A DNA stretch of 64,000 bases. Source: Heloderma charlesbogerti (lineage: Eukaryota; Chordata; Lepidosauria; Squamata; Helodermatidae). Position 1 is the stretch's first letter, and each line of letters opens with the position of its first letter. The notes under the pieces were generated by a model that searched no databases, had not been told where the DNA came from, and saw only the letters and a program-made list of their open reading frames with translations. The stretch is taken from contig JANEZZ010001566.1 of NCBI GenBank assembly GCA_026122225.1, forward strand, positions 100,001 through 164,000, in the 5' to 3' direction. Positions 1 to 64,000 of this stretch are shown here, one piece after another. The position numbers and the translations under genes were made by a program.

Positions 1-281
1 CTTAATGGAGAAGCCCCTATGCATGACTGCTGGAGATAAGGCCGCACATGCACTGGCATGCAGAGGCCATAGCTAGCAGGCACAATCCCACCCTCCCTCA
101 CACGTTCAGTGAATGTGAGAGGGGGTGACATTGTGTCAACATCCCTTGAGGGACCAGCAATGGTGACCAAGGAAATGGTCTGTGGCTCCAATCTTGCAGA
201 TACTTACTAAACTGAATGCAGTGGGACTTCTTGAGTAAATTTGCATAAGATTGGTCTGCATGATTCCCTGTCAATGTAAAC

Positions 282-345
282 CAGGGCTGCAGAACCTCAG
301 GCTCACAGGCCAAATCCAACCTGCCTAGAATTCCATGTGGCATAT
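282..345. mobile_element. hAT-like element fragment (terminal part)
   Basis: Begins CAGGGCTGCAGAACCTCAG and runs through a segment matching the start of the better preserved element at 18406-18730 (CAGGGGTGCAAAAACTCAG, then a GGCC..AATCCA stretch). The continuation of that element is found only at about 1605-1750, so this copy is either split by about 1.25 kb or is one of two separate scraps. Identification rests on that in-window similarity only. Confidence 0.4.
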
Positions 346-1166
346 GCCCTGGTTCAGAGATTCTCTCAAACTATATTGTCATTACATTGGCAACCAATGA
401 TCACCTGTCTGCTGTGTATACAGTCAGATTTCTCTTACAACCAGATACCACCTAGAGCCAGTTCAATAGTTCACTCTGATATGAGTAATACAGAATTCTA
501 GTCCTTAAGAAATACTCTCTCAGACAAGATTTATCTTTTTGTCTTTTACTACAAAGTATTAGCGTAACAGCGCTAAATAGAAGAGCTTATGCCTGCATAA
601 ATTCAAACACACGAAACATCTAACATCATTCTTAAAGAAGGCTTCTAAGCAGAGTCAAGTACATTTGCTCGTTCTCAGTGATAATCAATATCAAGCTTAC
701 CAGGTTGATTCTACAGGCAACACATTAGGGAAAGTGGATCCTAAAGAATAGTTTCCACTGTTGCGTGTTCTGAGTCTCCTTTATATACTTTTTGGATGCT
801 ATAAAATATGTCCAAACTATTTTTACTACAGTTTATATTTCTTATCCAAGAATTCCAAAGATAACCTTTCTACTCTTAAATCTTCATATGTCTAAAAAAC
901 AGTATTGAATTTTGAAGTTTCTTATAGAGATTAACGTGCATACCAACATACTTATCAAAATATCGTAACTTTCTTTGACATGTTACAGGTATGTTTTTGA
1001 CACAAGCAGATTTATTTGACATCATCCTGTCTTGTGAGCATGTTTTTCATACATATTTATGGTCTCCAGTGAGGCCTCTTGGTCACTTATCTGATGGCCC
1101 ATCTGACCTAATGACCTTACAAGACTCTACTAAGTAAAAGTCATAAACCTAGATTTAGCATTTACA
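346..1166. other. Unassigned AT-rich stretch
   Basis: I see no convincing ORF, repeat terminus, tandem array or RNA gene here. The DNA is AT-rich and of ordinary complexity. Confidence 0.5.
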
Positions 1167-1326
1167 CATAGAATCATAGAATAGTAGGGTTGGAAGGAGC
1201 CTATAAGACCATCAAGTCCAACCCTCTGCTCAATGCAGGAAACTAAGTCAAAGCATCCCTGACAGATAGATGGTTGTCCATCTTCATCTTGAATGCCTCC
1301 AGTATGGGAGAGCCCACTACCTCCAC
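1167..1326 (-). mobile_element. CR1 LINE 3' end, antisense
   Basis: The segment starts with the reverse complement of the CR1 3' terminus (CATAGAATCATAGAATAG), then GGTTGGAAGG and GTCCAACCC. It continues into DNA that closely parallels the larger antisense CR1 at 51214-51940 (the CCTCCAGTrTGGGAGAGCCCA stretch). It covers only the 3' UTR and last codons of ORF2 and is truncated at the 5' side, as is usual for CR1. Confidence 0.85.
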
Positions 1327-1604
1327 ATCCTTATCTGGATTCCTTTCTAAACAGTAAAAGGATACTAATGATCTATTTCTAATGGCCTGGTACAATTGTC
1401 TCTCATCTGACAAACCTCAGAGATAAGACATTTTAATTACTCTTGGGTGAGAAGCCCATACTGGGTGGTGTTAGGCACTGGAATCCCATTTTTAATTCCA
1501 GAATTCTCTTGGAGATATTTGATTATAGAATTTCCTAATAGAGCAGCAGGGGTAAGATCATGCAAATATGAAAGATTTGCTTGATCTACCACATCCAATC
1601 CAGA

Positions 1605-1750
1605 TCAGATGGCCACACCCCTTTCCTCCAGCCACCAATCATATGGTGGTTTCCCAGGCTTTGTGCAGTTTTTTCCCCATTCTAAAAGGTTGAACTGCCT
1701 CTCCTAAAGTTTAGTGACTGGCAATAAGAACTTAACTGGCATTTTCATTC
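1605..1750. mobile_element. hAT-like element fragment (interior part)
   Basis: Matches the interior of the element at 18406-18730: CCCCTTTCCTCCAGCC, then TTTTTTCCCCATTCTAAAAG, GGTTGAA and CTCTCCTAAAG. Together with 282-345 it could be one element interrupted by later DNA that includes the CR1 scrap at 1167. Confidence 0.45.
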
Positions 1751-2633
1751 TAGACTACCCTCAAGAGGCCTGAACCTGCTTGGCTTAATAGAAAGCTGTG
1801 TTCCCATAGAAACTGTAGGTGCTGATTTGGATTGGGCCCATAGCAGGGGGCATGGGTTAAACTCCTAGCCCCATATTAGGGCCTTATCTGGATTGGACCC
1901 TCTACACCTACTCTAAAGTTTTTTTAAAAAAAAAAATAAAGTAATGTCTGTTCTGGCCTTCTGATAGAGTAATTCAATATTCTGTCAGTAGATGTCACTA
2001 TTTCAATTTTGTCTCCTAACTTAAGAAGGCTGCTGTAATGCCATGTGCTGTCACTAGGTGCTTTTTTGGTCTTTATTCATATTTATTGATTAGTAACACT
2101 TATATACCACTTAATATAATAACATCTCTAAGCAGTATGGGGTAACAATGTGCTCTGTAATTCTGACAAAAACTAAGAGCAACCTGAGAAGGGGGGAAAT
2201 ACCCATATGTTCCCACTCAGACTAGAGCAGGTACACATTTTAAAACAGAACCTATGCCTATTCCTCAAACCAGAAAGGCACATTATGCAGCTTGAAACTT
2301 ACCTGATTTGGGCAGATTTTCCAAAAACAAATTATGAGAAAACCTTAGGAGAAACATGCACTTGAAAATGGAAAACACTATGCAGCATCTGCAAATGTTG
2401 TTGTGATATCTGATGTTAGAGAAGACTTACTAGAATCCAGGGACTCAAAACTAAATCAGTACTGAAAACCAAAAAGGACCTTGGTTAACATCTGTTAACA
2501 TCTGTCTGAACCCATTCTAGCTTCTGCAAACTGCATCATTGAGCCATTTAGTGGATAACATTGATACTGTTTGTTTGTATGTTTGCTTTCCATTTGACAC
2601 ACCCAGCCAGACCTAGCTATATTATTTTTATTT
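1751..2633. other. Unassigned stretch with a short A tract
   Basis: Contains a T/A run around 1919-1940. No supported gene or recognisable repeat boundary was found in the remainder. Confidence 0.4.
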
Positions 2634-2914
2634 ATTGGTTTATTTACTAACATGAGGATGCATGGTGCTTCACAGAGTACAAGAGAGTAAACCTCTGCCC
2701 CAAGGAGCTTACCATCTACAATTCAATACAGGGAAAACAGTAGGGGAAGGGGAGGGAAGAACAGGCAGGTCTAAACAGAGACATAATATGCAGTTGTTTC
2801 AGTTGCGCATGCTTAGACCTAGTTACAGGCAGAGTTACAGAGCATGAGTATGGGTTTGTGCCAAAGGTTTAATGGAAAGGGTGAGCTTTCAGGAGTGATT
2901 TGAATGAAATCAAA
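2634..2914. repeat. Old interspersed repeat, left half
   Basis: Contains CCCCAAGGAGCTTACCATCTA, a phrase common in old amniote interspersed repeats, followed by purine-rich sequence. It ends at the outer hAT insertion site (AAATCAAA). The sequence after that insertion (12562 onward) reads as a continuation of similar purine-rich DNA, so this repeat is probably the lowest layer of the nest that follows. The family name is not certain. Confidence 0.4.
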
Positions 2915-2985
2915 CAGGGGTCCCCAACATGGCCCCCATGGGCACCATAACACCATGGGCACCCCAATTCATTTTTAAAAACTAC
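2915..2985. mobile_element. Outer hAT-type element, left remnant
   Basis: Begins CAGGGGTCCCCAAC, a typical hAT terminus, and includes CCATGGGCACC. The matching right end is at 12492-12561 (GGGGCACTG). The 8-bp flanks AAATCAAA (2907-2914) and AAATTAGA (12562-12569) agree at 6 of 8 bases, as expected for an old 8-bp hAT target duplication. An L1, a LINE and two smaller elements now separate the two ends by about 9.5 kb. Confidence 0.7.
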
Positions 2986-3182
2986 ATTATTTTTTCCATT
3001 TTGTTAACATATGTCCATTTTGTATGAAATGCATGCAACCTCTTAGCAATTATACATAGGCTTCAATAAAAGTGTACCAAATATCCACATAAGTATCCAT
3101 TTGAAGGTGGTGTCTATATGCCACCCATTCAAATATTGAAAGTGTTATAAGGTCCTCAATTCATTGTATTATAAGAGGTGAG
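2986..3182 (-). mobile_element. L1-type LINE 3' end, antisense, left part
   Basis: Parallels the L1 3' end at 56602-57567: ATAGGCTTCAATA, GTACCAAATATCCA, CCATTTG, and CATTGTATTATAAG near the end. It is cut at 3182 by the sense LINE, and the same L1 resumes at 12008 after an 88-bp duplicated overlap. The segment covers the 3' UTR and last part of ORF2. Confidence 0.75.
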
Positions 3183-4433
3183 AAAGCTATCAATGGCTAC
3201 TGGGATAAAAGCGATCCAAGATGGCGATGGAGTAGTAGCTTGTTTTGGCCTTCCTCCCAATCTGCAGTATTTGCAGTATTTTATCCTTTTTGTAGCTCAG
3301 AAATCCCTATCAATTTGTTGCCGTTTATGTGGGATTTTATGTGCAATTCTTGGGTGGTGAATGCTTAGCTCTTTGAGGAGTGAAAACATAGATACAAGTC
3401 TGCTTCATCCTAGGAGCCTCAGCATCTGGGTTGGTGCGTGTTCAATGTTAAATAAAAATAAAAGAAGATAAGACACCTGTAAAGCTCAGCAGAAGGTGCA
3501 TGAAATCAGCGCCTGGCACTGAATTAAGTCTTAGTGGATGGGAACTGGAGTCTTTTTTGCTACTCCTACCAGCCTTAGAGATCTTGCAAGCCTTTGCCAA
3601 GGAGAAGCTCGGACTCGCTTGGTAATTGTTGCAAAGTTAAGACAGTCTGAGTTTATTGGCTAAGGATAAGGAGAGTTCACTTTCTGACTGGCCTGCTTGT
3701 CCTTCCCTGTCATCCCTGCTCCATGCCTAGGCCTGGGCCACTGCCTGTGTTTTTCTTCGTGTGATCTCCTGCTGCACAGAATTATTGGGGAGTCACTTGT
3801 GGCCTGCCTATGGTTTAAGGACTCTTGCCCATGGTCTCCTCCCTGTGGCAAACCAGAGCTTCTGGCAGGATCTGGCCCTTGAGTCCTGAATTAACAGCTG
3901 CTGACAAGTTTGACCTGCTCCATTTCCTCTGCAATTGTTTTCTTTGAATATTGTCCTGTGCCCATTTAAGTTAGTGTGTTTGCGCTTATGTGTCAGTGTT
4001 TGTGTGCTTGTGGGGTTGAAACTTTTGAATGAAATGAACTGGTGAACCCCACAGCGCTGGCAACTAAGGTTGTATTTTATTTTAATGTGCTTGCTGGCCT
4101 AGCTCAAGCTATTTTAATTTATTTCATTGTGAATTTTCCGCTGTGTCTTAATTTTTACTGATTTTAATTAAATTTATTTTAATTATCAAGTATGGTTCTC
4201 ACGAGACAAGGGTGTAAGGCCTTGGGGATCTTCTCTCCCCCAGTGCCTGACCTTCCCCACCCCAAAACAAAACAAACAAACAAACAAACATTCCATCCCT
4301 TTTTGCTTTAAAAGAGAAAGACGGCAATAAGTCTTCCTGTTCTCATTCCACCTCATCTGCCCTAATATCTTGGATTGGTCTGTAAATTACCTCCCTTGTA
4401 ACAATTCTACCACACAGGATAGGGAAGGGGAAA
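3183..4433 (+). other. 5' untranslated region of the LINE
   Basis: Extends from the target duplication to the first ORF1-like frame and has no long ORF. GATCCAAGATGGCGATGG near the start resembles the AAGATGGCG phrase at the 5' end of several LINE families. An A/AAAC-rich simple stretch lies at 4264-4290. Confidence 0.5.
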
Positions 4434-6683
4434 TTGATCTTGCCAGCAGAAATTGCCCAAGCCAACATCGCACATGCTGCAAGTACAAAAGAGTGCCCTC
4501 CTGCATGGCTGGGAGGTAACCATAGGACCTCTGTGTTTACTCTTGAATCTTCCCCTATCCTAACGGTGGAAATTCCTCCATCGGTGAAGAGTTTGCTTAA
4601 AGTGGGAATGGATCCCACTGAGGGTTTAAACCCTATCGCTCACCTTAAGAACCAGATAGATTTCATCACTGAAGACCTCGACTTAACAAAGTTTTTTTGG
4701 CAGAATGCTACAGTTTGTTAACTACCATGGCTGAATTATATAAGAACTTTGAGGCCTCAGTGGACACCCTCTCAAAAAGCGAAGTTATAAATGATGGACT
4801 CCCTTCTAAAATAGGTCAAAAAAAGGGCACAGTTAACAAACAGCTTAATAAAGTAAAGAAAAATCGCCAAACTAGGAAGATAGATAAAAGAAAGTCTAAA
4901 AATGTTAAAACCTCTCTAGGAACGGTAAAAAAACATCCCAACACTACAATAAAATTAATTTCTGCAAACTTTTCAAATTATTAGATGACCTCCTCCCAAA
5001 GTCACCAAAACATCAGCAGCAGCAAAGAAAAAAGCTTAAGACATCATTATCTAAAAGAGCATCTGCTGCCGCTAAGGGATTATCGAAAAACCTTTAACTG
5101 AGACCCCTGAGAGCAGGATTCCTAGTGTCTCTCCTTCTGCACAAGATGTAATACAAGATCCATGGCAGCATGTACTTGTCCTTGGGACAGACTTAAAGAT
5201 CAAAAACCAAATGGAACGCACCAAAGAATTAAGCCAAAGATAAATGAAAAATGGTGTTTAGTTCTAAGCCACCAAAAGTTGGTTTTTTCAAATTTCCCAA
5301 AGCCCAAAGGCCACTTTCTCAAAAGAACGTAAAATGCACTTCCTTCAATTGGTTGATAAAGTAACTCCGCAGCTCATTAATTTTGATGAGATACTAAATA
5401 TAATTTGTTTTATGATTATCATCATGCCCAGCTCTGTGGTGACTTTTAGTTCTTGGCAAGTTTTGAAGAACATATATGCTAAAAAAGAGGATTATCTAAA
5501 ACTGGGACTGTTTGTGTCTAGATTTTTCGAAACTAATAACATAATGGCTATATACCATAAGGATCCAGGATCATTACTCACCACTTGTAATACTGGGAAG
5601 TTAATCTGTTTAGAAGATTTTTGGTACCAGGGCCATTCTCTTTACCCAAATACGTCAAATATGTTAGAAGAAGTACACTTAGCCCTTCGAAAGCAGAACG
5701 CCCCCGTAAAAGAAGTGTTACTTCTTCACACCCAAGCCCCAGATACAGCTCCACCAGTGGGGAAGAGCTGCCAGAGATATAACACATAGTCAACTCCATC
5801 TTGACCTGCAGTGCAGGGAGGAGGATAAATCTCTATTTCCTCTAAATGAAGAATGTAAATTTGAAGAGGAACTCTTCCCTGAAGAGTGTAAGCTGTTGAA
5901 AAGCTTTGATGCCCTTCCGGGATGGGATCAACAGATGGTTTTAATGAGACTATCCTCCTTACAAAAATTATTAGCATCCAAGCATCATCAGGGCATGGGG
6001 ACTTCTCTGAGTAATCCTCTTCCAGCTGGCCATCCCCCACAACAAGCAGAAGTGGTCTCAGGCAAGAGAGAGACTAATCCAGCTGGCCATCCCCCACAAC
6101 AAGCAGAAGTGGTCTCAGGCAAGAGAGAGACTAATCCAGCTGGCCATCCCCCACAACAAGCAGAAGTGGTCTCAGGCAAGAGAGAGACTAATCCATCTAG
6201 GAGGTTGTTCATAATGGGAGAATGTAGATCCCCTTCCCCCAATCTCCTGGAGAACAAATGTGGGAGGAAAAGCCAGAACATTTACAACCTTATCAAGAGG
6301 ATTTATTCAAACCCATGTGATACAGGTATTGCCAACTCTGCCCTTTCAAAGGGTCCAGATTTAGTCCAGCATGGCTACTTCAAAACAAACTCCAAAGTGT
6401 TGTGGCAGAAGTTAATCCACAGCCTACCCCTTTTGTACCTGCAATAAGAGTTAAAATTACTGCCCATTTACTGACTCCAACTATACTACATGCTGCTCAA
6501 AATTGTATAGTTGAAGACCACACCACAGGAGTAGACCCTCTATGTGAATATCACCAACCTGTTCCTAATAAAAGTCCATCAAAGGGCAGAAACTATAGAA
6601 AAGAAGCCACAGACGTTCAGCATAATAGAGAGATACCTGGTAAACCTGCCCCTAGCATGTCTGCAGAGGTAGAGCAATGCTGA
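4434..6683 (+). pseudogene. LINE ORF1-like remnants (broken)
   Basis: Several frame-shifted open segments follow one another on the plus strand: 4434-4721, 4697-4984, 5334-5789, 5896-6447 and 6402-6683. The second is very lysine-rich (KKNRQTRKIDKRKSKN), consistent with a nucleic-acid-binding ORF1 product, which in LINEs coats the element RNA. The position immediately upstream of the endonuclease supports ORF1. I see no zinc knuckle or esterase motif. Stops and frameshifts make it non-functional. A 57-bp unit is tandemly triplicated at 6022-6192. The exact start is uncertain. Confidence 0.6.
6022..6192 (+). repeat. Three tandem copies of a 57-bp unit inside ORF1
   Basis: Units start at 6022, 6079 and 6136, and each encodes PAGHPPQQAEVVSGKRETN in the same frame. 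The copies are essentially identical, so the expansion is younger than the general decay of the LINE, or was present in the source element. Because 57 is divisible by three, the frame is preserved. Confidence 0.95.
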
Positions 6684-6719
6684 CTACCCGCCCAGCCTCG
6701 CTCTAGACACCCGGTGTTG

Positions 6720-7480
6720 ATGAAGATTCTCTCCTGGAATGTTGCAGTTGGATCTCTCAACTAGCAGATGAGAACTTTAAAGAATTCTGCACCCAATTTC
6801 AAACCATTCTTATTCAAGAATCCTGGGTCACATTAACAACTTTTCCCTCCCTACCTGGGTATGCTTCCTATTCTTCACCTGCAGTTAAAGTAGAAAATAA
6901 AGGGCATCCAAGAGGTGGTCTTGCCACTCTGGTCTCAGTTGACTTTAACCCAATTATATCACCTGGTGATGTAGGCTTTACTAACAATATCATAACCCTC
7001 CAAATTGCCAGGACATCTGGTTTAAAAAAATTCCTGATTATTTACTGTCACCCATATAATTTAAAGCACGAGGGATCCCAAATTTGGTCAGATTTAGATC
7101 ATGTACTTACTTTTTTTGACACTAATGTCGACCCTCTAATTATATTAGCAGGAGATATGAATGCCAGAACTGGGCAAAATAACAACAAGATAGAAGAAAA
7201 GATGGGATTAAGCCCTGAACAGCTCACCCATCTCCCTGTCAGGAACTCTAAAGATTCTGGGATTAATAAAGCCGGCCAATTACTATTTGCCCTTGTTCTT
7301 AAATTCCATTTACATATTTGTAATGGGAAGGACGGAGATTATGATACTGATTCATATACATATATTGGACTGAGGGGCAAGAGCGTGTTGGATTTTATGA
7401 TCCTCTCTCAACCAGCTGCAGCCCTTTTTTTGAACTTCAAGGTTGCCATCAGGCCAGAGAGTGATCATATGCCAATCTAA
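6720..7480 (+). pseudogene. LINE ORF2 endonuclease domain (broken)
   Basis: Starts at an ATG giving MKILSWNVAVGSLN and then a stop. A shifted frame continues with FQTILIQESW (the catalytic Glu of the exonuclease-endonuclease-phosphatase fold), a GGLATLVS strand, LIILAGDMNARTG (metal and catalytic Asp/Asn) and PESDHMPI (the C-terminal SDH motif). This enzyme nicks target DNA to start target-primed reverse transcription. The 6720 start is chosen because MKILSWN is the usual beginning of this domain. One early stop and at least one frameshift make it inactive. Confidence 0.85.
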
Positions 7481-7501
7481 CTCTCTCTCTCTCTCTCTCT
7501 T
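7481..7501 (+). repeat. (CT)n microsatellite
   Basis: A short run of CT dinucleotides directly after the endonuclease SDH motif, within the LINE ORF2. It probably contributes to the frame break there. Confidence 0.95.
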
Positions 7502-7509
7502 TGAGCACG

Positions 7510-9527
7510 GGATCAACTCCCTTACCTACAATACCATCAGAAAATCTGACTGTTCGAGGCGAAAGACGTATACAGTGGCATGGAAAGATCCAGGAAGAGA
7601 TATCTCAATTCCTGGTGTCCCCTGGAATGCTGTTACTAAGAGATAAACTCTTGACTGCCGGAGATCCCCTGGTAATCTTCGAGAAAATGGTTCAAATGAT
7701 TAGACCTTTATTAGTCACCTCTAAAGCTATCCATCCACTGAAACCTCCTAATAGAGGTTGGTTTGATGCTCAGTGCATAGCCCAGAAGTGCACTCTAGCA
7801 AAGGCCATAAGAAAACTGAGGTGTGAGGACTCTGTAGAAAATTTTACTTGTTTTATATTTCTCCGAAGAAAATATAAAAATTTGTTGTGCTCAAAAAAAC
7901 ATGAATACATGTGCAAATCATGAACGGAATTGGGTCTGGTGGCTATGGAAAGGGATTCATCCTGATTTTGGACTTTAGTAACCAAAGGGCTCCATGGTTT
8001 TAGTAGCCCTATCGACAATCAAATTACATTGATGCAGTGGCACACCTATTTTTCTGCACTCTATAGTCACTCCACACCTTGGACAGCTACAGCCCTACTA
8101 TATAATACAAAACTCACGTTGTCTCCTCATTGTCTTGAATGGGATCCAGTTACTCCAGATGAGATAAAAGGCTTATCAACTCCCACCCTACAAAAAAAAA
8201 AAAAGCACCCGGTGAGGATATGCTCCCAGGAGAATTGCTCAGAGCACATTCTGATTTGTGTTGTCCAGTCCTTGCCACCATATTCACTTTTATAAATTCT
8301 CATGGGATTGCTCCTCAGGACTGGGGGGTGAGTATCGTAGTCCCAATTCATAAGAAAGGTCCAAGTCCAATCCAAAGAACTTTAGACCAATTAGTCTGCT
8401 AAATATTATCTCTAAATTATACGCCAAATATCTACTACACAGACTAGACTCTTGGGCAGCTGAAAACTCAATCATTGCTGAACAACAGGCAGGATTCAGA
8501 AAGGGAAAGTCCACAATAGACAAATGTTTTGTTCTTCACCATCTCATTCAAAAATACTCTCAACATGATAGAAAAGAACTATTCACCACTTTTGTGGACT
8601 TTAGCTCAGTTTTTTATCTTATCGACAGAAGTCACTTATGGGAAAAGTTCTCTACCACAAATATTGACAGAACATCGTTCTATTTAATTAAAATGCTCCA
8701 CTCTGATACCTCTCTCAGGGTCAGACTTGGGGCAAATGGCCTGATTTCAGAAAACATCTTGACCAAAAGAAGTGTACATCAGGGCTGCCTTTTGCCTCCC
8801 TTTCTGTTCAATTTTTATATAAATAATATTGTTCAAGAACTGAGAGGCTTGGAATTCTTTCCTGCCACAATTCTGGATGTAAAACTCTCAATTCTTCTGT
8901 ATGCTGATGACACTGTCATATTTTCAACTACACTAGTTGGAATGCAGAGACTATTGACTGAACTGAACAAGTTCACAAATGAACATCTAATAATCAATCA
9001 TTCCAAAACTAAAGTGGTAGTTTTTGGAAATAAGAAAAACACACACATGGAAACTGGATAATAAACCCATTGACCAACAACACGGTTTTAAATATCTGGG
9101 ACTTGGGTTTAATGCTCTTATTTCATGGAGATGCCACTTGGAGGCTGCTAAGTGGAAGACCTCCTACTCCATATATTCTCTGATGCGTTTCTTTAAATCT
9201 CAAGTGGGGAGCCTGGTTGCACCAGCAATTGAGATATTTTTGAGGAAGATATTGCCCCAGTTGCTGTGTGGTGCGGAGATCTGGGGATATACAAATGTTT
9301 ATATCCTAGAGGTGGTTCAGAACTCCTTCATGAGATCCCTTCTAGCTGTCCCCCAAGCTACACCAGCCCCCATATTGCGGGCAGAGACAGGGATACTCTC
9401 TACTGAAGCACAGGTGCATGCTGCACTTGCTTTGTACTGGCTGAAGGTGTCATGCAGGCATGACTCCCACTCACCTAAAAAGTGTCCTTTAGAACAACTG
9501 CAACACCAACACAAAATTCTTGGGTAA
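7510..9527 (+). pseudogene. LINE ORF2 linker and reverse transcriptase (broken)
   Basis: Open segments in changing frames give, in order: a linker; a VVPIHKKG motif (about 8337-8360); QAGFRKGKSTIDKC (about 8480-8525); FTTFVDFSSVF (RT motif A, about 8583-8615, with the Asp kept); SVHQGCLLPPFLFNFYINN (motif B region, about 8775-8830); and LLYADDTVIF (motif C, about 8894-8925). A thumb-like region follows to 9527. The product would copy element RNA at the nicked target. Several frameshifts inactivate it, and it is cut at 9531 by a palindrome-array element. Confidence 0.9.
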
Positions 9528-9531
9528 AATC

Positions 9532-10469
9532 TAGGGATGTCAGAGAATTCCGCCACGGATCTTGGGGAGGCCGAATGCCAGTGCATTCGGCCCCCCAAAA
9601 TCGGTGGCGGAATGGTCTGCCATCCCCCTGCCCCCCCCCGGGACGGGACTTACCTTGGGTGGATCTTCCTGGCGGTGGCGGCAGCTCCGGCAGTGGTGCG
9701 GCGGCCGGTCTTCCGACCGACTGCCGCCGCCGCCATTTCCAGTTAAAAAAAAAACCCAACAAAAAAAGTGATAGGCTACGTAAAGATTACGTAGCCTATC
9801 ATGGCTAGATTTTTAAAAAACACCATGATAGGCTACGTAAATGTTTATGTAGCCATCACGGCTGATTTAAAAGGAAAAAACATGTGCGTATGCAAATGGC
9901 GGCGCCCATGGGCGCCGCCATTTGCGTTCCTTATTTTGGCACATCTTAGTCTATGTAAACATTTATGTAGACTAAGACGGCGAAAAAGGGGGAACGCAAA
10001 TAGCGTAGACGCTACGCTATTTGCGTTCCCCTTATTTTCGCCATCTTAGTCTACGTAAATGTTTATGTAGACTAAGACGTGCCAAAGTAAGGAACAAAAA
10101 TGGCGGCGCCCATGGGTGCCGCCATTTGCCAACGCATGTTGTTGTTGTTTTCTTTTAAATCAGCCGTGATAGGCTACGTAAACATTTACGTAGCCTATCA
10201 CGGCTGACTGCAGGGATGCAAACAGCAGCAGCTACAGCCGCTGCCATTTGCATCCCTGCTAGCCAGTGGCCGGATGTCCGGCTGCTGGCGGAGCAGGCTG
10301 GCAGCTCCGCAGAATCCCTGCAGAGCGGAGCCAGCCGGCCAGAATTTCGGGGGGGAGGGATGGAGCGCCTCCCCCCCTGGCCAGAATTTCGTGGGGAGGG
10401 ACGGAGCACCTCCCCACCACCACGAATGTCACCCTTCGAAAAGGTAAGTGACTTTCGTACATCCCTTTC
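9532..10469 (+). mobile_element. Palindrome-array hAT-type element, copy A
   Basis: Starts TAGGGATGTCAGAGAATTCC and ends CTTTCGTACATCCCT plus TTC. Flanks GTAAAATC (9524-9531) and GTATAATC (10470-10477) match at 7 of 8 bases, and removing the element rejoins the LINE reading frame. The interior is a row of hairpins: a GAATGC..GCATTC hairpin near the left end; TAGGCTACGTAAA hairpins near 9770-9805 and 9825-9862; CAAATGGCGGCGCCC near 9890-9930; AGTCTACGTAAA pairs near 9945 and 10050; and CAAATAGCGTAGACGCTAC near 9990. It has no ORF of transposase size. Outward splice-donor-like motifs lie at 9648-9654 (reverse) and 10441-10449. Confidence 0.88.
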
Positions 10470-10477
10470 GTATAATC

Positions 10478-10880
10478 TGTAAGACACATTTTATATAACT
10501 ATGGGATTAGTATAGATGTCTTACCCTCCTCTAACACTGACAGAGTAAAACAGCTCTGCAAGGAAAGAATTTCCCTATATGCACAACATCGAGATCTATA
10601 TTCCATCTCCAATATGTCATACTCAACCTGGTATCCCCTGTATAAAACAACGTATGGCTTGGAGCGCTACTTCACTCTGCTCACTGTTGCTCCCCGAAGA
10701 AAATCATTTACAGCCCTGAGAGTACAGAGCATGCCCTCTGCTTTCCTAGATGGAAGATTTTAAAAAGTCGTATTCCATCTATGACTCTGTATATGCAAGT
10801 CCGGTGAGGTTGAGGATACTGATAACTATCTCCTCCATTGCCCCCTCTATGAGTCCCCAAGAGCCAAATTTCTCCAGTAT
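10478..10880 (+). pseudogene. LINE ORF2 C-terminal part between the two insertions
   Basis: The LINE resumes after copy A with a frame reading SVRHILYNYGISIDV and later LYKTTYGLERYFTLL, then PMYESPRAKF-like sequence. This matches the usual region downstream of the RT thumb. It is interrupted again at 10888 by copy B, whose perfect 8-bp duplication lets the frame be rejoined at 11653. Confidence 0.7.
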
Positions 10881-10888
10881 ACTCTTAA

Positions 10889-11652
10889 TAGGGATGGGCA
10901 GATTACTTACCCCATTCCAGGTGGGAGCGTCTGCTGGGGGGGGAGGTGATCTGTCCTTCCCCCCGGAATCCTCCCTGGCCGGCTCCACTCCGTGGCAAGT
11001 CCGCGGAGCCGCCAGCTGGGCCCGCCCGCAGCCAGACTTCTGTCCACTGCAGGGCTGCGGCCGCAAATGGCGTCCGGTGTAGCGGGCACCATTTGCGTCC
11101 CTGCGTTAGCCATGATAGGCTACATATATATTTATATAGCCTATCACGGCAAAGAGCAGGGACACAAATGGCAGCTGCTACACCATTTGCATCCCTGCGC
11201 TTTTCGTGATAGGCTACATAAATATATACATAGCCTATCACGGCTAATGCAGGGATGCAAATGGCGTAGTGGCCGCCATTTGCATCCCTGCATTAGACGT
11301 GATAGGGTACATATATATTTACTTAGCCTATCACAGCAAAGAGCAGTAACGCAAAAGGTGTAGCGGATGCCATTTGCGTCCCTGCTCTTTGCCATGATAG
11401 GCTACATAAATACATAGCCTATCACGGCTAACGCAGGGAGGCAAATGGCAGCCGCAGACCAGGGCAGCCATTTGCAGCCGCAGACCAGGGCAGCGGGCAG
11501 ACTGGACCAGCCAATGCCAGGTAGGGTCTGTCCCGGGAAAATTTCACGAGGTGGCAAGGGGGAGTGCTCCGTTCCGCCATGGACTCTGGAGGGCCGGATT
11601 CTAAAGAATCCAGCCTCATTGGAGTCTGTGGCAGAATTCTCTAACATCCCTA
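10889..11652 (-). mobile_element. Palindrome-array hAT-type element, copy B
   Basis: Begins TAGGGATGGGCAGATTACTT and ends GAATTCTCTAACATCCCTA, with a perfect 8-bp duplication ACTCTTAA at 10881-10888 and 11653-11660. The interior alternates TGATAGGCTACATA-type and GCAAATGGC/GCCATTTGC hairpins with spacers near 11100-11450. Outward donor-like motifs occur at 10905-10911 (reverse) and 11517-11526. It is the younger insertion in this part of the LINE. No ORF of interest. Confidence 0.9.
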
Positions 11653-11660
11653 ACTCTTAA

Positions 11661-12007
11661 TTCTTTGGAAAACAGATCCCCTATGGAACAGGTGTGCTCT
11701 TTGCTGGCAGGTAACGATGATTTGCACTGCAGGTTGCCAAATTTGCTTGTGCTGCTAGGAAGCTGAGGGCAAGGCATTTAACTGCTCTTGCCAGTCAATC
11801 TTAGGGGAAGGCTTGTGCCTACGGCATTGTCCTGGGGGGCGGGGGAGTATTACTTTCTTGTTTCATTATAAATATTTTAATTGTCCTCTTTTGTATTTTA
11901 TCCAGGTTTTTCTTTTCCTGGTCTCTAACTCATGTATTTTAATTGTCATTTTAACTTGAAATTGTGATGGCCTTTGGCTTTAAACAATAAAGATTTATAC
12001 TGCTACT
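11661..12007 (+). mobile_element. 3' end of the LINE
   Basis: Continues the ORF2 C-terminus for a short distance (a cysteine-containing stretch with LWNRCALCW and CQICLCC), then a T-rich 3' UTR. It ends CAATAAAGATTTATACTGCTAC immediately before the right copy of the 88-bp L1-derived duplication. The AATAAA close to the end may serve as the polyadenylation signal. Confidence 0.7.
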
Positions 12008-12491
12008 ATCCATTTGAAGGTGGTGGCTATATGCCACCCGTTCAAATATTGAAAGTGTTATAAGGTCCTTGATTCATTGCATTATAAGAGGTGAGTGTTT
12101 ATCCTTCCAATGTTGTAATATCAGTCTTTTAGCTGTCAAAAGGGCTCAGAGAATCCATTTACGCTCGCTATTTGTTAATTTCCATGAAGCAGGTAAATAA
12201 TTTAAAAGAGTGTGTTCATCAGTGAAAATTAAAGACTGTTCCAGTACAAAATTTATCTGCATAATAACCTCCTCCCCCAAAGAAGCAACTACTTCCAAAA
12301 CAAACATTTTAAAAATGCATTAGCTATATTGCACTGCCAACAATTAGCAGAATTAGACAATCCCTTATTAAAGAGATGCTGCAGTGTCCAATAGACACAA
12401 AACAAAAGTTTTTGCTGAATAAGATGCAGCCTAAGATCCACAGACATGACAGGTAGATGCCCAAGTGGTGATCCACTGATTAGGCATTTTG
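12008..12491 (-). mobile_element. L1-type LINE 3' end, antisense, right part
   Basis: Continues the L1 broken at 3182. On the minus strand it reads HLIQQKLLFCVYWTLQHLF and then a decayed zinc-knuckle region (NCWQC). This parallels the better copy at 56602-57567 (LIQQKLLFQVYWTPQNLF, NCWRCN). It is 5'-truncated at about 12491 within ORF2. The first 88 bp (12008-12095) duplicate 3095-3182. Confidence 0.8.
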
Positions 12492-12561
12492 TGGTGCTGC
12501 CCACAGCAGTTTCTCAAATTCCCAAATGTGCCCATGGGCCCAAAAGGGTTGAGGGGCACTG
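12492..12561. mobile_element. Outer hAT-type element, right remnant
   Basis: Contains GCCCATGGGCCCAAAAGGG and ends GAGGGGCACTG, the inverted counterpart of the left end at 2915. Its right flank AAATTAGA pairs with AAATCAAA at the left. It closes the outermost datable layer of the nest. Confidence 0.65.
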
Positions 12562-12790
12562 AAATTAGAGAATGATGTAGCTTCAAGGTTGTGGTATGAC
12601 AATGGAGGAAGGGCAGAGTCTTGAGGAAGCAGGAGACTGTTGGACAGTGGAGAATGGTGGAGCTGGAGGAGGAAAGATCATGGGCGTGGTTGTATTGGGA
12701 TACAAGAGCAGACAGGGTGCACTTGGCTATAGAGGGTTTTGAAGGCAAGGACTAGGAGCTTGTGGTGGATCTGGGAGCAGACAAGACAAC
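12562..12790. repeat. Old interspersed repeat, right half
   Basis: Purine-rich sequence (GAGGAAGGGCAGAGTCTTGAGGAAGC, GGAGCTTGTGGTGGATCTGGGAGC in part) that appears to continue the repeat broken at 2914. Assignment is by context and style only. Confidence 0.35.
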
Positions 12791-12983
12791 TCAAAGGTTG
12801 AGTGAATACACAGACACACCACATGTATGTGTGTATGTTTACAAACACTAGATTACTGGTATATCTCTCGCTCATGCTGGGTCTCTGGGATGGTGTATTT
12901 TTATCTTTTATAGAGGACACATGTGTAATATGTTATGTCACAGTTTATTTCTATGCCAAATAAACTATACAGTTTGTTTTTTG

Positions 12984-13057
12984 TGCCCTCCAGATGTGTT
13001 GGGCTACAACCCCTATCATTTCCATGTGGCCCAACACATCTGGAGGAGCACCAGGCT
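12984..13057. mobile_element. Small foldback element
   Basis: CCTCCAGATGTGTTGGGCTAC on the left faces GGCCCAACACATCTGGAGG on the right, with a short loop. The same arms occur around 37390, 48590, 59394 and 59845. The whole unit is an imperfect inverted repeat with no coding capacity. Confidence 0.65.
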
Positions 13058-13078
13058 GGATAACAACATAATGGGAGG

Positions 13079-13358
13079 CAGAGCCGGGCCAAGACATCTT
13101 GTTGCCTAAGATGAAGAACAAGATGGTGCCCCCTCCCATTCCATGGACAAAAGCCAGTTGGACTGGCAGATGACTCTGACTTCTGCACTGGTGAAGTGCC
13201 AGCATCTTCCACTACACCTGAAGGCAGCAGGCTGGCTTGGGGGATGCAGGACAGGTTGCATGACATGTAGCTCTCTCTTCCAACTCCTTGCTGCCAGCTC
13301 CCAGCATCTGCTGTCTGAGGTGACTGCCTCAGTCTTCCTAATGGAAGGCCTGGCTCTG
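13079..13358. mobile_element. Non-autonomous hAT element
   Basis: Terminal inverted repeats CAGAGCCGGGCC and GGCCTGGCTCTG differ at one base. They are flanked by ATGGGAGG and ATGGGAGA, a 7 of 8 match. The 280-bp interior has no usable ORF. TIR style and duplication length fit hAT. Confidence 0.8.
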
Positions 13359-13621
13359 ATGGGAGAGTCTGCACATCACACTAAGCCACCCTGCGAATAA
13401 GCCACCATGGGCTGATTTTTCGCTTGCTAACCTGACATACGATCAGGCTTGCCATGGCTTGTTTCCCCCTTCATTCCCCCTCAGTCGTCCATGCCAGTCC
13501 CGGCATGTAGCCCACGCACCTTTGTGACAGAACTCATTTCCTCCATCCCTACCTCACTTTTTGCCGGTTTGGCTGGTCAGCTCTGTAGCAGTTCCCAACA
13601 AGCCATGAAGAAGTCAGCTTG

Positions 13622-13805
13622 CTGGGTTCAGACAACACAACAAGCTACCATGGCTATCATCACCCCTAAAACAAGCCATGGGTTCTCAGGGTGGCTTGTT
13701 CATGAAAAATAACCCACCCTGCAGAAACCTCACTGGGTTTGCACAGCACAACAACCCACTGTGGCTGATCAGCCATGGTGGATTGTTGTGTTGTGAGAAC
13801 CAGGT
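13622..13805. mobile_element. Inverted-repeat MITE
   Basis: The left arm CTGGGTTCAGACAACACAAC (then AAGC, CCATGG) pairs with a right arm ending CCATGGTGGATTGTTGTGTTG and GAGAACCAGGT, giving arms of about 34 bp with few mismatches. I could not fix a target duplication. Confidence 0.6.
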
Positions 13806-13829
13806 CAATAAGTTTTCTTTCCCTTGAGC

Positions 13830-14950
13830 ACAGCAAGATCAGAATGAAAGTAAGTATGTGCATTTCTGACATCACTCACCATTTGAAGTTTGAAAACCAC
13901 CTCTACCCCTGCACCCATTTGTAAGGTTTGGGAGGGACGCAAGATGTGTTGTAATGCAATATGGGAAGTGGGGCCTTTTGAAGGCCTTTTGAAGGGATTA
14001 ATGGATCTTGTCTGTTTTGCTTGCTCCCACATTTACATTTCTGACATCTTACATTCTGTTTGGGGAGAAATTCCTTCATAAATACATTTGAATAAGCAAA
14101 TCATACTTTTTTGATCAAAAAGTGGACGGAACAAAATTCTCACTTAACGACTAGCTATTCCCAGCATGGAAAGGACCACGTTGTACCTGCCTCAGATATA
14201 GCTGTTCAAGATGAGGATACTATTAGAAAAAAGAGGTGCCAACACTAATTCAGCCTGACAAAAGTGGCTGAAAACACAGGGATTCAAACCCCAACTTTTA
14301 AAAGCTAAGCATTCAAAGCCTGGATGTACGAATCTATCAGTTCAGCTTTCTCCCATATTCATTTTTTACAACAAATCAGGTTCTTTCCTTCCCATTTATG
14401 AAGATATTTGCAAATGTTGGTTTTGGTTTTTTTTTAAAAAAAACACCAAACAAAATTCTCACTCATCCCTATACTTTACTAGTTTCAGGACATCCCTCAA
14501 AACAAGGACATTTGAAGGAGGTGCTCTTGGGTCATGGGCTAGCTTGCTGCCTTTCAAGCAGTGTTTGCGCTTGAGAAACCAGGATTGGAGATGCACAAAG
14601 GACTCCTTCATAACTTTCAAAACCAAATGTTGCTTATACAACACAGTGAGCAAGAGGTCACTCACGCCCTTCCCAAAGAAATGTTCCTTCTGGCAGGGTG
14701 CAGAGAAAGAACTCACCAATTTAAAACAGTTTAACAACACTGGCCAGACGTGCTGCCACTGTTCCATACCAAACAATTCCCTCCTGGTGTAAATCCAGGG
14801 AGGGAATAACGTAAGTACTGCAAATGAGCTGTGGAATTAATAAATTCCCCAGGAATTGCTACTGAATTGTGTAAACAGCAGAGGCTTCCTGAGCTAAACA
14901 GCCTTGCATAAGGGCTGCTGAATATCGCGTCTGATTTTGGAACATTCTCT
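13830..14950. other. Unassigned stretch
   Basis: No recognisable element or gene. Short overlapping ORFs on both strands near 14460-14790 have no domain I recognise and are probably chance. Confidence 0.4.
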
Positions 14951-14957
14951 GCATTCT

Positions 14958-16405
14958 ACCTCCAGCAAAGGAGATCATTACCTTGTCGTGGTGCTGGAGC
15001 TTGAGCACCTCAATGACGCCATGAGCTAAACCGTGAAGGGACACCCAAGATGGGAAGGTCATGGCAGAGAGGTCAGACTAAATACGATCCCTGGGGAAGG
15101 TAACGGCAACCCACCCCAGTATTCTTGCCGTGAAAACTAAATGGATCAGTACAACCAGAGATATGTCGGTATACCATCAGAAGATGGGACTCCCAGGTCG
15201 GAAGATGGTCAAAATGCTACTGGGGAGGAGCAGAGGATAAGTTCAACTAGAGCCAGATGTGATGACGCAGCTAGCTCAAAGCCAAAAGGATGGCTAGCGG
15301 CTGACAGTTCTGGTGGTGAACAATGAATCCAATGTTCTAAAGATCAACACACCATAGGAACCTGGAATGTAAGATCTATGAGCCAGGGCAAATTGGATGT
15401 GGTTTTGGGGGAGATGTCATGATTAAATATAGACATTTTGGGTGTCAGTGAACTGAAATGGACTGGAATGGGCCGCTTCACATCAGATGACCACCAGATC
15501 TACTACTGTGGACAAGAGGACCACAGAAGAAATGGAGTAGCCTTCATAATTAATAATAAAGTGGCTAAAGCAGTGCTTGGATACAATCCAAAAAATGATA
15601 GAATGATCTCAATTCGAATTCAGGGTAAGCCATTTAACATCACAGTGATCCAAAAATATGCCCCAACCACAGATGCTGAAGAAGCAGAAGTAGATCAGTT
15701 CTATGAGGATCTGCAGCACCTACTGGATAATATGCCAAAAAGAGATGTTATTTTCATTACAGGAGACTGGAATGCTAAGGTGGGTAGTCAAACGACACCT
15801 GGAATTACAGGCAAGCATGGTCTGGGAGAACAAAATGAAGCAGGACATAGGCTGATAGAATTGTGTCAAGACAACTCACTGTGCATAACAAACACTCTCT
15901 TCCAACAACCTAGAAGATGACTTTATACATGGACTTCACCAGACAGTCGACACTGAAATCAGATTGACTACATCCTTTGCAGCCAAAGGTGGCGGACATC
16001 TATACAGTCGGTATAAACAAGACCTGGAGCTGCTGTAGTTCAGATCATGAACTTCTTATTGCACAATTTAGAATCAGACTAAGGAGAATAGGGAAGACCC
16101 ACAGATCAGTTAGATATGAGCTCACTAATATTCCTAATGAATATGCAGTGGAGGTGAAGAATAGATTTAAGGGACTAGATTTAGTAGATAGGGTCCCGGA
16201 AGAACTATGGACAGAAGTTTGCAACATTGTTCAGGAGGCAATAAAAAAAGTCCCAAAGAAAAAGAAAACCAAGAAGGCAAGATGGCTGTCTGCTGAGACA
16301 CTGGAAGTAGCCCAAGAAAGAAGGAAAGCAAAAGGCAACCGTGATAGGGGGAGGTATGCCCAATTAAATGCAAAATTCCAGAGGTTAGTCAGAAGACTAA
16401 CTTTT
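14958..16405 (+). mobile_element. RTE/BovB LINE, 5' part
   Basis: Begins near GGAGATCATTACCTTGTCGTGG, parallel to the start of the second BovB at 42672 (GGATCACTGCCTTGTTGTGG). It runs through the 5' region and endonuclease into the linker. It stops abruptly after FQRLVRR (about 16405) and has no RT or 3' tail. LINEs normally lose the 5' side, so loss of the 3' side points to later deletion or recombination. The tail was not seen nearby. Confidence 0.85.
15356..16405 (+). pseudogene. BovB ORF2 endonuclease and linker (broken)
   Basis: The RTE-type endonuclease begins GTWNVRSMSQGKLDVV, followed by LGVSELKWTGMGRF, YYCGQEDHRRNGVAFI, FITGDWNAKVGSQ (catalytic Asp and Asn) and SSDHELLIAQF (SDH motif) in the second open segment starting at 15977. 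A linker rich in KKVPKKKKTKKARW follows. An in-frame stop near 15432 and a frameshift near 15920 disable it. It closely parallels the frame at 43013-43474. Confidence 0.9.
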
Positions 16406-17630
16406 CTCTTCCAATAAGCTTTCACCGCTCGTCTTTCACACTACGCAGGACCTGCCTTGAATTGGGACCGGAATTTCCCACTCCTCTGCTCTCACTTTCA
16501 ATACCCTGATGTCCTGGTATTTCCCATTCATGTGCTCTGCTCTTGTTCATTACCTTACAAGGTCGTAGTCCCCTCCCACGCCTGTCCATATATGGTGGTG
16601 TTTGTATTTCCCTCCTGGCCAATCACAGCTCTAGATCCCCCCCCCATCTTTCAGCTACTGATAGTTCTGCAAGCCTCGAGTAAGCCCCATTGAGCCCAAA
16701 GGGTGCTCTGGAACAAAAGAGGACATTGCTTCTGAGGAGCAAAGGAGGACATTGCTTCTCAGCTTGGTGGGGTGGGGGATCAGAGGTGTCTCCCTTCATT
16801 GCAGGGAGGCATTTTACCCTCTGCTCCCTCCGATTGAGAAATGCAGAGGCAGGAGATGCTCAGGTCGGGGGGGGGGGGCGGCGGCTGCTTATGTCTTCGA
16901 AGACTGCCCAGTCAAGAAATGTATGCTTGTGTGCAGGGAAATCAGGCTGGAGAAAGGCTATTCTTCGAAGATTTGAAGATATGAAAAATCGAAGTTAATG
17001 CCTTAATTTAAAAAAAAAAAATACCTACAGGGTGATCTTATGTCTACTCAGTAATAAGTTCCATTGAGTTCAATGTGGCTTACTCCTGAGTAAGTGAGTG
17101 CCCAGGATTGGGGCTGTGAGAAAACACCAGTTAAGCACCAGTTAAGCTGGAATGGGTGAAAAGGGTGTGTGTGTACAAGCACTCAGTTGTGATCCTTAAT
17201 TTTCTTTTTTAAAAAGGGAGAGAACAAGCCCCTACTCAGTGAAGGAAGCCTGCTTAGCTTCCCAGATCAGACAAGAGCCAGTACCTCTAGCCCTCTGCTT
17301 GTTGGTGATAAAAGTTCTCCTGCTAAGGAACCTATGCAATGTCATCTCACAGCCTTCTTCGAAGCTTCGAAGAAGCGGGCAGCCCCCCCAAAACACGAGT
17401 GCTGGGTGCCGTCGCCGCTGCCCCTCTTCCTCGCACTGGCTGCAAAGGGCTGGTGCGGGGAAAAGAGCATTGGCAGACACCCCCCAGCCTCTCGCCCTGG
17501 CCTCCAGCAGGTGAGGGGGGAGAAGGGGCAGATGCCTCCTTCTTCCCTCCACCCCCAGTTGCTATAGCGGGGGCAGGAAGGGACAAGCTGTCACCGGGCT
17601 TCGAGCCCCAACAGCATGCTCGCACCATCC

Positions 17631-17632
<2 letters not shown>
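16406..17632. other. Unassigned GC-rich stretch with G and C runs
   Basis: Holds homopolymer G/C runs (for example 16868-16880) and a perfect 22-bp palindrome at 17354-17375. A sodium-poor description is impossible from sequence, but composition is visibly richer in G and C than the surroundings. A TTACTCCTGAGTAAG-type phrase around 17040-17110 belongs to a widespread short inverted repeat. No coding motif is recognisable. Confidence 0.4.

Positions 17633-17668
<36 letters not shown>
17633..17668 (+). repeat. (CA)n microsatellite
   Basis: Uninterrupted CA dinucleotides, about 18 units. Confidence 0.98.
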
Positions 17669-17670
<2 letters not shown>

Positions 17671-18405
17671 AGAGAGGAACAGTGGGCGGGGAATCAGCAG
17701 AAACAGGGAGAGTTTCTGATCCTCCAATGAGAGCCGCCATCTTTAAGAGCAGGAAAACAGAGTGTGAACCGAGCTCGCACATTCGATCAAGAACCCCAAC
17801 GGGTGAGTGTGGATAATCACATTTTAATGCAAGTGCATTTAACCCGACAGGACCCCGACTTCGTTGCGGCGGCAGGCGTAATATAGATCGGCCCAAAGTT
17901 AATAAGGGTGCAATCCTATGCATGTTGAGACAGAAAAAAAGTCCTACAACTCCCAGCATTCCCCAGCCAGCATGGATTGATCCTAAGTTAATTATGGGTT
18001 GTTTGAAGAAAAACGTTTTTGTTTTTACCCTGAATCTACTCCTACTTGATTTTCTTAGGGGTCACAACACATGCACCCTGGCTCCAGTGTTGTGGGAACA
18101 GGAGAAAAAGATCTCTCTATCCAGTTACACCATACTACACATAATTTCTCAATTATCTCTATCCTGTTTTCTTTCTCCCTCCCTCCCTAAACTAAAAAAA
18201 TGCTGCAGCTTTTCCTCATAGGGAATTGCTTGACCCCCATTTAATTTTGATTACCCCTTCTTGCATCTTTTCCAGCTCTGTGCCCATTTTGAGATTCAAG
18301 GGGGTTTACTCTTAAAGGCTGCTTAAACAATAGTTTTAAATAAATAAAATAAACAGCACGCAGTCTTCCAAAGGTAGAAACATCATCAGTTTATTGAACC
18401 TATAC

Positions 18406-18730
18406 CAGGGGTGCAAAAACTCAGCCCGGAGGCCCAATCCAGCCCTGCAATGTTCCTAGATGGTTCTGCTCCCTGGCCCTACCTCTGCCCCATTTCCTCT
18501 GGCCATGAATCATTTGGCTTTTGAGCAGTTTTTTTCCCCATTCTGAAAGGTTGAAATGTCTCTCCTAAGGCTTAGTTACTAGCAGTAAGAGAAAAATATG
18601 CTGTGTTTTTGTTTTCCATTTTGGCCCAGCCCCTTTTGCCTGTCAGCCCACCCACCACTGGAATGTAGCCCCTGAGAGCTCCTCCAAAATGGAATTTGGC
18701 CCTTGGGCTAAGAGAGGCTCAACGCCCCAG
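18406..18730. mobile_element. Non-autonomous hAT element
   Basis: Starts CAGGGGTGCAAAAACTCAG and ends GAGGCTCAACGCCCCAG, an imperfect inverted repeat. Flanks ACCTATAC and TCCTGTAC agree at 6 of 8 bases. There is no ORF. It is the reference copy for the scraps at 282 and 1605. Confidence 0.7.
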
Positions 18731-19272
18731 TCCTGTACCAGTCCTCCTCATCCCATGGCACCCTTTATTTCAGCTGCAGCTGTTCAAATGACTGTGCCTT
18801 CAAATAGCTGCCAGTGCATCTTACGAATTGAGCAGAGGAGGCCACCGATGATGACATGAAGACAGATGTATCATCTTACCCTGAGCTCTGAAAGGTGACA
18901 AGGAAGAGAGAATGCTTCAGTCCTCTTCCTGTGTTGCTATAGCAACAGGTCCCGTTCGTGTAAATTTTCAAGGAATATTCCTGTGACATTCTCGCCTCCT
19001 TGGTATCCTACTTAACTAGTGTTGTTGCTGCCCTAGTCCAGCTGGCACTGGCTTTCTGTAAGGTATAATTTTCTGTTATGTGGGTACTTCACTGTGCCAT
19101 TTGGAGAGGATAGGGGGGTTCATTTCACTCCCCCCCCTATTTCAAAACACAAGGGGTTATTCTTTGTGAGCGCCTATATTTCCTACAAGTTCACTAATTC
19201 CACAGACGGAGTGACTGTCATTATACAGTAGCCTTCCCAGATCAGTATGAAGCATCAAATGTGCCTATGTGC

Positions 19273-19533
19273 TAGGTATGTTTCCAAGGCATTTTGCTGC
19301 CTGAGGCTGAGCAGCAAATGGTGTCCCTAACTCACCCAGCTCAAGGTGCATAGTACACAAAGGCAGCCAAGTTATTTTGGCACATGAGGCAGAAAATCCC
19401 ACAAGTACCTTTCTTCATCCTTGGTGATAAAAAAATACAATAACAAAGCAATGATCTGCTGCCCCTTCATGTCAGCCAAACTCTGCCACCTGAGGTGGCT
19501 GCCTCACTCTGCCTAATGGTAGTGCCGGCCCTA
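19273..19533. mobile_element. hAT-like non-autonomous element, decayed
   Basis: The right end AATGGTAGTGCCGGCCCTA resembles the termini of the elements at 13079 and 56356, and the interior has GAGGTGGCTGCCTCACTCTG like them. The left terminus is poorly preserved, so the start is approximate. Confidence 0.45.
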
Positions 19534-19954
19534 ATGTATGCCAAGGCACAAATCCTTTACTTCGGGAGGGCACAGGGCAGGGGGGAGAGATTGGGGATGA
19601 ATTGACCTATGCTGAGAATCATGTTATATTAATTATGAGGTATAGAAACAACAAATGTTCTTAAAACATACTACTCTTTTCCTTACAGTATAGTCTCAAA
19701 TAAAACAGGACTTAGAGCCTTGCTTCCTCCACTGAAATGTCTCCGCTCGTCCCCCAAGAACTCTGAAAATCGGAGTCCCTGTTGGTAAGTCTCATGTCCT
19801 GTCAGGGCTGGGTCATGGGCAGCAGCCTGAGGTAAGCCAGGAGCCCAAAACCAGGAGAAACAGGACAAGCCAGTAGACAGAGCCAAAGACTAGCCAGGGC
19901 CAAAGAGCATGCCAGGAGTCAGAGCTGAAGATCACCTGAAGCTGAAAATCAACT

Positions 19955-20335
19955 AGGAGGAGGGCTTTCTCTGCTGTGGCACCCCAGCTGTGGAATGAGC
20001 TCCCTAGTGAGGTTCGCCTGGCACCTACATTGTATTCCTTTCGGCGCCAGCTAAGAAAGCCTTTTTATTTTCCCAGGAATTTTAACATTCTAGCTTTTTA
20101 GACTTTTAGCTTTGCTGTTTTAAATCTGTATTTTAAATTCCTACATTGCTGCTAGGTTTTATTCTGGTTTTATTCTGGTTGTATTGTTTACTGTGGTTTT
20201 AATGTTTTATACATCTTGTATTGTTTTATTGTGTGCTCTTTGGTTTTAATTTTTGTGAACCGCCCAGAGAGCTCCGGCTATTGGGCAGTATAGAAATGAA
20301 ATGGGAATGAATGAATGAATAAAATAAACTAGAGG
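19955..20335 (+). mobile_element. L2-type LINE 3' end
   Basis: Translates to FSAVAPQLWNELPSEVRLAP, the conserved C-terminus of L2-like ORF2. A T-rich 3' UTR with GAACCGCCCAGAGAGCTCCG and GGCTATTGGGCAGTATAGAA follows, ending in an AATGAATGAATGAATAAA repeat tail. It is 5'-truncated, with only the last codons and UTR present. Confidence 0.85.
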
Positions 20336-20785
20336 CCAAAGGATAAACCAAGAGGCAGGACCAAGGAATAACCAAGGCTACTTTATAAACCAACGCACAC
20401 ACCAGAGCTCAGGAAGACCTTGCTGCTCAAGGACTGAAAGCTCTTTATACTCTTTCCTGCCCAGGAGGATCCAATGGCCAGCCTGGATGAATGGAGAAAG
20501 CTGCCACCTGCAGCTCAGTGGTTCACCACATAGGGCAGCCATGCACAGATCTGGCACTTCCTGATGTTTCTCTCCAATAATCAGTGGAATCACATGGGAT
20601 GGGCTGATGCCGTGACAGTTCCCTCATCAGCACTACTGGCTCCCAAGGAGGTGCAAAACTGAGGTAGGAACGTCCCACAGGACTTGCCCATCTCATGTGG
20701 TGCAATTATTTGAACATCACTGCAGCACTGTGTCATCCAGTCACAGCAAAGAGGCAATTGCACCACACAGTGAAGGTATGAATTA

Positions 20786-21727
20786 TAGGGATGTACGAAA
20801 ATCACTTACCTTTCGTGGATTATGCTGATGGTGGGGGGGGAGGCGCTCCGTCTCTCCCCCCAGAATCCTGGACAGGGGGGAGGTGCTCCGTTCCTCCCCC
20901 CCCCTGGAATCCTGGCCGGCCGGCTGTGCTCTGCAGCGATTCGCGGAGCCACCGGCCAGCTCCGCCAGCAGCCGGACATCCGGCCGCTGGCTAGCAGGGA
21001 CGCAAATGGTGGTGGCTGTAGCCGCCGCCATTTGCGTCCCTGCAGTCAGCCGTGATAGGCTACGTAAATGTTTACGCAGCCTATCACAGCTGACTTTAAA
21101 AAAACAACAGCAACGCGCGTACGCAAATGGCAGCGCCCATGGGCGCCGCCATTTGCGTTCCTTATTTTGGCACATCTTAGTCTACGTAAACATTTACGTA
21201 GACTAAGACGGCGAAAATAAGGGGAACGCAAATAGCGTAGCGTCTACACTATTTGCATTCCCCTTATTTTCGCCGTCTTAGTCTATGTAAATGTTTAGGT
21301 AGACTAAGACGTGCCAAAATAAGGAACACAAATGGCGGCGGCCATGGCCGCCGCCATTTGTGTACGCACGTTTGTTTGTTTTTTGTTTTTTTTAAGTCAG
21401 CCATGATAGGCTACGTAAACATTTACGTAGCCTATCACATTCTTTTTAAAAAACCTAGCCGTGATAGGCTACGTAAATCTTTACGTAGCCTATCACGTTT
21501 TCATTTTTTTTTTAACTGGAAATGGCGGTGGCGGCAGCCAGTCGGAAGACCGGCCGCCGCAGCTGCCGCCACCGGAGCTGCCGCCGCCGCCAGGAAGATC
21601 CGCCCAAGGTAAGTCTCATCCCAGGGGGGGCGGGGGGGGCAGGCCATTCCACCACCGATTTCGGGGGGCCGAATGCACTGGCATTCGGCCTCCCCAAGAT
21701 CCGTGGCGGAACTTTCGTACATCCCTA
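20786..21727 (-). mobile_element. Palindrome-array hAT-type element, copy D
   Basis: Begins TAGGGATGTACGAAAATCAC and ends CTTTCGTACATCCCTA, with a perfect duplication ATGAATTA (20778-20785 and 21728-21735). It is essentially copy A in the opposite orientation. In order the hairpins are TAGGCTACGTAAA near 21050, GGCAGCGCCC near 21120, AGTCTACGTAAA near 21176, a CAAATAGCGTAGCGTC centre near 21220, then their counterparts in reverse order to 21498. The whole interior is therefore a palindrome of palindromes. Outward donor-like motifs are at 20804-20810 (reverse) and 21606-21615. Confidence 0.92.
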
Positions 21728-21743
21728 ATGAATTAGGCCTAAT

Positions 21744-22343
21744 TAGGGACGGCGGAGAATTCCGCCATGGATCTCAGTGAGGCCAAATGCACTGGCATTC
21801 GGCCCCCTGAAATCCGTGGCGGAACGAAGCCCCACCACCCCCCCACCCCGCAAAAGGCGCATGAAACAGAGCACCTACCAGAGCATCTGAGACCGCCATT
21901 CGCTTCACGATTTTTCCCATGATAGGCTACGTAAATCCTTACGTATTTGCATCCCTGCCATTTGCGTCCCTGCGGAGGCCATGATAGGCTAAATAAATAT
22001 TTATGTAGCCTATCATGGCAAAGAAAGGGAACGCAAATGGCGGCCACCGTAGCCACCGCCATTTGCGTTCCCTTTTTTTGCCGTGATAGGCTACATAAAT
22101 ATTTATGTAGCCTATCACGGTGAAAAAAAAGGGACACAAATGGTGGCTACGGCGGCCGCCATTTGCGTCCCTGCGCAGCCCAGCAGCGGCTGGATGTCGC
22201 TGCAGGCGGCCCCGGCCAGTGGCTCCGCGGAGTCACCGCAGAGCAGAGCCAGCCGGCAAGGATTTCGGGGAGAGGGACGGAGCGCCTCCCCCCCACCGCG
22301 GATGTCACGAAACAAAACAAGTAAGTCGTTTCATACATCCCTA
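21744..22343 (+). mobile_element. Palindrome-array hAT-type element, copy E
   Basis: Starts TAGGGACGGCGGAGAATTCC and ends CGTTTCATACATCCCTA. Flanks GGCCTAAT and TGTCTAAT match at 6 of 8. Its left target copy touches the right target copy of copy D, so only 16 bp separate the two elements. Hairpins TAGGCTACATAAATATTTATG and GCAAATGGCGGCCACC occur near 21985-22125. It is shorter than D and has lost several hairpin units. Confidence 0.85.
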
Positions 22344-23765
22344 TGTCTAATTGCTTGAAAATCAGGTGGTATGTGACAGGGACAGATTTCCCTCTGGTTG
22401 CAACACAGTAATAGGATGGAGGCTCACCTCGGGAGCTTTTGCCTTTCTCTGAAAGAACAGGAGCCCTGCTCCCCTTGAAGTATGACCACCACCACCCCTA
22501 TTTTTAGCTCAGCTTACTGTGCAAAATCATTATTGCTCTGCGTCCTGCCACACATCAGACCATGGCTTATATTTGAACAATATGTTGGATTTAGAGAGCT
22601 GCCAAGACTTCATTATGAATAATGCAAATAGCCCTATTTGTGTATCATCCTCTCAATCATCACAGTAGCTGTTATCATTTCTTTTCTGTTGGTTAAATGT
22701 TTAGCTCTAATGTTATTGTAATCAAATATTCTCTTAGGTCCATATCGTCATCCAGTCTGACTTCTCAGTAATGTAACCCCATAGCCTGGAGGAAGATTTC
22801 CAATGGAAGGCTACACTTTCATTATAGCATATCATCATTATTTCACGTTAGGTTTGTTTGTCTTTCTGGACTGTAAAATCAAAATAATCCACATCCTCAG
22901 TGTTTTTCATATGAATCACAATATAGCCCATGAAAGAGGCTATAACCCGAAACACAAGAAACAACTCTGGTTGAGGCAGGGGAGGGGAGGAATTCATTCA
23001 GTGCACATTTTAATGTGAACTTTCCTAATTTCGCACTTTTGAACCAATATACGTACCAAGCCTCGGTTATCCTTCCAATTCACACTTCTCTGAATTTTGC
23101 AATGGAGTTCCCCATTTTTTAAAAAAATCTGTACAAAAATGTTTCTATTTGGGAAAAGTGCACACAGAAATGCATATATTCATGAAAATAACGTTAAAAT
23201 GCATTATATTAGGAACATCAACTGCAAAAGAATGTGTTTCTTAAGCAAAATTGCATACAAACCTGCATGTATTAGAAGAAATGGACACACAAATGCATAT
23301 CAATTTTGTTGTGAATGTTTTTTTAGAAAAAACTCTCAAAATGCGGGATGAACTGAACTTGGAACTGGAAAAATTAGAAACTAAGCGAAACTGAAACTGA
23401 CAGCATCCAGTTCTTGTTTGTGGTACCTTTAAGACTTTGGATTACAGTTCATGTGGGACAATCTCTTCCTTTCATTTTCATTTGGTTGCCCATAGATGTC
23501 AGCCAGAAGAACTCCACCAAATTTGCCCAAACTTGCCCTTTTGTAGATTGACCAAGGGCCAGAGCAGACATGATATCAGAAGATGTGTCATCAGAGCTCC
23601 TATTCTTTATTAAAGGCTACAAGTAGCTATTGGGGATGGGGGAAATCAGATCAGGGCACTGGATAGGGGGGTAAACCTTATCTCTGCACCATGTTATCAA
23701 CCTAAATTCTACAACCCAAAGCTTCTGTTTGATCCAAGGAGAAAACATATAGGTAGCACCAGATA
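22344..23765. other. Unassigned stretch
   Basis: AT-rich DNA. Between about 23040 and 23400 there is degenerate sequence (GAACTGAACTTGGAACTGG, GCGAAACTGAAACTG) that looks like an old interspersed repeat, but I could not fix its ends or family. No gene was seen. Confidence 0.4.
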
Positions 23766-23766
23766 G

Positions 23767-23806
23767 ATGAATGGATGGGTGGATGGATGGATGGATGGAT
23801 GGATGG
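23767..23806 (+). repeat. (GGAT)n microsatellite
   Basis: GATGGATGG tetranucleotide run with one GGGT variant unit near the start. Confidence 0.95.
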
Positions 23807-23929
23807 AGCATGCTAGTGTTCACCTGCTTGAATGTAGGGCAAAAGTATGGAGGGGGTTATGGGTGTACATGTAAGCCCTGCTCCCAACACCACTGCACAC
23901 CCGGCTGTCAGACCTTCACACATTTCATT

Positions 23930-24290
23930 TCATTTATTATATTGTTATACCACCCCATAGCCAAAGCTCCCTGGGTGGTTCACAACAATTAAAAACCATT
24001 AAAATACATTATATAAAACCATTCATGTAATGGCATAGGAAAATAACACACACAACAGCAACAATAGCATATGTCTAAAAACAATTTAAAACAATCAGCC
24101 AGAGACAATCAAGAGATTCATTATACACTGCGAGAAGAGGGCAGTTTTAACCTGGCAATGAGAAGATGACAATGTTGGTGCCAGGCAGGTCGCATCAGGG
24201 AGATTATTCCACAAATGGGGAGACACCACCAAGAAGGCCCTCTCCCTTTGAGCATCATGTAAAGGGTGCATGGAGACATTGCAGGTGGGA
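23930..24290 (-). mobile_element. L2-type LINE 3' end, antisense
   Basis: On the minus strand it reads RERAFLVVSPHLWNNLPDAT, the same C-terminal motif as at 19955, followed by an A/T-rich 3' UTR containing CCCTGGGTGGTTCACAAC in plus-strand reading. It is 5'-truncated. Confidence 0.75.
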
Positions 24291-24575
24291 CTTACATATG
24301 TGCCCGACTCCCTTTCCACATTTTTGCCGTACGCATGAGCAGATGAATGCCTGCATAGGGCTAGGGATACAGATAGATATGCGTATCTATGTATTTGCAC
24401 CTGTGGTGCAGACAGCATCTTCAGGGGGACATTTAATTTTCAAAAATAATGAGGGAAGAAAGGGTTAAGCACCATAGCCCAGACTGCTCTGTCCTTAAGA
24501 AGGAGAAGGGAGAGGGAGAAGCTGCAGCAGCAGCAGGATAGGGGATTGGATCATGATCTCCAGACATCATGTCTG

Positions 24576-24641
24576 GAATCATAGGGTTGGAAGGGCCTAC
24601 AAGACCATTGAGTCCAACCTGCACAGGTTGCTCAGTGCAGG
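24576..24641 (-). mobile_element. CR1 3' end scrap, antisense
   Basis: GAATCATAGGGTTGGAAGG followed by AGACCATTGAGTCCAACC and GCTCAGTGCAGGAA, the conserved CR1 3' UTR. It joins directly to a 5S-derived segment downstream. Confidence 0.75.
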
Positions 24642-24658
24642 AAGCCTGATTCCCATGT

Positions 24659-24724
24659 GGTCTCCCATCCAAGTACTAACCAGGGCTGACCCTGCTTAGC
24701 TTCCGAGATCAGACGAGATCAGAC
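24659..24724 (-). pseudogene. 5S rRNA-derived fragment, antisense
   Basis: TCTCCCATCCAAGTACTAAC, CCAGGGCTGACCCTGCTTAG and CTTCCGAGATCAGACGAGAT are the reverse complement of the internal promoter half of vertebrate 5S rRNA with few changes. Only the 3' half is present, with no upstream promoter or terminator context. This suggests a 5S-headed SINE or a processed fragment, not a working gene. Confidence 0.8.
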
Positions 24725-25134
24725 CCTGACTGTGCTCTGGTTTAAACTGTCGCTTTTTAATCCATCCCACTCTCCCCACCTGCTGTAGGACACATCTGGA
24801 GTCCTATTTGCATAAGCAGGTGTGGCTGAAGGGCAGCAAAAAGGACACGGGTGGAACCTGGGTGGGAAAAGCCCACTTGACTCCACATTTAAACTGGCCA
24901 CTCAAAAGAAAAGTGTTACATACATGCTGACATTTCTTACACTGATATGAATAGGACGCAAAGCACTTAACTTTGGCTAGGTACTTTGGCTTGCGTGCTT
25001 GGTGCTTTTATAAGTCAAGAACCAGAAGTCAGGAGCCCCCTTCTGCAGCCTGTTTTTCTCTTAACTTGAGAAGACACAGACAGTGCCATTGTAGAAGGAA
25101 AGGAACCAGTTGGCTTTTATTATATAATGCCAGA

Positions 25135-25169
<35 letters not shown>
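25135..25169 (+). repeat. (TG)n(AG)n compound microsatellite
   Basis: A TG run switches to an AG run. Confidence 0.95.
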
Positions 25170-25686
25170 AAGATTTACAACAGGTGGCTTTCAGGTGCCG
25201 CCCTATTTATTTTCTGCCGTGCTTGTTGACACTTAATTCAATAATTTACCCATGAGAGTGCCAATGAGGAAGCACAGGCAGTGTCGTCCTACTCATTTTA
25301 CACTGTGTTCCTCGTAGTAAACTGAATGTTGGAAGGAAAGGGAGCTGTTAGCTCAGCACAATAATCAATTTTAACACATCTAACACTGAATAAGATACTG
25401 ATGTGACTGTTAGGTTAGCTGGATGTGGTTATCCCTACTTATTTTATTACCCTATTGCTCATATAGTGTATGTGCGTGCATGCGTGCATGCATGTGTGTT
25501 GTGTGTCTGCATCCATTCAGATTTTTAAACGTTTCCCTTTCAACATTTTTCATCAGTAAATGTTTAAACTTTGTTGTCTGAACCATTATGGTCTCTTTTC
25601 TTTATTGGATTAGCTACCCCATACCTACCTGCATACTACCTAAAATAGATACCAGAGACCCAGAGAGTTTTAAGGCTGGTTTGGTG

Positions 25687-26132
25687 CAGGGATGTCAGAG
25701 GAAACTGCAACAGAATCAAATGAGTTCAGATTTCCATGAATCCAACTCATGGATTCCACAGTAGACCTGCTTTTCCTGAGTTACACAGATTCTGAAGACT
25801 TGCAGGCCATTTTTTAAAAAATCTTTCCAGAATTTTATGCAAATTTAGTCATAGAAAAATACGTAAAATTAAAAAAAAAAACTAGCCAAAAATGTGCATT
25901 TTCCCCATAGGCTAAAGCATGAAAGTATGGATTGGGGGGGTCCACATTTGGAGGGGGGAAGATTGCGCATTTGTGCAATTGCAAATTTGTGCAAATGCAA
26001 ATTTGCACAAATTTGGGAAAGTGGAAAAAATTGATTCTGCAGATGACAGAGTGAGCAGACGACAGAATGAAAGGCACCTGACAATCCACAAAATACAGTC
26101 AGAGTAGATTTTTCAAAATCCGTACATCCCTA
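25687..26132. mobile_element. hAT-type MITE sharing termini with the palindrome-array family
   Basis: Begins CAGGGATGTCAGAGGAAACTG and ends AAAATCCGTACATCCCTA, close to the ends of copies A and D. The right flank GTTTAAAG partly resembles the left GTTTGGTG. The interior lacks the CTACGTA hairpins but has short palindromic A/T-rich motifs (GCAAATTTGTGC, GCAAATTTGCAC near 25980). No ORF. Confidence 0.7.
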
Positions 26133-26439
26133 GTTTAAAGGAGGAAGCCAAAGAAGTAAAAAAAATTCCACCTGGTGGCAGTGCAAAAGGCCACGGCAAG
26201 GGAAGGGATGCCCTATTTTGTCTGTTTCCCTTCCCCTCATGGAACAGGGAGTTGCTGGTCCATGACACAGACAAGCGGGGGGGGGGCGGGTGCCAGGGTC
26301 CATTATGGATCAGGCCCCAAATGGTCAAGCTTCCATGTCTGGGGGGAGTTAGCTCATTATCTGATGGGTGAGAAGGAAGGCACTGTACACACAAAACATC
26401 AAAAAGGGGGGGAAATCCAAAAGCACCTCTGAGTTCTGG

Positions 26440-26873
26440 AATTTCTTGTGCCGGACAATATTCTAATAAAGTGGAGGCATGCAGTTCCATCCTGATCTTC
26501 TTTTTGTGCAGTTCTACAAGGGAGGACCATTGCATGCCCCCTGAATCTTTGTCTTGGTTATTTTGTTCAAAAAGTTTGTAATTTGTTGTGCCTGACAATA
26601 TTCTAATAAATTTTGAATTTGTTGTGCCAGACAATATTGTAATAAAAATAGATGGCAGTCTATTTACAGATGACAGTCCTCTATTTGAAGGGCAGTCAGA
26701 TGAGAGTCCTATATTTGAAAGTGTCCTCTATGTGAAGGGCTGTATCCAGTCCAAGTCCAGCTGAAAAATAAAGAACCTTAAGGAGGGCGAGCAGCAGAGG
26801 CCTTGCAGTTATCTACCACCAGTTAGCACCTGGACAGCAGACTGAGCAGGCACATAAGTTACCTGTTCACAAT
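26440..26873 (+). repeat. Interspersed repeat with internal short duplications
   Basis: GACAATATTCTAATAAA recurs three times (about 26453, 26592 and 26629). Then come CAGTCCTCTATTTGAAGGGC-like segments and TGGACAGCAGACTGAGCAGGC, which match a second copy at 28530-28720 in the same order and orientation. The repeat continues on the far side of the MITE at 26874-27239. Family not identified. Confidence 0.6.
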
Positions 26874-27239
26874 TAGGGGTATCAGAGGAATCCAGCTTGG
26901 GGATGGAGCTCTGTGAGTTTTCACCACCTCAGCCCCCAGACTCAGCACGTGCCAAGTCGGGCAAGCTCACAGTTTCCTGCTTTTTCATAAGCCACCACTT
27001 TGTGCAAAATCGCAGGTAAGCTATTTATGGAAATCGCGATTTTGCACAAAATGGTGGCCATAAATAGTGTGATTTATGCAAAATTGCAGGCTTCATGGAA
27101 AAGCAGGAAACTGCAAGCTCTCGCCGGGCACCCACAGACCATCTGGTGGCTTGCCCCACGTGCCCACCAGGGTAAGGCAAGCAGCAGGAGTCCGGTGAGC
27201 GGCGCACAAGCAGAGTGTGGGGGAATTTGTCCATCCATA
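26874..27239. mobile_element. hAT-type MITE nested in an interspersed repeat
   Basis: Starts TAGGGGTATCAGAGGAATCC and ends GTCCATCCATA. Flanks TTCACAAT and TTCACAGT match at 7 of 8. The interior includes face-to-face CTATTTATGG..CCATAAATAG and GCAAAATCGC/GCGATTTTGC pairs around 27000-27090. The ends are divergent relatives of TAGGGATGTCAGAG. Confidence 0.65.
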
Positions 27240-27299
27240 TTCACAGTTCACCCTCTTCTGCTGGAAATGCAAAAAGCAGTACTATTTTAGGTTTTTTTC

Positions 27300-28529
27300 T
27301 GTGCTAAAGTTGAAGCACTAAGCTGGAGACTTTCAGAAGAGATTGCACTAAAATGTCAACAGATGGCTTGTTAATTATATTGAAAATAAATACTCCTTAC
27401 TGTTCTAAAATGACACTTTTTTCCATTGAGTAGATCAGAAAGGATTTTTTATGATATCAGACATATTGCTCACACTGTATTTCAGTTATCATACTTAAGC
27501 ATCAAGGTCAGGATGATAACTGTTTCTAAAATTAACATCTATTTTTTTCCAAGGAACTTACAAAATGTATGGTCAAATTAATGACATTTAATTGCAGAAT
27601 TAGAAAAATATACTCCCTCCTCTACTGAATCAAATGTATATGCAAATGCTATGAAAGATTTTGAAATGCATTCGTATGAAAGGTACAGCGTAATTCGTCT
27701 GGTTGCTTATTTAGGAATGCATACAGTCTAACCATATGCCCCAACTGGGATGCCAAGTGGGTGCATAGCAATGAAAGACATTGAAGAAGCACTTTTTATA
27801 AAATAATATTACTCAGGGCCCACAAGTGCATCCACAGTACATAAAGTGACTGCGACCTGTGCGAAATAACTTTTTTAAAAACATGTATATACATGCTCTG
27901 CAATGATAGCTTGATAAAAATCTCATCGTACTTGATGATGGATGAGGAATGCTTGTGGGTCACCAGTCCACATTCACTTTAATAAAAAAACAAACCAACA
28001 CAACAACGTTTACACATATCATCCTTTTCTTCTTGGATGGCTGGATTAGAATATTTTCTCCTTGACTTTATGCCGGAACTGATCTGAATGGTTAAGATAG
28101 CAATGGTATGCTATAAGGAGAAATTAGTTCACAGTTAGAGATTTCTATTTGCAGTGCCTATGAAACATCAGATTAAGAGGAATTTCAAGGAGCTGAGATC
28201 AATCAAAGTTTAAAGTGAGTGGAAATGGAGTAAAAAATATGAAGGTCTCTTCTTGAATCAAGGCTGTTATCTCTGGTGGGTGGAGGTCATAGTTCCTTAG
28301 TGATCCATGAAAGATTTAGATAGTCAGCCAGATATGTGCCCCAAACACCCTGGAATTCTTCATTTATGAGGCCTTGGAATCTCTTGGTTCTTAATTAGGC
28401 TGGATATGGAATCAGATGGCCAGTTTGGGATAAGCAGCTATTTGCATTTAAAAAAAAAACCCCACCAAACTGTGTGAAATACAAGTTATATTTAATATCA
28501 CATAAGATGGTCTTGTATCATACATTAAA
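27300..28529. other. Unassigned AT-rich stretch
   Basis: No ORF of note, repeat boundary or RNA gene recognised. Confidence 0.45.
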
Positions 28530-28720
28530 GAGGACAGTTCTTTATTTGAAGGGCAGTCAGAGGGCAGTCCTCTATTTGAAGATGTCCTGTATTTGAAGGG
28601 CTGTCCAGTCAAATTCTGGTTTAAAGAATGGAAACCATAAGAGCAGGGCCTTAAAGCTGCCCATCAACTGGACAGCAGACTGAGCAGGCCTAGAGGTCAT
28701 CTGGTCACAGTCTGCCCCAC
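28530..28720 (+). repeat. Second copy of the 26.4-kb interspersed repeat
   Basis: Shares TTTGAAGGGCAGTCAGA, GTCCTCTATTTGAAG, GAAGGGCTGTCCAGTC and TGGACAGCAGACTGAGCAGGC with 26660-26860, in the same order. Confidence 0.7.
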
Positions 28721-30000
28721 TATGGTGAGATGTCTTGCATTTCTGTTAGAGCTGTGCCAAAGATTTCTCCCACTTTTTTATCATTCTCATTCAATTCGAT
28801 AGAAAAGAAATTGCCTTCGAAAAGACATTCAAAGGAGAAGGAATTTCAAGAAATTCCCATGGGCTTGGAGTAGGGTCCTTCTGCTTACCTTATTTATGAG
28901 GTGGGTGAGGAGTGTGCATGAGCGTCATCTCTGTGGCAGCCTGTAGCCTCCTCAGCTTCCCGCACTTCAGTTAAGGCCATCATGAGGAAGACATCATGAG
29001 GCAATTCCTCCCATGGGGCTTGCTCGGTTCAGAAAGCGCAGGTGGCCTGGGAGGCTGCAGAGCAATGGAAAGATGCATAATAGAGAGAGAAAACGCACCC
29101 TCGGCCGCTTCACGGTGATTAAATAAACTCAAAAATACCACCAAAAGAAATTAAAAACTCTGCCTCAAAAAAGTGGCGCCTCAGCACAGTTGATGCTGTC
29201 GCCACCTACAGAAGCAGTGCAATAAACCAAAAACCCTTAGGAAAAAAGAACGAACCTGTGCTACAACCCCTGCCGATGGTGAGCCCTATCTGTGCGAAAC
29301 TGCTGGAAAATTTCTCCCCCCTGCCCAGGAGAAATTTGGTGAAATTGTCCCCCCAATTTCTCTGCCCACAGATAGGTTGGGGAACTTTGAGAGGCTGTTT
29401 GTGCCTATTTAAATTTCTATTTAAATGGGCCATTTGTGCCTATTTATTGTGCATTTGTTTGTGCCTATTTATTTATTTATTTAAATTAATTATTAATTAT
29501 TAAATTATTTATTGTTGTTATTATTAAATTGTTTATTATTGTTATTTATTAAACTATTTTATTTATTTGTTTATTTTGAGAGGCCATTTTTGCCTATTTA
29601 AATTTCTATTTAAATTATAGTTACTGGACAGCTTCCAATACTGCTGCTTTGCTGCCACCATTTCTGTTTTGCTGGCAGGACCCGCAATAGTAACTAGTGG
29701 TTCTGACAGCAACCCCAGAAAAGAACAGAAATGCTCATTTCCATAATGGGACTGGTCAATGGAGCTCCCTTCTGCAAGCTCCACTGACCTGCCCCATCAT
29801 GGAAACAAGTGTTTCACTCATTTCTGATTGCTGCAGAATCCACTAGCTTCCCATTGTGCTAACAGTGGGAACCATTGCACTGGATACTGCCCATTATTTC
29901 TAAATTTGCATGTGTACATATACATTAGCACATGAAAATTTTATATACATCTGTGTCCTCTTTTGTCCTCTTTTTTCACCATTGAGAAACACAGCTCAGT
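28721..30000. other. Unassigned stretch with an AT-rich core
   Basis: 29284-29375 holds an imperfect hairpin (CCTATCTGTGC..GCCCACAGATAGG around a short AAATTTCTCC/GGAGAAATTT pair). 29390-29630 is a run of TTTATTTATT and CTATTTAAAT repeats in which TTGAGAGGC, GCCTATTTAAATTTCTATTT recurs twice. No gene was seen. Confidence 0.45.
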
Positions 30001-30032
30001 AAGAACATAAGAAGAGCCCTGCTGGATCAGAC
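30001..30032 (+). repeat. Interspersed repeat, left side of the LTR insertion
   Basis: AAGAACATAAGAAGAGCCCT GCTGGATCAGAC is a phrase frequent in squamate repeats. It resumes at 31483 (CAGACCAAAGGCCTCTCTAG, then GTCCAGC). The two halves join cleanly if one copy of CAGAC is removed. Confidence 0.7.
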
Positions 30033-30333
30033 TGTGGTGTTCCTGCCTATTCCCTTCTCTAAGGCCTTTCTCACCCCAGCAGGAAACACCTTCTTGCACA
30101 CGCATACACAGTTTTGCTGCCACCTTTAGGCTCAGGTGCAACCCTTTTTACTCTGTCCTCAAGCTATGAAGACACACAGACTTTTATTCTATAACCTGTA
30201 CTGTCTCTCTTTGTTACCTTAACTGTTACGTAGCCAAGAGCAGAAGGCATAGGATTTTATAAACAAAGAAAACTTTATCAATTACAGAATTAAGTAGTTG
30301 CATGGTAAATAAGTAACTCTTAATGTCTCTATC

Positions 30334-30701
30334 TTTGAACTGTGGTGCTGGAGGAAAATTCTGAGAGTGCCTTGGACTGCAAGAAGATCAAACCAGTCCA
30401 TACTCCAAGAAATCAAGCCAGACTGCTCACTTGAGGGAATGATGTTAAAGGCAAAACTGAAGTACTTTGGCCACATCATGAGAAGACAGGATACCCTGGA
30501 GAAGATGCTGATGCTAGGGAAAGTGGAAGGCAAAAGGAAGAGGGGCCGACCAAGGGCAAGATGGATGGATGATATTCTGGAGGTGACGGACCCGACCTTG
30601 GGGGAGCTGGGGGTGGCAATGGCCAACAGGAAGCTCTGGCGTGGGCTGGTCCATGAAGTCACGAAGAGTCGGAAGCGACTGACTGAATAAACAACAACAA
30701 C
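30334..30701 (+). mobile_element. BovB LINE 3' end with target duplication
   Basis: Encodes the C-terminal RTE region (KLKYFGHIMRRQDTLEKM, KRKRGRPRARWMDDI) and ends GTCGGAAGCGACTGACTGAA with an ACAACAACA tail. Flanks AATGTCTCTATC at 30322-30333 and 30702-30713 are identical 12-bp target copies. It is 5'-truncated to 368 bp and has an almost intact frame, so it is fairly young. Confidence 0.95.
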
Positions 30702-31011
30702 AATGTCTCTATCAATGTATGTTCTCTTATATACAGTACTCCAGATTACACTCTCAATCAATCACCTCACAATTACCACAGACCTCTCTCTCTCCTAAAA
30801 ATCCTATCTCTTATCTAAACATGCTTTCATCTAGTCCCCATTTCATCTCTTTTACCAACGCTATCTCTGTCTGTCTCACTTAAGCACAACACTCTGTTTA
30901 CAGCACACACATTTCACCCCCCTTCACTCTCTCAGCCAGTCATCATACATATGCAAATCCACCATTCCTCCTGTCACTCATTTCACTCTCTCCCTGATAT
31001 ACTCAGACACA

Positions 31012-31410
31012 GGGCTTTATCACAAGGAACTTTTGTCCTGCGATTGAGATTGCTCCTTCACGGAGGTTTGCGGGCTCTTTACATGACACCGTAACTCTGC
31101 CATGACCCTCCAGCACTAAATGCCCTTTGTTCCATTTTTAAATAGATTGCAGATAATGAGCTATCAAATTACTCCATTGTGTTCCGCTTCAGTTTCCTCT
31201 TTGAAAAGAGGGAAAGCGGCAAGAAGAGGAGCGAGATCAATGAAAGATAATGGAAGACTCAGATACGGGGAGAGGGAGGGGGAAAGGGGAGGAGGAAAAG
31301 GATGCATGTGAAAAAGGGAGTCGTCGTGATCCTGCATTTAAAATGGAAGCAGAAAGCCCCATTTTAAATGCAGGATTTTAGGGTGGTGTAGAAATGCCCA
31401 CAGTATATAT
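31012..31410 (+). mobile_element. MITE with inner hairpin (copy 1)
   Basis: The reverse complement is found at 61355-61760. Shared landmarks are GATTGAGATTGCTCCTTCAC, CTCTTTACATGA, CATGACCCTCCAG, GAGATCAATGAAAGATAATG and a TTTAAATGCAGGAT hairpin near 31335-31378. The outer ends GGGCTTTATCAC and GTAGAAATGCCC are weakly inverted. It sits within the LTR-like insertion. Confidence 0.7.
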
Positions 31411-31482
31411 ATAGACACAGGGTCATAACAGAATACATTCCTATAGTCACAGGTTCACTATTTACATACGTGTGACGTCACA

Positions 31483-31700
31483 CAGACCAAAGGCCTCTCT
31501 AGTCCAGCTTTCTTTTCTCACTATGGCCAACCAGATGCCTATGGATGCCCACAAGCAGGGTGCAATAAAACCCTCCCACTTAAGTTCCCCAGCAACTGCT
31601 ACTGAGAAGCATACTGTCTCTGATACTGAAGGTAATATATAGCCATTGTGACTAGTAGCCACTGATAGCCTGATTCTGGTGGTGCAGAGAAGAAGCCTGA
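31483..31700 (+). repeat. Interspersed repeat, right side of the LTR insertion
   Basis: Continues the repeat at 30001 with CTAGTCCAGC and GCCAACCAGATGCCTATGG. It ends about 31680. Confidence 0.55.
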
Positions 31701-32835
31701 TTCTGGCTGAGAAGAATCCAAGTTTGAGACACCACCAACATCTTGCCGGAGTTCCTTATTTTCCTTCCTCCACTCAGTTAATGTAATGATTTCCTCACTC
31801 TGCAACTCCCATGACTCATCTGTCATGGAAACTCTAAATAATGGCTTCCTTTTGCTGGGAACGGAAATTGTTAGTAGTATCGTCACCACATCATGCTTTT
31901 AAAAATGGGTCCTGAGGCACTAAGCAGTTTTATTTTTTTCTAGATTATTTCATATGATAAAATGCTGAGCCATATCAGACAATCCTGAAAGCCAAGTTAT
32001 GTCCTGATACTGACCTTAGAAAAATTACAGCTGAGCGGAACCATTAAGGAAAACAATGAAGTAAGTGGCAAGAAAATGTTAACACCCACAGAATTCTTCT
32101 GCTAGGCCTCAGCATTTGCTAAAAATGATTTTTGCTATCAGGAGGAATTTCCTGATAGTGAAATACTGAGAACTGAAGGGATGGTGTTAATTGCTTTGTG
32201 TAAGAAATAGATTTCTTAAAATATACTTATCGGAAGCCCAGTTTTTCAATAGGATTCTGTCTGGAGGCCTGAATAGATAATACAAGAGGTACAGAATTCC
32301 TCCTAGAAACCCGAAGAAGGAGAAGAATGTGCCACCTCTATTTCTATCACATAGCGAGGCAAATATTTTCCCCATATACCTCAGCACCTGCTGAAAATTG
32401 ACCTGAACCTATAATATGCCAGTTTTCTCATCTCACTGAGGGAAAACAATGACAGTTAAACTGGTATGAAACCAATATAGGTTTGTTGTTCAGGTATGCC
32501 CCCCAAAGAAAACAGCATATTGAATGGAGGTGGGGAGGCAAGAGAACATGGATATTACATTTCAAAGCCCGAGACCAGAGGATAGGGATGTATTTTGTAG
32601 AGATAAAGCAAGGATCCTTCTATTGGGAATAAAAAACAGACACACACACACACACAAGAAGGTACCTTGCTTTCAATGTTGGAAATGGGGAAGGGGGTCT
32701 GGTCAGCCATCACTTCTCATGGAAAGCCACTCCCAGACAGGCAGTGGGTTACAATGTCAGACCTTTTCCATACAGGACTCTCTGGAATGGGGTGATTAGC
32801 TACCAGTCAAAGCTGAGGTAAACCCACACAGATAC
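31701..32835. other. Unassigned stretch
   Basis: No recognisable gene or element. There is a short CA run at 32641-32656. Confidence 0.4.
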
Positions 32836-32837
32836 TT

Positions 32838-33697
32838 GGCTCAACCATACTACAAGCGAAAACGATCTTGGAATTGTTGTAGATCGCTGGAGCGCTGGGT
32901 TGAAAGCAACAGAATGAAATTTAATAGGGATAAATGCCAAGTTATGCACTTAGGAAAAAGAAACCAAATGCACAGTTACAAGATGGGGGATACATGGCTC
33001 AACAATACTACAAGTGAGGAGGATCTTGGAATTGTTGTCGATCACAAGCTGAATATGAGCCAACAATGTGATGTGGCTGCAAAAAAGGCCAATGCTATTT
33101 TGGGCTGCATTAATAGAAGCATAGCTTCCAAATCCCAGGAAGTACTAGTTCCCCTCTACTCAGCACTGGTTAGGCCTCATCTGGAGTACTGTGTCCAGTT
33201 CTGGGCACCACATTTTAAGAAGGATGCAGACAAACTGGAGAGGATTCAGAGGAGGGCAACAAAGATGTTCAGGGGACTGGAAACAAAGCCCTATGAAGAG
33301 AGTCTGAAAGAACTGGGCATGTTTAGCCTTGAGAAGAGAAGACAAGACTGAAGGGAGATATGATAGCGCTCTTCAAGTACTTGAAAGGTTGTCACAGAGA
33401 GGAAGGCCAGGATCTCTTCTCGATCATCCCAAAATGCAGGACATTGAATAATAGGCTCAAGTTACAGGAAGCCAGATTCCAGCTGAACATCAGGAAAAAC
33501 TTCCTGACTGTTAGAGCAATACGACAATGGAACCAGTTACCTAGGGAGGTACTGGGCTCTCCCACACTGGAGGCGTGCAAGATGAAGCTGGACAGCCACT
33601 TGTCCGGGATGTTTTGACTTGGATTCATGCGCTTAGCAGGGGGTTGGACTTGATGGTCTTATAGGCCCCTTCCAACCCTACTATTCTTGATTCTATG
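32838..33697 (+). pseudogene. CR1 LINE, end of reverse transcriptase and 3' UTR
   Basis: Reads MKFNRDKCQVMHLGKRNQM, then [37 protein letters not shown] and RIQRRATKMFRG, the conserved C-terminal part of CR1 ORF2 beyond the catalytic core. A stop after RRQD (about 33351) is followed by a shifted segment ([36 protein letters not shown]). It ends with the CR1 3' terminus CTATTCTTGATTCTATGAA. It is 5'-truncated, so YADD is absent. A duplicated AAGCGAAAACGATCTTGG segment at the left edge may reflect the insertion junction. Confidence 0.92.
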
Positions 33698-33699
33698 AA

Positions 33700-33719
33700 A
33701 CACACACACACACACACAC
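33700..33719 (+). repeat. (CA)n microsatellite at the CR1 3' end
   Basis: CA run directly after the CR1 terminus. Confidence 0.95.
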
Positions 33720-33757
33720 CATATTTTGCATTTCATAATGACATTATGAATTTAGAT

Positions 33758-33873
33758 TAGGGGTGGGCAACCTTTTTTCTGTCAAAGGCTGATCACCCAT
33801 GAGGGAATCTGTCAGCAGCCACATGTTGGGGGTGAGCAGGGGTGGATGAACTCTTCTATCTTTCTGCCACCCT

Positions 33874-33909
<36 letters not shown>

Positions 33910-34051
33910 TTCCCACCCAGAAGGCTGCCAGGAAAGGGAAAGCTCATTCTTGCTTGATAGGATGCAGAGGGCTTTTGAGATTAGGCCAAGAGCCGCGTCT
34001 GATCCTATGGATGCAAGTTGCATCTGATCCTATGGATGCAAATCACCCCTG
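33758..34051. mobile_element. Non-autonomous hAT element
   Basis: Ends TAGGGGTGGGCAACC and AATCACCCCTG, with flanks ATTTAGAT and ATTTAGGT (7 of 8). A (CT)n run lies inside at about 33877-33907. No transposase ORF. Confidence 0.75.
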
Positions 34052-34059
34052 ATTTAGGT

Positions 34060-35224
34060 AAATACATTTGTATATACATTTGTGTTTCGTATATGAAATG
34101 CTTCTTGGTAAACATATTTGTATTTTGCATCTGAACATTAAACACATGAACATATTCTGAAATAAATTAATGTTTCTGAGAAAAGAAAAAAGAAAAGAAA
34201 AGAAAGAAAAGAAGGGCATCAGCAATGCATATATAGGGGGAACCATCTAGTTTTGTGCATACTTAGTAGATGTTCACATTGGCAGAAAGGCAGGGTAGGA
34301 ACAGAGAAAGCAATTCCTTCATCACTAAAACACAGAACTGAATGTTTCATCATACCTCTGAAACATAATTGATCCTTTATTCATAATCAAAACCAGCTTT
34401 GACAAAAAGACAAGAAAAAAAGATTAAAGCAGATGGCAGGGATTACATTTTTTGTCAGCCTAAAACAAAACATGGCAGAAGGTTTCAAGTTGAAAGCTTA
34501 AAAGAAAACTTGATTTATCTTTGGTTGAAGCATCCATTGGATTGGCCTGCCTTGGTGGCAGGCCAGGAATGATAATGCCTTGAACACCCTCTAAATCCCT
34601 ACCAGATGTGTTATGGTTATACACATTCATCCATAGATATGCATCTGTAGAGTTAAGGCTTCCCACACTACAGATGTCATCATAAGGCCCTCCCTCGCTG
34701 GGAGCATCAGTGGCCTGATGGAGAACGTTGGGAACCCTTTGTAAATCACTCTGAACACTCTGGACTGGTGAAACAGTGAGATATAATTACAGCTGGGGGG
34801 TGCTGGGAGTTGTAGTCTAACTCATCTGGAGACCCCTAGGTTGGGGAAGGCTGCCATAAGGGGATGCTGAGTATGGTGCAAAGAGAAGAACCTATGATAT
34901 TTCACCGAACATTTTGAAGCATGTGGGCACCATCTTTGGAGGTGTACAAGGACTTCGATCAATTCCTAAACCTCCATTTGCTGAATACTTTCAGACCAAT
35001 GTGCTTTTTCCTCCTTCCATCTCCATCTATTTCTTCTCTTTTACTTTATCTTACTATTTTCAATAGTTATACATGGGAGTAAGTGCTGTTACCAGGTCAC
35101 AGACCAACACATTTGCCTATGTATCAGTAAGAAAAGAATCTACTTGTAAACAAACAATCCCCCCAAAATGCTTGCAGTAAGGGAGAGAGAGCAAGAGAGA
35201 GAGATGATGACGATGACGACGATG
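34060..35224. other. Unassigned stretch
   Basis: Includes an AGAAAAGAAA simple run (34180-34213) and half of the small foldback repeat (GCTGGGAGTTGTAGTCTAAC near 34800). Otherwise nothing recognisable. Confidence 0.45.
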
Positions 35225-35245
35225 ATAGATAGATAGGTAGGTAGG

Positions 35246-35299
<54 letters not shown>
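35225..35299 (+). repeat. (GATA)n microsatellite with GGTA variants
   Basis: About 18 tetranucleotide units, with a GGTA block near the left. Confidence 0.98.
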
Positions 35300-35343
35300 C
35301 AATTTGTTTAGCAATATCCTATGGGATCTGAGGAGCTAACTAT

Positions 35344-35480
35344 GAGCCTTTCTACACGAGGCATTTATTGTGTGCTCATGAATCCTCAGTCACAATAGTT
35401 TGCGGGTGCTTTGCATGACGTCGTCGTCCTCCGGGGCCTCTCCTGTTCTTTGCAACCATTTTAGCGAGGGTGGTTTTCTA
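35344..35480 (-). mobile_element. MITE fragment
   Basis: GAGGCATTTATTGTGTGCTC beginning CTTTCTACAC is the reverse complement of the right end of the element at 58951-59292. Only one end is clear. Confidence 0.45.
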
Positions 35481-36529
35481 ACGAGGAAAGTCTGGTATAT
35501 CCTTAAATAGTAGCATGAAACCTTAGCGTATTTGTACAATATGTCTCTCCCCCTTCACTCGAACTGTTTACCTGCTGTCTGTTTCTTTGAGCATAGAACA
35601 TTTTTAAATGTATGGCTTGGATTCTGTTTATTATTCTGCTACAGATCTATAAGTATTCATTGTTTCTTCTTATAGTAGATGTTAACAATGGCCAACAACC
35701 CAACTGAAAAAGAGAATTCCCTATTTATTTATTTGCTTGCTTGCTTGCTTGTTTGCTTGCTTAAACATATCCCTTTTAAAGATAAGGAGTAAGCAGCTTG
35801 CTTTAAAATATTAAAAGTCAGTTCTCAGGTCAGTAATGATGCCAGTTATTTTAACTTAAAGCCTTCCGCTTGAAGACCAAAATGCTATTTCCCTGCAACT
35901 CGCCTTAGGAGGAGAAAAAAAGAAGATTCACGTAACAATTATTTTTATATTAGTTATACAATGTCAGGCCCTATTTGCCCATAAAGAAGGAACAGTTTTA
36001 TAGAGCTTGTTCCTGGCAAGCAGGATGTACTAGGCAGCGTTAACTCCAACATATCACGCAACCCTACGCATGCTTACTTCACAAAGCATGTATTCACATG
36101 CATGTGCCCTCGATTCAAGATGCATCAATGCAAGGATGCTAGAGACCTTCTAGGAAAGGGGGCAGAAACCTGAAGAACTCTCATGCACCTATGGACACAG
36201 TCGCAAGGTAAGGATTTGTCCCCAAAGTAGTTGTTAAAAACAATGTTATGGAGAATCCACTGGCTAAAGTGTCTTATCCCTCCGTGACAGTTGGCTCTAG
36301 CCTGTATGATCAAAGGGGAAAGTTTCAAACTGGAAAGGATTCAGAGCTGAGAAAGCCAGATGACGAAGAGTTTGGAAGACAACACTTGTAATGCATTTGA
36401 TCTTGTTAAGTGCTGCAAATTGAGTGGAGGATGATTTATTGATGGCTCCAGGGAGTAAGGAAGAAGAAAAAAGAGGACTGTTTTGAACTAACTAACTCTG
36501 AAATAAACATCTATATTCATCTAAGCTAT
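35481..36529. other. Unassigned stretch
   Basis: Contains a TGCTTGCT-type simple run near 35740-35764 and no recognisable gene. Confidence 0.4.
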
Positions 36530-36745
36530 GAGGGAGACCCTAGCTTAGAGGTAGAGCACATGTTTTGCATGTAAGAGGTCCAGTTCAATTCCCAGCATCT
36601 CTAGATAAAGTGGTGTCAGGACTGGACAAGGGGGAAGAAACCTGGCCAAGGCCTTGGAGAGGTGATGCCACTCAGAGTAAACAATAGTGGGCTAAAAATG
36701 GACCAATGGTCTGATCCGCTATAAGCCTGCCTTGTATCAATCATT
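36530..36745 (+). mobile_element. tRNA-derived SINE
   Basis: The head GACCCTAGCTTAGAGGTAG resembles a tRNA A box, and GGTCCAGTTCAATTCCCAGC resembles a B box at the right spacing. The body follows with GGACCAATGGTCTGATCCGC and TATAAGCCTGCCTTGTATCA. The layout matches tRNA-headed SINEs of squamates. An old copy of the head seems present at 55885. Confidence 0.75.
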
Positions 36746-36884
36746 TAAGTGCTTGCTAAATGGGCAATGTGTTTTATAATCTTTGGCCCTGATCCAGCTC
36801 TGGTCACAAGTAGCCACACATAAGCCATGAGGTCCCCTGGAGAGGAATGCACAATCCCATCTGGATGAGAAGCTACATCCAGAC

Positions 36885-37245
36885 CAGTGCTGGCTCTAGG
36901 TTTTTGAGGGCCCTTGGGCAAGCCACCATCCATGGGCCCCCTCCCACAGTGAGTCTACCTTCTCCCCACCATTGTATCCAGCAGGTATTTCTCCTCATCC
37001 TCTTTCTCATCATTGCTACCACTTGCTTGCTTGACAGGCAGAGAGCCAGTGAGCGAGTAGGCTGTGGCATCTGCTGCTCCTCCTAACCACCACCGTCACC
37101 TGGGCCAGAGAAAGAGGCAGGTGAACAACCAGGTTGCAGTGGTGAAGGGGAGGTGCAATTCTAGGATGCTCTTGCCAGTGGGCCCCTGCTGGGGTGTGAG
37201 CCCTTGGAAGGTGCCCCACCATGCCTACCCTTGATGCCACCCCTG
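36885..37245 (+). mobile_element. Non-autonomous hAT element
   Basis: Ends CAGTGCTGGC and GCCACCCCTG, flanked by ATCCAGAC and ACCCAGCC (6 of 8). An inverted relative lies at 55231-55571, sharing TTTTTGAGGGCCCTTG, the CATCATTGCT..TGCTTGC region and GGGTAGGCATGG in reverse. Apparent ORFs shared by the two copies are repeat sequence, not a gene. Confidence 0.7.
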
Positions 37246-37387
37246 ACCCAGCCTGTTCTGTGGGGCCCAGACGAGCATCACAATGCAGAGGCGTTTGCAC
37301 CTTCAGGTGTGCATTTGCATCCGTATCTGCTACATGTGGAGAAGCTCCTTTCAACCATAGATCTCCCTGACAGGAATTTGATGCCAA

Positions 37388-37490
37388 CTCCCATCACCCC
37401 TAGCCAGCATGGCCAATGAGATGCTGGTTGTGGGTGATGGGTGCTTTAGTCCAACACACCTGGAGGGTGTCAGGTTGGCGAAGGCTGGGT
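37388..37490. mobile_element. Small foldback element
   Basis: CAGCATGGCCAATGAGATGC, then AGTCCAACACACCTGGAGGG and CAGGTTGGCGAAGGCTG, the right arm of the foldback family seen at 12984 and 59394. The left arm is mostly missing. Confidence 0.55.
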
Positions 37491-37499
37491 TAGCCATTC

Positions 37500-38463
37500 A
37501 TCACCTAGTAGTTGTTGTCTTTTCCCCCAGACTTTTGTTCTCCCTCCTTCCCACTGATTTATATGGTTAAAAGCTAAGAGATAACCCTGTTGTGCGTCCA
37601 AAGTTGGCTTCCTGTCAAGCTCCTTCCCCTTCTGCTTGGTTGCCTCTCCACTGATTTGCCTTCAGAATGCATCACTCTGTGGCACTCAAAACCAGAAATT
37701 CCCAATGTACCTTCTCTTCTTTGCACAGGTGACATTGGCTTTGCATCAACAGCAGTAGCTTGGCAGATGTTCACTTCCTAAAAGGGTTAGTGAAAAAACA
37801 CAAAGATGCTAATTTGCATTCTGGTGCAGTGCTCCCCACCCCTGCCCCCCGTGCTGGCAACAAACGCTTGGCATTTTTCATGTGCTTCAGGGTCTTTCTG
37901 CAACTCTGCTGTTGTGCACTTTTCCTTAGTCTCTACCCTACGGAATGTAGAAAGTAGCTGTGGTTTGGTTAGTTTCCCAAAACAGGCTGGATGAACCACA
38001 GGAAATCACCTGCAGGAAAAACATATGAAAGGGGGCCTACGAGCATGTTTGGCAATGCCTCTGCCTCCTGTAGATGTCTTTCTAATCTCTGATTTGGTGA
38101 AGAGGCAGTGGTGAATGGGGATGTACAAGAATTTTATTTCAGTTTTAAAACGAGCAGAGCATGCCCCACTTGCAACCCTGAATGTGAACACAATTGCATT
38201 TTTCAAGCAAAGATTCTTGAGCTTGCAATCGCATTCACAAAAAGCATCCTTTTTGAAAAATGCATATTTTAAAAGGCACATTTTCCCCAAAATACGCATT
38301 TTCACATTTTAGATAGTAGGGAAAAAGTGCTCGTTGGGGTGCATGTTTTTAAAATATGTGCACATTTCCCGTTCACAAATGCACACTTCTCCCATCCAGG
38401 GGTCGGGGAAAGATACTCGCACTCGGGAATGAGGCAAAATGAAGTTTGAGGAGAAAGCTGCCT
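37500..38463. other. Unassigned stretch
   Basis: 38115-38420 has repeated A/T-rich motifs (TTTTGAAAAATGCATATTTT, AAAATACGCATTTTCAC) that resemble an old MITE, but I could not fix its termini. No gene recognised. Confidence 0.4.
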
Positions 38464-38640
38464 TATACTGTTTGTTTGTTGCAATTTTATATCAACGCTC
38501 TCTGGGAGGTTCACAAAAATTTAAAGCCTAAAATACAACATGATAAAATATAATATAAAACCTTTAAATATTTAAAATGGAACAAAATCAGGGTAAAACC
38601 CAGCAGCTCGGTAAAGATCTAAACCTTTGGTTCTGCTTTC
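38464..38640 (-). mobile_element. L2-type LINE 3' UTR, antisense
   Basis: Plus-strand TATCAACGCTCTCTGGGAGG TTCACAAAAA followed by AATACAACATGATAAAATAT parallels the antisense L2 tails at 23930 and 40346. Confidence 0.6.
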
Positions 38641-38697
38641 AAATAAAGCATCTTTGGGATTTTTGCAAGACATTCTTGTTTTTTCTATATAGATAAA

Positions 38698-39125
38698 AGG
38701 AAGTGTTTGGTTGGATGTCCTCGATGGACTTGAAAACCATACATCTGATTGTTATGACATTTTCAGGATTTGTTCTACCTCTATCTGGGATGGGTTTAGG
38801 CATTGTGAGAATTTTAACCACCATTTTGAAACAAAATAGGGGCCAATCAACATTTTTAAAGATGTAGAAGCGTTTGTTCTCAATGGACTTGAAAACCATA
38901 CATCCGATTGTTGTACCTCTTTCTGGCATCACTTTAGGCATAGTGAGAATTCAGCTGCCATTTTGAAACAAAAATGGGGGGCAATCAACATTTTTAAAGA
39001 TGTACTGCTTCAATGGAAGTGTTTGTGGTTGATGGACTCAAAAGCCATACATCCGATTGTTATGAAACTTTCAGTATTTGTTGTACCTCTACCTGGGATG
39101 GTTTTAGGCATAGTGGTCACCAAGG
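38698..39125 (+). repeat. Three-unit tandem repeat, about 150-160 bp per unit
   Basis: GGACTTGAAAACCATACATC (or a close variant) occurs at 38727, 38885 and 39034. Each is followed by TTGTACCTCT or TTCTACCTCT, a GGGATGG or GGCATCA variant, TTTAGGCATAGTGAGAATT, CCATTTTGAAACAAAA and CAATCAACATTTTTAAAGAT. Spacings are 158 and 149 bp. Divergence between units shows the array is old. It could be a satellite remnant or the repeated part of a larger transposon. Confidence 0.9.
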
Positions 39126-40345
39126 CAGGGGCTGTGCCAAGTGGACAGAGCAGACATAATGTCTCTAACTCCGACATCTGCATAACTTTGCTTGAAGGCT
39201 TTGCTCTATCAAACTAAGGGCTGTTCCAGCCTGTGCAAAGCCGGGTCCATGTGCTAGTTTTAAAAAAAAGAAAAGAAATCCAAGCATAGAATATGTTTTT
39301 CCTAGTAGCTGAGGTTTAAAAATACGGAGTAGCATGGAATGGCTCACTGTGACTTCAGGTTTTTAACAAGCCTGCTTCCATCACAGCCCTTTCTTTGAAA
39401 GGGTGTTTAACACTGCCTCTCAAATAAAATGTGCTTCTAGAGGAATGATCCACCTACTCTGAAAAGGTGTATGTTTTTCTGTAGATATTCTACAGCTTTC
39501 CAGTATAATGGCAACCCATAGTGACTGGCAAAGAAGGCAGCCATTTCGAATTTCCCAACATTCAAAAAGCACCTCAGAACAGGGTTTTCTGGGAAAAACA
39601 AAACGGTAGACCCTTCGACTCCCTTCCCACTAAAGGAATTTTGCCTCATCCCCCATCTCCAATACAGCCAAAACAAAACAGCTGAATTTGAGGGGTGTGT
39701 GTGAAATGGCTGAGAAACAGTCCTTGTAAAAGTGGTACAGCCCCATCTACCACTGAGCTATGGTGGTGTTACATCTGAGGGGCTTACTAGACAAACAGCT
39801 TACTAAGTGGTAAGCTGTTCCTGGACTGTACCGTTTGCGCCTGGTGGGGGGTGCATGACTGGATGATCATACATACATAAACACACAGTTCTAAATTAAA
39901 ATGTCAGAGAGATGGCTAGGTTCAAAGCCTTGACTCATAATTTAGCTCATCATTTTGGAAGAGAACATTGCTTTATAAAAGTTTCAATTTTCTACCTGAA
40001 GTTTTTGAAGTTAGTTTCTATTTTAAAGGTGAACCAACCAAGAAGGTTTATGCTCTGTGGAGTGTGTGTGTGTGTGTGTGTGTAATTTATCTTATTCAGT
40101 ATATTTAAAATTAATGTTTTCAAGGTGAAGATAGTTATTAAGTTGGTTGTTTATCATAGACGGTGCTTACTAAAAAAATTGTTCCTATACAGAAATGGGA
40201 TTTGGAGCTTATCATTCATTTATACAGCCTTAATGATCATTTACTGGCTATCTGTTCTTTACTGAATAGTTATATTATAATTTATTAAGAGTGCAGTCCT
40301 ATGCATGTTTAGATAGAAAAGGCCCTACAACTCCCAGCATTTCCC
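39126..40345. other. Unassigned stretch
   Basis: A (TG)n run lies at about 40065-40083. Near 39738-39772 the sequence TCTACCACTGAGCTATGG may be an antisense scrap of the tRNA SINE head. No gene recognised. Confidence 0.4.
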
Positions 40346-40730
40346 AGCCTTTCTTTCTTCTTTCTTTCTTTCTTTCTTTATCTTACATTTCTATGCTGCC
40401 CAATGGCAAAACCATAAAATACAAAAACATAGCAAAACATAATATAATAACCATAAACTTTTTAAAAAATAATAATAAAAAACCAAAGTAAAAACCAAGA
40501 TAAAAACAACAGGAGTGCAAAGATCTAAAAATGCACTAATGCAGTTTTTAAAACTGAAGAACTAAAATGCCTTGGAGAATAAAAAGGTCTCCCAAAATAT
40601 AAAAAAATAACCTGATGCTGCAAAAACCACAACACAGGCTCTAAGCAAGCCTCTCTGTGGAGGGATTTCACAACCAGCCAGGGTGTCATCACCAAAAAAG
40701 GTCCTCTTCCTTACTCGCCACTTGCCTCAT
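40346..40730 (-). mobile_element. L2-type LINE 3' end, antisense
   Basis: Starts with a TTTC run, then TCTATGCTGCCCAATGGC and a long A-rich UTR, and reaches a region (GAGGGATTTCACAACCAGCC) corresponding to the ORF2 C-terminus in reverse. Confidence 0.6.
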
Positions 40731-40990
40731 GTTATCTTATACTGAGTAAGACCACTAGTCCATCTAATCTGGTATTGTGAAATGGATAGATAGCCTGTAA
40801 GGCACCTGGAGCCTCATGGAAACTGGCAGCAGCCAGACCCAAGTGCCTGACTTCCTGCACCACCATGAAAGCCTGCAAGCAAAGGGCATCCCATCAGCCC
40901 TCTGGAATCATCCTCTGGAAGCACTGAGCAATGGCAAATGTATGTAGCTGTGGAACTGATCAGTGTCCAGATGGGAAGCCATTAACAGCC

Positions 40991-41505
40991 TGTGTCACCC
41001 CTGCAGTGGGTGTTGAACTCTTAGGTTAGAAGTGCCAAGATAGTGATACATCAGACTCAAAGGTTTACTTATAAAGGAGACTTTATTGGGTAACTTACAG
41101 CACACAGGCGTACCCAATGGTTGGATAAGACCGCTTCTCTGAACCCCGAGCCACTGGGTACAGTGGGTCTTATACTCTACAGTTTAGCAGCAATAAGCAG
41201 CCTAACAGCAGCACACGCCCCTAGTGTTCATTCTCAGCATAAACTAACAGCACTTGGTTCTCAAGCATAGCCACCTGCAGCTTTAAGGTAAACAAACTCT
41301 GCTTCTCAGGCTCATCAGTGATAAGACATTCTCCTCATTAGCGAGGAATGTTCTGAGAAGGCTGTTATTGGCCTTTTCACTCATCTGCACATGCTCAGAG
41401 GCTACTAGCAGGAAATGCACCAATAATGAACTTAAGCAAGCATTATAGATCTCTAGGCCTCCCTAACACTACAAATGACTTGGCTACGCTCCTGGGGCCA
41501 ATACA
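40991..41505 (-). repeat. 3' LTR
   Basis: The outer end TGTGTCACCCC adjoins the CAGCC duplication and the inner end is CCAATACA in plus-strand reading. The poly-A signal lies at 41082-41087 (reverse). It closely matches the other LTR, with scattered substitutions and small indels indicating considerable time since integration. Confidence 0.92.
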
Positions 41506-42671
41506 TTCCACCCTCAGATGATCGAAGGCCGATAACAGTCTGCCTTGCCACTTGATCACCAGGGGGTTGACAATGTATACTTTAAATGCAATAGCCATAT
41601 GAGCATGCACACAAAGCTAAAAAGCTGCCAATAACAGTCAGAATTATTGCAACCACTCACTTCCACCACCCCCTGATCCCTTGAAACCAGTCTGAAATCG
41701 GGTCGAAAAGGGATGTGCCTTCTAGCTGATTTATTTTCTCATTTTGCTTGTATGTAACAGCCCAGAGGTGGGCTATTACCTCCCCCCCCCGCCCCTCCCT
41801 GTTTGGGAAGATAAATCTTTCTCTCTGTCTCTCTTTTTCTGACCTGCCTGTTCTGCAGATCATGTTTCAAACTATCTACATAAAACTCCCCATGCCATTC
41901 ACCAGTGTTAATCCTTCATTTGTCTTCTCTGCAATTTAGGCAGTTTGCCTTTGTCTCAACAGAAACTCACTTGCTTAAACCTTTCTGCCTTACACCAGTC
42001 CCAATGACACACATTTGGCATAGGCTCTTTTTTGCCTTCTAGAAAACTCTTATATTATTGTGGTTACTCCACCCCCAGGTAATAAGCTCCAGGCATAATC
42101 AGCTTCTTCCAATTCACCCTGGGGGCAACCACAGCCACACTTTTTTCAACAAATGTTCTTTCTCTTTGCCTCCTTCCCTCCTCCCTCTTCTTTGCCTTTT
42201 TTCCCCTTCTCTGTCTGTCTGCCACTTTCTCTATCTCTCTTCACACTTTCCTTGTCTTTGCTACTGTCTTTGTAAACCATTGGGAACCACACTCAGTATC
42301 ATTTGGAGTTGCAACTGACAGTAAAGACGCTTGCAAATATCACATAGAATTTAACAAATCATAAAATACACACAACAAACTTTCATTGAAATCTAACATA
42401 ACTGGGAAAGATTTCTTGCATGGTGAGGCATGATGGAGCAGATCCAGCAATCGTATTGCTCCTCTGGCTGGGCCCATCAAGTTCAAGGGAAGGGCATGCT
42501 CACGCAAGCAAAGAGTTCTAGACCACCATTTTTGCATCGGCAACTTTACGCTGCATGAAGTTCAAAAGTCATGGATCAAACTCAGCCTGCTGTACGCTGA
42601 GCTGATTACAAATACAATCTACAGCAACGAGAGTTCAAGGCTATGAAAAGCCTCACAGTACTTTCCATGGC

Positions 42672-44955
42672 CCATTCATGGATCACTGCCTTGTTGTGGC
42701 GAAGGAGCTTGCGTAACTCAGTGAAGCCATAAGCTATGCCGTGCAGGGCCACCCAAGATGGACAGGTCATGGCAGAGAGTTCTGACAAAACGTGGTCCAC
42801 TGGAGAAGGAAATGGCAACCCACTCCAGTATTCTTGCCAAGAAAACCCCATGGAACATATCACAAGGCTAAAAGATATGATGCCGGAAGATGAGCCCCTC
42901 AGGTCGGAAGGTCCCCAATAGGGGAAGAGCAGAGGGTATTTCCAAGTAGCGCCAGAAAGAGTGAAGCGGCTGGGCCAAAGCCGAAAGGACACTCAGCTGT
43001 GTCATCTCAGCTGTGGATGTGTCTGGTGGTGAAAAGAAAATCCAATGCTGTAAAGAACAATATTGTTTAGGAACCTGGAATGTCAGATCAATGAATCAAG
43101 GTAAGCTGGAGGTGGTCAAACATGAGATGGCAAGATTGAACATTGACATCTTGGGAATCAGTGAACTCAAATGGACAGGCATGGGCAAATTTAGTTCAGG
43201 TGACCATCATATCTACTACTGTGGGCAAGAATCCCTGAGAAGAAATGGAGTAGCACTCATAGTCAACAAAAGGGTGGGAAAAGCAGTCCTGGGGTACATT
43301 CTTAAAAATGATAGAATGATCTCAGTACGAATCCAAAGCAAACCATTCAACATCACAGTAATTCAAGTCTATGCCCCAACCACTGAGGCCGAAGAAGCTG
43401 AGGTTGATCGGTTCTATGAAGACCTACAACATCTTCTAGAACTAACACCAAAAAAAATGTCCTCTTCATCATAGGGGATTGGAATGCTAAAGTAGGAAGT
43501 CATGAAATCACCGGGATAACAGGCAGGCATGGCCTTGGTGTACAAAATGAAGCAGGACAAAAGCTAATAGAGTTTTGCCAAGAGAACACGCTGATCATAG
43601 CAAACACTCTTTTCCAACAGCACAAGATACGACTCTACACATGGACATCACCAGATGGTCAATATCGAAATCAGATTGATTATGTCCTTTGCAGTCAAAG
43701 ATGGAGAAGCTCTATACAGTCAGTAAAAACAAGACCTGGAGCTGACTGTGGCTCAGATCATGAGCTTCTTGTTGCAAAATTTCAGCTTAAATTGAAGAAC
43801 GTAGGGAAAACTACTAAACCGTTCAGGTATGACCTCAATCATATCCCTTATGAATATACAGTGGAGGTGAGGAATAGATTTCAGGGATGAGACCTGATAG
43901 ACAGAGTGCCTGAGGAACTATGGTTGGAGGTCCGTAACATTGTTCAGGAGGCAGCAACTCAATCCATCCCAAAGAAAAAGAAATGCAAGAAAGCCAAGTG
44001 GCTGTCTGATGAGGCTTTACAAGTAGCTGAAGAAAGAAGGGAAGCGAAAAGCAAGGGAGAAAGGGAAGATATATCCAACTGAATGCAGAGTTCCAGAGAA
44101 TAGCAAGGAGAGACAAGAAGGCCTTCTTAAATGAACAATGCAAAGAAATCGAGGAAAACAACAGAATGGGAAAGACTAGAGATCTCTTCAAGAAAATTGG
44201 AGATCTCCAGGGAACGTTTTGTGGAAAGACGGGCATGTTAAAGGACAAAGAAGGCAAGGACCTAACAGAAGCAGATGAGATTAAGAAGAGGTGGCAAGAA
44301 TACACAGAAGAACTATACAGGAAAGATCTGAATGTCCCTGATAGCCATGATAGTGCGGTCACTGAACTTGAGCCGGACATCCTCGAGAGTGAAGTCAAGT
44401 GGGCCTTAGGAAGCATTACTAACAACAAAGCTAGCGGAGATGACAGTATTCCAGCTAAGCTATTTAAAATCCTAAAAGATGATGCTGTTAAAGTGCTGCA
44501 TTCAATATGCCAACAAATTTGGAACACTCAACAATGGCCACAAGACTGGAAAAGGTCAGTTTACATTCCAATTCCAAAGAAGGGCAACGCCAAAGAGTGT
44601 TCAAACTACCGCACAATTGCACTCATTTCACATGCCAGCAAGGTGATGCTCAAAATCCTACAAGCTAGGCTTCAGCAGTATGCGAACCGAGAACTACCGG
44701 AAGTACAAGCTGGGTTTCGAAGAGGCAGAGGAACTAGAGATCAAATCGCCAACATTCGCTGCATCATGGAGAAAGCAAGAGAATTCCAGAAAAACGTCTA
44801 TTTCTGCTTCATTGACTATGCTAAAGCCTTTGATTGTGTGGATCACAACAAACTGTGGCAAATTCTTAAAGTGATGGGAGTACCAGACCACCTTACCTGT
44901 CTCCTGAGAAACCTGTACGAAGAGTCGGACATGACTGAATGACTGAACAACAACA
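42672..44955 (+). mobile_element. BovB LINE with internal deletion
   Basis: Flanked by identical 12-bp copies ACTTTCCATGGC (42660-42671 and 44956-44967). It starts CCATTCATGGATCACTGCC and ends AGTCGGACATGACTGAATGAC with an ACAACAAC tail. Both ends are present, yet the RT is cut after LLRNLYE and joined straight to the 3' terminus, removing the YADD core and C-terminal region (roughly 1 kb). It lies within the LTR element and is therefore younger than it. Confidence 0.95.
43013..44942 (+). pseudogene. BovB ORF2: endonuclease plus partial RT (broken)
   Basis: The first open segment (43013-43474) has GTWNVRSMNQGKLEVV, SELKWTGMGKF and YYCGQESLRRNG. After a frameshift near 43465 come IIGDWNAKVGS and SDHELLVAKF (catalytic residues kept). 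The RT segment (44166-44942) has IPIPKKGNAKECSNYRTIAL, QAGFRRGRGTRDQI and FCFIDYAKAFDCVDH (motif A with Asp), then stops before motif C. ATG 43013 is simply the first Met before the endonuclease. Missing motif C plus frameshifts make it inactive. Confidence 0.93.
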
Positions 44956-45953
44956 ACTTTCCATGGCAAGTCTTTAACAGTTCAAAGTTCCAGTCCATGT
45001 GCAGAGTGCCTCTCGAAAGCCCAGATGATGATGGATCCAAACAGAGAAGGCTTCGGGCAATGAAGACGGGATGTTTCCAGTAAAGGCTCTCTGCCTCTGC
45101 ATCAGTTCAAAAGGGGAAGGTGTGACTCTACACCCCTTCCAGATCCCTTGACAGACAAGGGCCTTTAGTCTTTTAGCAAGGCTTCTGACTAAATAGAGCA
45201 GCATGGCTCAGCTTTCTAGCTGTGACACTTCAACCTGGGCAACGTTTCTTTAAATCTTGCTCTACTTCTGTCAGGTTCTCACCAGACATGTTCTAGCCTC
45301 CCTCTTCCTATCTAGGCTAGACCAGCGGCGGCTAGGGAGTTGGGTGACTCCCCCTGGCTCCGCTCTGAGAACACACAGAGATAAGCTCACACAGACTCTA
45401 ACATTCTAAAAACTGAATTGGCTTAAACTCTTTCAGGCTACTTCTAATCAAATCATGGCTATAACGTACAAGGCCTCACTGCACGTCTGAAGCTGGGCCT
45501 TTGACATTTTCGCTCTCATAACACTTTTATACTCTAAAAATTTACTCCCTTCCCGTCAAACTTTCTCGGCTTAAGCGCTCAGAGATTGCTGAGGGGAAGC
45601 GACTGTCCAGGCTAGGGAGCTTGTAAACACATTGCCAATACTTCTAAACTTTCAATGTGTCTACTTGGCAATCTAAATCTTAGCTATTTCAAACACATTA
45701 AAAACAACAAAACCATTTCTTTTGCAAGGGGAAAAGGAGAGCTCGGCTCTGATCCCTTCCCTTCCGCAAAAGTACACTTACAGTTAGAGGGCAGTTTTAA
45801 ACTGCACGGCTCTTAACAACAACAGAACAACAATTGTGCTTTTAAACACTTCTTGAACAAGGAGTAAGCTTTTGGGGCTGTCTGTCACTAGACAGGCTAG
45901 CCAGGGATTCATGACATGACACACATACTCTCTTTTTCTTCTCCCTTAACCGG

Positions 45954-46687
45954 TAGGGATGTACGAAACACTTACCTGGTTTCATCCAGGGACATCCGCG
46001 GTGGGGGGGAGGTGCTCCGTCCCTCTCCCTGAAATCCTCGATGGGGGGGGAGGCGATCCGTTCCTCCCCCCCAGAATCCTGCCTGGCCGGCTCCACTCCG
46101 CAGCCAGGCCGTGGAGCCGCCGGCCGGGCCAACCCGCAGCGGGGCCTCCAGCCGCTGCCGGGCTGCTGTGGACGCAAATGGCATCCTGAGCAGGGGACAC
46201 CATTTGCGTCCTTATGGTAGCCCGTGATAGGCTACGTAAATATTTACATAGCCTATCACAGCTAAAGCGGGAATGCAAATGGCATAGGGGATGCCATTTG
46301 CGTTCCCGTTTTAGCCATCATAGGCTACGTAAATATTTACGTAGCCTATCACGGATAAAACAGGAACACAAATGGCGTAGGGAACACCATTTGCGTCCCT
46401 GCTTTAGCCATGATAGGCTACGTAAATATTTACGTAGCCTATCATGGGCTACCATAGGGACGCAAATGGTGTCCCCTACTCAGGAAGCCATTTGCGTCCG
46501 CAGCAGCCGGAGCCGCTGCCACCGGAGCCGAAGCCGCAGCTGGAGCCGCAGCCAGGTAGGCTCTGTTTCGCGGGGCTTTCGCAGGGTGGTGGGGCGGGTT
46601 GCTCCATTCCGCCACGGATTCCGGGGGGCCAAATTCACTGGAATTCGGCCCCCCTGGGATCCGTGGTAGAATTCTCTAACATCCCTA
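45954..46687 (-). mobile_element. Palindrome-array hAT-type element, copy F
   Basis: TAGGGATGTACGAAACACTT ... GAATTCTCTAACATCCCTA with a perfect 8-bp duplication TTAACCGG (45946-45953 and 46688-46695). It holds three TAGGCTACGTAAA hairpins near 46225, 46320 and 46408, alternating with GCAAATGGC/GCCATTTGC pairs. The third is a perfect 40-bp palindrome (46408-46447). Outward donor-like motifs are at 45971-45976 (reverse) and 46553-46560. It sits in the interior of the LTR element. Confidence 0.92.
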
Positions 46688-48022
46688 TTAACCGGGCACA
46701 CAGCAACAAAATGCCGAACAGGGAGGCGGGGGTCGCTTCATACTTGCATTCTTTACGCAGCCATTCATCTTCTTTGTGAGGTGGTGGGGTGATTTGCAGG
46801 GCTTCAAAGTAAAGCCTCACAGTTCGTATTTGTAAATCCCAAGTTTGAAACAAGACACAATGAGATACAGGGCAACTGCATCTTTGTCTTGCCAGGGGCA
46901 ACAAACGACTCAGGTCAGCTTTTTCTGCTGGGGTCTCAAACAGGAAAACAGTCTTAGTTTTCAATTGTAACATCATTTACAGCATCAGCTAGCCAGCTAT
47001 ACAGGTACAGCTGCTACGATATCTTCTTTTCTTCTCAATCAAGTTGGGTCTCCCAGCTTACACAGTTTATTGGCAGCTTGCAGGAGCATGGTGGTAGTAT
47101 TTGGCCTGGCCAGAAACATGCTGCCAGGTTTCTTGATCTCTTCAGCACACACACTCAGGCAGTCCAACACTGGACACTCAAATCAGTGGGATTTCTTTAT
47201 TGCAGGGAATCCCACGGCAAAAGCTTAAGGGTTACACTCTTCAGAAATCATATAGCTGATGGTCAGTAGCTACAGGCTCTATGCAATTCTAACACAGTTC
47301 AAAGCGAAACACGGTTACCTTGACAGAGATATTCAACATGGTCTCTCCGCTTCATTCTGCCCTGGGACCATCCTCGGGCACACTTCCCGCTCTAAGAGGG
47401 GTCTAGCCCATGTTCTGGGGGCTGATTCTTCACTTTTACTCCATTCTGTGTCTTCATCTTTTGGGTCTTCATTTTCATTTTCCACTTCTTAGGGATTTCA
47501 TCCCAATTAGGCAAGGTGGTGATGTGGCACGCCTTGGAAAGCTGTGGGCAATTCTTCCGAGCTTGGCGTATCAGTCTAACGGCTACTCCTTTGGCTTCAC
47601 GCTCCCACACCTCGGTAGAGGCCAGGCTGTCCTGCAACATTTCTCTAATTAATAGCTTCAGATCTTGCTCTTTTCTCAGTTCATCCTTGGGCTATTTCCT
47701 CTCTCCATTCTAACTCCTTCTGCCCCACAGCTCCTAAAGCTGTCAGCAACAGCCATGCTAGAGGCCCTGCACGCTACTTTTCTTTAGCTGACCACTTTCC
47801 CAGCTGCGGAGATTCTAATGCAGTTTCCAGACCCACTGGGGTGCAGTCCTCTTTGACCTCTGGCCATGCCATCAGGCCACTCAGGACCACCAATTGCTTT
47901 GTGGCTGGACCCCACAGACCATCCTGTGGCCAGCCTGGGAGTCAGTTTAACACGCCGACCCCCTGATCCTCCTTCCCTTTGTATCTGAACATAGCAGTAT
48001 TTTTGGCACCCTGCTTGCCAAA

Positions 48023-48536
48023 TATGTCACCCCGACTGTGGGCGTTGAACTCTTAGGTTAGAAGTGCTGAGACAGTGATACATCAGACTCAAAGGTTTCC
48101 TTACAAGGAGACTTTATTGGGTAACTTACAGCACACAGGCATACCCAATGGTTGGATCAGACAGCTTCTCTGAACCCCGAGCCACTGGGTCAAATGGGTC
48201 TTATACTCTACAGGTTAGCAATAAGCAGTGTAACAGCAGCATGCAACCCTAGCATTCATTCTCAGCGTAAACCAACAGCACTTGGTTCTCAAGCATAGCC
48301 ACCTGCAGCTTTAAGGTAAACAAACTCTGCTTCTCAGGCTCATCAGTGATAAGACATTCTCCTCATTAGCGAGGAATGTTCTGAGAAGGCTGTTATCGGC
48401 CTTTTCACTCATCTGCACATGCTCAGAGGCTTACTAGCAAGGGAATTGCACCAGTAATGAACTTAAGCAAGCATTACAGATCTCTAGGCCTCCCTAACAC
48501 TACAAATGACTTGGCTACGCTCCTAGGACCAATACA
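48023..48536 (-). repeat. 5' LTR
   Basis: The outer end ACCAATACA adjoins CAGCC at 48537. The inner end TATGTCACCCC borders the candidate primer-binding site at 48005-48022 (reverse). The TATA-like site is near 48200 and the poly-A signal at 48113-48118, both read on the minus strand. Confidence 0.92.
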
Positions 48537-48589
48537 CAGCCCTATGTTAACTGCTCTGAGGAAGATCAGGGCTTTCATTTATTCATTAC

Positions 48590-48716
48590 AGCCTTTCCCA
48601 GCTGATACCCTCCAGATGTGTTAGAATACAATTCCCAGGGTCCCCAGCCAATGGCCATGCTGGCTTGGGTTGATGGGAGTTGTAGTCCAGCACATCTGGA
48701 AGACACTAGGTTGGGC
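48590..48716. mobile_element. Small foldback element
   Basis: CCTCCAGATGTGTTAGAATACA on the left faces TGTAGTCCAGCACATCTGGA on the right around a CCAGCCAATGGCCATGCTGG core. A member of the family at 12984 and 59394. Confidence 0.75.
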
Positions 48717-48754
48717 TTTACATCTTCCATAGAACTCAAGGTGGCATACACAGA

Positions 48755-48812
48755 GTTCCCAAGTGGTCTCTTACCCAGGCATTGACTAGACTCAGACCTG
48801 CTTAGCTTCTGT
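48755..48812 (-). repeat. Decayed 5S-like SINE scrap, antisense
   Basis: AAGTGGTCTCTTACCCAGGC, GACTAGACTCAGACC and TGCTTAGCTTCTG follow the order of the 5S-derived segment at 24659 with many changes. Weak identification. Confidence 0.35.
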
Positions 48813-49847
48813 TTGGTTGCTGCATCGTATGTCCCATGTATCAGGACATGTTCCCCACTTCCCTGAGCAGAGAAATTCTAGAAGCAGCTCTTCCTGGGGT
48901 TTGGCTTCCTTTGGAAGGAGCAATCATTGGCAGCTTATGATGGTTTGCAATATTTGGGTTTATTTACAAATATACAAGTGCAGCGTAGGTGGAGAAAAAC
49001 AGCATAGCACTTTCACAAGCAGGAAGTCCATTGCCACTGCCCATCAAATCTCCACACAGACGCTCCAGCACTTCATGATGCCTTCTAGCCATCAGTTACA
49101 TCTCTTGTTCTTTGTCTCTCATTCTGTGTCTCGAAACTGCACTTCCTTTCTCACTCTGCCAAAACCTTTTGTTGTTACCTTGTGCACACACAGAAAGACA
49201 TGTCCATTCCTTCAGCTTATCACCTTCCTCAAACCAATTGCTCTTTTCATTCATAACATTCAAGAACGATCCCAGCCCTGCTGTTTTCAAGCCATTAGCT
49301 CCATTAAGGACCCATTAAACCACCACTCCATGCAATTAACATGCCTTTTCTTCAATCTCCAAATTGCGAACCACAGTCTGGAGGGCACCAGGATGGCGAA
49401 GGCTGAGGTAGGTGTTATCTAAATATTTCATCTCCATGCAACTGTGGCTGTGGATATGAATCCTCCATATAGTGACTACTGTCAAGTTGTATGTACATGT
49501 TGGTTGGGGAACATTATCTCCTCCTGGCTCATTCTAACTCATGCTCATTCTTCTGCATTATCCCAATCTCAGTTAAACATTTGAACTGTCGCTAGGTCAC
49601 CTTTTTCCATTATAAAGTGTACTGTAGACAGAGGCCCAGTGGGAACATTAAAATCCCATAACACCATGACACAGAACATTGCATTTCTTCTGACAAGGAG
49701 GCAGATTGAGACTCTACTTTTTAATAAATAAAAATAAATAAAAATAGATCTTGTTATTCCTAACTGATGAACAGAAAGTTTCCTGAATAAATATTGTCTG
49801 CAAAGTAAACAGACATGCAAGTTTTCAGCCAACCAGTTGCTGGATTC

Positions 49848-50363
49848 TAGGGGTATACGGATTACTCACCCCATTCCAGTCCAGGGTGAGTGGGCAATCC
49901 GTCCCTCCGGAATCCTCCCCAGCCGGCTCTGCTCCACGGTGAGTCTGCAGAGCCGCCGGCCAGAGCCGCCCGCAGCCGGAACTCCGTCCGCTGCTGGGCT
50001 GTGGCCGCCATTTGCGTCCCTGCGTTAGCCGTGATAGGCTACGTATATATTTACGTAGCCTAGCACAGCAAAAGGCAGGGATGCAAATGGCATAGTGGCC
50101 GCCATTTGCGTCCCTGCTCTTTGCCATGATAGGCTATGTAAATACTTACGTAGCCTATCATGGCTAAAGTAGGGAGGGAAATGGCGGCCGCAGACCAGGG
50201 CAGCCATTCACGGCCGCAGACGAGGGCAGCGGACAGCTGACAAAAGGTAGGGTCTGTCCAGGGGAAATTTCACGGGGTGGCCTGCTCTGTTCCTCCATGG
50301 ACTCTGGGGGGGCAGATTCTAAAGCCTCACTGGAGTCCATGGCGGAATTCTCTAACATCCCTA
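49848..50363 (-). mobile_element. Palindrome-array hAT-type element, copy G (short)
   Basis: TAGGGGTATACGGATTACTC ... GAATTCTCTAACATCCCTA, flanked by CTGGATTC and CTAGATTC (7 of 8). It has only two CTACGTA-type hairpins (near 50030 and 50125) and one GCAAATGGC pair. At 516 bp it is the shortest copy and most resembles copy B. Outward donor-like motifs are at 49864-49870 (reverse) and 50243-50252. Confidence 0.85.
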
Positions 50364-50639
50364 CTAGATTCCATAATACAGTGCTAAATATTTGGAAAGC
50401 ACTTGCTTCCACTTGTCCTTAGCCACCAGTATTAGTCATTGGCTTGGGGTTGTGATGCAGACATTTAGACAAAACCCAAGAAGTGATGGAATTTCCCGTT
50501 TATAGACATCATGTTGCATTTTAGCCAGAAGTAAGTTAGGGATCAAAATGACAAATGATATTTGCAGAATATTGGAGGGGGGGGGAGAAAAACTAGCATA
50601 AATTTCTGGTTGTAATTCAAGCAATCACTTTGTCTAGAG

Positions 50640-51190
50640 AAGCCCAAGTCATGGGCCTCTCTAGGAGCCCCAGTGATGAAGTGTCTCAGCCCCAGTCAGC
50701 AAACAAGCGAGTTAAGCAACTGTGTGAGGGGAAGGTAAATGAAACTACTTAGTTATCTATTAAATTACCTCAGGTAATCATTTATAATTCATAAATAGCA
50801 GCTGAAGCCAAAACAAGGGCACAGCAAAGGGAGCTAAATCCCAGAGGGGTAACACTTTACAAACTTGCAGTAGAGAGCTAAATATCTGGGGGGAGGGGGA
50901 ATCCAGCAAAAACTTACAGGTCTTGCAGCTTTGTACTAACAAAGATCCCTGAGTGGCTGAAAAGAATTTTAACTAATCCCAAGCTTGAAAAGGGGGAATA
51001 AAAACAGTTAACAGCTCCCCACGAACTAGAGGAGAATGTGCTTATAAACTGAAAACAGGGCAGGCTAGCTTCAGTTTGGGCTCAGGGTTTAGGCTTTAAA
51101 GAGCAGTTTCTTACATAAAACAAGTTTAAGAGTTCAGCTTATCATTTAGTTTTTTAAAAAAGAGAGAGAAAAAGACTCAGTCCTTACAAA
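50640..51190 (+). mobile_element. CR1 5' UTR-like segment
   Basis: CAGCAAACAAGCGAGTTAAGC AACTGTGTGAGG and nearby phrases match 52250-52320 at the start of the plus-strand CR1. It lacks coding sequence, and an antisense CR1 3' part follows immediately. Confidence 0.55.
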
Positions 51191-51213
51191 GCACGTCCTC
51201 CCAAACCCCCTAC

Positions 51214-51940
51214 CCTTTCATAGAATCACAGCATCATAGAATCACAGAATAGTAGGGTTGGAAGGGGCCTACAAGGCCACTGAGTCCAACCCCCTGCTCA
51301 ATGCAGGAATCCAAGTCAGAGCATCCCGGACAGGTGGCTGTCCAGCCTTGTCTTGAATGCCTCCAGTGTGGGAGAGCCCACCACCTCCCGAGGTAATTGG
51401 TTCCATTGTCATATTGCTCTAACAGTCAGGAAGTTTTTCCTGATGTTCAGCTGGAATCTGGCTTCCTGTAACTTGAGCCCATTATTCCGTGTCCTGCATT
51501 CTGGGATGATCGAGAAGAGATCCTGGCCTTCCTCTCTGTGACAACCTTTCAAGTACTTGAAGAGCGCTATCATATCTCCCCTCAGTCTTTTCTCAAGGCT
51601 AAACATGCCCAGTTCTTTCAGACTCTCTTCATAGGGCCTTGTTTCCAGTCCCCTGATCATCTTTGTTGCCCTCCTCTGAACCCTCTCCAGTTTGTCTGCA
51701 AACTTCTTAAAATGTGGTGCCCAGAACTGGACACAGTACTCCAGATGAGGCCTAACCAGTGCTGAGTAGAGGGGAACTAGTACTTCCCGGGAATTGGAAG
51801 CTATGCTTCTATTAATGCAGCCCAAAATAGCATTTGCCTTTTTTGCAGCCACATCACATTGTTGGCTCATATTCAGCTTGTGATCGACAACAATTCAAAG
51901 ATCGTTCTCGCTTGCAGTGTTGTTGTGCCTTTGTCTGCTG
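51214..51940 (-). pseudogene. CR1 LINE, end of reverse transcriptase and 3' UTR, antisense
   Basis: On the minus strand it reads [71 protein letters not shown] and [12 protein letters not shown], with a long open frame 51409-51870. It ends in the CR1 terminus near 51214. It is better preserved than the copy at 32838. The core RT (YADD) is outside the fragment. Its 5' edge carries the AAGCGAGAACGATCTTTGAA motif also seen at 32855. Confidence 0.93.
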
Positions 51941-52427
51941 TCCCCTCCAACAATTCATTAAATAGAGGATCTCCCCTAAATAGGTCTCCCATTTACTATA
52001 GGTCTCCCCATAGTCCTTCTTAAATAGGAAAGCCATCCCCTGGGGGGCCAATTGACCTACATTCCCAGCAGCTGGAAGCTAGTGCTGATCAAGAGTTCAC
52101 ACATAGCCTCCTTTGTTTATCGAACAAAGCCCTCCAATCAGATTCACTGCAGTAGCAGTTGGACCTATCTAAATAAAAAAGCACGCTTGCGAGGGAGTTC
52201 CTCTGAGTGCGAGGAACCCCTGTGATTAAGCATCTCAGCCCAGAGACAAAACATCAGCAAACAAGCAGGTTAAGCAACTGTACGTGTTTAGCAACAGTGT
52301 GAGGAAGCCAGGGCAGTAAACTTACAATAAGTAACTGTAAATAAATAACTATAACTACATCCCTCACTTTCTCATAGTAAACAACTAAGTTTTCCAGGTA
52401 AAACTCACCCAAATAAAAAAACCAGTC

Positions 52428-53310
52428 ATGAAGGTAGAAAGTCAGCAGGACTGTGGGGGCTATCCAGTGTATTGCACTGAATGCCACATGTACAACTATC
52501 TGCCTCCTGGACAGAAGTCGTGGGTTTGTACTCGGTGTAATTTGCTCCTGGCTCTCAGGGAACAAGTTCTTTCCTTTGAGGCCAAGGTTGCTGATCTGGA
52601 GAACCTAAGAGGGGCAGAGCAATTGGTGGATGAGACCATCAGGAACCTAATAGTGGTGTCCCACTCCATAGGTGACTGTTCCTCTTCAGTCACAGAGAAT
52701 GTGGGTCTCAGGGAAGGAGGGCATCATTCTGAGTAAGAGGGAAATAATCCCTTAGAAGGGACCCATTCCTTGGAAGATGAGCAAATATCCTCTCGCACTG
52801 AGGATGTGCCTCCAGGGGGAAGTGAGCTTATGGTATTGGGAGATTCGTTCATTAAACACATAGGCGGCTGCATTTGTGATGGGTGTCTGGACCACACGGT
52901 GAATTGCTTGCCTGATGCGAAGGTTGTGGACATCACACACTGTCTAGATAGTATAGTAGATAGTGCCGGGGAGGAACTAGTTGTCATGGTCCATGTTGGC
53001 CCCAACGATGTGGGGAAATGTAGTTGTGAGGTCCTGGAAGCCAAATTTAGGTCGCTAGGTAGGAGGCTGAAATCCAGGACCACCAAGGTGGCTTTCTCGG
53101 AAATGCTACCTGTTCCATGCTAGGACAGCTAGACAGGCGAAGCTCAGGAGTCTCAATGCATGGAGGAGACGGTGGTGCAGGGAGGTAGGGTTCAGATTTG
53201 TTAGGCACTGGGGAACGTTTTGGGACAAGCTGGGCCTGAACAAGAGGAATGGGCTCCACTTGAACCAAAATGGCACCAGACTGCTGGTAGCATTAAAAAA
53301 AAGGTGGCAG
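52428..53310 (+). pseudogene. CR1 ORF1: zinc-finger-like plus esterase-like protein (broken)
   Basis: ATG 52428 opens a frame with a paired-cysteine module (CTECHMYNYLPPGQKSWVC, CTRCNLLL) and a coiled-coil-like stretch (REQVLSFEAKVADLENL). A stop lies at 52734. The same frame resumes with LMVLGDSFIKHI, the GDS nucleophile block of SGNH hydrolases, and VHVGPNDVG, the GxND block. A shifted frame carries WCREVGFRFVRHWGTFWDK and RNGLHLN, the block with the catalytic His. The Asp expected before it is Asn here. CR1 ORF1 proteins with PHD-like and esterase domains are known, and the order here fits. Not functional. Confidence 0.85.
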
Positions 53311-53574
53311 AGCAGCTTTTAAACTAAACCCTGGGGGAGAGCCGACAGGAGCTAGGAAGCATCCAGTTCAGGTTAAGTCTGAACTGCACTTAACCTTAAG
53401 TCTGAACTGAACTTAACCCAAGGGGATGAAGATGAAAATGTTTTCAATCGCCCAAATGTAGAAGGGGAAGAAATAGGCCATGAGTATATGCTAGAGCACG
53501 ATAGCCAATCAGAGAGGCTCAAGTGCCATAGTAAAAGATGCACACGCCAGAGACATCTGGGGAGGGACACTGTG

Positions 53575-53938
53575 TATAGGTGTTTCTATACAAATGCTAG
53601 AAGCCTCTGAGCCAAAACAGGAGAGTTGGAGTGCTTGGTTTTAAAGGAGAATCTGGATATAGTGGGCATTACTGAAACCTGGTGGAATGGAGGGAACCAG
53701 TGAGATACGGTCATCTCTGGATATAAACTCTACAGGAAGGGCAGGGAAGGGCGTACTGGGGGAGGTGTGCCCTCAAAGAGGGCATGTTGTCAAGCTGACT
53801 AGAATACCTAAAAGGGCTAGAGTGTTCCGCAGAAGCACTGAGGGTGACAATACCAAGCTTCAAAACTAATTTAGTGCTAGAACATGTTATCGTCCCCCAG
53901 ACCAGAATGTTCAGGGGAGTGGAGATAGATATGCCACA
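53575..53938 (+). pseudogene. CR1 ORF2 endonuclease, N-terminal part (broken)
   Basis: Shifted frames read FYTNARSL, then GELECLVLKENLDIVGITET WW, then SGYKLYRKGRAGKG and, near 53885, CYRPPDQNVQGSGD. These are the first strands, the catalytic Glu (TETWW) and the YRPP strand of the CR1 endonuclease. The metal-binding GDFN and the SDH motifs are missing because the element ends here. Confidence 0.8.
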
Positions 53939-53940
53939 TC

Positions 53941-55230
53941 CACAAGCCTCTTCATCTCCCCGGCCCACCCCCAGGTGAGTGAAACAACTGGATGGGCTCC
54001 AAGGCCCAATTCACTTGAATAAACAAAATGGAGGAAGAGGAGGCTGTAAAAGCTTCTGCCGCTCCTTCTGCTCTGCCTGGCTCTGGATGGCAAAGCATGG
54101 GATAGAGAGAGAGCTCCAAGATCAGAGCCCTCTGTCTGTGGGGTGTTGATCCCTTAGGGTTGCACTCTGGGGCATTCTTGAAATTTATCACCCAAGCTAA
54201 CCCAAGGGACAATGGCATCTGCGAAGTTTAGGAACCAATTCAGGGTGGGCCTTTACTGAGGAAGGACTCATCAGCCCAGTGGAGGTGATAGCTCCTTTAG
54301 AGTTCTGACTGGTTCTGACTGAAACCCAGAGCGTATTCACTGCCCCACTGATGTCGGAGCCATGAGCCTCCACTGCATCAGCCATTTCCTCCATACTTCT
54401 GACACACATCCCCATTCCATTCAGGCTCATGCAAACCTCTGGCTTCTTGGCTTTCCTGTTTCCTGCTTCTGTACCACACCAGGGTCATAACTGACAATAG
54501 TGCTAATATTATATTATTTAATTCTAACTTAGTACTGTAATAGTGATCTGAAGGTTACTTTGCCACCAAATGATGAATTACTGTATTTTGCCCACATCAT
54601 CATCATCATTACGTTCTGGTTAACGAGAAGGAAATGAGATAAGGAACAATCCTAAGAGAAAAATGAATGATGGAAATTCTCATAGGGCCTGCTAATTTAT
54701 GTTATAAGAACCATGAATATCATATTCTTGAAGCACATCTAGAGCATGTTCACATATCTCGTCTGGGAAGCTTAAGATATGTCTGGCGTAGTTGTTTTTA
54801 ATTGTTATTTACATAATACATACTGATATCATAATACCTGATAAGTGCTAACACCCAATGCTTCTCACAATGATCAACTTTTAACATCAAAGTTAATCAC
54901 AAATTAAAAGCAGCCTCAAGAACGTAAACACAATCCATTTTTATACCATTTAATCATCCCTAGAAAAGAAGCTCTGACAGAATGTTTACATGTCTCATCT
55001 CAGAAACTTAAGAGAGGTCTGGCTTTTTAACTTTCATTCAGTTCCCATCTATTTGTAATTCATGACTGATTCTGTTCCCATTTTCTGTTAATTTGTTACT
55101 GGACAACTGGAGACTATAAAGAGCAGGGCAGGTCCTCCAGCCTCCAAAGCAATTGCCTTTTCCTCAGACATTATTGCCACCAGCTAACTAGGCTAAGGTT
55201 GCCAAACAACCACAAACAAAACTCATGCGG
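53941..55230. other. Unassigned stretch
   Basis: Two similar segments, TCTCGTCTGGGAAGCTTAAG (about 54758) and TCTCATCTCAGAAACTTAAG (about 54992), each followed by AGAGGTCTGGCTTTT-like sequence, suggest a local duplication or repeat pair. No gene seen. Confidence 0.4.
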
Positions 55231-55571
55231 CAGGGACAGTGTCAAGGGTAGGCATGGCTGGGCAGCTGCTGAGGGCCCACACCCCAGCAGGGACCCACTG
55301 ACAAGAACCCCTAGAGCAAGCTGCTTGTTCACCTGCCTCTCACTCTGGCCCAGACAACAGTGGTGGTGAGAAGGAGGAGGAGGAGATGCCTCTGCCTACT
55401 TGCTCCCTGGCGCTCAGCCTGCCAAGCAAGCAAGTGGCAGCAATGATGAGAAAGAGGAGAAGGAGCAAGAACAGCTGGTGACAATGGTGATGAGAAGGGA
55501 GCCTCACTAAGGCAGGGGGCCCACTGAGGGTGTCTTGCTCAAGGGCCCTCAAAAACGTGGAGCTGGCACTG
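55231..55571 (-). mobile_element. Non-autonomous hAT element, inverted relative of 36885
   Basis: CAGGGACAGTGTCAAGGGTAG at the left and GAGCTGGCACTG at the right correspond to the reversed ends of the element at 36885-37245. The target duplication is not convincing (4 of 8). Confidence 0.6.
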
Positions 55572-55884
55572 CCACGGGCATCCATTTTTTTTTAGCTTTG
55601 GGACCAGCTGTGTGTGTGTGTGTGTGCATGCGTGCATGTGTGTGTAAAAGTTAACACTTGTCATGTTGTTCTGAATAAAAGTCAGCAGCTTTCGCTAACC
55701 TACAGCGTACTCCTAAGCTCCATTGAGTTCAATGGTACTTACTCCCAGGTACGTGTGTAAGTGTGTAGGGGACTGCAGCCTTATTGTGTGTGTGCTTGGG
55801 CTGTATAACCCAGACACATATGCAGTGCTAAGGACACTGGGATCAGCCCTGTGTGAAATGCTATTATAGTACAAACTTTACAGG

Positions 55885-55950
55885 ATGGTCCCCAACTCAG
55901 TGGACGTGGACCTGCTGTGTATGCAGAAGGCCCTGAGCTCAGAACCGAAC
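55885..55950 (+). mobile_element. Decayed tRNA-SINE head
   Basis: CCCAACTCAGTGGACGTGGA and TATGCAGAAGGCCCTGAGC follow the A-box to B-box layout of the SINE at 36530 with many changes. Confidence 0.35.
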
Positions 55951-56355
55951 AACACTAGCTTAACCCTAGTCCCCAAATAGGTTCAGCACCGTGGATAGCT
56001 CCTTTAGAGTTCTGGCTGGGTTCTGACTAAAACCCAGAATGGATGCTCAGCCCCACTGAAATTGGAGCCACCAGCCTTCACTGCCTCAACCTGAGATGTT
56101 GGTGGATCATGGCCAGCTAGAGGAGATAAATTTGGGCTAGAATCTAGCTGATAGATGGACCAGTAATCTGAAGGTGCTTCTAGACAGGCAGCTCCAAGCA
56201 CTACCCAAGCAGCGCTCTTCCACCATCAACTAACAAGTGGAATTGTAATACACTACTGGGGGCATCACACTTTTTCTGTGTATTCATCCTCCAAGTTGGC
56301 TTTTCTGAAAATGGAGAAAAGAACCACAGGGAAAACACAGGGGGACAATGATAGG

Positions 56356-57622
56356 CAGGGCTGGCCCTACCACTAGGCAAAGTGAGGCAATAGCCTCAGG
56401 TGGCAGATGCTGGGAGGTGGCATCGAGGCGTTGGAGGAAAGAGCTATGTGCCATGTGGTCTGCCATGCACTCCCTAAGTGAGCCTGATGCCTTTAGGTTG
56501 GTGGAATGCTGGTGGATGCTGTCCCACTGTCAAAGTTGAAGGAAGATTCAACTGCTAGCCCATCTGGCTATTGTACATAGAATAGGAGGGAGCGACATCT
56601 TTTTTCATTTTTAATTTTTTTAAAAAAAATCTATTGCTGAGTTTCAACAAAACAAAACAAACAAACAAAAACATAACAAAACCCCCCAAAAATGAAAATA
56701 TAACATCATACTCTAAAGCCCTCAGTTTCAAATATTACAACATTCTAGGGGGGAAAAGGGAAAAATAGATTACACATAAGCTTCAGTAGAAGCAGACCAG
56801 ATATCCAAATATAAGTCCATTTGCAAATGATGCTTATATACCACTCTTTCAAACGTTGCTAGTGTTGTTAAGTCTTCAGTCCATTGCATTATAGGCAGTG
56901 AGCTTTTATCCTTCCAGTATTGTAGCACCAGTCTTTTAGCAGCCAAGAGGACACGAAAAATCCATTTACACTGACGGTATGTTACATTCCAAAAAGCAGG
57001 TAAATAGTTTAAGAGAACATGTACATCAGTAAATATTAAAGAGCTTTCCAATACAAAGTTTATCCGTATGATAACTTCCTTCCAAAAGGAGGCAACTATT
57101 GGGCATTTCCAAAACATATGAATAAAAGAAACATTAACTGCATTACACCTCCAACAATTAACCAAATTTGACAAACCTTTGTTAAAGAGATTTTGTGGTG
57201 TCCAATAAACCTGAAACAAAAGTTTTTGCTGAATAAGACAGAACCAGGGGTCTATAGATATATCAGATACAGACGCTGAAATGGTGGTCCATTGATTAGA
57301 CAAAATAGGACATTCCAATTCCCTATTCCATTCCTGCTGTAGACCCCATGTATCATATTTATTCACTGATAATAAGTATTTATAAACATGAATCATGGGT
57401 CGATGTACCTGGTCAGCTTCAACAAGTGTTTCCAATAACAAAGGAGACTCCGAGGCAGTAAAAGCAGCCGACCGAATCTAGATACTATCAAATGTTTCAT
57501 TTGCAAGTACTGTCATTCAGCTGTAGCAGGCAAATCAAATTTATCTCGCAAAGCTGAAAATGGCAATGGAGGGAGTGCCATCTTCTTCACCTCAGGCAGC
57601 AAAATGTCTTGGGCTAACCCTG
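56356..57622. mobile_element. Non-autonomous hAT element split by an L1
   Basis: Termini CAGGGCTGGCCC and GGGCTAACCCTG, flanked by ATGATAGG and ATGATTGG (7 of 8). The interior parts (GAGGCAATAGCCTCAGGTGG on the left, CACCTCAGGCAGCAAAATG on the right) become contiguous when the L1 at 56602-57567 is removed. Confidence 0.85.
56602..57567 (-). pseudogene. L1-type LINE ORF2 C-terminus and 3' UTR, antisense
   Basis: The minus-strand frame (56770-57441) gives WNRELECPILSNQWTTI, LIQQKLLFQVYWTPQNLF, then a zinc-knuckle-like CWRCNAVNVSFIHMFWKC, FWKEVIIRI and LLAAKRLVLQYWKDKSSLP. This is the order of the L1 ORF2 C-terminal domain. The poly-A tail appears as T-rich sequence at the left edge. Flanks GGAGGGAGCGACATCTT and GGAGGGAGTGCCATCTT form a 17-bp duplication with two differences. 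It is 5'-truncated but has an almost open frame, so it is the least decayed L1 here. It is inserted in the hAT element. Confidence 0.93.
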
Positions 57623-57754
57623 ATGATTGGATAACAATGTCACGAGGATGCCCTCACTGTTAAACGTGTGACAGCACTGAAGCATGTCAGTGTCGCGCAG
57701 CTTCATACGTAGATTGCTGGGTGTGTTTCTTCCATAGCCAACCCCACAGATTCT

Positions 57755-58619
57755 TAGGGATGTCAGAGAATTTCTCCACGAATCTCCGGGAGGCTGAATG
57801 CCAATGCATTAGGCCCCCCGAAATTGGTGGAGAAACGGCCCGCCCCCCCACCCCGGAATGGGACTTACCTTTGTCGAATGTCCCTGGTGCTGGCGGCTCC
57901 TGGTGGCGGTGTGGCGGTGGCGGCGGCCGGTCTTCTGACCGGCTGCCGCCGCCGCCATTTCCAAGTAAAAAAACAACAACAAATGTGATAGGCTACATAA
58001 AGATTTACGTAGCCTATCATGGCTAGATTTTCAAAAAACACCGTGATAGGCTACGTAAATCCTTACGTAGCCTATCACGGCTGACTTCGGGGGGGAAGCG
58101 CGTACGCAAATGGCGGCACCCATGGGCGCCACCATTTACATTCCTTATTTGAGCACATGTAGTCTACATAAACATTTACGTAGACTATGGCAAAAATAAG
58201 GGCAACGCAAATAGCATTGCCCTTATTTTCGCCGTAGTCTACGTAAATGTTTATGTAGACTACACGTGCCCAAATAAGGAACGCAAATGGTGGCACCCAT
58301 GGGTGCCGCCATTTGCGTACGTGCTTTTTTTTTTTTCCCCAAATTCAGCCGTGATAGGCTATGTAAGGATTTACGTAGCCTATCACGGCTGACTGCAGGG
58401 ATGCAAACGGTGGCGGCTTCGGCCGCCGCCATTTGCGTCCCGGCAGGAGACAAGATTCGCAGCCGGAGGGACGGGGTGCCTCCCCCCTGGCCAGAATTTT
58501 GGCGGGGAGGGATGGGGCACCTCCTACCCCGCCCAGAATTTCGGGGGGAGGGACGGAGTGCCTCCCCCCCACCGCGAAGCAAGCTGCAGGACCAGGTAAG
58601 GGACTTTCGTCCATCCCTA
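57755..58619 (+). mobile_element. Palindrome-array hAT-type element, copy H
   Basis: TAGGGATGTCAGAGAATTTC ... GACTTTCGTCCATCCCTA with a perfect 8-bp duplication CAGATTCT (57747-57754 and 58620-58627). The hairpin order parallels copy A: GAATGC..GCATTA near 57795; two TAGGCTACGTAAA hairpins near 57985 and 58045; CAAATGGCGGCACCC near 58105; GTAGTCTACATAAA near 58160; CAACGCAAATAGCATTGCC near 58203; then reversed counterparts to 58395. Outward donor-like motifs are at 57863-57869 (reverse) and 58591-58600. Confidence 0.9.
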
Positions 58620-58950
58620 CAGATTCTGCTTAGTCAAGGCAGGCAGGGCAGCCAGGGGCAGAGCGAATGGTGACTTGGCAGTGACAGCTGTTCTCCCACT
58701 CCTTTCCCTGCACAGCTGCCGTATCCAAAGCTAGAATGGGAGAACAAGCTCAGCCCAATATATCTCCCAGTACCAGCCAACAGGAACAAAGGAGAAATGT
58801 GGGCTATGATTAGTTCTTACTGGAGTCAGGTTTGCCAGGTTATCCATTTGGAATCCTTATCTCAGAACTTCAAAATTGATGCTCTTTCTTCAGAACAGGG
58901 ACAGGGGAAAGAAACACCAGTCTTAGCTTCTTCCTGAACTCCTTAAGCTT

Positions 58951-59292
58951 TTCTACACAAAGCTGTTAATCGGCTGCTAATCCACTGTATCTACTTTGGG
59001 TTTTGTCGCAAAATTGAGATTACAGCACTACATGAAGAGCGTTTCCTTTCCTGTTTTTCCACTACATAACCTCTAGGTGGCACTGTGGTATAGCAGAATA
59101 GCACAAATACACAAGTAGAAACAGTGCTTTCTTTCACTTTCACAATTAAACACCACATTTCACTACTTTTAAAAAAACTCGCTGAAAGTGGTGGCTAGAC
59201 ACAGAAGCAAAACTGGAGGGTCACGATGTCACCTAAACAACCGTGAGTAGGGAATGATGAGTGCACAATAAATGCCTCATATAGAAAAGCAC
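58951..59292 (+). mobile_element. MITE
   Basis: Ends AGCTTTTCTACACAAAGC and GCCTCATATAGAAAAGC form a terminal inverted repeat. The right-hand GCACAATAAATGCCTCATA matches the fragment at 35344 in reverse. Confidence 0.6.
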
Positions 59293-59393
59293 CCTGTCTT
59301 TCAACCCTCACACCTAATGTCACTTACATTGGTTTAGGACTCTCTCTTTCTCTCCCATTTCCACTGCACTTTACTGTACTGCTTTCTATCAAT

Positions 59394-59535
59394 GTAAGGC
59401 AGCCTTTCACAACCTGGGGTCCTCCAGAAGTTTTGAACTACAACTCCTGGCATTTCTGACCATTGGTCATGCTGGTTGGGGCTGGTGGGAGTTGAAGTCC
59501 AAAACATCTGGAGGACACCAGGTTGGGGAATGCTG
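59394..59535. mobile_element. Small foldback element, well preserved
   Basis: CAACCTGGGGTCCTCCAGAA on the left and CATCTGGAGGACACCAGGTTG on the right are inverted, as are GAACTACAACTCCTGG and TGGGAGTTGAAGTCC. The core CATTGGTCATGCTGG is also inverted. It is the best copy of the family in the window. Confidence 0.85.
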
Positions 59536-59844
59536 ATGCAGATAAGCTGAGAAGGGAGAGAGAAGGAAGCCCCCTCCTCCTCCACCACCACCACCACACC
59601 CCTGTTATAGATACTGCTATGAGACGGGGATACACAACCGGAACCTGGAGAAGGCAACAACAGCAGTAAAGCAGAAAAAAAACAGAATTCTTTGTTCTTT
59701 GTTTTATTTATTCATAAAAATGTGCAACAACGTTCATCAGAAACCAATGAAAACAAAATATCCCCCCAAACAATGTAGAAAGAAAGGTCACAAAAACAAA
59801 CCTCTATTGTAATTTTACAGTATGACAATGCATATTCCAATAAA

Positions 59845-59932
59845 CCAGCCTTCCCCCAACCTGGTGTCCTCCAGATGTGTTGGACTGCAACTCCAACACA
59901 TCTGGAGGATATCAGGTGAGGGGGAGGCTGCA
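59845..59932. mobile_element. Small foldback element, core-deleted
   Basis: CAACCTGGTGTCCTCCAGAT, GTGTTGGACTGCAACT, then directly CCAACACATCTGGAGG and ATATCAGGTGAGGG. It is the same arms with almost no loop. Confidence 0.8.
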
Positions 59933-60666
59933 ATAAAATATAAAGGTTATCCATTCATCAGCGGCATTCATAGGATGCATAGAAGTGTCTCTACTGTGAA
60001 TAGCTTGCATTCATGTCTCCATCTCAGCCACAACAAGGCTCTTCGTCGACCATTCTAAACTGTGGGGGATTGGGAATTTTCCCAGCGCCTAGGGCATACA
60101 CTCTTGGCTGCTATCATTAAATGTATAACCAAAGATTTCACCATGCTGGGCATATTTTCCTCTGTTACTTTAAGTAAAACCAATATATGCTCAAATCTTA
60201 GGGCGATTCCAAATGGAGGGCTCCTCGTGCTACCGATAAAAAGGCAGTGTGCAACTACAGTGTGCAACTGGCATTAAATAGCATGAAAACATTAGTTTTT
60301 ACTGAATTTCCCAAACTGAAAGGCTTAAGGATACTGCTTTGGTTGCCTGGCATATAGCCTGCCATTTTTGTTCTGAGATTAGAGTCCCCAAATCCCTTTC
60401 CCATTGCCCTTTGAATGTCTGTCTCTTGTTATCTAAACTGCTAATCTTTGCCAGCAGAGGGTTGGGAGGGGGGCACATTGGACCTCATGGAACCCTCTGG
60501 GAGCAGCACCCACCCCCACTGCCACTGCAGCTCTTATAACTGTCATTTCCCAGGTTGTTCATTTCTTGAGTACCTATTTCATTCATTAGGAAGTTAACTT
60601 ATAAATACTGAAACCAAGGAGAAATCCATCCTCTGTGTACTGACCTATTCACTGTCTGGTATTTAT

Positions 60667-60959
60667 TTATATTTATTTATTGTTGCACATATATCCCGCC
60701 TTTTTTCCTCCAAGGAGCCCAAGGCAGCGTACATAATACTCCTCCTCTCCATTTTATCCTCAAAACAACAACCCTGTGAGGTAGGTTGGGCTGAGAATCT
60801 GTGACTGACCCAAAGTCACCCAGTGAGCTTCCATGGCCGAGTGGGGACTAGAACCTGGATCTCCTTGTAGATGGCCTTGTAGGCCCCTTCCAACCCTACT
60901 CTTCTATGATTCTATGATTCTCCTGGCACTCAGTCCAACACTCTAGCCACTACACCACA
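60667..60959 (-). mobile_element. MIR-like (CORE-type) tRNA SINE, antisense
   Basis: Plus-strand CACCCAGTGAGCTTCCATGG and TAGAACCTGGATCTCC (reverse of a B-box GGTTCTAGTCC), then CCACTACACCACACTGG at the right, which is the tRNA-like head in reverse. AACCCTGTGAGGTAGGTTGG lies toward the tail. An 11-bp duplication with one difference flanks it (60656-60666 and 60960-60970). Confidence 0.75.
60866..60918 (+). mobile_element. 53-bp CR1 3'-end insertion inside the SINE
   Basis: GATGGCCTTGTAGGCCCCTT, CCAACCCTACTCTTC and TATGATTCTATGATTC is the extreme CR1 3' end. TCTCCT occurs on both sides (60860-60865 and 60919-60924), and the SINE is continuous when the piece is removed. Confidence 0.8.
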
Positions 60960-61354
60960 CTGGTATATATTCCCTTGCTATCAAAATTCCAAAAACATCT
61001 AACTTATTTATCTTCCAGTTTTGAAGGCTTTGAATGTGCACATGGATATTCAGTTCCTCACTTCGTATTATTGTCACCAGTGGGGATCATCTTGGGCTTG
61101 ATTTCCCCCTACCTATCCTGATCCCATGTTTTTAATAATTGTTGCAGGATTAAGTTCTGTTGCAGCTGATCCCCCACCAGTGTTCTTTAGAAGCCCAAGT
61201 GAGTGCATCCTGTGGAATATTTCTATATTTAGACAAGATTGAACTCTTTGGTATCCATAGTCTTTATGGATGTCTTCTCCAACTTAAATTGTGCACCTAA
61301 TAACAAAACACTACGTTAGGTACCACCAAGTCTCACATTTGAGATGCCCTTTGC

Positions 61355-61760
61355 ATAGTCTAAGGAAATTTCTACACCAGCCTAAAATCCTGCATTTAAA
61401 ACGGGGCTTTCTGCTTCTGTTTTAAATGCAGGATCAACACTGACTCCCTTTACATGTGCTTCCTCCCCCTCCCCCACTTCTCCCCATACCTGAGACTTCC
61501 ATTATCTTTCATTGATCTCACTCCTCTTCTTGCTGCTTTAACTCTTTTCACAGAGGAAACTGAAGGGGAACACAAGCGGGGTAATTTGATAGCTCATTTT
61601 CTGTGATCTATTTAAAAACAGAACAAAGGGCATTTAGTGTAGGAGACGCCCTGGAGGGTCATGGCAGGGTCACTGCATCATGTAAAGAGCCTGCAAACAT
61701 CCGTGAAGGAGCTATCTCAATCACAGCATAAAAGCTCCGTGTGATGAAGCCCTGGACCTC
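61355..61760 (-). mobile_element. MITE with inner hairpin (copy 2)
   Basis: Reverse complement of 31012-31410: a hairpin ATCCTGCATTTAAAAC / GTTTTAAATGCAGGAT near 61387-61434, then CATTATCTTTCATTGATCTC in order, the CATGGCAGGGTC region and CATGTAAAGAGCC. The outer end TTTCTACACCAGCC matches GTGTAGAAATG of copy 1. Confidence 0.7.
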
Positions 61761-61951
61761 GCCTCTGAGCCAAGCTGCAGGCATGCATGGTTGGTGGAAC
61801 CCACTGGACGGGCACTTTGCGGAGCAGCGCACCTGTGACTGCACAACTGCTTCTTTAAAAAGAAGAAGAAGGAGAAGGAAAAGGAAAAGACGCCTGCTTC
61901 CCAATGCTGCCTGGTAAGCTGAGCAGGGACAAGTGCCATGGCCACCCTGGC

Positions 61952-62293
61952 TAGAGACACTGGAGAAATCTGCAGTGGATTCAAATGATTTTGGATTTCT
62001 ATAAATCTGACCTGGATTCCACAGCGGACTGGCTTTTTCCAAGTCATATGGATTCTGCAGATTTGCAGACTGATTTTTAACTTGGGGAGGGTAGTTGTGC
62101 AAATTCGCACCTGCGCTCATGAACATCAGTGGAAGTACACATCAGCACTAGTGTGCACTTGCACAAGTGGAATGAAATTCTTGTGCATCCATTAAAAATC
62201 TGATTCCATCCATGAGCAGCTGACAGAATGACGGAAACCTGACAATCTGTGAAACACAGACAGCATGGATTTACCAAAATCCATACATCCCTA
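61952..62293. mobile_element. hAT-type MITE sharing termini with the palindrome-array family
   Basis: Left TAGAGACACTGGAGAAATC, right CAAAATCCATACATCCCTA. Flanks ACCCTGGC and ACCCTGGT (7 of 8). The interior matches 25687-26132 in TGGATTCCACAG, the TTTTTCC..GTCATATGG region, GATTCTGCAGA, TTTGCAGACTGA and GACAATCTGTGAAA. No hairpin array is present. Confidence 0.75.
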
Positions 62294-62518
62294 ACCCTGG
62301 TTGAACGCTGCTTTTCTCCCCACTGCCTGGCACCCAGCTTACCAGACAGCATCGGGATGCCATCTTCTTTCTTAAAAAAAAAAAATTCAGTGGCAGTAGA
62401 GATGCTGTTCAGCAAAATACATGTGAACCAGCTGTAGCCAAATGTGCCCACCACTATCTTCGTTTCCCAGATGAGGCCCATGTGGGCCAGAAGCACACAT
62501 GAAAGTGAAAGCAGTGGC

Positions 62519-62551
62519 GATGGATGGATGGATGGATGGATGGATGGATGG
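62519..62551 (+). repeat. (GGAT)n microsatellite
   Basis: Uninterrupted GATG tetranucleotides, about eight units. Confidence 0.97.
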
Positions 62552-62654
62552 GGTGCTGCGACCTGTCTCTGGTAGTTGTTTGGGAATCCCCTTTGTCAGT
62601 GTCTGGACTTAGCTACTGGATTAGACTGAGAGAGGCCTCCAAGGAGCCCTTGAC

Positions 62655-62725
62655 AGCTATGTAAATATTTACGTATTTTACGTAAGTAAAATCTGGCTTC
62701 CTGTAACTTGAGCCCATTTTAGTTC
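62655..62725. repeat. Junction of a CTACGTA-type hairpin scrap and a CR1 scrap
   Basis: GCTATGTAAATATTTACGTA resembles one arm pair of the palindrome-array hairpins. It is followed at 62690 by ATCTGGCTTCCTGTAACTTG, then AGCCCATT, matching the antisense CR1 at 51461-51485. Both are very short. Confidence 0.4.
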
Positions 62726-63064
62726 TTAAGATATTTAGGGTGCAATCCTGTGGGGATAGGCAGCCGCCTCCAAGCTCAGAGGTGACCGCCTATCCAGTGG
62801 AGGGCAGGAGAAGCACGGAGAGGATCATTCCCTCCCTGCTTTGTGTTTTGTGACTGGCCATATCCACCATGGCAGCCATTTTATAAATGCACAAGCCCCC
62901 CTGGCAGCCATTTTGTGAGAGCACCCACAACAATCTCTCAAAATTCACATCCAGGTTCTTCTTGTGAACATGGCTATGGGTTAAAAACTCCATCATAAAA
63001 CAAAGACATCCAAAGCAAACCAACCATCCACTAATAAAATCTCATGATTGAGCTTATGCAGACT

Positions 63065-63290
63065 ATAACCCTATGCATAGTTACCTGGGAGTAAGCTCGG
63101 TTGAATTCAGTGGTGCTTGTTTCTGAGCGCCTAGGTCAAACTTGTAAAACACAGTGGGCAAAATCCAACATAAGTTCTACTTAGGGTAGACCTATTGAAA
63201 TAAATGGAACTTAAGTTAGTCATGACTTTAGTCAAGTCCTATTCATTTCAATGGGTTTACTCTAAGTAGGACTTTGTCGGATTTATTGAA
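63065..63290. repeat. Imperfect inverted repeat (MITE-like)
   Basis: AGTTCTACTTAGGGTAGACC and ATTGAAATAAATGGAACTTA face TCATTTCAATGGGTTTACTC and TAAGTAGGACTTTG. Related TTACTCCTGAGTAAG/CCATTGAGTTCAATG phrases occur near 17040 and 55700, so this is a dispersed family. Confidence 0.6.
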
Positions 63291-63782
63291 CTTTAACAGA
63301 AGATTTTCTGCTAATGGAAATGCAACCTTGCAAAGAAGTGTTACCACTTTAACTGCTAGCATGGAATTAGGAAGAACCCTGGCAAAGAAAAGCAAAGAAG
63401 ATCCAACTTCTGCCGGATTATTTTCCTCACTCTCCAACTTCCTCTATACTAATTTGCCACAAACAATAATAACACTTGAAAGCCTCATTGTCACCTCATT
63501 CACTTGCCAGAGCAGGGCCCCTCAATTACTATGACACTCCATCAGGTGACATCATTGCTCCTGCTCTGAAAAAAAGTCCCAGGGCAACACTCCCCTGTGT
63601 TCCCACTCCTCTACACCACAGACTCCAACATATTGTAGGCAACGAGTAAAGATAGGTTAATACACACACACACGGGGGGGGGGTGCTGCCACTTGTCTTC
63701 GGTAGTTGTTGTGGGGGGCTGTTTTACAGGGTTCTGGACAAGGTAGGGATCTGCAGCACTTCCCAATCATCACAGTTGCAAA

Positions 63783-63965
63783 GTTTTGACTTGATCACTT
63801 CTTGACTTGATCATTTTGACTTGATGATCTTGACTTGATCACTCATTCATAGGGACTAGTCAAGTTGTTCAAAGGTCCACTCCTCTCATCATTCAAAGAT
63901 TTGACTTGATCGCTTCTTGACTCGATCACCTTGACTCACCTTGACTGGATAACTTCTAAAGTTCT
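63783..63965 (+). repeat. Degenerate tandem repeat of a TTGACTTGATCA-type unit
   Basis: TTGACTTGAT or TTGACTCGAT recurs about eight times with short variable spacers (CACTTCT, CATTT, GATC, CACTCATTC) between 63785 and 63940, decaying to TTGACTCACC and TTGACTGGAT. It may extend past the window edge. Confidence 0.8.
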
Positions 63966-64000
63966 GTTGACTTTGATGTGATAAGTTCTATGTTCAGAGA

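Follow-up and report, generated by a model that had tools for sequence, protein, structure and literature searches.

A large family of probable non-autonomous hAT-type elements with nested-palindrome interiors in Heloderma charlesbogerti

Two kinds of non-autonomous element, Angel of fish and TU of sea urchin, are strongly structured, and TU has target-site duplications (TSDs) of 8 bp; neither is known to have a nested two-level palindrome or outward-facing splice donors. Mar of Drosophila is a 610-bp, AT-rich element with a Buster-type nnnTAnnn TSD, and its main text contains neither the word hairpin nor any word in palindrom- (PMC3517528). Template switching, according to a study devoted to it, can in a single inverted copying event make or mend perfect stems and yield multi-base compensatory changes, its role in their upkeep being called less clear by the authors (PMC8794818).

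Here we describe repeated elements in a window of 64,000 bp (the whole stretch of DNA analysed) and conclude that they are probably non-autonomous transposons of hAT type, with a nested palindrome as interior and, in one long type, a central dyad renewed by inverted copying. The seven copies recognized by a sequence-only reading, here E1 to E7, start and end where it had placed them (Table 1); their GC content is 54–59%, and by eye the open frames inside them look like unconserved readings of palindromes. All seven have TAGGGATGT-type ends, some with mismatches. The shared ends described in that reading are exactly TAGGGATGT/ACATCCCTA at 9 of 14 termini, while the other five differ (left of 10889, 21744 and 49848; right of 9532-10469 and 57755-58619). 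Four copies have perfect 8-bp duplications, as it had claimed, and the remaining three match at 7 of 8 (copies 9532 and 49848) or 6 of 8 bases (21744). A LINE frame adjoins E1.

Table 1. Positions in the window of the elements, their central dyads and the outward donor-like sites.
Feature	Positions	Strand	Remarks
E1	9532..10469	-	long type, its B-end on the left and its A-end on the right; flanks GTAAAATC/GTATAATC
E2	10889..11652	+	short type; perfect TSD ACTCTTAA
E3	20786..21727	+	long type; perfect TSD ATGAATTA
E4	21744..22343	-	shorter element, separated from E3 by 16 bp; flanks 6/8
E5	45954..46687	+	short type; perfect TSD TTAACCGG
E6	49848..50363	+	short type; flanks CTGGATTC/CTAGATTC
E7	57755..58619	-	long type; perfect TSD CAGATTCT
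F1	25687..26132		older cousin sharing the terminal motif; hairpin array absent, no donor-like site reaching 7 bits
F2	61952..62293		second cousin copy, left end decayed; one 7.7-bit site mid-element
E1 central dyad	9823..10203		element 267-647, 87% self-complementary
E2 central dyad	11039..11501		element 151-613, 81%
E3 central dyad	21052..21438		element 267-653, 87%
E4 central dyad	21958..22143		best of two overlapping dyads; element 201-386, 81%
E5 central dyad	46149..46518		element 196-565, 85%
E6 central dyad	49994..50198		element 147-351, 80%
E7 central dyad	58041..58388		element 232-579, 87%
E1 A-end donor-like AAG/GTAAGT	10444..10449	+	motif score
E1 B-end donor-like AAG/GTAAGT	9648..9653	-	motif score
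E2 A-end donor-like GGG/GTAAGT	10905..10910	-	motif score
E2 B-end donor-like CAG/GTAGGG	11521..11526	+	motif score
E3 A-end donor-like AAG/GTAAGT	20804..20809	-	motif score
E3 B-end donor-like AAG/GTAAGT	21609..21614	+	motif score
E4 A-end donor-like CAA/GTAAGT	22321..22326	+	motif score
E4 B-end donor-like CTG/GTAGGT	21873..21878	-	motif score
E5 A-end donor-like CAG/GTAAGT	45970..45975	-	motif score
E5 B-end donor-like CAG/GTAGGC	46556..46561	+	motif score
E6 A-end donor-like GGG/GTGAGT	49864..49869	-	motif score
E6 B-end donor-like AAG/GTAGGG	50247..50252	+	motif score
E7 A-end donor-like CAG/GTAAGG	58596..58601	+	motif score
E7 B-end donor-like AAG/GTAAGT	57863..57868	-	motif score

The family is far larger than the seven members first proposed: a 20-bp B-end has 22,987 exact matches in the 2.3-Gb source genome (reversed control, 0), and 16 clusters lie in a 264-kb region that takes in the window and its surroundings. 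Full copies in the genome sample span 169–958 bp. Among 40 genome copies fetched by their A-end, with the right end set by best flank match, 28 had a TSD at 7 or 8 of 8 bases (23 of them perfect) and 12 had none at that level. Like MITEs, these are short, non-coding elements with terminal inverted repeats (TIRs) and many copies. Their earlier description as hAT-like is backed by 8-bp duplications in many copies (8, 8, 8, 8, 7, 7 and 6 of 8 in the window) and by short TIRs, whose TAGGGATGT-type start is hAT-like. The Buster form nnnTAnnn is not the rule here, with a central TA in only 1 of 35 perfect TSDs (by eye), and the long inverted repeats do not reach the ends as in foldback elements, the main dyad beginning 147–267 bp from the A-end in the window copies. 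Many hAT transposases are present in the source genome (150 PF05699 matches scored of 871 candidates), and a transposase made elsewhere would move the elements by cut-and-paste; 7 of the 150 scored loci were followed for at most 1 kb past the domain, and no element end of this kind was found there. The exact hairpin pattern gave 0 matches in viral_contigs and 0 in genome_contigs, zeros that say little because both collections are without vertebrate genomes, and the literature matches listed for the end sequence were, by their look, due to chance.

All seven window copies fold far beyond chance, as the sequence-only reading had led us to expect. Folding locally with RNA parameters, a maximum span of 120, G-U pairs disallowed and 60 dinucleotide shuffles per copy gave z values of −23.5, −16.3, −24.0, −11.8, −14.1, −12.0 and −17.5 for E1 to E7, hence −12 to −24, as compared to a mean of −0.96 (sd 2.0, lowest −8.0) for 67 background pieces of 800 bp with 15 shuffles each. 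Counting only non-overlapping stems of 14 or more pairs with at least 88% matched, by a greedy tiling in which adjacent hairpins are joined and counted as a single long stem, we found 7, 3, 8, 2, 5, 3 and 6 hairpins (34 in total), versus 5 over all 67 background pieces. The eight or nine inverted repeats first described thus fit the long copies, but by this strict count not the others. Nor is a string of stems the whole structure: folded as single-stranded DNA, 20786-21727 at its best forms a single long rod from the central dyad, with side hairpins. Every window copy consists of palindromes nested in a larger palindrome that has one main centre (E4 has two overlapping dyads of nearly equal score), and a dyad of 160 bp or more was present in 37 of 42 full copies. 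The halves of the dyad are themselves strings of hairpins of 30–60 bp.

Comparison of dyad arms between copies separated the two types. Counting a column as concerted when both arms of one copy differ from both arms of the other, we found 343 concerted columns in the long type versus 48 left-versus-right and 43 mirrored ones (37 of 45 copy pairs); 33 pairs leaned to concert, 3 the opposite way and 1 was tied, counts to be read with the knowledge that pairs share copies and are not independent and that arrays can misalign. The pairs against concert included K2154 with L076 (2 to 8) and K68496 with L032 (3 to 7). When E1 and E3 together were set against L032 and K68496 together, concerted columns prevailed 7 to 0, and with two copies on each side, copying within one inserted copy alone is insufficient to account for this. 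E7 differed from E1/E3 at 9 coincident columns where 1.55 were expected (P = 4e-7), or at 6 events versus 1.36 expected after neighbouring columns were merged (7 of 20,000 random placements), while changes private to E1 or to E3 coincided only 1 and 2 times. The short type had no net concert (1000 concordant versus 1091 left-right columns in 257 of 351 pairs), and its three named pair groupings showed left-right splits and no concerted columns. Only 8 of 68 arms had their own partner as the closest arm. Concert across the whole family was thus rejected, as genome copies show it only in the long type. Of the three roles suggested for the arrays in the sequence-only reading, that of a recombination product has the best support in the long type, with its concerted arms, but not in the short type, which does not show such concert.

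Tandem repeats finder (TRF) detected units of 93–95 bp in E2, E5 and E6 (3.9, 2.3 and 2.0 copies), each made up of one T and one N hairpin, which together with the lack of net concert in the short type would suit simple unequal exchange of such a unit, the palindromes being merely inherited. We regard this as unlikely overall, since it leaves the concerted arms of the long type unexplained and TRF found no such array in E1, E3 or E7. A second explanation is that the hairpins are at work, as hairpin RNA or as a cruciform for transposase or replication, and that selection on RNA or DNA structure keeps compensatory changes. The very stable folds favor it, as does covariation in the B-end hairpin, where 9 of 30 pairs have changed on both sides among the seven window copies; its covariation score of 0.252 exceeded that of shuffles (0.161, with 0 of 500 reaching the observed value) and that obtained by sliding (at most 0.127), further pair types being not unusual (172 of 500 shuffles). 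However, of the nine concerted columns by which E7 departs from E1/E3, two fall within the loop of a hairpin and three within an A-rich spacer, all five being outside the T and N stems, the private changes of E1 and E3 seldom coincide, the arms of the short type have been allowed to drift, and at gathering thresholds Rfam matched only a 5S-like stretch outside the elements, so that structural selection seems doubtful as the main cause. In single hairpins, the match between arms was just slightly above that of permuted arms (20.1 versus 18.4 of 30, and 19.2 versus 17.3 of 28), with some permutations exceeding the observed value in both comparisons. We infer that inverted copying lies behind the long-type concert: the dyad of a source element would be renewed, by template switching or foldback-primed repair, and each renewed version would spread by transposition, while the short type would carry an older dyad whose arms have drifted apart. 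The B-end covariation and the almost ordinary folding of the cousin family also count in its favor; the absence of net concert in the short type, the few arms nearest to their own partner and the modest arm match in single hairpins count against it.

The arrays had also been proposed to be subterminal repeats that bind transposase. As their main role this fits poorly and was rejected, because the arrays are central and are missing from both the cousin family, which folds almost ordinarily (z = −2.5 and −3.8), and L018, a 169-bp copy with a perfect duplication whose array may have gone after insertion.

Near the ends, the elements have a motif resembling an outward-facing 5′ splice site. Of 16 scored copies that had not been selected by the motif, 15 have it close to the A-end; at the B-end it is present in 36 of 44 copies, and inward controls reached the same score in 3 of 84 cases. 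RNA from the CpG-rich interior may be spliced into the flanks through these sites, or the motif may be a transposase site that resembles a donor. The latter alternative, in which outward GGTARG(T) is a subterminal binding site, is a distinct possibility, though we stop short of favoring it. The motif occurs near both ends in inverted orientation, and the A-side and B-side stretches that follow it resemble each other weakly (mean score 9.35, null 7.32, sd 0.25; for single copies, 1 of 7 at 0.001 and the others from 0.011 to 0.96), so both sides may descend from one terminal module. On the other hand, its distance from the end is unequal in the window copies (22–26 bp at A, 114–135 bp at B), a B-side site of 8 bits is missing in 8 of 44 copies, L018 with its perfect duplication among them, and the two decayed cousin copies are without the motif. 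The window sites also look like donors, with AAG or CAG before GT in 10 of 14 and G at +5 in all 14, yet 4 of 14 have no MAG.

If the sites do splice, the elements could form a mobile cassette, present tens of thousands of times, that acts as a two-way promoter and as an exon donor, with halves self-copied in the long branch, a reading based on sequence that we hold to be quite improbable, its odds slightly raised by the occurrence of the motif in copies not chosen by it. The palindromic interior would start RNA on both strands, a 5′ splice site near each exit would join it to a host exon beyond, and an insertion, whichever way it points, could then supply a new first exon. Splicing-out as in Ds was rejected because the donors sit at the exit end of each strand, and the idea that the B side had captured a coding first exon was dropped because indels among E1, E3 and E7 are, by eye, not multiples of three. 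On the B side of E3, an ATG frame runs into the donor-like site. A cassette exon using internal acceptors is a further possible reading, for which acceptor-like tracts are present inside copies but differ from copy to copy.

Because palindromes are unstable, the persistence and symmetry of long palindromes in animal genomes are an open question. With tens of thousands of ends and both concerted and drifting branches, this family makes palindrome symmetry directly measurable within one genome. Outward donors, were they to splice, would make it a natural gene trap that could rewire transcripts near very many insertions.

The elements resemble several described systems in part. They are like Angel and TU in being non-autonomous and strongly structured, and share 8-bp TSDs with TU. 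The likeness to Mar lies in 8-bp TSDs, short TIRs, the lack of coding capacity and movement in trans, whereas the TIR is another one, GC content is 54–59%, the interior consists of nested palindromes and TA is central in only 1 of 35 perfect TSDs (PMC3517528). With the foldback elements Tetris and Galileo they have long inverted arms and internal repeats in common, and with Tetris, whose TSDs are 8–9 bp, the absence of a coding frame; foldback arms are the terminal repeats themselves, whereas the long dyad described here sits centrally, is composed of smaller palindromes and has the short TIRs beyond it (PMC4079207). The template-switch work concerns RNA genes, and inverted copying is proposed here for transposon interiors of this size (PMC8794818).

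The seven elements of the window, E1 to E7, lie at the borders claimed by the sequence-only reading and carry the 8-bp flanks it described, four perfect and three matching at 6 or 7 of 8 bases; the elements are real and, on the grounds of their ends and duplications, of hAT type. Copies were oriented with the end of type TAGGGATGTACGAAA first (A-end) and the opposite end last (B-end), the latter reading inward mostly as TAGGGATGT-CA/TA-GAGAATTC; the exception is E3, with ACGAAAG at its B-end terminus too. Identity between copies over aligned columns is 0.76–0.89. The copies fall into a long type, E1, E3 and E7 (mutual identity 0.85–0.89), and a looser set of the remaining four (0.77–0.85), of which E4 is marginally closer to the long copies (0.80–0.82) than to the other short ones (0.77–0.80). 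E3 and E4, each with its own flanks (ATGAATTA and GGCCTAAT), are separated by a 16-bp gap holding the perfect palindrome AATTAGGCCTAATT, a possible insertion hot spot.

Coordinates of the features discussed (window positions unless a genome label is given; plus, A-end first)
Feature	Position	Strand	Flank matches (of 8)	Main dyad (bp)
E1	9532-10469	minus	7	381
E2	10889-11652	plus	8	463
E3	20786-21727	plus	8	387
E4	21744-22343	minus	6	186
E5	45954-46687	plus	8	370
E6	49848-50363	plus	7	205
E7	57755-58619	minus	8	348
E3-E4 gap	21728-21743			
F1	25687-26132			
F2	61952-62293			
T1-core match	62656-62675			
5S rRNA-like match	24633-24748	minus		
57-bp repeat	6021-6195			
Split copy	G000:C1372:41950-42882			
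L018	G000:C150:366661-368190			
L076	G000:C1:590650-591620			

All seven copies fold far beyond chance (local-fold z −11.8 to −24.0; background mean −0.96 and lowest −8.0 in 67 pieces), and a strict stem count gives 34 hairpins in them vs 5 in the 67 background pieces. Their CpG observed/expected ratio is 0.61–1.02, that of the window 0.31. Each is built around a main dyad, a central palindrome of two arms with 80–87% self-complementarity and smaller dyads nested within it; in E4 a second dyad of almost equal score overlaps the main one. The hairpins of the long type follow the order T1-N-T2-N-T2-N-T1 (our names for the hairpin modules), with a CAAATAGCG hairpin at the centre of which E7 has lost part, and a T1-N unit of 93–95 bp is tandemly repeated in E2 (3.9 times), E5 (2.3) and E6 (2.0). 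The suggestion that a strand folds into a string of stems holds in part: the best single-strand DNA fold of E3 (z −34, 20 shuffles) does contain side hairpins, yet the central dyad forms one long rod that makes up its main structure. Elsewhere in the window, 20 bp identical to the core of the T1 hairpin lie in DNA that is dissimilar beyond them, perhaps by chance or as a fragment. The genome copy L076 has an extra hairpin type in its central region, TTTAGCCTA...TAGGCTAAA, which is T1 altered in both arms.

The dyad arms behave differently in the two types. Nine of 17 two-state informative sites in the long window copies split both E7 arms from all E1 and E3 arms, and none of the 17 separates arms by side. 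E7 has 14 and 18 changes per arm (unpolarised), of which 9 coincide with the same base vs 1.55 expected (P = 4e-7); with CpG-type transitions removed the figures are 7 vs 0.58 (P = 6e-9), and with coincidences merged into runs, 6 events vs 1.36, a count matched by 7 of 20,000 random placements. With the genome copies added, pairs of copies with at least 70 columns and at least 70% identity were compared. In the long type (10 copies, three hand-assigned; 37 of 45 pairs passing) 343 columns were concerted (separating both arms of one copy from both arms of the other), 48 left-right and 43 mirrored; for the 27 short-type copies, of whose 351 pairs 257 passed, the numbers were 1000, 1091 and 441. 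The comparisons indicate that the short-type dyad is old, its arms drifting apart, and that the long-type dyad was probably renewed, through inverted copying or fresh inverted duplication. With two long copies per side, E1 and E3 against the genome copies L032 and K68496 gave 7 concerted to 0 left-right columns, and E1 and E3 against E7 and K2154 gave none of either; three groupings of short pairs gave no concerted columns and 1 to 14 left-right splits within pairs. The nearest arm was a copy's own partner in just 8 of 68 arms. The B-end hairpin of the window copies showed compensation on 4 of 5 measures, its structure having been drawn from those same sequences.

Exact matches in the 2.30-Gb assembly, where the window is C1372:100001-164000, number 229 for the 24-bp A-end pattern and 22,987 for the 20-bp B-end pattern; their reversed controls have none. 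For 28 copies in a sample of 40 chosen by A-end (the first 20 listed and 20 picked from the list), a right end gives flanks that agree at 7 or 8 of 8 bases (23 perfect). Because two were one duplicated segment, 27 were analysed, with lengths of 169–869 bp and fold z of −7.8 to −28.7 from mononucleotide shuffles (10 each), not comparable with the window-copy values. Across the 264 kb around the window there are 16 clusters (11.2 kb in sum); six full copies outside the window have flanks at 7 or 8 of 8, and in 3 of the 10 outside clusters the end pair was not found. One of these six, with perfect flanks ATATTGCC, is split near its middle by ∼160 bp of different sequence. L018, of 169 bp, has an A-end and a B-end hairpin without the array, and its duplication, ATTGTCCC, is perfect; either movement does not depend on the array or this copy shed it once inserted.

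The most provocative point, and the least tested, is a putative splice donor facing outward from both ends. Scored with a donor matrix of human frequencies, the top outward site in the terminal 150 bp has 8.0–12.7 bits at all 14 window ends (7 reach 11) and lies 22–26 bp from the A-end terminus and 114–135 bp from the B-end terminus. In the background (1538 strand-pieces) a score of 8 bits is reached by 9.6% and one of 11 by 1.0%, and sites of at least 11 bits number 7 per 10,718 element strand-bases vs 9 per 117,282 outside. Shuffled E3 and E5 ends reached the observed score 1, 0, 1 and 45 times per 1000. Long and short types agree at 0.76 and 0.69 over the nine motif bases and at 0.19–0.40 over ungapped flanks, a comparison biased by best-site anchoring. 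Among copies picked without the motif, 15 of 16 reach 8 bits on the A-side (window 7/7, contig 5/6, scored B-end-chosen 3/3), the A-sides of the 27 A-end-chosen copies being left out as circular; a fourth B-end-chosen copy is truncated just inside the A-end, GACTTACC being nonetheless present. On the B-side 36 of 44 do so (window 7/7, contig 6/6, A-end-chosen 21/27, B-end-chosen 2/4), most short-type sites being CAG|GTAGGC (8.5 bits). Inward strands at 8 bits or more number 3 of 84 (E2, E6 and the genome copy K193047), and E6 has an inward score of 10.2 bits at two sites. These occurrences are not independent events, since the copies are related and the A and B motif stretches may share ancestry. 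A role in splicing would be conjecture from the motif.

The terminal motif of the elements also occurs in F1 and F2, copies of an older, ordinary MITE family (GC 0.38–0.42, CpG 0.25–0.26, fold z −2.5 and −3.8); F1 and the E2 B-end have 37 bp in common at 81%. Neither has an outward donor near its ends, although these are only two decayed copies and features may have been lost. The middle of F1 holds a short GCAAAT palindrome, a possible relative of the N hairpins.

Ten of the 49 open frames listed in the window were scanned; none matched a hAT protein, and 5 matched LINE-type endonuclease or reverse transcriptase, which we take to be BovB- and CR1-like. Loci with a hAT dimerisation domain are numerous in the source genome, and some contain open frames of 879–908 aa. 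The stretches beyond seven of them, inspected by eye, mostly resemble each other and contain no end of this family; ACATCCCTA-like letters within six were ruled out as termini, near-identical letters following each. The window also contains a 5S rRNA-like match (Rfam RF00001, 41.3 bits), which may be a pseudogene or the start of a SINE derived from 5S, and 3.1 mismatch-free copies of a 57-bp unit whose length, 19 codons, keeps it in phase with a 245-aa open frame that has no Pfam match.

Among the titles listed from freely accessible literature on such elements or their ends, none names such a family; given its copy number, it may well already sit in a repeat library. Of the new points, the one with the strongest support is the two-level palindrome, with its concerted long type.
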